From the NCBI GenBank assembly GCA_017551165.1, contig JAFZMO010000056.1:1-39125 (forward strand): a stretch of DNA of 39,125 nt, read 5' to 3'. Shown here piece after piece: positions 1-39,125 of this stretch. The notes below the pieces were generated by a model. The model made no database searches. It saw only the letters and a list, made by a program, of their open reading frames with translations, and was not told the DNA's origin. Position 1 is the first letter of the stretch. The number at the start of each line of letters is the position of its first letter. This stretch comes from Lachnospiraceae bacterium (GTDB lineage Bacteria > Bacillota > Clostridia > Lachnospirales > Lachnospiraceae). The translations under genes and the position numbers were made by a program.

Positions 1-737
1 ACCATCGGCATTACGTTGACTGCGGTACCCCAGCTGTACGGGATATCGTTGTCACGACGATATACATTTGCACGAGGGTTGTCCCAGGAACGGAACACAG
101 CCTCGATCGCGAGCTTGAACTGAACAACCGGATCGGACGGGAAATCCTCACCCAGCTGCTTCTTGTACTCTGCCTTGAACTGCTCGGCAAGCTTCTTGAG
201 GTCGGCAGCGTCGAGCTCGATATCGAACTTCACGCCCTTCTCTTCCTTCATCTTGTCGATCAGTGCCTCGAAGTACTTCTTGCCGACTTCCATTACGACG
301 TCCGAGAACATCTGAATGAAACGGCGATACGAGTCATATACGAAACGCTCGAACTTCGGATCCGGGTTGCCGGCGATCATCGCAGCGACAACCTCGTCGT
401 TCAGACCGAGGTTCAGGATCGTGTCCATCATACCCGGCATGGATGCTCTTGCACCGGAACGAACCGAAACAAGGAGCGGGTTCTTGAGATCGCCGAACTT
501 CTTGCCGTTGATCTCCTCCATCTTCTTAACGCCTTCCATGGCCTGAGCCATGATCTCGTCATTGATCTTACGTCCATCCTCATAGTACTGCGTGCAGGCC
601 TCCGTCGTGATCGTGAAACCCTGCGGTACCGGAAGGCCGATGTTCGTCATCTCAGCCAGGTTTGCACCCTTGCCGCCGAGAAGGTTTCTCATATCGGCAT
701 TGCCTTCGGTAAATGCATATACCCACTTTTTAGCCAT
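1..737 (-). CDS. ppdK: Pyruvate, phosphate dikinase, N-terminal part
   Basis: The visible 245 residues begin MAKKWVYAF and contain the family hallmarks of the nucleotide-binding domain of pyruvate phosphate dikinase: RNLLGGKGANLAEM, then GLPVPQGFTIT, then SVRSGARASMPGMMDTILNLG. The enzyme interconverts pyruvate, ATP and phosphate with PEP, AMP and pyrophosphate in the cytoplasm, and in anaerobic Clostridia it often stands in for pyruvate kinase. The C-terminal phosphohistidine and PEP-binding domains lie beyond the left edge. The start is the ATG at 735-737, preceded by an AGAGGAGGT ribosome-binding site about 11 nt upstream. A sigma-A promoter and an inverted repeat lie upstream. The identification is firm; the gene is truncated only by the window edge. 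Confidence 0.96.
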   Translation of the reverse strand, partial: MAKKWVYAFTEGNADMRNLLGGKGANLAEMTNIGLPVPQGFTITTEACTQYYEDGRKINDEIMAQAMEGVKKMEEINGKKFGDLKNPLLVSVRSGARASMPGMMDTILNLGLNDEVVAAMIAGNPDPKFERFVYDSYRRFIQMFSDVVMEVGKKYFEALIDKMKEEKGVKFDIELDAADLKKLAEQFKAEYKKQLGEDFPSDPVVQFKLAIEAVFRSWDNPRANVYRRDNDIPYSWGTAVNVMPM

Positions 738-870
738 ATTCTCTTATGACCTCCTCTGATATTTTCGCCGTCCACGGTCCATCAATCATCTCAAACAACG
801 CAACAAGATTTTCTCCTTCCCCGTAAAAAGAACACGCAAAAGAAAACGTCTGTGGACAGCCGCTACAGAG

Positions 871-899
871 ATTTTAACACACAGGCCCTGTATTGACAA
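871..899 (-). promoter_or_regulatory. Sigma-A promoter of ppdK
   Basis: On the minus strand the -35 box TTGTCA (894-899) and the -10 box TAAAAT (871-876) are separated by exactly 17 bp. The predicted start near 864 gives a leader of about 125 nt before ppdK. The rest of the 251-bp gap 738-988 holds only this promoter, the adjacent inverted repeat and the terminator of the neighbouring esterase gene. Confidence 0.7.
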
Positions 900-916
900 G
901 ATTTTTTTACTTGTCA
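894..916. repeat. Inverted repeat overlapping the ppdK -35 box
   Basis: TGACAAG (894-900) and CTTGTCA (910-916) form a perfect 7-bp dyad around an A/T-only 9-nt centre. One arm contains the ppdK -35 hexamer, so a protein binding here would block RNA polymerase. It could be an operator, but the regulator is unknown, and a chance dyad cannot be excluded. Confidence 0.45.
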
Positions 917-926
917 TAATGCACAC

Positions 927-955
927 AAAAACGCCCGCGAGCGGGGCTCGCGGGC
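927..955 (-). terminator. Rho-independent terminator after the esterase gene
   Basis: GCCCGCGAGC (933-942) pairs perfectly with GCTCGCGGGC (946-955) over a 3-nt loop. On the minus strand the stem is followed by GTTTTTG. It lies about 33 bp past the esterase stop codon. Confidence 0.85.
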
Positions 956-988
956 ATGTTTTTCACTATGTTTCGCCGTATTTGCGAC

Positions 989-2071
989 TTATTGGAAGAT
1001 CATCGGCAGGAACTCATGGATGCAGCGTCTCCAAACGGTCCAGTCGTGACCGCCCGGATAGGTGCTTCTGTGCATGTTGAGGCCCTTGCCCTCGAGGAAC
1101 TTGTCATCCGAATCGAAGGAGTTGAAATACTGGTCCTCGGTTCCCATCGCGCGGTAGAATACCTTGAAGCTCTCGTTGAACTTGTCGGCATCCTCCAGGA
1201 TCGCCAGGTGCGGCTCCGTCGCGTTGAAGAACGGCATGCGCAGGAATCCGCTGAAGAGTCCCGCATAACCGAACAGCTCCGGATGAGACAGCGTCGTGAT
1301 GCTGGTCTGGTAGCTGCCCATCGAAAGGCCTGCCATCGCGCGGTTCCACTTGTCGGTCAGCACGTTGTAACGGCCCTCAATGTAAGGGATGATGTCCTTG
1401 AGCAGAACGTCGAGGAACGCCATGCGCGCCATCGGAGACTTGTCCGCCTCCATGAGCTGCGTCATACCGCAGCACATAACGATGAGCATCTCCTTCATCT
1501 CGCCCTTGTCAAGAAGCTGGTCCGCGATGCGGCCGACGTGGCCCTGGAAGGTCCAGCCGATCTCATTTTCCCCGTAACCGTGCTGAAGATACAGCACCGG
1601 ATACTTCTTGTTCGGGTCATACTTCGGCGGCGTATACACAAGGCAGATCTCAAACTTGCCGGTCACCGAAGACTTTACATAGTGGCGGGTCACTGCGCCG
1701 TGAGTCACGTCCGTGAGACCGTCCCAGGTGATGTCCTCCACCGGAATGTCCATGAAGTTCATCGGGCGGCAGCAGCCGTAGCCGATGGGAAGATACGGAT
1801 TCAGAACATCCGCACCGTCGATCTTGAGGAAGAAATACTGGAATCCGCGACCGAGGTCGAACGTTCCCTCCCAGTAACCATCCTCCTTCTTTTCAAACGC
1901 CTGTGTCTTGCCGAACTGGTCAACCAAAACTTCTTTCGCGTTCGGTGCGATAATGCGAATCGTCACTCTGCCGTCCGGCAGGATCTCATACCCCTGATTG
2001 CCGTCACGGTTCGGCTCTCCGAAGATCGGATCGAACGACAGCGCAGTATCAAGCGGCCATTGTTTACTCAT
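989..2071 (-). CDS. CE1-like esterase (feruloyl/acetyl esterase type)
   Basis: A 360-residue alpha/beta-hydrolase. An N-terminal immunoglobulin-like (CBM48/E-set type) domain covers about residues 20-100 (DGRVTIRIIAPNAKEV, GYWEGTFDL). The esterase-D/CE1 domain follows from about 125, with TPPKYDPNKKYPVLYLQHG, the nucleophile Ser250 in GLSMGS and the catalytic His342 in GGHDW. This architecture is common in rumen feruloyl and xylan esterases that remove ester groups from hemicellulose. There is no signal peptide, so it probably acts in the cytoplasm on imported oligosaccharides. The ATG is preceded by AGGGAGGG. It follows the ABC pair by 145 bp on the same strand and may share its transcript. 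The exact substrate is not visible. Confidence 0.87.
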   Translation of the reverse strand: MSKQWPLDTALSFDPIFGEPNRDGNQGYEILPDGRVTIRIIAPNAKEVLVDQFGKTQAFEKKEDGYWEGTFDLGRGFQYFFLKIDGADVLNPYLPIGYGCCRPMNFMDIPVEDITWDGLTDVTHGAVTRHYVKSSVTGKFEICLVYTPPKYDPNKKYPVLYLQHGYGENEIGWTFQGHVGRIADQLLDKGEMKEMLIVMCCGMTQLMEADKSPMARMAFLDVLLKDIIPYIEGRYNVLTDKWNRAMAGLSMGSYQTSITTLSHPELFGYAGLFSGFLRMPFFNATEPHLAILEDADKFNESFKVFYRAMGTEDQYFNSFDSDDKFLEGKGLNMHRSTYPGGHDWTVWRRCIHEFLPMIFQ

Positions 2072-2216
2072 ATTTGCAAACCCTCCCTATACTCTTTTCT
2101 CCCCTTCTCGCGGGGTGCGGTACCTCGGTATCGCATTTATACCATTGTACTCCTTCTCGAGAGCTTGCGCTTGTGTTTTCTTGCGGTTTATGCGTCAAAT
2201 CGTGCGAAGTTTTGCA

Positions 2217-4010
2217 TCACTGTGCGGTCTGATAGCGTCCCGCCTGCACGCGCCACATCTCCGCGTAGCGGCCGCCCAATGCGAGCAGGCTCGCGTGGGT
2301 TCCCTCCTCGACGATGCGCCCGTTCTCCAGCATCAGGATGCGGTCGGCATCTCTTGTCGTGGAAAGCCGGTGCGAGATGTAGAACACGGTCTTGCCCTTC
2401 GCCGCACGCTTCATCGCGCGGTTCAGCTCGTACTCCGCGAGCGGGTCGAGTGCACTCGACGGCTCGTCCATGATCAGGATGTCGGCATCCTTGTAAAATG
2501 CTCTTGAAATCGCGATCTTCTGGCTCTCGCCGCCGGAGAAGTTCACGCCCTCGCGGTCGAACTCCGCAGTCACCTGCGTGTCCAGCCCGCGCGGCAGGCT
2601 CGCAAGCCGCTCTCCGAAGCCGGCCCGCTTCAGCGCATCCGCGATGCGGTCGCGGTCGGCGGACTCCGCCTCGCCGCTCATCACCACATTTTCCGCGAGT
2701 GACGCGCCGTACATCTGGTAGTCCTGGAAGACGACGCCGATGCGCCCGCGGTAGTCGTTCGGACGGTACTCGCGGATGTCACGGTCGTGGTAGGCGATCG
2801 TGCCCGCGGTCGGGTCGTAGAGGCGCATCAGAAGCTTGATCAGCGTCGTCTTGCCCGCGCCGTTGTAGCCGACGATGGCGATGTGCTCACCCTTGCGAAC
2901 CGTGAGCGAGATATCCTTGAGCGTGTCCTCCATATCCTCGCGGTAGCGGAAGCTCACGTGGTCGAGCACGATCTCCGCGTTGCCCTCGGGCACGTCGTCG
3001 CCCTCGTCGCGGCGGATCTTCGGCTCGTAATCGAGGAATTTCCGGATCTTGTCGATGTAGAGGCTGTTCTCCTGCGCCTGAGGCACGATGTCCGCGATGT
3101 CCGCCATACCTCTGCGGAGGCTGCCGGTGCGGTTGAACAGAACGACCGCATTGCTGTAGTCGATCGTGTGCAGCACCGCTGCCTGGAAGACGAGATACGT
3201 GATGTAGAGGCCGTCCATGATGAAGTCGCCGACGAGGTAAGCCTTCGTGTACCCCAGAAGCGACCGCTTCATTCCGACCTTCTCCTGGATCTCCGCGATC
3301 TCGTCGTCCGCCTCGGCGAACTCGCGCTCCAGGCGGTCGCCGACCTCAGGGTGCAGCCGCAGCTCCTTCGCGTAGTCGTTCAGGTAGAACACGCGGCTTA
3401 TGTAATTGCGCTTGCGCTCGAGCGGATTGACCGTGAGTCGTACACGGTAGTTGAGCTTGTTCAGCACACGCGACACGAGGAAGCGCAATACAAACGATGC
3501 AAGGACGAACAGCACGCCGGCTGCGTCCGTGAGCAGGTAGAAAACACCTGTCGTGAAAAGTATCGTGAAGCCCTGCACGATCATGTTGCACATGGCAAGG
3601 AACCGGTCGATGGAGGTCTCCGCCTCCGCAACCGCCAGCACGAAATCATTGTAGTAGTCGGGATCGTCGTAGCACGAGAGGTCGATCTCCGACGCCTTTT
3701 GGTACATTTTCTCCTTGAGCGCCTTGTAGAGCTTGGGCTTCGCGCGGTAGGACCATCCGTGGATGAACAGTCCGTCCGGTATGATCTGGAGCATGTTGAC
3801 GGTCAGGATGATGCCGATCACCAGCAATGCCTTCCAGAACGGCTCGTGATACTCCGCGCAGTGCAGCACGTAGCGGATGCCGAGCACGTGTTCGAGGAAA
3901 ATGATACCCTGATACCGGAATCCGTCGTACAGGAAATAGATCATGTACCCCGGACAGGTCTTGAAGCAAAGCCTCCACAGGAAGAGCTGGTTCTGAATTA
4001 TCCGCTTCAT
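2217..4010 (-). CDS. ABC exporter half-transporter B
   Basis: A 597-residue fused membrane domain and ATPase. Hydrophobic segments occur near residues 25-45, 58-78, 143-180 and 255-285. The nucleotide-binding domain has Walker A GYNGAGKTT (381-389), signature SGGES (492-496), Walker B ILIMDEPSSALD with the catalytic Glu, and an H-loop His547. Its start codon overlaps the stop of the upstream ABC gene (ATGA at 4007-4010), so the two are translationally coupled and probably form a heterodimer. An SD GGAGGTG lies just before the ATG. The substrate cannot be told; lipids, peptides and drugs are all handled by this fold. Neither half shows an N-terminal peptidase domain. Confidence 0.92.
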   Translation of the reverse strand: MKRIIQNQLFLWRLCFKTCPGYMIYFLYDGFRYQGIIFLEHVLGIRYVLHCAEYHEPFWKALLVIGIILTVNMLQIIPDGLFIHGWSYRAKPKLYKALKEKMYQKASEIDLSCYDDPDYYNDFVLAVAEAETSIDRFLAMCNMIVQGFTILFTTGVFYLLTDAAGVLFVLASFVLRFLVSRVLNKLNYRVRLTVNPLERKRNYISRVFYLNDYAKELRLHPEVGDRLEREFAEADDEIAEIQEKVGMKRSLLGYTKAYLVGDFIMDGLYITYLVFQAAVLHTIDYSNAVVLFNRTGSLRRGMADIADIVPQAQENSLYIDKIRKFLDYEPKIRRDEGDDVPEGNAEIVLDHVSFRYREDMEDTLKDISLTVRKGEHIAIVGYNGAGKTTLIKLLMRLYDPTAGTIAYHDRDIREYRPNDYRGRIGVVFQDYQMYGASLAENVVMSGEAESADRDRIADALKRAGFGERLASLPRGLDTQVTAEFDREGVNFSGGESQKIAISRAFYKDADILIMDEPSSALDPLAEYELNRAMKRAAKGKTVFYISHRLSTTRDADRILMLENGRIVEEGTHASLLALGGRYAEMWRVQAGRYQTAQ

Positions 4011-5881
4011 GCCAGAACACCTCCCTTCACCGTGGGAGCGACGCCCGCTGCGGGCTTGCTCTCATCCGCAAGCGCGAGGTAGTTCTTCGCCTGCTTGCGG
4101 TACATGTCGGCGTAGATGCCGTCCTGCTCCATCAGCATGGCGTGCGTGCCGTACTCCTTCACGCTGCCGTCCGACAGCAGGTACACCCAGTCCGCATTTT
4201 GCACGGACGAGAGGCGGTGCGAGATGAACACGAGCGTGTTGTCTTTGCACTCGCTGTAGATATTGTCGAAGATCTCGGCCTCGGCGATCGGGTCGAGCGC
4301 ACTCGACGGCTCGTCGAAGACCTTGAACGGGCACTGCTTGACGAACGCCCTGGCCACGACGATCTTCTGGAACTCGCCGCCCGAGAGCATCGCACCCTCG
4401 TCGTCGAACTCGTGGGTGAGCGTCGTGTCAAGCCCCTTGGGCAGCGACATGACCTTGTCGTACGCTCCCGCAAGCTTCAGCGCTTCCGTCACGCGGCTCT
4501 CCCGCTCCTCGGCGGGAATGGGCTCTCCCATGACGACGTTGTCCGTGACCGACATAGAAAACATGCGGTGATCCTGGAACGCCGTCGCGAAGAGCGCGCG
4601 GTACTTGCGGAGATTGTACTCCCGGATGTCGCGGCCGTTTAAGAGGATCTGTCCCTCCGTCGGGTCGTAGAACCGTAACAGCAGCTTGATCAGCGTGGTC
4701 TTGCCCGCGCCGTTGTGTCCCACGAGCGCGTAGGTCTTGCCGCCGCGGAACTCCATATTCAGGTGCGAGAGCACCTCCTTGTCCTTGTAGGAAAATGATA
4801 CGTCCCTAAACTCGATGCTCCTAATCTCCTTGCCGGGATCGAGTCCGTCGGAATCCTCCGGAATGCGCTCCTTGTACTCGAGGAACGTCCGCAGGTACTC
4901 CATAAAGAGTCCGTTCTTGAACAGCTCCGTGAGCGCCTCGGTAAATCCGATCAAAATCCATGTGGTCGACACCATCATGCTCGTGATGACCGAGAGCTCC
5001 GCGAGGCTCATCGACTCGCTCACAACCGTGCGGTACGCCCCGTAGATCAGCAGTCCCTCGAAGATGAAGGTGAATGTGAACATGACGTAGAACCAGTGCA
5101 GGATGGCCGCCTTCTTCGTGTACTTCTTCGTCACGTCGGCCACGCCCGTGATCGCCTCGCGGTACTGCCTCCGCATCAGGGAGAACACTCCGGTGAGGCG
5201 CATCTCCTTCGCGTACTCCGGCAGGTACATCACGCGGTTGATGTACGCGATGCGCCGGTTGTGCGGCGCCATGTCCTTATTTCTCGCATAGTCGAGACGG
5301 CTGATCGCTCGGTTGAACACGAAGTTGCCGATGATCGGGAAAATGATGAACAGCACCGAGATCTTGTCCACCTGATACATGAACAAAAACGCGCAGAAGC
5401 TCGCGATCGCGCCGAAGATTGTCTTGAACAGCGCCTCCGCCGTCGCGATCAGGCGCGTGTCGGCCTGCTCCATCGCCAGCGTGTAGCGGTCGTAGAAATC
5501 GCTGTCCTCAAAGCACGTGAGCTCCACGTTGCGCGATTTACGGAACAGGATGCGGTACAGCCCCTTGTTGACCACCGCCCCGCACACCGGCCGGATCTTT
5601 CCCCCGAAAAACTCCTCATAGAGCATCATGCAGCTGAATACGCACGCGACAACCGCGATGTACGTGAGGATTTTCCGAAATTCATCGCCGGCCTCCATGG
5701 CGTTGATGACGTGCCTCATGAAGAACGCGCTGTAGAACAGCCACTCAAAGTACCCGAGGAACCGCATCACGCCCTGGTGCATGACCAGCGACGGGCAGAT
5801 CCGCCACAGAAGCTTCAGGGCGTAGAAATTGTTCATCACGGCCCGCTTGCGGCTGATCTTGTTCGATTTCTTCTCACCCAT
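4007..5881 (-). CDS. ABC exporter half-transporter A
   Basis: A 624-residue ABC half-transporter, first gene of a coupled pair. The membrane domain fills about residues 20-330, and the ATPase has Walker A GHNGAGKTT near 388, signature LSGGEFQK and Walker B KVFDEPSSALD with an intact catalytic Glu. Both halves therefore look ATPase-competent, unlike the many heterodimeric exporters with one degenerate site. I place the start at 5881 (MGEKKSNK) rather than five codons upstream, because a G-rich SD (GGGGGGTG) sits 4-6 nt before this ATG and contains the alternative start region. A TTGACA-17-TACAAT promoter precedes it. Function beyond export-type transport is unknown. Confidence 0.91.
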   Translation of the reverse strand: MGEKKSNKISRKRAVMNNFYALKLLWRICPSLVMHQGVMRFLGYFEWLFYSAFFMRHVINAMEAGDEFRKILTYIAVVACVFSCMMLYEEFFGGKIRPVCGAVVNKGLYRILFRKSRNVELTCFEDSDFYDRYTLAMEQADTRLIATAEALFKTIFGAIASFCAFLFMYQVDKISVLFIIFPIIGNFVFNRAISRLDYARNKDMAPHNRRIAYINRVMYLPEYAKEMRLTGVFSLMRRQYREAITGVADVTKKYTKKAAILHWFYVMFTFTFIFEGLLIYGAYRTVVSESMSLAELSVITSMMVSTTWILIGFTEALTELFKNGLFMEYLRTFLEYKERIPEDSDGLDPGKEIRSIEFRDVSFSYKDKEVLSHLNMEFRGGKTYALVGHNGAGKTTLIKLLLRFYDPTEGQILLNGRDIREYNLRKYRALFATAFQDHRMFSMSVTDNVVMGEPIPAEERESRVTEALKLAGAYDKVMSLPKGLDTTLTHEFDDEGAMLSGGEFQKIVVARAFVKQCPFKVFDEPSSALDPIAEAEIFDNIYSECKDNTLVFISHRLSSVQNADWVYLLSDGSVKEYGTHAMLMEQDGIYADMYRKQAKNYLALADESKPAAGVAPTVKGGVLA

Positions 5882-5916
5882 ACTTTCACCCCCCATTCTG
5901 AAAAATAATAAGCCCG

Positions 5917-5945
5917 ATTGTACTCCTACACCCGCCCGGTGTCAA
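5917..5945 (-). promoter_or_regulatory. Sigma-A promoter of the ABC pair
   Basis: On the minus strand a consensus -35 TTGACA (5940-5945) is followed after 17 bp by TACAAT (5917-5922). It lies 36 bp upstream of the ABC start and would drive both half-transporters and perhaps the esterase. Confidence 0.8.
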
Positions 5946-5996
5946 GCCACAATCCGTAGAAAATAATACGTTTTTTGTTGTGCCCTTCAACCCCGG

Positions 5997-6785
5997 TTAT
6001 GACTTGCGGCAGATGTACAACAGGTGGTTGGTCCCGCCCAGCAATTCTCTTTTTTCGGAAAATGCGAGATACCACTCGGCGAACCTCGCAAAATCCTCAT
6101 CGGCGATCGCGAAGTCCTCCCGGTCCTCCAGCGCCTCCACCATGCCGTCCACGCCGGTCGTGGCGAGCCACTGCACCGGACGGTCCGCGAAAAGCGCCTC
6201 GAACTCCTCGATGTCGTAGCCCGTGAACAGCTGCTCCTTGAAGTGGCGGATCCTGTAATCGTCCGTGAAGTTCTCCTCCTGCCCCGCAGCCCAGTTGCCC
6301 TGGAAATAGTTTGCGTACATGATGCCGAAGACCGATAGGAATGCGTACAGGATCACGCCGCCCGGCTTCGTCACGCGGATGGCCTCATCGATGGCACTGT
6401 CGACGTCCGCCTTGTCGTAAAGATGATACATCGGCCCGAAGCACAGCGTGACGTCGAACGTGCCGTCCGCGAACCTGCCAAGGTCGGTGGCGTCGCCCTG
6501 AAGCGCCTGCAGGTTCGCAAGCCCGCTGCCGTTGCGGCGCAGCACCTCGAGGTTGCTCTCAAGAAGCTCGACCGCGGTCATATCCATGCCCTCCTTTGCG
6601 AGCGCGACGGAATACCGGCCGGTGCCCGCGCCGATCTCGAGCACCTTGTCGCCCTTCGCCGCGTAGCGGTGGATGTAGTTCATCGTGACGGCGTACTCCA
6701 GCTGCCCGTGCCGGGTTCGCGCAAGCCGGCTGTCCTCGTTGCTCCAGTCATAAAACTCCTGCAAGATCTCCAAACGTGTCTTCAT
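5997..6785 (-). CDS. Class I SAM-dependent methyltransferase
   Basis: A 262-residue Rossmann-fold methyltransferase of the Methyltransf_11/25 type. Motif I is KVLEIGAGTGRYS near residues 46-58, followed by an acidic ribose-binding strand (MTAVELLESNLEVL), the motif LQGDATDL and the motif FDVTLCFGPMYHL. Substrate-binding segments are not diagnostic, so the methyl acceptor is unknown. The start is placed at 6785 (MKTRLEIL), since GGAGGGACGAAAC precedes that ATG, whereas an in-frame upstream Met has no SD and falls in the glyS terminator. No own promoter is evident. The gene begins 39 bp past the terminator stem of glyS on the same strand, so it may be fed by read-through. Confidence 0.88.
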   Translation of the reverse strand: MKTRLEILQEFYDWSNEDSRLARTRHGQLEYAVTMNYIHRYAAKGDKVLEIGAGTGRYSVALAKEGMDMTAVELLESNLEVLRRNGSGLANLQALQGDATDLGRFADGTFDVTLCFGPMYHLYDKADVDSAIDEAIRVTKPGGVILYAFLSVFGIMYANYFQGNWAAGQEENFTDDYRIRHFKEQLFTGYDIEEFEALFADRPVQWLATTGVDGMVEALEDREDFAIADEDFARFAEWYLAFSEKRELLGGTNHLLYICRKS

Positions 6786-6823
6786 GTTTCGTCCCTCCGT
6801 GTCCTCATTTTCCGAAAAATGGT

Positions 6824-6868
6824 AAAAAAACGCCATAGCATTTTGCGTATGACAAAAATGCTATGGCG
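6824..6868 (-). terminator. Rho-independent terminator of glyS
   Basis: A perfect 14-bp stem (CGCCATAGCATTTT at 6831-6844 with its complement at 6855-6868) encloses a 10-nt loop. On the minus strand it ends in seven T residues (6824-6830). It lies about 50 bp past the glyS stop codon. Confidence 0.92.
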
Positions 6869-6916
6869 AATGCGTCGAAGTATTGTTGCTGTGAACGGCC
6901 TAAGCCGCGCGGCGGT

Positions 6917-8305
6917 TTACCACTCGAACTTAGCGGCAAAGTATGCCTTGAGATCCTCGATCTTCACGCGCTCCTGCTCCATCGTGTCGCGGTCGCGGAC
7001 GGTTACGCAGCCGTCGGTCTCGGACTCGAAGTCGTAGGTGACACAGAACGGGGTTCCGATCTCGTCCTGGCGGCGATAACGCTTACCGATATTGCCGCGG
7101 TCGTCGTATTCACAGTTGTAGTATTTCGAAAGTTCGGCATAGATTTTGTCTGCGCCTTCCGCAAGCTTCTTAGAGAGCGGGAGAACACCGATCTTCACCG
7201 GTGCGAGTGCCGGATGGAAGTGCAATACGGTACGGACATCGCCCTCCGCAAGCTCCTCCTCATCGTAGGCTGCGCAAAGGAAAGCGAGAACCACACGGTC
7301 TGCGCCGAGCGACGGCTCGACAACATAAGGCGTGTAGCGCTGCTGCTTTTCATCGTCGAAGTAGGTGAGATCCTCACCCGAGGTATTGATGTGCTGCGTG
7401 AGGTCGTAATCGGTACGATCCGCGATACCCCACAGCTCGCCCCAACCGAACGGGAACAGGAACTCGATGTCGGTCGTTCCCTTGGAGTAGAAGCAGAGCT
7501 CCTCCGGAGCGTGGTCGCGAAGACGCATCTCGTCCTCCTTGATGCCGAGCGAGAGCAACCAGTCGCGACAGAACGCGCGCCAGTACCGGAACCACTCAAG
7601 GTCGGTGCCGGGCTCGCAGAAGAACTCGAGCTCCATCTGCTCGAACTCACGGGTGCGGAACGTAAAGTTGCCGGGCGTGATCTCATTGCGGAAGCTCTTG
7701 CCGATCTGGCCGATACCGAACGGGATCTTCTTGCGGCTCGTGCGCTGTACGTTCTTGAAATTGACAAAAATACCCTGCGCGGTCTCCGGGCGAAGATATA
7801 CGGTATTCTTCGCATCCTCGGTGACGCCCTGGAAGGTCTTGAACATCAGGTTGAACTGACGGATGTCGGTGAAATTATGCTTGCCGCAGGTCGGGCAGGG
7901 GATATTATTTTCCTCGATGAAATTCTTCATCTCGTCCTGCGAGAACGCGTCGATCGGCTTCGGAAGGGTGATGCCCTTCTCCTCCGCATAGTCCTCGATC
8001 AGCTTGTCCGCGCGGAAGCGCTCGTGGCACTCCTTACAGTCCATCAGAGGATCGGAAAATCCGCCCAAGTGACCGGAGGCAACCCACGTCTGCGGGTTCA
8101 TGAGGATCGCGCAGTCAACGCCGACATTATACGGGTTCTCCTGGATAAACTTCTTCCACCACGCCTTCTTGACGTTATTCTTGAGCTCAACGCCGAGATT
8201 ACCGTAGTCCCAGGTGTTGGCCAGGCCGCCGTAGATCTCGGAGCCCGGATATACAAAGCCTCTCGCCTTCGCAAGGGCAACAATCTTGTCCATCGTCTTT
8301 TCCAT
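6917..8305 (-). CDS. glyS: Glycyl-tRNA synthetase, single-chain dimeric type
   Basis: A 462-residue class II synthetase that charges tRNA-Gly. It begins [27 protein letters not shown]. It contains the class II motif 2 segment (SFRNEITP), the [10 protein letters not shown] segment typical of the alpha2 family, and motif 3 [12 protein letters not shown]. Two Cys pairs (CKECH near 81, CPTCGKH near 127) probably form the insertion-domain metal site. Length matches the family. The start at 8305 is set by GAGGT 8-9 nt upstream; 24 extra in-frame codons upstream lie in and before the promoter. It is a single-gene unit with a clear promoter and terminator. The leader is only about 55 nt, too short for a T-box. 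Confidence 0.96.
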
Positions 8306-8367
8306 AATCGCTACCTCATTTCTTAGGATATCTTGGGATTTCTTGGATTTCCGTGTAATAATCGTTA

Positions 8368-8396
8368 TATATAACACCGAAACCTCGTTCTGTCAA
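8368..8396 (-). promoter_or_regulatory. Sigma-A promoter of glyS
   Basis: The minus strand reads TTGACA (8391-8396), a 17-bp spacer, then TATATA (8368-8373). The predicted transcript start is about 55 nt before the glyS ATG. The 44-bp stretch between this promoter and the GH43 stop carries only a weak 6-bp hairpin (8414-8428) without a convincing T-run. Confidence 0.85.
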
Positions 8397-8440
8397 CCGA
8401 AAATGTATTCCTCCGGCGAACTTCGCCGACCTCACGGCGC

Positions 8441-9370
8441 TCACTCATCGCCGAGACCCTTCACGCCGTCGCATTTGGAGATCGTGTCGATCGTGCCGTC
8501 CTCGTTGTACGTGAACTCCGCCACGCACACGGAGCGGTGGAACAGGCTGCCGCCCGGAAGCTCGTCCGTATGGTAGAACAGGTACGAATGACCCTTGTAG
8601 TCGCACAGGCCGGGATGGTTCGTGAAGCACGGTCCCTCCTCCATCAGCACGCCGCGGTACACCCACGGGCCGGTCGGGCCTTCCGACGTCGCGTACCCGA
8701 AGTGCTCGTTGCGGCGCTCACCCTCGGCGAAGCCTGCGAACACCATGTAGTACAGGCCGTTTCTCTTATAGAACCACGGGCCCTCACCGTACGTCGTGCC
8801 GGTCATGTGGCTGCCCTTGCCGAACGACTCGACGGTCATCGGGATCTTCTGCACACCGACGCTCTCGTCGATCGAGATCATATCCTCGTTGAGGAGCACG
8901 TAGCGGAGCTCCGGGTTGCCGAAGTACAGGTACGCCTGCCCGTCGTCATCGATAAATACGGTCGGGTCGATGTCGTTCCAGTCGCCCTCGTCCACGAGCG
9001 GATATCCGAGATCCTTGAACGGGCCTGTCGGGCTGTCCGAAACGCCGACGGCGATCGCCATGCCGCCGTTAATCTTATGTACCGGGCAGTACAGGTAGAA
9101 CTTGCCGTTGCGTGCGATGCACTGCGGTGCCCACGCGCGGTCGTCCGCCCACTCGATGTCGTCGAGGCCGAAGATCTTGCCGTGGTCGGTCCAGTTCACC
9201 ATGTCCGTCGTGGAGTAGCATCTCCAGTCGAACATCGTGTAGAAATCGTTGATCAGTTTGTCCTCATCGTGCGTCGTGTACAGGTACAGCACTCCGTCGT
9301 GTACCATCGGCGCGGGATCCGCCGTGTAGATCGATGTGATGATCGGGTTCTTGCTCTTTGTGTCAGCCAT
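8441..9370 (-). CDS. Glycoside hydrolase family 43 (arabinosidase/xylosidase type)
   Basis: A 309-residue five-bladed beta-propeller enzyme. The GH43 triad is present: Asp18 in TADPAP (general base), Asp135 in NDIDPTVF (pKa modulator) and Glu196 in YGEGPWF (general acid). Other family blocks are DRAWAPQC, DDDGQAYLYFG and the C-terminal FTNHPGLCDYKGHSYLFYH. It lacks a signal peptide and any accessory CBM, so it should cleave arabinose- or xylose-containing oligosaccharides in the cytoplasm. An SD GGAGG lies 7 nt before the ATG. It is 68 bp downstream of the PIG-L gene on the same strand, with no strong terminator between, and may be the last gene of the dapF series; a weak promoter in the A/T-rich gap is possible. 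Confidence 0.9.
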   Translation of the reverse strand: MADTKSKNPIITSIYTADPAPMVHDGVLYLYTTHDEDKLINDFYTMFDWRCYSTTDMVNWTDHGKIFGLDDIEWADDRAWAPQCIARNGKFYLYCPVHKINGGMAIAVGVSDSPTGPFKDLGYPLVDEGDWNDIDPTVFIDDDGQAYLYFGNPELRYVLLNEDMISIDESVGVQKIPMTVESFGKGSHMTGTTYGEGPWFYKRNGLYYMVFAGFAEGERRNEHFGYATSEGPTGPWVYRGVLMEEGPCFTNHPGLCDYKGHSYLFYHTDELPGGSLFHRSVCVAEFTYNEDGTIDTISKCDGVKGLGDE

Positions 9371-9438
9371 GTTTTTCCTCCGTAGGTTACGTTTATTGTT
9401 TTATTGTTGTATTCAAGGCATTATGCTTACTCTTCGTT

Positions 9439-11328
9439 TCATTCACCGTTCTTCCTCTTCCGGTACCACAACACGCCGCCCGTTGCTGCGACCGCGACTA
9501 AGCCTCCGATCGGGACTGCGTAGAGAAGCGGGTTGACGTTGTCCCCCTTGGCTGCCTTGTCGTCCTTAGCAACCGCAGGGATCTCCGTCGGCACCGGAGA
9601 CGGTGTTACCACCGGCGTCGGTGTCGGTGTCGGGGTGTCGGTCGGTGTCGGCGTATTGGTCGGCGTCGGCGTGTTTGTCGGCGTCGGGGTTGGTGTATTC
9701 GTAGGCGTCGGTGTATTGATCGGCGTCGGCGTGTTCGTCGGCGTCGGTGTCGGCGTCTTTGTGGGCTTCGGCGTGGGCGTCTTCGTCGGTTTCGGTGTCG
9801 GCGTATTCGTAGGTGTAGGAGTGTTCGTGGGTGTCGGCGTGTTCGTCGGTGTCGGCGTGTTCGTCGGTGTCGGCGTGCTCGTCGGCGTCGGCTCCTCCGT
9901 CACCTCGAGCGTCGGCGTATCTGCCGGTTCTCCCGTCACCTCGGGCGTCGGCGTGTCCGCTGGCTCTCCCGTCACCTCGGGCGTCGGCGTGTCCGCAGGC
10001 TCTCCCGTCACTTCCGGCGTCGGCGTGTCCGTCGGTGTCGGCTCCTCGGTCGGCGTCGGCGACGGATTGTTGATCTCCTGCGCCTTCGACCGCGACACAT
10101 GCTCCATCATATTGTTGCCGGTGTCTGTGCCGACCTTCGTGCGGAACAGGCCGAACTCCGCGGCGCTGTACTCATAGTCGTCGGAGACGTAGAACCAGCA
10201 CCACTGCTGCGACTCGTGCTTCAGGTATGCCGCCTTCGCAACATCGAGCGCCGTCTTACCGCCGAACTCCGAGAGCGGCACGCGCATGTTCAGGCGGAGC
10301 TTGTTCTTCTCATAGAGGTGAAAATACGTCTTCGGAACATCCCATGTCCCGTACTTTTTTGCCGAATCCGATTGATAGTCCGCATCCATCGAGTGCTCGA
10401 TCACTTCCTGCACGGCCGCATTCAGGATCATGTGGCCGCCGTGGCCGTACTCACCCTTGATGTCGTGCGTCACGATGACGAGCGGCTTGAAGCGGCGCAC
10501 CACCTCGCACACGCTCTTTGTAAGCTTCTTGATATCGTACTGCGTCTTGGCCTTGTCGAGGGTCTTCGAATAATAGTCGTAATAGTTCATGCAGATCGGG
10601 TAGTTGCGGATGCCGCTCGCCCACAGGCCGTCCAGCTTCTCATGCTCGCGCACATGCTCCGTGGACCAGAACTCGCACATGTATGCGACCTGCACCTTGA
10701 GCTTCTCCTGCCCGCCGTACTGCGCAAGCACGCCGCCGAAGAAGAGGATCTCATCGTCCGCGTGCGTGGAAAAAACAAGGATGTCCGCCTCCTTGAACGC
10801 CGGCTTCCACACCTGCACGTCCGCGGGCAATGTCCCTTCGGAAAATGCTTCGATCTCGCTCACGTAGACGTCCTTCTCGATCCGGATCTCCACGCTCGTC
10901 GCAGGCTCCTTGAGCGCGACGTAGTCATGCAAAAATCCGTTCTCGCCGTGCTTCTCCGTCTGCTCGTTGTAGTGCAGCGTGTACGGGGAGACCGTCGAGC
11001 CCCAGCGGATGTAGACGCCGTACATCGGCTTCTCCGATGTTACGGTGAGAACCTCACCCGTCTTGTATTTCTCGCGCGTTTTGTTGGAGTTGTCGCGCAG
11101 CTTGCTCTGCTTGCTGCCGCCTTTATTCTTCACGGTGATGTCGAGCGAGACGGCTGTCTGCCCGTCTCTCCTCGAGCTGCTCGAGGTGGTCGTACGGTCC
11201 GCGGCCGCTCCTCCGTGCAGTGCGATCAGCATCGCAAGGGAAACCAGCAGTGTCACACGCAACGCTGTCGCGCCCGGCGTGTTCCGCCGTGTCCTGTCAT
11301 TTCTTCGTTGTCCACCAAAAATCTTCAT
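9439..11328 (-). CDS. Surface-anchored PIG-L family deacetylase with Pro/Thr repeat stalk
   Basis: A 629-residue protein. An Arg-rich N-terminus leads into a signal segment (about residues 22-43). A beta-rich, discoidin-like region follows at 58-165. The PIG-L/LmbE domain is at about 183-400, with the metal motif STHADDE (188-193 region) and a second motif HGGH (296-299). Residues 421-582 form a long Thr/Pro stalk, followed by a transmembrane helix (about 603-620) and a short basic tail (WYRKRKNGE). PIG-L enzymes remove N-acetyl groups from GlcNAc-containing substrates; here the domain would sit outside the cell on a stalk. The usual HPDDE is HADDE. Start ATG at 11328 has AGAGGGG upstream. 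It follows recO by 35 bp. The substrate is unknown. Confidence 0.86.
9583..10068 (-). repeat. Coding minisatellite of the PIG-L stalk
   Basis: This tandem repeat encodes PIG-L residues 421-582. It starts with three near-identical 36-bp units (9907-10014) encoding [12 protein letters not shown], then continues with 18- and 24-bp units of [14 protein letters not shown] with Lys variants (TPTPKPTK). The repeated DNA would be prone to slippage, so stalk length may vary between strains. Confidence 0.9.
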
Positions 11329-11363
11329 CGAATTCCCCTCTCACTAACACTTTCCATACAAAC

Positions 11364-12173
11364 CTAAAACACTGTCAGATCCTGAAATCCCCGGAGCATC
11401 TCCGCGCTCCGGAACGTGTGGTCCACGTACTCGGCGTACCAGCTCGCAGCGATCGCCCGGAGTTCCTCGAGCACCTCGGGGCTCACGGAAAATGAGAACA
11501 GCCTCGTCGGCTGTGTCGATGCGATCACGCGCAGCGCGTACCAGGACGAATCGTCGAGGTTGTAGTAGCCCGAGGCCACCGCCTGCGTTCGCAGCTCGTA
11601 GGCCTTGCGACCCTCCTCGTCGAACAGCTCGCCGGCACACTTTCGGCACAGGCAGCCGCCCGAGGGGACGTGGAACACAAACGGCCCCTGCGTGTCGCGG
11701 CACCGCACGCACTCGTTGACCTGCGGCCCTTCGCCTCGCACATACGCGATCTTCATCTCGTAGACCGCGCGCACGAGCTTCGCCTCCGGCTCGCCCTTCG
11801 CAAGCGCGCGCAGAGCGGCGTACAGAAGCTGCAGCGTCTCGCGCTCATCGAGGTTTTCCTCGGTCGCGAACTCCGCGAGTTCACAGAAATAGAGCCCGTA
11901 GCAGGTCTTGTCAAAATCCCCGCGGAGCTCCGTAAAATAGTTGTTCACTTCGGCGCGGATCATCGTGTACGAATTGCGACCCTCAACGACCGTGAACGCT
12001 CCCGTCACAAACGGCTGCGTCGCCGCCACAAGCGTCGACGTCGGACGCTGCGCTCCCCTCGCAAATGCGGAGATGCGCCCGCGCTCCTGCGTCAATATGG
12101 ACAGTCTTCTGTCGTGTTCGCCGATCGGCATCGAGGAAAGAACGATGCCGTGCAATATCGGATGATCGGTCAT
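11364..12173 (-). CDS. recO: DNA repair protein RecO
   Basis: A 269-residue RecO. The N-terminal OB-fold is recognisable in HGIVLSSMPIGEHDRRLSIL and GRISAFARGAQRP, and a Cys4 zinc site lies near residues 150-180 (CVRCRD ... CLCRKC). RecO loads RecA onto SSB-coated single-stranded DNA with RecR in gap repair. Length fits the family (about 240-270). The start ATG at 12173 is preceded by GGAGGAAAG. It follows era by 65 bp; era-recO adjacency is the usual order in Firmicutes, which supports the call. Confidence 0.95.
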   Translation of the reverse strand: MTDHPILHGIVLSSMPIGEHDRRLSILTQERGRISAFARGAQRPTSTLVAATQPFVTGAFTVVEGRNSYTMIRAEVNNYFTELRGDFDKTCYGLYFCELAEFATEENLDERETLQLLYAALRALAKGEPEAKLVRAVYEMKIAYVRGEGPQVNECVRCRDTQGPFVFHVPSGGCLCRKCAGELFDEEGRKAYELRTQAVASGYYNLDDSSWYALRVIASTQPTRLFSFSVSPEVLEELRAIAASWYAEYVDHTFRSAEMLRGFQDLTVF

Positions 12174-12213
12174 GCGCTACTTTCCTCCTGCCGTTATTTT
12201 CTGTCAAACAGAT

Positions 12214-12236
12214 GCCTGCCGGTTCCCCGGTCAGGC
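12214..12236 (-). other. Hairpin between era and recO
   Basis: Just after the era stop, GCCTG/CAGGC arms (12214-12218, 12232-12236) enclose a further CCGG/CCGG stem. On the minus strand it is followed only by TTT within TGTTTGA, so it is at best a weak terminator or an mRNA-processing stem that could reduce recO expression. Confidence 0.35.
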
Positions 12237-12238
12237 GC

Positions 12239-13162
12239 TTACTCCTCGGGATCGCGGTATCCGTAGTTGCGGATGAGGATGTCGCTGTCGCGCCAGTTCT
12301 CCTTCACCTTGACCCAGAGCTTTAAGTTGATCTTCGTGCCGGTCATCATCTCGATGTCGCGGCGCGCCTCCGTACCGATCTTCTTGAGCATCGCACCCTG
12401 CTTGCCGATGATGATACCCTTGTGCGACTCGCGCTCGCAGACGATCGTCGCGTCGATGTCGATCAGCGTGCCGCCCTCGCGCTCCTTCATGCGGTCGATG
12501 AGGACCGCAACGCCGTGCGGGATCTCATCCTCGAGGTTGCGAAGCGCCTTCTCTCGGATCATCTCCGCCGCGATCTGTCGCTCCGGCTGGTCCGTCACGG
12601 TGTCCTCATCGTAGTACTGCGGGCCCTCCGGCAGGAACGTAAAGATCGTGTCGGTGAGGTCGTCCGTATTTTCCCCTTTGAGTGCCGAGACGGGCACGAT
12701 CGCCGCAAAATCAAGCTTCTCGCGATAGGCGTCGATGAAGCGGAGGATGTCCTCCTTCTTCACCTTGTCGATCTTGTTGATGACGAGCATCACCGGCGTC
12801 TTCACGTTCCCAAGGCGCTCGATGATCGCCTGCTCGCCGGCGCCGATGTAGTCGCTCGGCTCCACGAGCCACAGGATCAGGTCGACGTCGCGTAGCGTGC
12901 TCTCCGTCACCTCGGCCATGTACTCGCCCAGCTTATTGCGGGCCTTATGGATGCCGGGTGTGTCGAGGAAAATGATCTGTCCGCGCTCATCGGTGTACAC
13001 CGTCTGAATGCGGTTTCTCGTCGTCTGCGGCTTGCTCGAGGTGATGGCAATCTTCTGCCCGATCAGCCGGTTCATCAAAGTGGATTTGCCGACGTTCGGG
13101 CGCCCGATCAGGGCGACAAATCCCGAGCGAAAGGCGGTTGTATTCGCGTTTCCGCGCTCCAT
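12239..13162 (-). CDS. era: GTPase Era
   Basis: A 307-residue Era. The G1 loop is GRPNVGKS (20-27), the switch II segment is FLDTPGIHKARNKLGEYM, and G4 is NKID. The C-terminal KH domain has HKGIIIGKQGAMLKKIGTEAR. Era binds the 3' end of 16S rRNA and assists 30S subunit maturation. The start ATG at 13162 has AAAGGAG 8 nt upstream. It lies between the M16C peptidase gene (75 bp upstream) and recO, all on one strand without a clear terminator, so it appears to ride in the long dapF transcript or use an unseen internal promoter. Confidence 0.97.
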   Translation of the reverse strand: MERGNANTTAFRSGFVALIGRPNVGKSTLMNRLIGQKIAITSSKPQTTRNRIQTVYTDERGQIIFLDTPGIHKARNKLGEYMAEVTESTLRDVDLILWLVEPSDYIGAGEQAIIERLGNVKTPVMLVINKIDKVKKEDILRFIDAYREKLDFAAIVPVSALKGENTDDLTDTIFTFLPEGPQYYDEDTVTDQPERQIAAEMIREKALRNLEDEIPHGVAVLIDRMKEREGGTLIDIDATIVCERESHKGIIIGKQGAMLKKIGTEARRDIEMMTGTKINLKLWVKVKENWRDSDILIRNYGYRDPEE

Positions 13163-13237
13163 GTCTTATACTCCTTTGTTCACTTCATGCGACAGCAGCC
13201 GCAGTTTGCACCACGACTGCCGTCGGAAATTACTTCG

Positions 13238-16195
13238 TTAGCCGCGCAGAGGCCGTCTCACATCGAAGAGGTCCTCGCACTCCTTCGCCTTGCTCTCCGT
13301 CGCCAGCGCCGCGCGGTAATTTTGCGCAAGCACATCGCGGAGCATCGGCGCAAGCGCGCGCAGCTTCTCGTTGGTCACGGTGAGAACCTCCGTGCGCGTC
13401 CGCTGTACATCCTCCTTCGTGATGCCGATATAGTAGCGGTTCAGCGCCGTGTACATCGATGTCGAAGGCGTGTACGGGGTATCCATATCGGCGATCGTGC
13501 CGATGATGTATCTCGTGATGTCGTGGTCGCTCAGGTTCAGCTGCTCCGTGTAGTCAGCCGTGCCGTTGAACACCTCGAAGGACTCGCGGATGCTCGGATC
13601 GCGGTACGTCGACATGAAGACATTGCCCGAGATGTCGTCCGTTCCGCAGCCTGCGCCGTAGGCGCCGCCGAGAACGCGGATCTTCGTCCACAGGTAATCC
13701 CTCGAGAGGATCGTCTCAAGCACCTTGAACGCGCCGCTGTACTCATAGCCTGCGGTGCGGAAGTTGCCGGCCGCCGAGTCGAACTGAACGGCGCCTGCGT
13801 ACGTGAGCACTTCATTACATTTTGCAAAATGATATCCGCCGAGCCACGGCAGCTTCGCCGCATCGGCAAGCGGATCCTCCGCGGGAACAACCGCGAGGTT
13901 CGCCGTGAACTCCTCGAACGCCGGAAGCGCCTTGGCGTAGCCGTCGGCGTCAGCCGAGATACCGAACGACAGGCGTGCCTTGCGCAGGATGTGAAGGCGG
14001 ATATTTTCCATATGCGCCACGATCTCGTCCTTCAGCTGATCGAAGTTGTCGATCCAGCGGCGCAGGTGTGCATAGAAGCCCTCCTGGTTCGTCCAGTGGC
14101 GGAAGCGGATGTGCGAGCTGAACTGCGACTGCGACAGCGTGTTCGCGGTGCGGCTTCCTCCGGACACAAGCGAGTTCGGAAGGTACGCCGCCTGCTCCGA
14201 GATGATCTCGAGAAGGCGCTTGGTGTCCGTGTACTTCGTGCGCCACAGAGCCTCCCACAGAAGCTCAAGGCCCTTCGAAGCACCGCCGTCGAAGACGCGC
14301 AGATCCGAGGTGAGGAACGCCTTCATCGCGCCCGGCTCGCCCTTGATCGGCGCCGACTCCGGGAACTGCGACAGGCTTCCCGTATAGAAATTCAATGCGT
14401 TCTGGAACTCGGGGTACGTGTAGTTCTCCGTGTCCATCACGTTGAGTGTCTCCGCGTACAGTTTGAGGTACGGAAGCTCCTCCTCCGGCAGGTCGGTCAC
14501 ATCGAACCGCGCCTGAATGTAGGTGATGCCGCCCGTGAAATTGTCCACGTGGATCACCGGAACGCCGTCCTTCGTCGACTTGACCTCATACTCGAGAGCG
14601 AGCGGCTCCTTTGCGATGTCCTCGCGCTCGAGCGACGGGATGCACGCAAGCTCCTCCTCGGTCTCGACACGGTTCTGGAACTCCTTGAGCGCAGCCGTTT
14701 CCTCCACGAGCTTCGCGATCTCCGCCTCGCTCATGGACGCCTTCTTCGCGGCAAGCTTCTCCGCGAGCTCCTTCTCCTTCCTCGTTCCGAGGCCCTTCTC
14801 CGGCTTCACGATCGCGAGCACCGAGTGGTCCGAATCGAGGTACTCCTGCAGCAGCTGCTCGAAGTATCCCTCCTTGAGCGCCTTGCGGAGCTCGTCGAAC
14901 ACCCAGCCGATGCTCAGGCCGTCAAATGCTCTGTTTTCCTCGAAGATCATCGAGGAGAGCGAGTTGAATGCATAGTACAGACCGCGCGGCTCACCGCCGA
15001 AATCGGTCGAGCGGTAATTGAACTCGGAGCGGTTGAGAAGCGCCTCGATCGCGTCCTTGTTGACACCGTCGCGGATCACGCCCTCGATCGTCTCGCGGAT
15101 GATCGCAAGGAACTGATCGGCCTGCTCCGGATTGGCCTCGCGCGCCGAGATCACGATCGTCGGCTGACGGAAATCCGTGTTGATGTAGCCGTTCACATCC
15201 GAGCCGATCCCGGCGTCGATGAGCGCCTTCTTGACCGGCGCACCCGGCATCGAGAACAGCACCGATGTGAGTATGTCCCACGCGCTCGCGCGCTTCGGGT
15301 CGCACCCGTCGTAGGCCTTCACGCCGTACTGAAGGTACGTTCTGTTCTTCTCATCCTCGTCGTCGCCGATCGGATAGGTCTTCTCCACGCGCTTGAAGCC
15401 GAACGGCTTCTGCAGCCCGATCTCGGAGTCCACCGGAATGATGTCAAAGCCCGACAGATACTCCTTGTCGATAAATGTGAGCATCTCCTTCATGTCGGCG
15501 TTGCCGTAGAGATAGATGTAGCTGTTGGCCGGCGAGTAGTAGGTGCGGTGGAACTCCAGGAACTCCTCGTACGTAAGCTCCGGGATCACATCCGGGTCGC
15601 CGCCGGACTCCACGCCGTACGTGGTATCCGGGAACAGCGCTTCCCTGAGGACGCGGTTCGCGTAGCGGTCGGGATTGGAAAATGCTCCCTTCATCTCGCT
15701 GTACACAATTCCGTTGATGCCGAGATCCGCCTCCGGGCTCTCAAGCTCATAGTGCCAGCCCTCCTGCAGGAAGATCTCTTTTCTCGAGTAGATCAACGGA
15801 TGCAACACCGCATCCATGTAAACATTTGTCAGATTCTTAAAATCCTTGTCATTGCAGCTCGCGCACGGATAGCAGGTCCATGTGGACGCCGTGAACGCGT
15901 TGATAAATGTGCGAAGCGAGCCCTTGTCCATCTCGGTGAACGGATCCTTCACCGGGTATTTGGCGGAGCCGCACAGCACCGAATGCTCAAGGATGTGCGG
16001 AACGCCCGTGCTGTTCTTGGGCGTCGTGCGGAACGCGATGCCGAACACCTTGTTCGGATCGTCGTTCGCGAGCAGCACTACTCTCGCGCCGCTCTTTGTA
16101 TGGCGAAGCATCAGGCCGTCCGCCTGAATGTCAGGCAGAAATCTGTGCTCTACCCGCTCATATCCCTCGCACGTAAAATTTTCCAAACTGATCAC
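13238..16195 (-). CDS. M16C-family zinc peptidase (presequence-protease-like)
   Basis: A 985-residue protein of the M16C (PreP/falcilysin-like) family. The inverted zinc motif HxxEH is H67-I-L-E70-H71 in VPHILEHSVLCGS, and the distal Glu candidate lies in YSEMKGAFSNP about 90 residues on. The single chain carries both halves of the peptidase clam-shell, with the long C-terminal half inactive, as usual. Such enzymes degrade short unfolded peptides. No signal peptide, so cytoplasmic. The start is a GTG at 16193-16195: an in-frame TAA stands immediately upstream, the next Met is about 30 residues inside, and GGGGGTT precedes the GTG. The gene follows the cohesin gene by 27 bp. Confidence 0.93.
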   Translation of the reverse strand: MISLENFTCEGYERVEHRFLPDIQADGLMLRHTKSGARVVLLANDDPNKVFGIAFRTTPKNSTGVPHILEHSVLCGSAKYPVKDPFTEMDKGSLRTFINAFTASTWTCYPCASCNDKDFKNLTNVYMDAVLHPLIYSRKEIFLQEGWHYELESPEADLGINGIVYSEMKGAFSNPDRYANRVLREALFPDTTYGVESGGDPDVIPELTYEEFLEFHRTYYSPANSYIYLYGNADMKEMLTFIDKEYLSGFDIIPVDSEIGLQKPFGFKRVEKTYPIGDDEDEKNRTYLQYGVKAYDGCDPKRASAWDILTSVLFSMPGAPVKKALIDAGIGSDVNGYINTDFRQPTIVISAREANPEQADQFLAIIRETIEGVIRDGVNKDAIEALLNRSEFNYRSTDFGGEPRGLYYAFNSLSSMIFEENRAFDGLSIGWVFDELRKALKEGYFEQLLQEYLDSDHSVLAIVKPEKGLGTRKEKELAEKLAAKKASMSEAEIAKLVEETAALKEFQNRVETEEELACIPSLEREDIAKEPLALEYEVKSTKDGVPVIHVDNFTGGITYIQARFDVTDLPEEELPYLKLYAETLNVMDTENYTYPEFQNALNFYTGSLSQFPESAPIKGEPGAMKAFLTSDLRVFDGGASKGLELLWEALWRTKYTDTKRLLEIISEQAAYLPNSLVSGGSRTANTLSQSQFSSHIRFRHWTNQEGFYAHLRRWIDNFDQLKDEIVAHMENIRLHILRKARLSFGISADADGYAKALPAFEEFTANLAVVPAEDPLADAAKLPWLGGYHFAKCNEVLTYAGAVQFDSAAGNFRTAGYEYSGAFKVLETILSRDYLWTKIRVLGGAYGAGCGTDDISGNVFMSTYRDPSIRESFEVFNGTADYTEQLNLSDHDITRYIIGTIADMDTPYTPSTSMYTALNRYYIGITKEDVQRTRTEVLTVTNEKLRALAPMLRDVLAQNYRAALATESKAKECEDLFDVRRPLRG

Positions 16196-16222
16196 TTAGG
16201 TAACCCCCATTTTCTGTTTTCA

Positions 16223-18031
16223 TCAGAAGTTGTCGTAGTCATCCTCGTCGATGTCGTCCGCAAGATCCTCGATCGGCTTGCCGGCCTTCACCCTGTCGAG
16301 AGACTTCTTTGCCTTCTTCAGTTCCTTCTCTGCCTTGCGGCCCGCCTTGTCAGCGTCCTTCATCGCCTTCATCGCCTTCGCGACGTTGGCCTCGTGCTCA
16401 TCCTCACCGTTCAGAAGACGCGGATCGAAGGTCTTGTCCATCTCATCTTCTTCATCTTCATCCAGCGGCTCCTCCGCGTCGTATTCCTTCGCGTGGCGGT
16501 TCTTGCCGAGGATCAGAAGAACCAGCAAAAGGATGCAAAGGAGTACCAGCCCCGCGATGATCCCGGCGCCGATCCGCTCTCTCTGCGAGAGACTCTCGAT
16601 CAGCTTCCAGAATCCCGCGCCCGATGCTCCGCTCCGGTTCACGGGCGCCGGATTGGTGTTGTCCCCGCCCGGCTGCTCACCCGGCGTCACCGGGATCGTC
16701 GGCTCCTCCGCGGATGCTGTCGGCGTCGGCACGTCCGGCTCAACCGTCGGCGTTGGCGTCGGCGTCTCCGTCGGCTTCGCGCTGTAGAGCGCATCCGAGT
16801 AGCGCTGAACGGTCTTCTCCTTCGTGTCGTAGAGGTACCAGCCCTCATTGCCCTCGGGGCTTCGCAGGTACATCAGGCACATCGTCTCGTCGGCCTCCGT
16901 GCGGTACACCGTGAGCGTGTCGCCGTCGACCTCCTCCTGACTCTCGTTGAACCCGTCCGGAACCTCCGTCGTCTCCGGCTTCGGCAAATACCGGTACTGC
17001 AGCGCGTTGCTGCCCACGGTCTGGTACGCATAGTACTTCGCCGCGCCGGTCTCATCCTTCTCATAGACGTACAGCTTGCCGTCGCTCATCTGTACGAACT
17101 TGATCTCCTCGTTCTCCGCAGAAGCAACCGCCACCTTGAAGCCGTCCCAATCCTCGGTCTCCACGGTGTAGCTGTCCGGCAGATCCGCCGTGATCACATC
17201 CGAGAGCGTCAGCTCCTCGTCACCCATGCGGACCGTGAGTCCGGGCGTCGGCGTCGCGGACGGCGTCGGTGTGTTCGTCGGTGTGGGCGTAGGCGTCGGC
17301 GTGTTGGTCGGCGCGACTCCGCGATCCACGATGATCTTATATGTCTTCTTGGTCTTGCCATCCTCGGCGGTAACCGTGATGCTGACCGTGTTCTTGCCTT
17401 CCTTGAGTCCCTTGTTGCCGGACACCGAGACCTTGGCCTTGCTGTCCTCAGCCTTCGCGTTGACCGTCACGGACGAATTCTTGCCGCTGATCGACACGCT
17501 GTACTCGTATTTTTCTTTGGAAAATGAGGGCTCGATCGTGCCTTCGCTGATGGACAGGCTCTTCAGGTACGCGTTGGTCGAAGCCACGTAGGGAGCCTTG
17601 ACCGTAACAGAGCCGTCCGTCACCTTCGTCTCATCGAAATCGTCCTTGCCGTCCACGGGCGTGAGTCGCAGGATCTGAACCTTGGACGCCTTGATCGATG
17701 CGGTGCCCTCCTTGAGTGCCTTGAACTTGTATTCGTAGGTCTTGCTCTTGCCGGTGATGCTGTAGTCCGCCTCGGTGATCGTTCCGCTGTAGCCCTCGCA
17801 CTGCAACAGCGAGGTATCATACGTGAGCGTGAACGCAGCGATTCCGATATCCGCGGGAGCGCTGACCTTGACCGACACCGTGATGGTACTGCCGACCTCG
17901 ACCGAACCGCCCGACACCGTCAACGTCGCCGTGTCTGCGGCATATGCGGTCGTCGTCATCCAGGATCCAACTGCCCCGAAGAGCAGGCATACCGACAACA
18001 GAATTCCGATTATTTTCCGATACATCTTCAA
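16223..18031 (-). CDS. Membrane-anchored cohesin-domain protein
   Basis: A 602-residue surface protein. Order: signal peptide (1-32, ending TAYAA); a cohesin-like beta-sandwich (about 34-146, with VEVGSTITVSVKVSA, AFTLTYDTSLL and a closing GSVTV); a cadherin-like beta-sandwich (155-236, YLKSLSISEGTIEPSFS ... YKIIV); a TP linker (240-263); an uncharacterised globular part (265-418); a second TP linker (419-465); a transmembrane helix (487-509); and a charged cytoplasmic tail with Lys/Ala-rich, probably coiled-coil sequence (545-585). It would display a cohesin outside and a helical tail inside. The start could be TTG at 18031, 8 nt after GAGG, or ATG at 18025. It lies 43 bp downstream of a dockerin-bearing hydrolase, its obvious candidate partner. 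Confidence 0.82.
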   Translation of the reverse strand: MKMYRKIIGILLSVCLLFGAVGSWMTTTAYAADTATLTVSGGSVEVGSTITVSVKVSAPADIGIAAFTLTYDTSLLQCEGYSGTITEADYSITGKSKTYEYKFKALKEGTASIKASKVQILRLTPVDGKDDFDETKVTDGSVTVKAPYVASTNAYLKSLSISEGTIEPSFSKEKYEYSVSISGKNSSVTVNAKAEDSKAKVSVSGNKGLKEGKNTVSITVTAEDGKTKKTYKIIVDRGVAPTNTPTPTPTPTNTPTPSATPTPGLTVRMGDEELTLSDVITADLPDSYTVETEDWDGFKVAVASAENEEIKFVQMSDGKLYVYEKDETGAAKYYAYQTVGSNALQYRYLPKPETTEVPDGFNESQEEVDGDTLTVYRTEADETMCLMYLRSPEGNEGWYLYDTKEKTVQRYSDALYSAKPTETPTPTPTVEPDVPTPTASAEEPTIPVTPGEQPGGDNTNPAPVNRSGASGAGFWKLIESLSQRERIGAGIIAGLVLLCILLLVLLILGKNRHAKEYDAEEPLDEDEEDEMDKTFDPRLLNGEDEHEANVAKAMKAMKDADKAGRKAEKELKKAKKSLDRVKAGKPIEDLADDIDEDDYDNF

Positions 18032-18074
18032 CTTTCTAACCTCTTGTTCCTAAAAATGTTGCCCGGGATCCGAG

Positions 18075-20336
18075 CTATCGCTTCTGCTCGATCTGGGCGA
18101 TTCCCAGAAGCTGCCGTCGTATGTACAGCATGTCGACGGCGTTGATCCCGTCTGCGTCCTTCACATCCGCCGCGACGGCCATCGCGCCCTGCAGCGTGGT
18201 GATGCCGAGGATGTGACGGCGAACATACAGCAGGTCCTTCGCCGTGACCTCCCCGTCCCCGTCGACATCGCCGTAGATGACGATCGGAATCGAGTAGCTT
18301 CTCGTCTTGAGCGTGTATCCGGTGCCGACCAGACCCTCCGTCACAGTCTCACCCTTGGCGTTGTACAGGGCTTTCGCTCCGTCGCCGGTCACGGAAAGCC
18401 CCGCAAGCATCGTCGAGACATCCGTCCCAAGCGCGATGTTGCTGATCTGCTTCTCGCTCACCAGGAACGTCTCGGACGAGATGATCTCAATCTCCGGCGT
18501 CGGGGTAGGTGTCGGCGAGTCCGTCGGGATCGGCGTGTTCGTCGGCGTTCCCGTCGGCTTCGGCGTCACGGTGGGCGTCGCCTCAACCGTCGGTGAAACG
18601 GACGGCGACGGCGTCGGTGTGATGCCTTCCGCCTTTCGGAAAATGTTCACCGTGTACCGGATGTTGGTCCCATTTCCCGCCAGGCAGTCGAGGTAGATCA
18701 GGTTCTCGCCGCCTTCCAGCCGGACTGTTCCCGTTCCGGATATCTTCGTCGCGGTCGCAAGCGGAGCCGCAGCGATCGTCACGCTCTCCACGGTCTCGTC
18801 CACGATGAGCGTGTAGTATGTCTGGTTCCAGGTGAAGCCCGGAGTCAGGTCCATGCCCTGCTCTCCGCTCGTCACGGTCAGGCTCTTGAGGTAACCGTTG
18901 GGGTTGCCGTCGCCGACCGGACGCACACACGGCGTCTCGGGCATGTTCTTGTAGACAGGGATCAAAAATACGAACGGCATCGCCATGACATCGTCGCCGA
19001 CAGCGGCGAGACCGTTATAGTACATGAGGGACTCCTCGGCGCACGCCGTTACGAGCGACATGTACTGATGGCTGTAGCGGTTGCTCGGGTTCTTCGGAGC
19101 AACGTTGTAGCGCTGCAGGTACGGCGTGTTCTGTCCGACGCTGACGTATGTGTCCGCGATGCGGATGGCACCGCCGACGATCGCGCGGGTGCGCGTGTTC
19201 CACGGGCGATACTCCCGCTCCGCCGTCAGCGACGCAAAATAAAGTCCGTTCTCAATGACGCCGCGGCCGCTCTTCGAGTCCGCATACGCATTGAAGTTAT
19301 AGTAGTTGTAGAGTCCGGCATACTTGACCACGGTCTGTCCGTCCTCCGTGACCTCGATGCCCTTGCCCGAAATGATCAGCGAGTTGTTGACCTCGTGGAC
19401 GCTTCGCGCCGCAAGGTAGTAGGGGTTGACCTGGGACTCCACCGCCGCCTGCATAAACAGCGCCGCGTACGTCGTGCCCTCGACCTCCCCGTGGAAGTCC
19501 TTGTAACCGACCGGGCTCAGGATCCGCTCGACGCCGGCTTCATTTTGCAAATTCGGGTTGTAATCCAGATCCTCGAACATGAACAGCGTGCACTCCGCAA
19601 GGAAGTTGCGGGGGTCCATGTTGTAGGCGAGCATACCCTTTGAGGCGTGATTGTATTTGCCGTCTTTCAGCACCCAGCCGCCGTCCTTCAGGCCGCCCTC
19701 ACCGTCATCGACCGCGTACCGGTAATCCGCCGGGTCGGTCGACTTCCAGGAGCTCTCATATTTCTGGTTGACCGTGGGCCACAGGTTGTACTCCTTCGTA
19801 ACCGCCGTGTTCCAGTCGAGATCGAGATGCTGCGCAAGAAAAACCCAGTCGGGATTCCACTGGTGCACCGCGCGAAGGATCTCGCGGTAGGATTCCGGGA
19901 AACCCTGCTTGTCCAGCTCAGCCTCAAACTCTGCATCGATCGTCACATCGTCGTACTCGAGCAGGTATTTGCCGAGCGCGTATCCCGTAAGATTGGTCTC
20001 TCCGTTGTAATCAAACAATATCTTTCGGTACTCCGCATTCTCGTCCTCCTCGAACACGCGAACCTTCGTCGACGGTGTCAGCTGGATCGGATTGCCGTTC
20101 TTGTCCTTCATCTGCGCTGAGCCCGCACTCGCGGCAACGCGCACATTCAGGCCCGGCGTGTAGTTGACATACGCCGCAAACCCGGGTTTCTTCGTCTCCG
20201 AACCGTTCTCACCGTCCGCCTTCGCCTTGTTCCAGGCCCTGTTGTATTCGGCCAAAGGAAGCAACAGCGACACCGTTAGCGCCACCGTGATCACGATAGC
20301 CCATATGCGATTGTGCGTTCCTTTCTTCCTCATCAT
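18075..20336 (-). CDS. Secreted glucosaminidase with C-terminal dockerin
   Basis: A 753-residue protein. Order: uncleaved-looking signal/anchor helix (12-29); SH3-like segment (55-130); the FPESYREILRAVHQWNPDWVF and DWNTAV signatures of SH3/glucosaminidase cell-wall hydrolases (146-178); glucosaminidase-type catalytic domain (about 230-465, candidate acid in AAVESQVNPYYLAARSVHEVN); cadherin-like sandwich (481-567); TP linker (573-614); small beta module (617-685); dockerin (688-746). The first dockerin repeat, DVDGDGEVTAKDLLYVRR, has the full Ca-binding spacing; the second, DVKDADGINAVDMLYIRR, is degenerate. It probably cuts GlcNAc bonds in peptidoglycan and docks through the dockerin. Start 20336 is set by AAGGAGG 8 nt upstream. 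It follows dapF by 70 bp. Confidence 0.85.
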   Translation of the reverse strand: MMRKKGTHNRIWAIVITVALTVSLLLPLAEYNRAWNKAKADGENGSETKKPGFAAYVNYTPGLNVRVAASAGSAQMKDKNGNPIQLTPSTKVRVFEEDENAEYRKILFDYNGETNLTGYALGKYLLEYDDVTIDAEFEAELDKQGFPESYREILRAVHQWNPDWVFLAQHLDLDWNTAVTKEYNLWPTVNQKYESSWKSTDPADYRYAVDDGEGGLKDGGWVLKDGKYNHASKGMLAYNMDPRNFLAECTLFMFEDLDYNPNLQNEAGVERILSPVGYKDFHGEVEGTTYAALFMQAAVESQVNPYYLAARSVHEVNNSLIISGKGIEVTEDGQTVVKYAGLYNYYNFNAYADSKSGRGVIENGLYFASLTAEREYRPWNTRTRAIVGGAIRIADTYVSVGQNTPYLQRYNVAPKNPSNRYSHQYMSLVTACAEESLMYYNGLAAVGDDVMAMPFVFLIPVYKNMPETPCVRPVGDGNPNGYLKSLTVTSGEQGMDLTPGFTWNQTYYTLIVDETVESVTIAAAPLATATKISGTGTVRLEGGENLIYLDCLAGNGTNIRYTVNIFRKAEGITPTPSPSVSPTVEATPTVTPKPTGTPTNTPIPTDSPTPTPTPEIEIISSETFLVSEKQISNIALGTDVSTMLAGLSVTGDGAKALYNAKGETVTEGLVGTGYTLKTRSYSIPIVIYGDVDGDGEVTAKDLLYVRRHILGITTLQGAMAVAADVKDADGINAVDMLYIRRQLLGIAQIEQKR

Positions 20337-20406
20337 GCAGGAATCCTCCTTCATGCCGCGCACCGAGACCGTGCGCACCGCGCCCTGTGCCGCAGCAACA
20401 CGCGGG

Positions 20407-21255
20407 TCAAACCTCCTCTGCCGGCCACTCGATCTCGCCCTCAAAGACGGTCGTCGCCGGTCCTGTCATCCATACCGTGTCTGTGGACTGCTCATAGACA
20501 ATCCTCAAGTCGCCGCCGAGCAGGTGCACAAGCACCTCGTCGCCCGTAAGTCCGAGCAGGCGGCATGCATACGCCGTCGCGCAGGCGCCGGTACCGCAGG
20601 CCATCGTCTCGCCCGAACCGCGCTCCCACACGCGCATATTTACCTCGTGATCCGACAAAACTTCCACAAATTCCGTGTTCACGCCCTCAGGGAACAGCGG
20701 TCCGTGCTCCAGCTCGCTGCCGAGCTCACGCACTGCCGTGTCCGCGGTACTCTCCACCGGGATCACCGCATGCGGGTTGCCCATCGATACGGCGGTAAAT
20801 GCAAACGGCTTTCCGCCGAGCGTGATCGGCCGGTTCACCGCCGGCTCATCCGCTGCGAGCGGAATGTCCGCGGGCTGAATGGACGGGTGTCCCATGTCGA
20901 CCGTCACCTCGTATACGCGCCCGTTGCGCACCGCCAGCGAAAGCCGCTTGATGCCGGAGAGCGTCTCCACGGTGATCTCGGTCTTGTCCGTCAGCCCCTT
21001 GTCATAGACGAATTTGCCGACGCAACGAATGCCGTTGCCGCACATCCGCCCCTGGCTTCCGTCCAGGTTGTACATCTCCATATAGAAATCGGCACAGTCG
21101 CTCTTCTTGATCAGGATGATGCCGTCTCCGCCGATGCCCTTATTGCGATCGCTCATGAACACCGCTGCCGCCGACGCGTTCGGAAGCATCTCCTTCGTGC
21201 AGTCAAAATACACATAATCGTTGCCGCAACCATGCATTTTCGTAAAATGCCACAT
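20407..21255 (-). CDS. dapF: Diaminopimelate epimerase
   Basis: A 282-residue DapF, converting LL- to meso-diaminopimelate for lysine and peptidoglycan. The two catalytic cysteines are Cys72 in RMCGNGIRC and Cys220 in MACGTGACA; HGCGNDYVYFD near the N-terminus and GIGGDGIILI are also family blocks. The ATG at 21255 (MWHFTKMHGCGNDY) matches the usual N-terminus and has a weak AAGGCGG site upstream. A TTG nine codons earlier is open but lacks an SD. A consensus promoter lies about 100 bp upstream. It heads the co-directional series that continues with the dockerin glucosaminidase. Confidence 0.96.
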   Translation of the reverse strand: MWHFTKMHGCGNDYVYFDCTKEMLPNASAAAVFMSDRNKGIGGDGIILIKKSDCADFYMEMYNLDGSQGRMCGNGIRCVGKFVYDKGLTDKTEITVETLSGIKRLSLAVRNGRVYEVTVDMGHPSIQPADIPLAADEPAVNRPITLGGKPFAFTAVSMGNPHAVIPVESTADTAVRELGSELEHGPLFPEGVNTEFVEVLSDHEVNMRVWERGSGETMACGTGACATAYACRLLGLTGDEVLVHLLGGDLRIVYEQSTDTVWMTGPATTVFEGEIEWPAEEV

Positions 21256-21357
21256 AGTTTTTCTGTCCGCCTTATCACTCAAAAATCATACAAAATCGAT
21301 TACCCGTTCTGCCGGAAAAGCGCAAAAGGGCACAGTAAGACATAGTAAAACATTGTC

Positions 21358-21386
21358 ATTTTATTCCCAAATATGGAAAATGTCAA
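21358..21386 (-). promoter_or_regulatory. Sigma-A promoter of the dapF series
   Basis: The minus strand has TTGACA (21381-21386), a 17-bp spacer, then TAAAAT (21358-21363). The -35 box runs straight into TTTTCC, so it contains the recurrent word CATTTTCC. An alternating CG tract (CGCGCGCGC, around 21392) lies just upstream. Confidence 0.82.
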
Positions 21387-21427
21387 GTCAACGCGCGCGC
21401 GGGACTATATATAGAATAGCCGCAGTA

Positions 21428-21456
21428 TTGACATTTTCCGGCGATAATGCTATGCT
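21428..21456 (+). promoter_or_regulatory. Sigma-A promoter of the lipoprotein gene at 21520
   Basis: TTGACA (21428-21433), a 17-bp spacer and TATGCT (21451-21456). As in the divergent dapF promoter, the -35 box continues as TTTTCC. The predicted start near 21463 gives a leader of about 57 nt with a strong AAGGAGGT site. Confidence 0.8.
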
Positions 21457-21519
21457 TTTCACAACATGAAACTGTCCTGCGGGAGGGTTTCTCAATTGAA
21501 TAACCAAGGAGGTATTTTC

Positions 21520-22359
21520 ATGAAAAAGATTGCGTTATTGCTGACGCTTGTTCTGCTCGTCGGCATGTTGTCCGCTTGCGGCAGCGCGAATAATACATCA
21601 TCGGATTCCGGTACGACGCCGAAGGCTGAGCAGCCGACGAACACGCCTACCGAAGCAGCTCCGACGAACACGCCTACGCCGTCTCCGACTCCTACGCCGG
21701 ACCCGAACACGTACTTCAAGAGCGATTTCGACTCTGCACCGTTCGGCAAGCTCATGGACGACAAGGGTGAGGATATCGTGGAGGCTGTTAAGGGCAATGC
21801 CGGACTCGTTTACCTGATGTTCGATCAGGTCGGCGCAGGCCTTGCTTCCATCAGCAAGGATCAGGGTAAGGACGGTTCCGCATGCCTCGTTGCTACCGGA
21901 AGAACCGCCAACTGGAACGGTATTGCGATCACGGTCGACCCCAAGTGGTTCGGCAAGGGCTTCAAGATCAGTTTTGATGCTAAGTGTGTTTCCGGCAAGG
22001 AAGATGTCACCGACATGCTCGTTTCCTTGACGACTAAATTTGAAGTTTACAAGGACAAGGAGAAGGGTACGCACTCCATGCAGTATCCTGCTTACAACCG
22101 TATCACCGGCACGTCATCCAACGGTGAGTGGGTTCACTGTGAAGGCACGGTATTCCTGCCGACCGACATTTATATCGATCCCGAGACTCAGACCTCGAAC
22201 ACACAGATCTACTTCGAGTGTGCAGACGGTACCGGCAAGGAAGACATCTTCATCGACAACCTTGAGATCATCCTTACGGATGGTGTCGGTGACTATGAAG
22301 CGTTCAACGCTTACTGGGAAGAGCACAAGCCTGCTGAAGAGGAAGGCGAAGGCGAGTGA
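21520..22359 (+). CDS. Lipoprotein with carbohydrate-binding-like domain
   Basis: A 279-residue lipoprotein. Signal peptide and lipobox LSAC place the lipidated Cys at residue 20. A Thr/Pro linker (about 35-65) follows, then a beta-sandwich domain (about 66-260). SACLVATGRTANWNGIAITV and the closing FIDNLEIILT resemble CBM4/9/22-type carbohydrate-binding modules. The tail is Glu-rich. No catalytic domain is seen, so it probably binds glycans or other ligands at the outer face of the membrane. The start at 21520 has a near-perfect AAGGAGGT 8 nt upstream; an earlier in-frame ATG at 21466 would be at the transcript's 5' end and is rejected. Gly/Lys/Asp-rich content with preferred codons suggests high expression. 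CBM assignment is by motif only. Confidence 0.78.
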   Translation: MKKIALLLTLVLLVGMLSACGSANNTSSDSGTTPKAEQPTNTPTEAAPTNTPTPSPTPTPDPNTYFKSDFDSAPFGKLMDDKGEDIVEAVKGNAGLVYLMFDQVGAGLASISKDQGKDGSACLVATGRTANWNGIAITVDPKWFGKGFKISFDAKCVSGKEDVTDMLVSLTTKFEVYKDKEKGTHSMQYPAYNRITGTSSNGEWVHCEGTVFLPTDIYIDPETQTSNTQIYFECADGTGKEDIFIDNLEIILTDGVGDYEAFNAYWEEHKPAEEEGEGE

Positions 22360-22382
22360 TCGTCACGGACAATCGATAACTG

Positions 22383-22416
22383 CAAGGGAGTGGTCCGAAA
22401 GCCACTCCCTTGTTTT
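22383..22416 (+). terminator. Rho-independent terminator after the 21520 lipoprotein gene
   Basis: CAAGGGAGTGG (22383-22393) and CCACTCCCTTG (22402-22412) form an 11-bp stem with an 8-nt loop, followed by TTTT. The next gene begins about 50 bp on, so some read-through is likely. Confidence 0.8.
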
Positions 22417-22462
22417 CGGACTATGAATCAGAAACGTATCGTTGACAGGAGTACCTGACCGA

Positions 22463-23527
22463 ATGAACAAGCTTACAGTTCGGATAAAACCTACAATCGC
22501 ATTGCTGGTGTTGGCGCTCTGGGCAACGATCGCCCTGTGTGCGTGCAACGGTCTTCCGGGCTCGGAGGATCTTCCCACGCCCACGCCCCCCGAGGTGACA
22601 TTCACGCCGACCCCGTCGCCCACCGCGACACCGATCCCGACGGCAACCCCGTCGCCGACAGCCACACCGATCCCCGTGACGCCGACGCCCGACGTCAAGA
22701 CGCTGGAGAGCGGCTGGTACAACTCGATGGCGGAATGGGATGCAGACGGGACTCTCCTGAAGACTCCGCACGTGGCTGTGGACACGATGATCTACGCCAA
22801 CAACTTCGAACGCGACAAGGGCAACCGCCTCGGACCGTTCAACATCTGCAACGCATCGGACGTGTTCATGACCGACAGCATCGCCCACTCCGGGTACTAC
22901 TCGGTCAAGGCTTCCCGCCGCCGCCAGGAGCATCACGGCGTCAGCGGTTTCATGCTTCAGCTGAGCGAATATAACGGCCTCAACTACGCGGACCTGGTCG
23001 GCCATGTGCTCTGCATCCGCTGCTATATCTACTACAGCAACGAGGGCTTCGGCGTCGCCGACTCGATCAACTTCACGGCGTTTGACACCTACCACAAGGA
23101 GACCGCTCTCGACTACGTGTACAACACGCGCGACGGCTCCCGCAAGGTGGACAAGGACGGCAATCCCGTCCTGCAGAAGCAGGAGCGTTTCGTCCGCTGT
23201 AACTCGGAGCGCGTCATCCGCAATACCTGGACCGAATGTGTCTTCTACGTCACGATCCGCGAGACGACCGCCCCTTCCGGCGGCATCCTGATCGCGACGA
23301 CGGACGAGGATCCCAACAGCGTAGGTCTGTACTGCTCCTACTACATCGACGACCTGACCGTCACGGTCCTCAGGCCGGCCGAGTATCCGATCGATCCTCA
23401 GCCGCGCATCGAGCCTGCCGCATGCAAGCTCATGCCGCACGACAGCGCGCCCCGCGTGCTCGATGACATCTCCCAGGGCATGCTGCCTCCGGAGGAGGAA
23501 GAGACGGACGAGGACGAAGAGGACTGA
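22463..23527 (+). CDS. Lipoprotein with TP linker and beta-sandwich domain
   Basis: A 354-residue lipoprotein. The lipobox ends CAC with the lipidated Cys at about 28. A Pro/Thr linker (residues 36-75) is followed by a domain of about 95-315 with DSIAHSGYYSVKAS at its start and YYIDDLTVTVL at its end, the pattern of CBM4/9-type modules. The C-terminus is strongly acidic (EEEETDEDEED). It resembles the preceding lipoprotein in architecture but the two are diverged. No enzyme motif is seen; a ligand-binding surface role is inferred. The ATG at 22463 has AGGAG 11 nt upstream; a TTG at 22442 is open but unsupported. A strong terminator follows. Confidence 0.72.
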   Translation: MNKLTVRIKPTIALLVLALWATIALCACNGLPGSEDLPTPTPPEVTFTPTPSPTATPIPTATPSPTATPIPVTPTPDVKTLESGWYNSMAEWDADGTLLKTPHVAVDTMIYANNFERDKGNRLGPFNICNASDVFMTDSIAHSGYYSVKASRRRQEHHGVSGFMLQLSEYNGLNYADLVGHVLCIRCYIYYSNEGFGVADSINFTAFDTYHKETALDYVYNTRDGSRKVDKDGNPVLQKQERFVRCNSERVIRNTWTECVFYVTIRETTAPSGGILIATTDEDPNSVGLYCSYYIDDLTVTVLRPAEYPIDPQPRIEPAACKLMPHDSAPRVLDDISQGMLPPEEEETDEDEED

Positions 23528-23578
23528 TCAGCGAGGATGATGCATCCCCGCTGCGGAATTCATTTTGCGAAAACAAAG

Positions 23579-23618
23579 AAGACGACACGAACCGCTCTCG
23601 CGATTGTGTCGTCTTTTT
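23579..23618 (+). terminator. Rho-independent terminator after the 22463 gene
   Basis: AAGACGACAC (23579-23588) pairs with GTGTCGTCTT (23606-23615) across a 17-nt loop and runs into five T residues. It lies between two convergent genes and could also serve acpP from the other strand. Confidence 0.85.
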
Positions 23619-23665
23619 GATTTCTTCGTTGTCTACGCTGCGGCTTCCCCGCAGCCCCACACAGA

Positions 23666-23896
23666 TTATTCGATCCCGCGCTTGGAAAGGAAATCCACAA
23701 CATCACCGATGGTTGCGATTCCGTCAAGGTCTTCCGGCTGGATCTCGATTCCGTACTCATCCTCGAGCGCGGTAACTACCTCGTACAGATCAAGCGAGTC
23801 AATGCGAAGATCATCGCGGAAGGAAGTCTCCTCCGTAACGCCCGTCGTATCGATATTGAGCTGATCCTGCAGAATCTCCAAAATCTTTTCGAACAT
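23666..23896 (-). CDS. acpP: Acyl carrier protein
   Basis: A 76-residue four-helix carrier protein. The phosphopantetheine serine is Ser34 in RIDSLDLYEVV; the acidic helix II and the overall length match fatty-acid ACP. Differences from the classic DSLD context are small (DLRIDSLDL instead of DLGADSLD). It stands apart from the fab genes, so an accessory carrier role is possible. I choose the ATG at 23896 (MFEKILEI), since AAGGAG is 7 nt before it and only 1 nt before the ATG at 23902. It has its own promoter. Confidence 0.93.
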   Translation of the reverse strand: MFEKILEILQDQLNIDTTGVTEETSFRDDLRIDSLDLYEVVTALEDEYGIEIQPEDLDGIATIGDVVDFLSKRGIE

Positions 23897-23950
23897 GTTC
23901 ATACTCCTTTAATCGAAAAATAGGTATCGGTACGCTTCGGTACCACTTGC

Positions 23951-23979
23951 ATAATATGCCACGGTTTCCTGTTTGTCAA
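23951..23979 (-). promoter_or_regulatory. Sigma-A promoter of acpP
   Basis: Minus strand TTGACA (23974-23979), 17-bp spacer, TATTAT (23951-23956). The leader of about 50 nt carries a direct repeat of CGGTAC (23928-23933 and 23938-23943), a possible regulatory site. Confidence 0.82.
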
Positions 23980-23991
23980 TAGAAAAACAAA

Positions 23992-24453
23992 TCAATGCAT
24001 CGGGCCGTCGTCGCCGTCCGGACCGTCGCCGAAATCAGGCATATCGGGCATACCGTCGCCGTCCATATCCACCATCGGCATTCCGCCCATCATGCCGTAG
24101 AATTCCTTGCCGACAACCTTCTTGTCGTTGCGGACCTGCTCAACGAGCTGCGAGATCAGTTTCTTGACCTGCTTCGGCTTTTTGATGTTCTTCAACTCGA
24201 TCATCTTCTGCGTATCCACGCGGCTGAACACCTGTACCGTGCCGGTTCCGAAGATCTTCTGGCCGAACGAGCGCACCAGACGAACGTCGACGATACGATA
24301 CAAAAGCGTCTCATCATACGTCGTCTTGAAGAGACCGATCTCCTGGTTGAGATGCTCCTTCGTCACGGAGTATTTGGTAAACGAAAACGGGAACCACATC
24401 CAGTGCTTCCTGTCACGCCATAAGACTTCTTCCTCTTGCAATTCCATTGCCAT
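23992..24453 (-). CDS. Bacterial PH-domain protein with Met/Gly/Asp-rich tail
   Basis: A 153-residue protein. Residues about 5-110 match the bacterial pleckstrin-homology (DUF304/YdbT-like) fold: FTKYSVTKEHLNQEIGLFKTTYDETLLYRIVDVRL, then GTGTVQVFS and KNIKKPKQVKKLISQLVEQ. The family usually sits on the membrane, but here no transmembrane helix is present. After residue 118 the tail is low-complexity, GMMGGMPMVDMDGDGMPDMPDF and onward, rich in Met, Gly, Asp and Pro, and could bind metal or be disordered. The ATG at 24453 has AAAGGGG upstream. A promoter precedes it; acpP lies directly downstream but has a separate promoter. Function unknown. Confidence 0.82.
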   Translation of the reverse strand: MAMELQEEEVLWRDRKHWMWFPFSFTKYSVTKEHLNQEIGLFKTTYDETLLYRIVDVRLVRSFGQKIFGTGTVQVFSRVDTQKMIELKNIKKPKQVKKLISQLVEQVRNDKKVVGKEFYGMMGGMPMVDMDGDGMPDMPDFGDGPDGDDGPMH

Positions 24454-24504
24454 CGCTCAAAACCCCTTTCTTCTCAGCTTATCGCGCCCCAACGCGCTGA
24501 ATTC

Positions 24505-24533
24505 ATTATATAAACATCCCGCGCACAAGTCAA
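24505..24533 (-). promoter_or_regulatory. Sigma-A promoter of the PH-domain gene
   Basis: Minus strand TTGACT (24528-24533), 17-bp spacer, TATAAT (24505-24510), in the 88-bp gap behind the AEC transporter gene. Confidence 0.82.
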
Positions 24534-24541
24534 CACTGTGA

Positions 24542-25498
24542 CTAGATATATCCGAAAGTGCGGAGAATGTATACCAGTGCAGTGATCGTGACCGGTGACA
24601 ACAGCGTCGCGATCAGGACGGTGCTCGACGCCAGAGTGGCGTCATTTTTCATATTCTTGGCCATGATGTAGCAGGCTACCGTAGTCGGGGATGCTACCAT
24701 CACGGCGATGGCCAGCAGCATCTCGTTGCGGAACCCAAGGGCGATCGCCACGGGAACGATCGCGGCGGGCAGCAGCACGAGCTTCGTGAGCGCCGCTGAG
24801 AGCGCGATGCGCGCCTTAGCCGCTGCCTCCTTGTGCTCAAAGCCCGCGCCGAGCACGAGCAGCGCGAGCGGCGTTGCCATGTTGCCGACGCTCGTCAAGA
24901 ACTTGTACGGAATGGTCATGCCGCGGATCTCTGTCCAGTGCAGCCGAGCGGCCGGGATGGCCAGCAGGACCGCAAGGATCAGCGGGTTCGTGATCACCTC
25001 AAACGCCACCTGCTTCGCGGAGAAGCGGACGTTGTCCTCCTTCTTTGCGCTGAACGCGAGCGCCAGCACGGAGAAGACATTGTAGAACGGGACGACCGCC
25101 ACGATCATGAGCGGTGCGAACCCCGCGTCGCCGTTGTAGATGTTGGTGACAAATGCGATCCCGAGCACCGCAGCGCTTCCGCGAAAGCTCACCATCGCGT
25201 AGGTCCCGACCATGCTCCTGTCGCGCAGAAGCAGGAAGGAAAGTCCGTATATTACGACAAATGAGACGCACGTCGCGATCATGCAGAACAGGAAAAACCG
25301 AAGATCAAAGCACTCCGACCAGTCCTGCGTCGAGAGCTGCACGAACAAGAGCACCGGCAGGGTGACACGGAACGTCAGTCGGTCGCCGACGCGGGCAAAC
25401 TCCTCGTTCAGCAGACCTATTTTCCGAAGCACGAAGCCGAGCACGATCACCAGAAACACCGGCACGGTCGCATTCAAACTGAAAATGAAATCATTCAT
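24542..25498 (-). CDS. AEC-family transporter
   Basis: A 318-residue integral membrane protein of the auxin-efflux-carrier (AEC/MdcF-like) family. About ten hydrophobic helices are arranged in two halves, with conserved family segments PVFLVIVLGFVLRKIGLL at the N-terminus, NPLILAVLLAI in the middle and MVASPTTVACYIMAKNM near the end. Bacterial members move malate, malonate and similar organic acids, but the substrate here is unknown. It is 54 bp downstream of greA and shares its strand, so probably its promoter. The SD is weak (GGGG). Confidence 0.88.
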   Translation of the reverse strand: MNDFIFSLNATVPVFLVIVLGFVLRKIGLLNEEFARVGDRLTFRVTLPVLLFVQLSTQDWSECFDLRFFLFCMIATCVSFVVIYGLSFLLLRDRSMVGTYAMVSFRGSAAVLGIAFVTNIYNGDAGFAPLMIVAVVPFYNVFSVLALAFSAKKEDNVRFSAKQVAFEVITNPLILAVLLAIPAARLHWTEIRGMTIPYKFLTSVGNMATPLALLVLGAGFEHKEAAAKARIALSAALTKLVLLPAAIVPVAIALGFRNEMLLAIAVMVASPTTVACYIMAKNMKNDATLASSTVLIATLLSPVTITALVYILRTFGYI

Positions 25499-25552
25499 GA
25501 TCTATAAACCCCGGTTCCCCTGACTGCCGCCTGTGACTGCGCCTGCCTCACA

Positions 25553-26080
25553 TCAGTACGAGTTGATCGCGTCATCCGACTCGTCGGTCGACTTGTCGAT
25601 CTCCAGGATCGTCGCGTAAAATGTCTCGCCGCTGTCGAGCGTCACCGGAACCCGGTCGCCGACCTTGTGCTTGTAGAGCGCGGAGCCCATCGGCGAAGCC
25701 ACGCTCACCTTGCGCTCCAGCGGGCTGACGCGGATCCACGTCACGATCTTCAGCGTCATGTCGCGGCCCGTCTTCTCCGAGTGCACCTTCACGGTGTTGT
25801 TCATGCCGACCTCATCCTCAGCCGCCGTGTCGATGAACTTCGGCGTGGTGTCCAGCGTGCGCTCCAGATAGCGCTCTCTGCCCTCCATCGCGCGGAGCTT
25901 CGCCTTGGATGCGGAGTAGTCCGCGTTCTCGCTGAGGTCGCCCTGTGCGCGCGCCTCGTTGAGCGCCTTCAGGACCACCGGCTTGTGAACGTTGCTGATA
26001 TCCCATAACTCCTGGCGGATCTTCTTGAAATCCCCCTCCGTCAGGCCTTTGATCTGTGCTTCTGTCAATAATGTACCCAT
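25553..26080 (-). CDS. greA: Transcript cleavage factor GreA/GreB family
   Basis: A 175-residue Gre factor. The N-terminal coiled coil carries the acidic tip motif ARAQGDLSENADY (Asp and Glu that hold the catalytic Mg in RNA polymerase), and the C-terminal FKBP-like domain has GSALYKHKVGDRVPV. Gre factors rescue backtracked polymerase by stimulating RNA cleavage. It has an extended insertion (VHSEKTGRDMTLKIVTWIR) and is slightly longer than the usual 158 residues; it could be a paralogue of the main GreA. The ATG at 26080 follows AGGAGGT closely; a longer open frame upstream overlaps the promoter and is rejected. Confidence 0.9.
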   Translation of the reverse strand: MGTLLTEAQIKGLTEGDFKKIRQELWDISNVHKPVVLKALNEARAQGDLSENADYSASKAKLRAMEGRERYLERTLDTTPKFIDTAAEDEVGMNNTVKVHSEKTGRDMTLKIVTWIRVSPLERKVSVASPMGSALYKHKVGDRVPVTLDSGETFYATILEIDKSTDESDDAINSY

Positions 26081-26116
26081 AAAACCTCCTAGACAAACCA
26101 TCCGTTTATCCTTTGC

Positions 26117-26145
26117 ATGATACCATATTTCCGAACCGGTGTCAA
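26117..26145 (-). promoter_or_regulatory. Sigma-A promoter of greA
   Basis: Minus strand TTGACA (26140-26145), 17-bp spacer, TATCAT (26117-26122), about 37 bp before the greA start codon. Confidence 0.85.
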
Positions 26146-26247
26146 CGAAACAGGGGCCTCTCCGGCCGCGTTCCGGCGAGTCTTTTGACGTGTCTTTTGG
26201 CATTGACGGACCGGAGCCTGCGGAGCATTTTCCGACAGGTCTTTCGC

Positions 26248-26276
26248 TTGCGAAAAATGCGCCCGCGTGGTATCAT
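26248..26276 (+). promoter_or_regulatory. Probable sigma-A promoter of pepF
   Basis: TTGCGA (26248-26253), 17-bp spacer, TATCAT (26271-26276). It is divergent from the greA promoter. A small CCCGC/GCGGG hairpin lies in the short leader. The word CATTTTCC (26226-26233) is 15 bp upstream. Confidence 0.6.
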
Positions 26277-26326
26277 AAGTCAGATGCCCGCAACGCGGGT
26301 TGAGACATAGGATCGGAGGAATTATC

Positions 26327-28129
26327 ATGGCTGAACAAGTAAAAGAAAGAAATGAAATAGCGGAGGAATACCTGTGGGATCTCTCGTCGCTTTTCGCGAG
26401 CGACGAGGACTGGGAGAAGGGCTACGCCGAGCTTGAGGCGGACCTCGCCAAAATGTCGGAATTCAGTGGCAGACTGGGCGACAGCGCAGCGGTTGTCGCT
26501 GACATGTACCGCACGCTGTACGACCTGGGAGCACGCCTGGAGGCCGTTCACGGATACTCCTATCAGCGCCGCACCGAGGACACCCGCGCTGCCAAGGCGC
26601 AGAACATGTCGACCAAGGCAGACGCTTTGTATGTGCGCTTCATGGGCGCCGTCTCGTTCGTGGATCCGGAGCTTCTCTCACTTCCCGAGGAGACGCTGGA
26701 GAGCTACCGCAAGTCTCCGGAGCTCGCACCGTACCTCCACACGTTTGAGGACCTTCTGCGTCAGAAGCCGCACACGCTGAGCAAGGAGGAGGAAGCGATC
26801 GTCGCGGCATTTGGCGATATCCGAGGCGCCGGCGGCGATGTTGCCGATATGCTCATGGATGCGGACATGACCTTTGACTCGATCGACAATCCGGAGGATC
26901 CGTCCAAGCCGATCGAGGTTACTCACGCAAACTACATCCAGCTGCAGGAATCGACGGACCGCAACATCCGCAAGGCTTCGTTTGAGAGCCTGTACCGCTC
27001 GTACCGCAAGCACATCAATACCTTCGGCGCGACCTACCTGAACACGCTCAAGGAGAGCACGCTCATGACGAACCTGCGCCACTATTCTTCGGCGCGCGCG
27101 GCTTCGCTGGCGGCTTACAACATCCCCGAGTCCGTGTACGACAGCCTCGTTGAGACCGTGCATGCGTACCTTCCGCAGATGTATCGCTACCTGAGACTGC
27201 GCAAGAAGCTCCTCGGGCTCGATGAGCTTCACTACTACGACATTTACACGCCGATCACGCCGGACTACAACGTGTCCTACACCTACGATGAGGCGAAGGA
27301 ACTGCTGCTCTCGTCTGTGGCACCGCTCGGCGAGCACTACGTTGAGACGGTCCGCAAGGGCCTCGCGACCCGCTGGGTTGACGTATTCCCGAACGCAGGC
27401 AAGCGCTCCGGCGCATACTCGATCGGCTCCTGCAAGACGACGCCTCACATCTCGATGAACTTCACGGGCACGCTCGACTCCGTGTCGACGCTCTGCCATG
27501 AGATGGGCCACTCGATGCACACCTACCTCACGCATGAGAACCAGCCGCCGCAGTACGACGACTACTCGCTCTTCATCGCCGAGGTGGCTTCCACCGTCAA
27601 CGAGAACCTTCTCGCGGAAAATCTTCTCGCGAAGACAACGGACCGCACCGCCCGCCTGTTCCTCATCAACAACCTGCTTGACGGCTTCCGCGGCACGGTG
27701 TTCCGCCAGACGATGTTTGCCGAGTTCGAGCAGATCGCGCATCAGCGCGCACAGAACGGCGAGAGCACATCCCCTGAGGATCTGTGCAACATTTACCGCG
27801 ATCTCATCAAGCTCTACTTCGGCGACGAGATCGTGATCGACGACGAGGTTCAGTACGAGTGGGCGCGCATTCCGCACTTCTACCGCCCGTTCTACGTATA
27901 CCAGTACGCGACCGGCTTCTCGTCGGCAGTCGCTCTCTCCGAGGGCATCCTTCACGAGGGTGAGCCCGCGGTCAAGCGCTACCTCGAGTTCCTCTCGCTC
28001 GGCAACTCGGTCTACCCGCTCGAAGCGCTCGCGCACGGCGGCGTCGACCTCTCCACGCCGGCACCGGTTGCCAAGGCGCTCGACAAGTTCGCCAAGCTTC
28101 TCGACGAGGCAGAGGCGCTGGTCGGCTGA
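26327..28129 (+). CDS. pepF: Oligoendopeptidase F
   Basis: A 600-residue M3B metallopeptidase. The zinc motif HExxH is H391-E-M-G-H395 in LCHEMGHSMHTYL, followed by the distal Glu in FIAEVASTVNEN. N-terminal block EEYLWDLSSLFASDEDWEK and C-terminal ARIPHFYRPFYVYQYATGFSSA are typical of PepF, and length is exact for the family. It cleaves oligopeptides in the cytoplasm. The start at 26327 has GGAGG 7 nt upstream; nine upstream codons are rejected. It is monocistronic, with its own promoter and terminator. The peptide-type ABC importer encoded next door on the other strand would supply substrates. Confidence 0.96.
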   Translation: MAEQVKERNEIAEEYLWDLSSLFASDEDWEKGYAELEADLAKMSEFSGRLGDSAAVVADMYRTLYDLGARLEAVHGYSYQRRTEDTRAAKAQNMSTKADALYVRFMGAVSFVDPELLSLPEETLESYRKSPELAPYLHTFEDLLRQKPHTLSKEEEAIVAAFGDIRGAGGDVADMLMDADMTFDSIDNPEDPSKPIEVTHANYIQLQESTDRNIRKASFESLYRSYRKHINTFGATYLNTLKESTLMTNLRHYSSARAASLAAYNIPESVYDSLVETVHAYLPQMYRYLRLRKKLLGLDELHYYDIYTPITPDYNVSYTYDEAKELLLSSVAPLGEHYVETVRKGLATRWVDVFPNAGKRSGAYSIGSCKTTPHISMNFTGTLDSVSTLCHEMGHSMHTYLTHENQPPQYDDYSLFIAEVASTVNENLLAENLLAKTTDRTARLFLINNLLDGFRGTVFRQTMFAEFEQIAHQRAQNGESTSPEDLCNIYRDLIKLYFGDEIVIDDEVQYEWARIPHFYRPFYVYQYATGFSSAVALSEGILHEGEPAVKRYLEFLSLGNSVYPLEALAHGGVDLSTPAPVAKALDKFAKLLDEAEALVG

Positions 28130-28155
28130 TCCGCAATTGAATTCTTCGGAAAATG

Positions 28156-28191
28156 AAAGGGTGTGTCGTCATCGGCGGCACACCCTTTTTT
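28156..28191 (+). terminator. Rho-independent terminator of pepF
   Basis: AAAGGGTGTG (28156-28165) pairs perfectly with CACACCCTTT (28179-28188), followed by six T (28186-28191). It lies directly after a copy of GGAAAATG (28148-28155). It may also act from the other strand for the importer operon. Confidence 0.9.
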
Positions 28192-28256
28192 CTGCTTTTT
28201 ATTTTTTGATTTTTCTGCTTTATCTCTCCGACTTTGACTATCTCTCTGCGCCTGCT

Positions 28257-30827
28257 TTACTTCCTGCCCTTCTCGCGCTTTCTTGTGCGCATGTGCGACG
28301 AGCGGTCACGGCGGCTCCGCGGCTTCCTGCCTTCGTCGCAGGTCTCCTCGGTCTTCAACACGCGTCCCGCGTTTAGGTAGATCACACGCTTCGCCATGCG
28401 CCGCATGACGGCCTCATCGTGCGTGATGAAGAGATACGTCAGGTTGAACCGGTCGTGGAAGTCCGCAAGCAGCGCCAGCACCTGCTCCTGCACGGTCGCA
28501 TCGAGCGCGGAAACCGGCTCGTCGAGGATCAGGATATCCGGCTTGCCGAGGATCGCCATACCGATGGCGACGCGCTGCCGCTGTCCGCCGGACAGCTCCG
28601 TGATCTTGCGCCCCGCATACTCCTCCGTGAGTCCGACGGCATTGAGCATCGCAAGCGCTTCCTTCGCACGCCCTGCGTTGGCCTCGCGGTACTGCGTGTT
28701 GATCTCCTGCCGGCGCTTTGCCTTCTGCTCCGCTGTGAGCGTGGAGTCGCTCTTCATTTTCCGAAGAGCCTCCTTGCGCTCCTTGATCAACCGGCTTCGG
28801 ATCGGCTCCTCGAGAAGCCACTGCACCGTCTTCGCGCGGTTCAGGCTTCCGTACGGGTCCTGAAACACCATGCCGATGCGGGCCTTCGTCTCGATCGTGC
28901 CGGCCTGCCGCGGGATCAGTCCCGCCAGACAGCGCGCCAGCGTCGTCTTGCCGCTGCCGCTTCGGCCGATGATGCCGAGCACCTCGCCCTCGCGAAGTTC
29001 CATCTCAAAATTCTCAAGGACTTTATTCTCATAATCGAGCGGATTGCGCCCGCGTCTCTTGCCGTAATACACGTGGAGATGCCGCACCCGAAGGATCTCG
29101 GGAGCGTCCTCCGCGCAGTGCATGAGGTCGCGGAAATCCGTTCCGGAGAGCGACTGCAACAGCTGTCTCGTTACCGCTGTCTTCGGCGCCTCAAAGATCT
29201 CTTCGACCGTGCCCTCCTCCGCGATGCATCCGCCGTCCATCACCATCACGCGACGGCAGATCCGTCTCACCACGGCGAGCTCATGCGAGATAAACAAGAC
29301 CGCCATGCCGTGCTTCTTCTGCAATTCGTCAAGCAATGCAAGGATCCCGTCCCGCGTCTCCGCATCGAGCGCGGTCGTCGGCTCGTCGAGGATGAGAAGC
29401 CTCGGCCGCAGCAGCATCGCGATCGCGATCATCACTCTCTGTCTCTGTCCGCCGGAGAGCTCCTTCGGAATGCTCCGCAGGATCCGCTCCGTATCCGTCA
29501 GCTCGACCTCGAGGAGCGCCTCGGTGAGACGCTTTGTCTCTTCCTCCTTGGACAGGCGAACCTCGTTGTGAGTGAGCATTTCCCGCATCTGACGCCCGAT
29601 CGGCATCGTCGGGTTTAAGGACGTCATCGGCTCCTGGAACACCATCGCCATCACGTCGCCGCGCAGAAGCGCAAGCTCCTTCTTCGAGCAGGCAAGCAGG
29701 TTCCGAAGCCCCTTGTCCGTCCGGATCCAAATCTCGCCGGTCACGCCGGCCGTGTCGGGCAGCAGGTCCATCACTGACAGCGCCGTCATGCTCTTGCCGC
29801 TGCCGGACTCGCCCACGATACCGAGCCGCTCGCCGGCATGCAACACGAAATTCACGTCCTTCACAACCGCCTGCAGCGACCCGTCCGCCCGCTCAAAGCC
29901 GACGGCGAGGTTGCGCACGAGAAGAACCGGAGCACCCTCGCTGTCCGCGGGGGACTCGCACTTCCCGTAGCCCGCCTCGGCCAGCTTGCGGCTGATGCGC
30001 GCGCGGATCCGCACGGGATTGCCGGTGTCGCCCTGGTTGCCCGAGTACGCTTCACTTAAGAGCGAGACGCCGAGCACCGCGAGCACGAGGATCATGCCGG
30101 GGAACAGCACCGTCCACGGCGCGCTCCGCAGGTACGACTGGCCCTCGGAGAGCATGCGGCCGATGCTCGCCTTCGGCGGCTGAACGCCGAGACCCAAGTA
30201 GCTCATGCCCGACTCCGCGAGCACAGCGTTGTTGAAGCCGACCGCCATCGTCACGAGAAGCGTGGCGCGGATGTTCGGCAGGATGTGTACAAACAAAATA
30301 CGCGCGTTGGAAACACCGAGAAGCTTCGCGTTGACGACGTAGTCCGACTGCAGCTGCGTGCGGACGTCGCTTCGCACCACGCGGGCGATACTCGGGATGA
30401 AGAGGATTCCGAGCGCGATGACAACATTTTTCTCGGAAGGCCCCAAGACGCCGACGAACACGAGCGCAAGCAAAATGCTCGGGAACGCGAGGAGGCAGTC
30501 GTTGATGCGCATGATGATCGCGTCAAATGTCCCCCCGATGTAGCCGGCGAGCGCTCCGACCAGCGTTCCGAAAATGCCGCCGATCGCCACCGTCATCGCG
30601 CCGATCAGCACGGTGGTCAGCGCCCCGTGCGCCACGCGCGTGTAGACGTCACGGCCGTAGTGGTCCGTGCCGAAGAGATGCTTGAGGGAAGGGGCAAGAT
30701 TTTTCGAGGCGACATCCATGTCGTCCGCCCCGTAAGGCGACAGAAACAAGCCCCCCGCGATCAGCAAGACCGTCAGGAGGAGAAGCGCGCAACCGCAAAC
30801 GAAATTGAACGAGCGCTTCCGTTTCAT
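28257..30827 (-). CDS. Fused permease and two ATPases of a peptide/nickel-type ABC importer
   Basis: An 856-residue fusion of three normally separate subunits. Residues 1-290 are a DppC/OppC-type permease (LFGTDHYGRDVYTRV; the EAA-type loop around LLGVSNARILFVHILPN). Residues about 305-560 are a DppD-like ATPase (GESGSGKS, LSGGQRQR, LLILDEPTTALD). Residues about 580-830 are a DppF-like ATPase (GRSGSGKT, LSGGQRQR, ILILDEPVSALD). All catalytic motifs look intact. DppD-type iron-sulphur Cys motifs at the end of ATPase 1 are absent. The C-terminus is very basic (SRRDRSSHMRTRKREKGRK). The start at 30827 follows AAAGGG; a Met seven codons earlier lacks an SD. It lies 69 bp after the partner permease gene. 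Confidence 0.93.
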   Translation of the reverse strand: MKRKRSFNFVCGCALLLLTVLLIAGGLFLSPYGADDMDVASKNLAPSLKHLFGTDHYGRDVYTRVAHGALTTVLIGAMTVAIGGIFGTLVGALAGYIGGTFDAIIMRINDCLLAFPSILLALVFVGVLGPSEKNVVIALGILFIPSIARVVRSDVRTQLQSDYVVNAKLLGVSNARILFVHILPNIRATLLVTMAVGFNNAVLAESGMSYLGLGVQPPKASIGRMLSEGQSYLRSAPWTVLFPGMILVLAVLGVSLLSEAYSGNQGDTGNPVRIRARISRKLAEAGYGKCESPADSEGAPVLLVRNLAVGFERADGSLQAVVKDVNFVLHAGERLGIVGESGSGKSMTALSVMDLLPDTAGVTGEIWIRTDKGLRNLLACSKKELALLRGDVMAMVFQEPMTSLNPTMPIGRQMREMLTHNEVRLSKEEETKRLTEALLEVELTDTERILRSIPKELSGGQRQRVMIAIAMLLRPRLLILDEPTTALDAETRDGILALLDELQKKHGMAVLFISHELAVVRRICRRVMVMDGGCIAEEGTVEEIFEAPKTAVTRQLLQSLSGTDFRDLMHCAEDAPEILRVRHLHVYYGKRRGRNPLDYENKVLENFEMELREGEVLGIIGRSGSGKTTLARCLAGLIPRQAGTIETKARIGMVFQDPYGSLNRAKTVQWLLEEPIRSRLIKERKEALRKMKSDSTLTAEQKAKRRQEINTQYREANAGRAKEALAMLNAVGLTEEYAGRKITELSGGQRQRVAIGMAILGKPDILILDEPVSALDATVQEQVLALLADFHDRFNLTYLFITHDEAVMRRMAKRVIYLNAGRVLKTEETCDEGRKPRSRRDRSSHMRTRKREKGRK

Positions 30828-30896
30828 GCCAAACCCTTTCCGCAACATTTTCCGAATGATATGTCAGAAAATGCACTTTCTTTCACTTCAAAATCT

Positions 30897-31802
30897 TCAC
30901 TCCGTCTCAGCGCTGGAGTTGACCAGCAACACCACGATGCCGATGTACAGCACGATCGCCTGCACAACGTTGTAGTCGCGGTTCGATATCGATCTTACCA
31001 GCAGACGGCCGAGGCCGTTCACGCCGAAGACCTGCTCCACCACGATACTGCCCGCGATGATCTCCGAGACGATGACGCCGATAAATGTCTTCACGCCGGG
31101 CAGCGCGTTCGGCAACATGTGAAGCATCAGCACCTTGCCCTCCGTGAGGCCCTTGCTCCGCGCCGTGCGCACGTAGTCCTTGCTGCGCTCCGTGAGAAGC
31201 GCGCTCCGCAAAAACCGCACGGTCATCGCCGCCTTCGGGATCGCGATCGCCATCGCCGGGAAGACCAGGTACGAAAGACACGCGCCGAGGCCCTCGTCAT
31301 ACGAGACGAACGCACCGGGCAGGAACGCCTTCATCCACAAGCCAAGGACAACCGAGATCAGCAATCCGAGGAAAAATGCGGGAACCGCCATCATTGTCTG
31401 ATTGATCACGGCGCCGGTCCGGTCGACCGCCGAGCCCGGGAACCGCGCATACAGAAGGCCAAGCGGGAACGCGATCACAAGGATCATCAGAATCGATAAG
31501 CCCGCCAGCAGAAGCGTGTTCGGCAGAACCTGCCACAACAGCTCCGAAACCGGCATCTTGTAGTGCAGCGACTCCCCGAAATCGCCCTTGAACACGCCGC
31601 CGAGCCAGCGCCCGTAGCGCACGAGCATCGGGTCGTTTAAGCCCATCTCCTCCCGCAGCGCCTCCAGCGCCTCCGGCGTCGCATTTGTGCCGAGACGCAT
31701 CATAGCCGGATCGCCGGGAAGGACCTGGAAAGCCAAAAACGTAACAAAAGAGAGCGCAAGCACTGCGATCAGCACGGCTGCGCCTTTTCTGATCCATTTC
31801 AT
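30897..31802 (-). CDS. Peptide/nickel-type ABC permease (DppB/OppB-like)
   Basis: A 301-residue permease with six predicted helices. Family blocks: FLAFQVLPGDPAMMRLG at the N-terminus, LNDPMLVRYGRWLGGVFKGDFGESL in the extracellular loop, RTARSKGLTEGKVLMLHMLPNALPG in the ATPase-contact loop and EQVFGVNGLGRLLV near the end. It would pair with the permease half of the downstream fusion protein. The SD AAAGGAGGG precedes the ATG. No convincing promoter was found in the preceding 680 bp, so it probably depends on transcription through the repeat island from the binding-protein gene. The substrate is inferred from family only. Confidence 0.92.
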   Translation of the reverse strand: MKWIRKGAAVLIAVLALSFVTFLAFQVLPGDPAMMRLGTNATPEALEALREEMGLNDPMLVRYGRWLGGVFKGDFGESLHYKMPVSELLWQVLPNTLLLAGLSILMILVIAFPLGLLYARFPGSAVDRTGAVINQTMMAVPAFFLGLLISVVLGLWMKAFLPGAFVSYDEGLGACLSYLVFPAMAIAIPKAAMTVRFLRSALLTERSKDYVRTARSKGLTEGKVLMLHMLPNALPGVKTFIGVIVSEIIAGSIVVEQVFGVNGLGRLLVRSISNRDYNVVQAIVLYIGIVVLLVNSSAETE

Positions 31803-32007
31803 ACCTGCGCCCTCCTTTCCAATTCATTTTCAATACGGCAGTCCGACCATGCTCCTGAAAGAATAAGGGTAGCTGCGGCGAATTTCCATTTTGCCAAAGT
31901 GCAGGAACCCGGCCGATGTATGAAGCAAGTCTCACAAAGCGGCTGCCGCGCTGATCGCAGGCAAACGCCGGAGCATGTCGGGACAAATAATTTAAATTAA
32001 TACAACA
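31803..32007. other. Gap upstream of the permease gene
   Basis: Together with the repeat island this forms a 681-bp stretch with no gene. The 31803-32007 part shows no ORF with codon preference, no terminator with a T-run and no paired -35/-10 boxes on either strand; an A/T-rich patch lies at 31985-32005. Confidence 0.5.
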
Positions 32008-32073
32008 ACTCGCTTGCCTCACATCCTCCGCTGCCGGGATGCGCCGCATGGGAGCGGGCACGATCCGATTGTC
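32008..32073 (+). repeat. 66-bp direct repeat, copy 1
   Basis: Begins ACTCGCTTGCCTCACATCC and ends CGATCCGATTGTC. It differs from copy 2 at two positions by eye, both near the 3' end (G/A and A/G). Confidence 0.9.
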
Positions 32074-32114
32074 TCGCTATCCGATGCAGGAGTGCACCGC
32101 ATGAGAGCTCGGCG

Positions 32115-32180
32115 ACTCGCTTGCCTCACATCCTCCGCTGCCGGGATGCGCCGCATGGGAACGGGCGCGATCCGATTGTC
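32115..32180 (+). repeat. 66-bp direct repeat, copy 2
   Basis: Same unit as copy 1 with two substitutions, 107 bp further on. The near identity points to recent duplication or gene conversion. Confidence 0.9.
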
Positions 32181-32224
32181 GCAGCGAAGCATGCGGCGAG
32201 ACCTTAGCGAGCGTGAGTGCGAAT

Positions 32225-32275
32225 ATGGTCGCTGCGAGGGTGTTTGAGCGAAGCGAGTTCCGGAGCAGCGACCAT
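32225..32275. repeat. 11-bp inverted repeat in the centre of the island
   Basis: ATGGTCGCTGC (32225-32235) and GCAGCGACCAT (32265-32275) pair perfectly around a 29-nt loop. There is no T-run, so it is more likely an mRNA-stabilising or processing stem than a terminator. Confidence 0.7.
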
Positions 32276-32483
32276 TGCCATGAGCATGAAACGGTCGCTT
32301 AGTTCTCGCACGCCGCGAAGCGAGACAACGGATCGTGCCCGTGCTCACCATGCGGTGCATTCGGTCGCCGCGAAGTGAGGCATCGAGTCGCTCGAGCTCA
32401 CCACCATGCGGTGCACCCTATCTTGGCCGCGAAGCGAGACAACGGATCGTTCCTTTGCTCACCATGCGGCGCACCCTGCAAGA

Positions 32484-34010
32484 TTATTTGAAGTAGACGG
32501 AAGCCATGTCCTGAACGTACACCGGATAGAAGGTGTAGCCGGCGAGCTTCTTGTTGACAGCAACCATCAGGGACGGGCTCTGAATGAACACGGAAGCCGC
32601 GTCGTTCGTGAGGCAGGCCTGAAGCTGGTGGTAGAGATCAACCTTCGCGGAAGTGTCAACGGTGGCCTGAGCCTCCTTGTAGAGGCGGTCGAAGTCATCG
32701 CTCTTGTAGTTGATGAAGTTCTTCGACGATCCGCCGACATAGTACTTCAAAATGTCGCTCGGAGCGAGCTGCGAGTCGAGACCGATGATGGTCGCGTCGC
32801 AGTCATGGCCCTTGTAGACGTCGGAGAGCCAGCTTGCCCACTCGATCTGCTCGATCTTCATGGTGATGCCGACCTTCTTGAGCTGATTCACGAGAACCTC
32901 GGCCGTCTGCACGTGGTACGTGTAGTTCGACGGAACCTTCACGGTGAATGTGAAACCGTCGGCGTAGCCGGCTTCCGCGAGCAGTTGCTTCGCCTTGGCC
33001 TCGTCGTGAGCGTACGTCTTGGCGAGCTCGCCGTCGTAGTAGAGGCCGAACGTCGAGTAAACGCCGCTGCCGATGGCCGTGCCGTATCCGCCGTTGAGCA
33101 TCTGCAGGATCTCGTTCTTGTCAACCGCGTAGTTCACTGCCTGGCGCACGCGAACGTCGTCGAACGGCTTCACTGCATTGTTCAGGAACAGGCCCTGCAC
33201 AAGGCTCATGGAGCCAACCTCGATGTTGAACTGATCCTTGAGCTGCTCCGCCTGGTCGACGGTCAGGTACGGGAAAATGTCGATATTTCCCGCCTGCAGC
33301 TTCAAAAATGCCGCATCGGTGCTCTCCGAGATGGAAAATGTCACCTTCGCCAGGTGAGCCTTCTCCCCGTGGTAATCCTCAAAACGCTCCATGACAAGGC
33401 TGTCCATGGGCTTGTACGACACGAACTTGAACGGGCCCGTGCCGACCGGCGACTTCGCCTGATCCGCATAGTTCTTCGGAACGATGTTGCAGGTGAAATA
33501 CCCGATCAATTCCGTGTTGGGGCTCGAGAGCGTGACCGTGATCACGTCCTTCGCTCCGTCCTTCGAAGCGGAAATGTCGGAAATAACAGAAAACGCAGCG
33601 ACAACCTGAACTTCCGGATCCGGATTTTCCAAGCGTCCTGCGCATCGATTCAACGAATATACCACATCATCCGCCGTAACGGTCTCTCCGTTGTGGAACT
33701 TCACACCGTCGCGCAACACGAAGGTGTATTTCGTTCCGTCCGCCGAGATCTCGTAGCTCTCCGCTACTGCGGGTACCAGTTTGCCATCCTTGTCGGGCTT
33801 AACAAGGCCCTCAAAAATGTTGTACAAGACTTCTCTGGTTCCTGCCGCTACCGCTTTGTGGGGGTCAAGACTGTCCAAATCCTGTGTTATTCCAACAACA
33901 ACCGCTCCACCTTTCAGATTTTCCTCCGGATCCTTCGTACCGCCTTTGCATCCGCAAAGTGCAGTCGCACTGATCAACAGAAGAAGAAAACAAGCAAGAA
34001 ATTTCTTCAT
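32484..34010 (-). CDS. Peptide/nickel-type ABC substrate-binding lipoprotein
   Basis: A 508-residue family 5 solute-binding protein (DppA/OppA-like). The signal peptide ends in the lipobox ALCGC with the lipid-modified Cys at 21. Typical blocks are LDSLDPHKAVAAGTREVLYNIFEGLVKPDKDG, GTKYTFVLRDGVKFHNGETVTADDVVYSLNR and GTGPFKFVSYKPMDSL. It delivers the ligand to the permease encoded downstream. Peptides are the most common ligands of this family, but nickel and sugars are known. The SD AAAGGAG lies 5-6 nt before the ATG, and a TTGCAT-17-TATGAT promoter precedes it. It is separated from the permease gene by the repeat island. Confidence 0.94.
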   Translation of the reverse strand: MKKFLACFLLLLISATALCGCKGGTKDPEENLKGGAVVVGITQDLDSLDPHKAVAAGTREVLYNIFEGLVKPDKDGKLVPAVAESYEISADGTKYTFVLRDGVKFHNGETVTADDVVYSLNRCAGRLENPDPEVQVVAAFSVISDISASKDGAKDVITVTLSSPNTELIGYFTCNIVPKNYADQAKSPVGTGPFKFVSYKPMDSLVMERFEDYHGEKAHLAKVTFSISESTDAAFLKLQAGNIDIFPYLTVDQAEQLKDQFNIEVGSMSLVQGLFLNNAVKPFDDVRVRQAVNYAVDKNEILQMLNGGYGTAIGSGVYSTFGLYYDGELAKTYAHDEAKAKQLLAEAGYADGFTFTVKVPSNYTYHVQTAEVLVNQLKKVGITMKIEQIEWASWLSDVYKGHDCDATIIGLDSQLAPSDILKYYVGGSSKNFINYKSDDFDRLYKEAQATVDTSAKVDLYHQLQACLTNDAASVFIQSPSLMVAVNKKLAGYTFYPVYVQDMASVYFK

Positions 34011-34061
34011 CTTTGCTCCTTTCCCACTTTCCAGTGGAACTTATTTGATTTTTACGCCCCT

Positions 34062-34090
34062 ATCATACACTTCGAGCCCGGAAAATGCAA
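34062..34090 (-). promoter_or_regulatory. Sigma-A promoter of the importer operon
   Basis: Minus strand TTGCAT (34085-34090), 17-bp spacer, TATGAT (34062-34067). The -35 box continues as TTTCCGG, so a CATTTTCC word again overlaps it. Confidence 0.75.
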
Positions 34091-34123
34091 GTCCTTTCCT
34101 TATGCAGGCCATTTTGCGCAGGA

Positions 34124-34152
34124 TTGAATGCGCGGACATTTCATGTTATAAT
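34124..34152 (+). promoter_or_regulatory. Sigma-A promoter of the three-gene surface operon
   Basis: TTGAAT (34124-34129), 17-bp spacer, TATAAT (34147-34152). It is divergent from the importer promoter, whose -35 box lies only 33 bp away. The leader is about 80 nt. Confidence 0.82.
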
Positions 34153-34239
34153 ATAGACTGGACTGTTATCGGGTCCGACAAATCGAAAATGACAGGCGGA
34201 TGTTTCACGCCCCTGTCATGGAATATGAGAGGAAATACC

Positions 34240-36105
34240 ATGACAAGACAACCGAGCACCAAGCGTGCACTCCGGATGATTCTGATACTTATGATCGCAG
34301 TGATCTGCTTCGCTGCGTGCGGCAAGGATTCGGACGACCGCGACAAGCGCGATACCTCGGCGACAGCAGCGCCGACATCTGCGGCAACGGAGGCGGTCAC
34401 GCCGACCGATGTTCCTTCGCCGACCGAGGCGCCGAACACGCCTACGCCGACCGATGTTCCTTCGCCGACACCCGAACCGGCGACACCCACGCCCGAGCCT
34501 ACGACTCCCGTGCCGACCACACCGGTTGCGGACATGCACCAGTGGGATGACATCGGATACGAGAACTGCTACGGCCGGATCGCATATGCCGACGGCTATA
34601 CCTGGTTTGTAGCGCCCGGCCACAACAGCGACGGATACTTCACCGGCAGCCCGGAAACCGACGACATTTACCGTATTGCAGACGGTGCCGATGCGAAGCC
34701 GGAGCTGATGGCCTCGATCCCCTGCGTGTATGAAGCAGGCACGGAACAGACCACCGTATTCTATCTGATGCCCTACGGGGACCATGTATACTTCCTCAGC
34801 CGGGTGCAGGACGACCTCGACCAGGTCGCTCTCTGGGATCTGAATGTCACAACCGGGGAAATGAAGGGTTCCACCCCTGTTTTGTCGCAACTCCGGTATT
34901 ACTGCTGCCGCTACGGCAACTCGATGTACTTCATCGGATTGACCGTGGCCGCGTCTTCCGAGGATGATCCGGAGGAATCGACGGGCGTTGTCTGGAAGGC
35001 CACGGAGATCAACCTGGAGAACGGAACGGCCTCCGATTTTCCGCTCAAGGTAACGCCGGGTCCTCATGACATTGTCGCCTTCAACGGAATTGACAACGAA
35101 TATGTTTACTACCTGAAATATACGGAATACAAGGATCGTGAGACCTGTCTGCAGATGCGCTACCCGATCGGAGGCGGCGATCCGGAGGAGCTCGTATCCG
35201 TGAATCCGGAGTTCGAGAGCTGGCCTCGCGTATTGGACCGCTGCCTGTTCTATGCAGACAAGGAACGCGACAGTGACGGAAATAAGCACGAATACGTCTT
35301 GTTCATGAACCTTGCGGAGGGCAGACCCGTCGCAGTCGGGGAAGTACTCACACGGTTGGACACGTACGATCTTACCGGCGAATACTCCTACACTGTCCAC
35401 AACGGTTTCATCTATTACATCGTCGAGGAGGATGATGACTCTGCTCTGTACCGGAAGCCCCTGATGGGTGAATACAATCCCGAGAGGCTGATGACCGTCG
35501 CGGACGGTCTCCGTGACCCGCGGATTATGTTCTGCGGCGACTGGCTGTTCTGCTTCGACGGCGACCATCTGGATATCTATCGGACCAAGCAGGACGCCAA
35601 GTCGATACCCATCGTGCCCATTGTCGATCAGGACTCTTATGTTAAAGGCAAGACCGATGCCTCGGGCACATGGGAGTACAACGAAAATGAGACCGCCGTG
35701 TTCCTCACCGAATACCTGGGCACGGGCGGCGAAGTTACCGCCCCGGCGGAGATCGACGGAAAGCCGGTTCGCAGCATCGACTACTGGATGCCGTCCTCCC
35801 GCGAGACCGTTGTCACAAAGCTTGTGATCCCCGAGGGCGTATACACCCTTAGGCTGATCGAGGACCGAAACATTGAGGAATTGTACATTCCTTCGAGCGT
35901 AAAATTCTTTACCTTCCGCGGTGCAAAATACACCATCAACATCAAGGAGGGCGGCAAGGTTTACTACGCCGGCACGATGGAACAGTGGAAACAGCTGACT
36001 GACTTCAACAGCGAGTATTTCAGCGATGTCAGCATCGATGTGTCCGGAACAAAGAATCTGACCGTCGTCTGCACCGACGGCGAGCTGCCCGATTGGGGTG
36101 AATAA
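34240..36105 (+). CDS. Lipoprotein with propeller-like and LRR/BspA-like regions
   Basis: A 621-residue lipoprotein: basic N-terminus, hydrophobic segment and lipobox FAAC with Cys at 27; Thr/Pro linker (about 40-100); a long region (105-440) of repeating short beta motifs (YGRIAYADGYTWFVA, DDIYRIADGA, HVYFLSRVQ) like the DUF5050/propeller proteins of Firmicutes; then a C-terminal segment (about 465-600) with LVIPEGVYTL, ELYIPSSVKFF and VYYAGTMEQWKQL, the wording of BspA-type leucine-rich repeats (LRR_5). These domains usually mediate protein or ligand contacts. The start at 34240 follows AGAGGAAA; upstream in-frame codons overlap the divergent promoters. It heads an operon with two more envelope proteins (33- and 18-bp gaps). 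Function unknown. Confidence 0.75.
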   Translation: MTRQPSTKRALRMILILMIAVICFAACGKDSDDRDKRDTSATAAPTSAATEAVTPTDVPSPTEAPNTPTPTDVPSPTPEPATPTPEPTTPVPTTPVADMHQWDDIGYENCYGRIAYADGYTWFVAPGHNSDGYFTGSPETDDIYRIADGADAKPELMASIPCVYEAGTEQTTVFYLMPYGDHVYFLSRVQDDLDQVALWDLNVTTGEMKGSTPVLSQLRYYCCRYGNSMYFIGLTVAASSEDDPEESTGVVWKATEINLENGTASDFPLKVTPGPHDIVAFNGIDNEYVYYLKYTEYKDRETCLQMRYPIGGGDPEELVSVNPEFESWPRVLDRCLFYADKERDSDGNKHEYVLFMNLAEGRPVAVGEVLTRLDTYDLTGEYSYTVHNGFIYYIVEEDDDSALYRKPLMGEYNPERLMTVADGLRDPRIMFCGDWLFCFDGDHLDIYRTKQDAKSIPIVPIVDQDSYVKGKTDASGTWEYNENETAVFLTEYLGTGGEVTAPAEIDGKPVRSIDYWMPSSRETVVTKLVIPEGVYTLRLIEDRNIEELYIPSSVKFFTFRGAKYTINIKEGGKVYYAGTMEQWKQLTDFNSEYFSDVSIDVSGTKNLTVVCTDGELPDWGE

Positions 36106-36138
36106 TTTGCCTGCTTGGGGCGAATAACAGGGGGAATC

Positions 36139-37017
36139 ATGAGTAAGGTTTTCAGAAAAACGGTCCTGGCGGGCGCGCTGCTGTGTGTGATGCTGTGCGT
36201 CTTCGGCTGCGCCAAGGACACGGGCCCGGTCCCGGCCACACCGACCGTCACGCCGACGCCGGAAGGCTGGTTTGAGATCCCGCCGGACATCGATCCGGAG
36301 ATCCTGCAGTTTCTTCTGCCGTCCGGGAATCAACTGACACCGGGCGTCACGCCGGCAGGCTCGTCGAACAATGCAACTCCGACGTCCGCACTGCCGAACC
36401 GGATCCGGGTGAACAGCCGCGGCTACTCGGCAGAGACGATCCGTGACTATTTCAGCGAGGTCGCGCTCAACACGGAATACGGTAGCAACGACAATTGCGT
36501 CCACAAATGGAACGAGCCGCTCACAGTGTACGTCGACGGCCGGCCGACAGCGCAGGACCGGATCGTTTTGGATGACATTTTCCGAACGATGAACGGCGTG
36601 CGCGGATTCCCCGGCATCAGCGAGACAACGTCGGAGCGCGACGCGAATATCGTGATCCATTTTGCGGACGATGCCGAGTATACCCGGATCACGCCCGAGA
36701 CCATCACGGACTCCTCGGACGGGTTTGCAACCTGCTGGTGGTCGGGCTATTACATCTTCGAGGCGGTGATCGGGATCCGCACGAGCATGTCGCAAAACGA
36801 GCGCAACTCGGTCATCTGGGAGGAGCTCGTGCAGGCGACCGGCCTGCAGAACGACTCGTACACCTACCCCGACAGCCTGTTCTACCAGGGCTACAACGAG
36901 GTGCAGGGCCCGAACGAGCTGGACTGGATCCTGTTTGAAATTCTGTACCACCCGGAGATCAAGGCGGGTATGACGGAGGCGGAGTGCAGCGCCGTAATCA
37001 AGTCAGTGTTGGAGTGA
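36139..37017 (+). CDS. DUF2927-like lipoprotein
   Basis: A 292-residue lipoprotein with lipobox VFGC (Cys24) and a short Thr/Pro linker. From about residue 95 it resembles DUF2927: YSAETIRDYFSEVALNTEYG, then TVYVDG, then DANIVIHFAD, and VIWEELVQATGLQNDSYTYPDSLFYQG. DUF2927 looks like a degenerate metallopeptidase-type fold; here the expected HExxH position reads EELVQ, so peptidase activity is unlikely. The SD GGGGGAA precedes the ATG at 36139. It is the middle gene of the surface operon. Role unknown. Confidence 0.72.
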   Translation: MSKVFRKTVLAGALLCVMLCVFGCAKDTGPVPATPTVTPTPEGWFEIPPDIDPEILQFLLPSGNQLTPGVTPAGSSNNATPTSALPNRIRVNSRGYSAETIRDYFSEVALNTEYGSNDNCVHKWNEPLTVYVDGRPTAQDRIVLDDIFRTMNGVRGFPGISETTSERDANIVIHFADDAEYTRITPETITDSSDGFATCWWSGYYIFEAVIGIRTSMSQNERNSVIWEELVQATGLQNDSYTYPDSLFYQGYNEVQGPNELDWILFEILYHPEIKAGMTEAECSAVIKSVLE

Positions 37018-37035
37018 TCCGACGAAAGGAATCGT

Positions 37036-37758
37036 ATGAATATCGAAAACAAGCAGACCGCGCTGGACGACGACGCGGCAATATATCAGCATCTCGAATC
37101 GGAATCGAGCGCCAAGAGCGAGAGGGAGAAGCTCTCCGAGCTTTCGTTCAAGGGGAAAATGCGCTACCTGTGGGACTACTACGCACTCAAAGCGTTCCTT
37201 GTGCTTCTGTTCGGCGGTCTCATCGTCGCGATCATCTACAACTTCTTCAAGCCGCGGCCGGACACGATCGCGGAGATCACGGTGATCGACAGCCCCTGGA
37301 GCTCAACGGCGTTTGAGAACTACTCCGAGTATCTTCTGAAGGAGCTTGGCCTGGACACCGTCGGCAGCGAGATCCCAATCTCCGGCGGATACCATTCCGG
37401 CAGCGTCGAGGACAGCACCACGGTCGCCACGCGCCTCTACGCGAGCGATATCGACATCATGATCGCGCCGAAAGATGTCATTCTCTCCTATGCGGAAAAC
37501 GGTACCTTCTACCCGCTCGACATCCTTCCCGACTACCTTGCGACGGCAGTCTCGAAGCTCGATCTCATCGGCACCTCACTCGGACCGGATGACGGCATGC
37601 ACTACTACGCCTTCGGCATCACAGGCACCGCGCTCGGAAAGTTCGTCGACAGCGAGGGCGCCGCAACCTACGAGATGTACGTGGCGATCTGCCGCACCAG
37701 CCGCCAGGAGCGCCGCGACAAGCTGTTCGGGATCCTCAACATCATGATCGGTCAGTAA
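37036..37758 (+). CDS. Bitopic membrane protein of unknown function
   Basis: A 240-residue protein with a cytoplasmic, charged N-terminus (1-48), one transmembrane helix (about 51-70, in LWDYYALKAFLVLLFGGLIVAIIYNFF) and an outside domain (75-240). The outside part contains ASDIDIMIAPKDVILSYAENGTFYPLDILPDYL, reminiscent of the hinge regions of solute-binding folds, but I do not recognise a named family. The SD GAAAGGAA lies before the ATG, 18 bp after the DUF2927 gene, so it belongs to the same operon. The 160-bp gap to asd holds A/T-rich sequence, a direct repeat of TTGCAAA and the asd promoter, with no clear terminator. Confidence 0.75.
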   Translation: MNIENKQTALDDDAAIYQHLESESSAKSEREKLSELSFKGKMRYLWDYYALKAFLVLLFGGLIVAIIYNFFKPRPDTIAEITVIDSPWSSTAFENYSEYLLKELGLDTVGSEIPISGGYHSGSVEDSTTVATRLYASDIDIMIAPKDVILSYAENGTFYPLDILPDYLATAVSKLDLIGTSLGPDDGMHYYAFGITGTALGKFVDSEGAATYEMYVAICRTSRQERRDKLFGILNIMIGQ

Positions 37759-37795
37759 CGGTCTCAGATTTTTTGCAAATTTTTGAAAAAAGTAC

Positions 37796-37824
37796 TTGCA
37801 AAATTCATTTTCGCGGAGTAGAAT
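37796..37824 (+). promoter_or_regulatory. Sigma-A promoter of asd
   Basis: TTGCAA (37796-37801), 17-bp spacer containing CATTTTCG, TAGAAT (37819-37824). The leader of about 85 nt has a small CGGAC/GTCCG hairpin near 37838-37851 but is too short for a lysine riboswitch. Confidence 0.72.
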
Positions 37825-37918
37825 AGCCGCATATCCGCGGACAAATGTCCGTGACAGAAAAACAAATTAAGCAGGACGGGCAGGAAATGAACAGCTCCGT
37901 CCGGTTCGGAGGATTCCC

Positions 37919-39019
37919 ATGAAAGCTATTGTTCCCGAGAAAAAATTGCGCGTCGGTATCATCGGTGCAACCGGTATGGTCGGACAGCGCTTCATCTCTC
38001 TTTTGGAAAACCACCCCTGGTTTGACGTCGTAACTCTTGCCGCATCCCCCAGAAGCGCGGGCAAGCGCTATGAGGACGCAGTGGGTGATCGTTGGAAAAT
38101 GCCCACCCCCATGCCGGAGGCAGTCAAGGACCTCATTGTCTACGACGCAAGCGAGGTGGAGAAGGTTGCCGCAACGTGCGACTTCGTATTTTCCGCAGTT
38201 GACCTGAAGAAGGACGAAATCCGCGCGATCGAGGAGGCTTACGCCAAGACCGAGACGCCCGTTGTGTCCAACAACAGCGCGCACCGCTGGACGCCCGACG
38301 TTCCGATGGTTGTGCCGGAACTAAACCCCGAGCACTACGATGTCATCGAGTTCCAGAAGAAGCGCCTCGGCACGAAGCGCGGCTTCATCACCTGCAAGCC
38401 GAACTGCTCCATCCAGAGCTACACGCCTATGCTCCATGCGCTCAAGGAGTTTGAGCCCACGGTTGTTGTTGCAACGACCTACCAGGCAATCTCCGGCGCC
38501 GGCAAGACGTTCAAGGATTGGCCGGAAATGATCGACAACGTCATTCCGTACATCGGCGGCGAGGAGGAGAAGAGCGAGCAGGAGCCTCTCCGCATCTGGG
38601 GCCACATTGAGAACGGCGAGATCGTCAAGGCAAATTCCCCGATCATCACGACGCAGTGCATCCGCGTTCCGGTTTCGGACGGTCACACCGCAGCCGTGTT
38701 CGTAAACTTCAAGAAGAAGCCCACGAAGGAGCAGATCCTCGAGGCTTGGAAGAACTTCAAGGGACTTCCTCAGGATCTCGAGCTTCCGAGCGCACCGAAG
38801 CAGTTCATCACCTACTTCGAGGAGGACAACCGTCCGCAGTGCAAGCTTGACCGCGAGATCGAGGGCGGTATGGGCGTTTGCGCCGGCCGTCTCCGCGAGG
38901 ATGCCGTTTACGACTGGAAGTTCGTCGGTCTGTCGCACAACACCAAGCGCGGTGCAGCAGGCGGCGCGATCCTCTCCGCAGAGCTTCTCGTTGCGAAGGG
39001 ATATATTGCGGCGAAGTAA
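37919..39019 (+). CDS. asd: Aspartate-semialdehyde dehydrogenase, archaeal/fungal-type
   Basis: A 366-residue enzyme that reduces aspartyl phosphate to aspartate semialdehyde, the branch point to lysine/diaminopimelate, threonine and methionine. NADP-binding is shown by VGIIGATGMVGQRF (12-25). The nucleophilic Cys lies in CKPNCSIQ (about 161) and the acid/base His in RVPVSDGHTA (about 254). The length and the C-terminal DREIEGGMGVCAGRLRED block mark the archaeal/yeast branch rather than the shorter E. coli-like enzyme; this branch is also known in several Clostridia. The SD GGAGGA is 6 nt before the ATG. It has its own promoter. It shares a pathway with dapF, 17 kb away in this window. Confidence 0.95.
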   Translation: MKAIVPEKKLRVGIIGATGMVGQRFISLLENHPWFDVVTLAASPRSAGKRYEDAVGDRWKMPTPMPEAVKDLIVYDASEVEKVAATCDFVFSAVDLKKDEIRAIEEAYAKTETPVVSNNSAHRWTPDVPMVVPELNPEHYDVIEFQKKRLGTKRGFITCKPNCSIQSYTPMLHALKEFEPTVVVATTYQAISGAGKTFKDWPEMIDNVIPYIGGEEEKSEQEPLRIWGHIENGEIVKANSPIITTQCIRVPVSDGHTAAVFVNFKKKPTKEQILEAWKNFKGLPQDLELPSAPKQFITYFEEDNRPQCKLDREIEGGMGVCAGRLREDAVYDWKFVGLSHNTKRGAAGGAILSAELLVAKGYIAAK

Positions 39020-39125
39020 TCGCACTGATGAAACAACACATTTGTCAGAATAATTACATATCCTGAAATACAAAGGGCAGTCACCGTGACCAATGTCATT
39101 AAGATAACGACATTGAAATAACGAG
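39020..39125. other. Gap downstream of asd
   Basis: No ORF or strong terminator is seen. A 7-bp dyad CAATGTC/GACATTG (39091-39097, 39109-39115) and a GTCAC/GTGAC dyad near 39080-39090 may belong to the control region of the next gene. Confidence 0.4.

Follow-up and report, generated by a model that had tools for sequence, protein, structure and literature searches.

A short, strand-indifferent DNA word with clade-specific spellings in a Lachnospiraceae genus: a candidate DNA-uptake sequence in Bacillota

The window analyzed here is a stretch of 39,125 nucleotides from a Lachnospiraceae bacterium that lives in the gut, probably in the rumen. It carries, among others, genes for ABC transporters, recO, an era-like GTPase, pepF, and cohesin- and dockerin-domain proteins. 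Scattered through these genes and the spaces between them are 25 exact copies of the octamer GGAAAATG, counted on both strands (Table 1). One hundred dinucleotide shuffles gave a mean of 0.98 copies and a maximum of 5, and GGAAAATG is the highest-ranking 8-mer of the window (z 21 versus an order-2 model). An earlier note had picked out this over-representation by eye, and its estimate that base composition predicts about one copy agrees with the shuffles. It listed 23 copies, 22 of them with correct starts; the copy placed at 4791 begins at 4790, and those at 3896 and 5338 were missed. Its count of thirteen extended copies is exact, as 13 of the 25 read CGGAAAATG. The seven copies it considered intergenic become six outside genes by our gene calls, which come from a home-made script. 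The second 8-mer of the window, ACGCCGAC, was rejected as a second dispersed word, since 17 of its 35 copies lie within a single cluster at 9.6-10.06 kb.

Table 1. Exact copies of GGAAAATG in the window, with strand and gene context.
Form	Position	Strand	Context
GGAAAATG	1564..1571	-	inside esterase-domain gene 989-2071(-), same strand
GGAAAATG as CGGAAAATG	2687..2694	-	inside ABC transporter gene 2217-4010(-), same strand
GGAAAATG	3896..3903	+	inside ABC transporter gene 2217-4010(-), opposite strand; absent from earlier list
GGAAAATG	4790..4797	+	inside ABC transporter gene 4007-5881(-), opposite strand
GGAAAATG, G before it	5338..5345	+	inside ABC transporter gene 4007-5881(-), opposite strand; absent from earlier list
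GGAAAATG as CGGAAAATG	6057..6064	+	inside methyltransferase-domain gene 5997-6836(-), opposite strand
GGAAAATG as CGGAAAATG	6806..6813	-	inside methyltransferase-domain gene 5997-6836(-), same strand
GGAAAATG as CGGAAAATG	10840..10847	+	inside PIG-L domain gene 9439-11256(-), opposite strand
GGAAAATG as CGGAAAATG	11487..11494	+	inside recO 11364-12173(-), opposite strand
GGAAAATG	12967..12974	+	inside era-like GTPase/KH gene 12239-13162(-), opposite strand
GGAAAATG	15677..15684	+	inside M16C peptidase gene 13238-16195(-), opposite strand
GGAAAATG	17519..17526	+	inside cohesin-domain gene 16223-17959(-), opposite strand
GGAAAATG as CGGAAAATG	18638..18645	+	inside dockerin-domain gene 18075-20378(-), opposite strand
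GGAAAATG	21375..21382	+	intergenic, divergent genes either side
GGAAAATG as CGGAAAATG	21432..21439	-	intergenic; in inverted orientation to the preceding copy, 57 bases away
GGAAAATG as CGGAAAATG	26226..26233	-	intergenic, divergent
GGAAAATG as CGGAAAATG	28148..28155	+	intergenic, convergent, 18 bases after pepF
GGAAAATG as CGGAAAATG	28755..28762	-	inside transporter gene 28257-30827(-), same strand
GGAAAATG as CGGAAAATG	30846..30853	-	outside called gene; the longer ORF 28257-30848 starts at its ATG
GGAAAATG	33272..33279	+	inside solute-binding protein gene 32484-34010(-), opposite strand
GGAAAATG	33333..33340	+	inside solute-binding protein gene 32484-34010(-), opposite strand
GGAAAATG as CGGAAAATG	34080..34087	+	intergenic, divergent
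GGAAAATG as CGGAAAATG	36576..36583	-	inside DUF2927 gene 36139-37017(+), opposite strand
GGAAAATG	37154..37161	+	inside gene 37036-37758(+), same strand
GGAAAATG	38094..38101	+	inside semialdehyde dehydrogenase gene 37919-39019(+), same strand

The excess extends across the host genome (G000), a metagenome-assembled genome (MAG) of 2.54 Mb with 7.7% contamination. It contains 808 copies of CGGAAAATG (382 + 426) against four of the reversed word (2 + 2). In 395 kb of this genome, GGAAAATG occurs 212 times versus 14.9 expected, which extrapolates to approximately 1,350 copies per genome. Enrichment declines from 48x to 5.8x and 1.5x over mismatch classes 0, 1, and 2; the fuller motif is CGGAAAATG, and its graded tolerance is described by CGNAAAAT. 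Motif refinement by EM was usable for the host genome alone, and spellings elsewhere were taken from word tables. The earlier note was also right that related words recur: TATTTTCC (60 versus 5.6) and CATTTTGC (44 versus 9.1, both in a 316.7 kb sample) are graded variants of the GGAAAATG motif.

We find that the word is enriched to a similar degree inside and outside genes. In the 316.7 kb sample, coding copies number 123, compared with a mean of 9.7 and a maximum of 18 in 100 codon shuffles (13x), and intergenic copies number 41 versus 2.67 expected (15x). This sample includes a masked locus (L098; 1,754 N) in the flank, placement, and codon-shuffle work; the locus was excluded from later counts, and the final strand table of the codon-shuffle analysis omits L098-L100. 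Five permutations of the same letters show no enrichment in this sample: GTAAAAGG (1 versus 12.8 expected), GGTAAAAG (4 versus 5.1), AAGGAATG (5 versus 4.3), GAAGAATG (8 versus 11.2), and AAAAGGTG (3 versus 7.4). The word thus survives both checks that the earlier note had proposed, codon shuffling and comparison with other words, and its use of several codon phases inside genes also supports selection on the word. The 167 sampled copies comprise 123 coding, 41 intergenic, and 3 boundary copies. The coding share (74%) is below that of coding DNA in the sample (91%), and density reaches 1.5-2.0 per kb between genes versus 0.43 within them (123 in 287.7 kb). Within genes, positions are flat across quintiles (P 0.92), and neither end is favored. 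The distances between copies vary almost as they would by chance (CV 0.91), and the 2 tight inverted pairs give no clear excess over the 0.56 expected at random (11% of trials). A dispersed repeat of the REP/MITE kind was rejected: the bases adjoining the word carry 0.31 and 0.22 bit, and all others within 40 bases carry less than 0.15 bit. With so little information in its flanks, the word is no mobile repeat.

The word is widespread in the host's genus, which is represented by Lachnospiraceae MAGs; relatives were surveyed through samples of their DNA. In 18 of 22 genus genomes, it is at least 10 times as frequent as its reversed control. The richest genus member is G009, with 1,060 copies; G020 has 728 (versus 3 reversed), and G253, from outside the genus, has 340 (versus 5 reversed). 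Word sites turn over between species, with 50 of 135 retained versus 28.4 expected.

The preferred spelling differs between clades defined by a PilB tree. In coding DNA relative to codon shuffles, clade A (3 genomes) has GGAAAATG at 11.3x and GGCAAATG at 4.8x, while clade B1 (4 genomes) has 3.3x and 7.1x, and clade B2 (2 genomes) 1.3x and 1.5x, respectively. Preference has moved to GGCAAATG in one sublineage, and another has neither word. These dialects are congruent with phylogeny, the preference shifting between clades A and B1. The ratio of GGCAAATG to its reversed control does not separate these two clades (about 2.5-4.8 in A and 2.8-4.6 in B1), so the spelling shift rests on relative counts and the codon-shuffle comparison. 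In G006 and G017, neither GGAAAATG nor GGCAAATG is enriched, and the search for a substitute word in this lineage yielded nothing convincing (GCAAAAGC in G006, 59 versus 15.2).

Two prophages of one genus genome (G005) are poor in the word: they hold 4 copies in 73.6 kb versus 33.7 expected (P 1.5e-10), the expectation being taken from host DNA (76 copies in 166.2 kb). As these borders had been placed by visual inspection of word density and G+C, a stricter count was made with borders set by scanned phage genes and only other contigs for comparison; it gave 4 copies in 46.4 kb versus 17.6 expected (P 1.1e-4). The prophages have lower G+C, yet show no excess of the word. Conjugation genes were found at nine places in six genomes, and the surrounding DNA was examined at five. 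Two contigs with such genes are not depleted, having 12 copies in 23.3 kb (G011:C31) and 7 in 19.9 kb (G012:C75). The similar coding and non-coding enrichment, the use of both strands, the codon shuffles, and the prophage scarcity together give good support to the earlier suggestion that the DNA word itself is under selection, or drive.

Genes for a type IV pilus, among them PilT and minor pilins, occur in the genus alongside those for ComEC, DprA, and a ComEA-like protein. ComEC, DprA, and PilB were each detected in 20 of 22 genus genomes. A short HHH_3 (ComEA-like) protein is present in all 22; of the 20 genomes with ComEC, 19 have it on the same contig as ComEC. At least five prepilin motifs were found in 16 of 22 genomes, including 13 of 13 of good quality. 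PilT matches its NCBIfam model over the cut-off, and T2SSE, T2SSF, prepilin peptidase, and PilM have Pfam matches. The pilins of the operon include a GspH-like one and two of the major type. The host genome has PilB, ComEC, DprA, and the ComEA-like protein; pilins were not found in its contig set, where the contig ends 0.7 kb past PilB. DprA was not found in G015 or in G009, though the latter is the genus member richest in the word. ComEC and PilB were not found in G021 or in G020, the latter being 82% complete in 380 contigs. Both genomes with neither word (G006 and G017) keep the pilus, ComEC, DprA, and the ComEA-like protein. Outside the genus, PilB was not found in G253 at E 1e-90, despite the word. 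Among 40 hand-picked family genomes, PilB is present in 5 of the 12 chosen for higher counts versus 14 of the 28 others, and thus we see no association between the word and PilB. The ComP receptor family gave a single match, below cut-off (E 0.0055, 18 of 27.3 bits).

An uptake-sequence-like system with dialects, in Bacillota, is our best reading of these data. We lean toward the view that GGAAAATG, or more fully CGGAAAATG, works as a DNA-uptake sequence via a type IV competence pilus. In such a system, a minor pilin of the pilus would prefer the word, and PilT-driven retraction would consequently pull in DNA from kin, which is rich in it. ComEA and then ComEC would pass the incoming DNA onward, and DprA would help it recombine. 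Biased uptake and recombination could maintain and spread the word, and the same bias might let a preferred spelling move between lineages, from GGAAAATG toward GGCAAATG, while leaving recently arrived phage DNA without the word. Several observations run against this reading: the two undepleted conjugation-gene contigs, the presence of the word in G253 without a PilB match and in G020 without ComEC and PilB matches, the word-rich G009 without a DprA match, and the machinery retained by the lineage without the word. The lack of a gene-end bias, of a favored orientation in genes, and of a clear excess of inverted pairs, all traits that are common in known uptake sequences though they do not define them, also counts against it, as does the statement, in the available text of one source, that DNA uptake by monoderms lacks sequence specificity (PMC12153270).

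Among the functions that the earlier note had offered, an uptake word fits best. We consider it unlikely that the word is a Chi-like signal, which would stop degradation by an AddAB/RecBCD-type nuclease and start recombination. Host DNA would be rich in such a signal and phages poor in it, and its benefit would apply equally to coding and non-coding DNA. The density, prophage scarcity, lineage-specific spelling, and non-palindromic form of the word all fit, and G253 poses no problem, since no pilus is required. Known Chi words, however, are biased to the leading strand. Here, copies lie 123 in the same and 113 in the opposite orientation to genes (P 0.56) and 156/140 relative to the majority gene strand, a proxy for replication direction (P 0.38); G011 alone favors the coding strand (28/14). 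Chi is disfavored because of this unbiased orientation, and several one-mismatch variants are likewise enriched. A transcription start or terminator signal is disfavored, as genes contain 123 of the 167 sampled copies and these point either way; their positions within genes do not fit such a signal. It is slightly more doubtful than a Chi role that the word is bound by an abundant nucleoid or chromosome-organizing protein, or by a global regulator, whose sites would be kept at a density of roughly one in every 2 kb. Its graded mismatch tolerance, A-tract core, and higher intergenic density would suit such a protein; relative to local expectation, however, coding and intergenic enrichment are similar, spacing is near random, and the loss and shifted spelling in sublineages would require the protein to change.

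A modification or defense word, by which methylation would mark self DNA (a HIP1-like word, or a BREX or restriction-modification target), seems quite improbable. Scarcity in prophages and differing spellings between clades would be consistent with it, but near-variants are enriched as well, and restriction targets are usually avoided, not enriched. Moreover, GGAAAATG lacks the palindromic form that the cyanobacterial word has according to the available part of PMC1939737. Most improbable is a neutral by-product of mutation bias, codon-pair preference, or a dispersed repeat family. The A-rich core and the denser copies in A+T-richer intergenic DNA would agree with a neutral origin, which is already contradicted by the controls: the reversed word is nearly absent, flank information is slight, and prophages of lower G+C show no excess. 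The coding excess is lost on synonymous-codon shuffling and the permuted words are flat; neutral and codon-level causes are therefore rejected.

Uptake words have been described from two families, Pasteurellaceae and Neisseriaceae, according to the accessible text of PMC5031613. Literature searches found no paper on the word itself in three forms, and no uptake word in Bacillota among titles and the opening parts of abstracts, a scope that leaves most subscription papers outside. It is close to an even call whether Bacillota have sequence-specific natural transformation in the form suggested here: a gut Lachnospiraceae genus uses a nine-base word, prefers at least two spellings of it, and includes one lineage that lacks it, the reader being a type IV minor pilin of separate origin from both ComP of Neisseria and the Pasteurellaceae receptor. 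If true, this would be an independent case in uncultured gut Bacillota, suggesting that self-tagged DNA exchange evolves repeatedly. It would also indicate that gut bacteria represented by MAGs undergo natural transformation, and tagged DNA might offer a route to transform them. Because one genus holds two preferred spellings and also a lineage that lacks the word, how such words spread and change becomes directly testable.

The word resembles several known systems. Chi signals are also short, non-palindromic, and over-represented in host DNA, and differ in the orientation bias that is absent here. HIP1 is likewise a short word strongly over-represented genome-wide, and differs in being palindromic. 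The available text on Pasteurellaceae uptake signal sequences (USS; see also the accessible part of PMC12616744) describes a similar surplus of copies outside genes: in five genomes with 84-89% coding DNA, 47-70% of the copies are coding (PMC2346458). There is similarly no general orientation bias along the genome. Their sequence is unrelated, and, in contrast to our word, they favor one orientation in genes and are biased to gene ends (PMC2346458). The DNA-uptake sequences (DUS) of Neisseriaceae have eight dialects and the ComP receptor, as given in the available text of PMC3630211. They differ in their unrelated sequence, in host, which here belongs to Bacillota, and in copy number (2,245-5,918 in the same text, compared with approximately 1,350 GGAAAATG per genome here); the receptor and uptake are here inferred, and inverted pairs are not clearly in excess. 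In other respects the two are alike: each is a short, non-palindromic word with hundreds of copies on both strands, in coding and intergenic DNA, and with spellings that follow the tree around a common core (here CGG-x-AAAT-G). In both, some relatives lack the word, and type IV pilus genes are present.

The window holds 25 copies of the octamer GGAAAATG, against a mean of 0.98 and a maximum of 5 in 100 dinucleotide shuffles, and no other 8-mer ranks higher. The earlier note, working by eye, had located 23 of these copies and overlooked two; its count of 13 in the form CGGAAAATG is exact. The second-ranked 8-mer, ACGCCGAC, has 17 of its 35 window copies packed into one cluster at 9.6-10.06 kb. 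Across the window's own MAG (G000; 160 contigs, 2.54 Mb), CGGAAAATG occurs 382 + 426 times, versus 2 + 2 for the reversed word. A 316.7-kb sample of this genome (the window plus 20 stretches) contains 167 copies of GGAAAATG, with 10.1 expected under an order-2 model. The preceding base is C in 58% of these copies and a weak T-rich stretch lies upstream, the remaining flanks being low in information. Over 444.8 kb, the 9-mer is found at 48, 5.8, and 1.5 times the level given by base composition at 0, 1, and 2 mismatches, and its reverse at 0.35, 0.68, and 0.92 times.

Selection on the DNA, rather than on protein or RNA, is well supported. The 167 sampled copies comprise 123 within genes, 41 intergenic, and 3 at boundaries, in a sample that is 91% coding. 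Selection on the word itself had been suggested before, and shuffling synonymous codons within genes upholds it: the 123 coding copies compare with a mean of 9.7 and a maximum of 18 in 100 shuffles. Intergenic copies are likewise in excess (41 versus 2.67 expected), and five same-letter permutations of the word show no enrichment. The different codon phases noticed earlier extend to all six strand and phase combinations, unevenly filled (coding strand 42, 12, and 4; opposite strand 37, 26, and 2).

Coordinates of features in the window and in genomes of the host genus
Location	Feature	Reading
Window 9600-10060	17 clustered GTCGGCGT copies within a PIG-L domain gene; GTCGGCGT also enriched in G015	Perhaps a repetitive linker
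Window 16223-20444	Adjacent cohesin-domain and dockerin-domain genes, both also with a cadherin-like beta sandwich	Small cellulosome-like pair suggested by the domains
Window 21375-21439	Two inverted copies of the word 57 bases apart, arms lengthening to 12 bases (GGAAAATGTCAA / TTGACATTTTCC), divergent intergenic region	Could also be an operator
Window 28257-30848	Single ORF fusing a permease domain and two peptide- or nickel-transporter ATPase domains	
L082 near 2772, L084 near 3978 (G000)	Perfect palindromes, each from a pair of nearly abutting words (CGGAAAATGATCATTTTCCG and CATTTTCCGCGGAAAATG), on or close to gene borders	
G015:C63, G016:C57	ComEC in two pieces (G016 with stops)	Genuine decay or assembly error
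G005:C8 55-104.2 kb	Prophage 1	Borders judged visually (word density, G+C)
G005:C9 1-24.4 kb	Prophage 2	Borders judged visually (word density, G+C)

The PepF of the window matches nine loci (L001-L008, L019) at 76-90% identity in MAGs labelled Lachnospiraceae or Lachnoclostridium; NCBI places Lachnospiraceae in Bacillota, Clostridia. Three of the matching records name the rumen and one the goat omasum, and we infer a rumen origin for the window itself. Among the 22 genomes of the host genus, CGGAAAATG counts range from 63 to 1,060, and 18 genomes exceed the reversed control 10-fold or more (exceptions G006, G015, G017, and G021). In a survey of 397 family genomes, two of them from the genus, with ratios judged by eye, eight further genomes reach at least 10 (G118, G421, G253, G134, G337, G403, G339, and G182), while the ratio elsewhere is commonly about 3. 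One of the eight, G253, has 340 copies versus 5 reversed and no PilB match; its enrichment may have arisen independently, or the pilus may have been lost.

Copies of two spellings in coding DNA (seen/codon-shuffled control)
Group	GGAAAATG	GGCAAATG
Clade A (G000, G009, G011)	236/20.9	50/10.5
Clade B1 (G001, G008, G016, G004)	82/25.1	101/14.2
G007	19/5.6	22/4.1
G015	11/6.9	16/6.2
B2 (G006, G017)	27/20.7	20/13.2
Three other genera	26/19.8	11/9.0

Clade A has all four CGNAAAAT enriched (4.6-9.1-fold), and clade B1 chiefly CGGCAAAT (5.6-fold; also 4.9-fold in A). Whole-genome CGGAAAATG:GGCAAATG counts are 808:199 in G000 and 1060:220 in G009, versus 272:424 in G001, 421:584 in G008, and 453:622 in G007. 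Set against its own reversed control, GGCAAATG taken singly does not separate A from B1. Thus, the spelling shifts in preference, with no outright swap. A PilB tree of 27 rows, which drew some long-branch warnings, groups A with B1 (97/96) and leaves B2, here G017, G006, and G015, outside. The position of G012, which has the word (253 versus 17), is outside A, B1, and B2 and weakly supported (83/82); as far as this weak branch carries, it is therefore more likely that B2 lost the word than that it never had it. In G006, one of the genus members lacking the main word, GCAAAAGC occurs 59 times where 15.2 are expected (L101-L107, L187), possibly a different word. In G004, G+C-rich words that overlap, among them ACCCCGTCC and CCCCTAAC, with 11-18 copies each (L141-L146, L175), are probably one repeat.

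Copy numbers hold, and sites move between relatives. Where G000 stretches align to 19 sets of relatives, exact retention is seen for 50 of 135 copies; the rate over all 8-mers in these alignments would give 28.4 (P = 1.6e-4, an optimistic value, as G000 sites recur among the sets). For the close set, G000 has 105 copies, of which 44 are kept, and the relatives have 102, with those 44 shared.

Only G005 among the 22 genomes has phage portal genes (Pfam portal model). The proteins scanned in its two prophages, 10 in all, each match a PHROGs family (including portal, terminase, tape measure, helicase, DNA polymerase, tail, and integrase). These prophages total 73.6 kb with 4 copies, versus 76 in 166.2 kb of host DNA. 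Composition predicts 5.0 copies for the prophages and 4.8 for the host DNA; the latter is therefore enriched 16-fold, and the former show no enrichment. If the prophages are instead delimited by the scanned phage genes lying farthest out, the 4 copies fall within 46.4 kb; the host rate just given would yield 21.2 (P = 6e-6), and the rate in five stretches of other contigs (38 copies in 100 kb) would yield 17.6 (P = 1.1e-4). DNA around five of nine places with conjugation genes was examined. Two contigs show no depletion (G011:C31, 12 copies in 23.3 kb; G012:C75, 7 in 19.9 kb); three (G008:C11, 1 in 13.7 kb; G015:C54, 4 in 39 kb; G019:C79, 0 in 3.3 kb) are uninformative because copies are fewer in those genomes or the contig is short.

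An operon for a type IV pilus, examined in 15 genomes, codes for PilB, PilT, PilC, two pilins of major type, a prepilin peptidase, PilM, and several minor pilins. For PilT the name comes from an NCBIfam model above cut-off, for PilB and PilC from T2SSE/MshEN and T2SSF, and for the peptidase and PilM from Pfam; a PilN/O-like label is a guess. The product of gene 11 appears GspH-like (top NCBIfam match GspH, under cut-off at 32 of 80 bits) and forms three sequence groups corresponding to clades A, B1, and B2 (with G015). FimT is a DNA-binding minor pilin in other organisms (PMC8897410). At least five prepilin motifs occur in 16 of 22 genomes. Motifs are fewer in six genomes no more than 91.4% complete, with one in G003 and none in G000, G010, G013, G020, and G021; in G000, a contig ends 0.7 kb from PilB. 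ComEC is present in 20 genomes (in two frames in G015) and DprA in 20 (not found in G009 and G015). A short HHH_3 protein, which we infer to be ComEA, occurs in all 22; in 19 of the 20 genomes that have ComEC, it lies no more than 5 kb from that gene.

In the pooled G000, G009, and G011 samples, we find no strand preference inside genes (123 coding strand versus 113 opposite, P = 0.56), nor any bias toward the majority gene strand in stretches with clear gene polarity (156 versus 140, P = 0.38). Single sets differ: the window has 17 plus and 8 minus copies among mostly minus genes, and G011 alone has 28 on the strand of the gene and 14 opposite. A recombination role as a Chi signal is possible, but this orientation speaks against it. 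A nucleoid-protein site and a methylation word are also possible. Spacing is near random (mean 1.7 kb, CV 0.91), adjacent copies somewhat more often point in opposite directions (87 of 147, P = 0.03), and inverted pairs at most 20 bases apart number 2 versus 0.56 at random.

Several observations fit an uptake sequence poorly: the undepleted conjugation contigs, G253 with the word and no PilB match, G009 without a DprA match, G020 without ComEC and PilB, and B2 with uptake machinery and no word. No association of PilB with the word was found among 40 family genomes. None of these misfits is decisive, as MAGs are incomplete and a word can persist after its reader is gone; together they hold our confidence in an uptake sequence only a little above even. 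We found no published report of the word, and the two papers found to pair "uptake sequence" with Lachnospiraceae deal, by title, with Neisseria and resistance-gene screening. Known uptake sequences, as reported in PMC2346458, are biased to gene ends and to one orientation inside genes. In contrast, the word here has no favored in-gene orientation and no gene-end bias (quintiles 40, 41, 48, 42, and 43; P = 0.92; 214 copies in complete genes of G000, G009, and G011). The word's density, lack of strand preference, tree-linked spellings, absence from one sublineage, and scarcity in prophages, together with the pilus-ComEA-ComEC-DprA set, are jointly as in uptake sequences, and we judge it slightly more probable than not that the word works as one.
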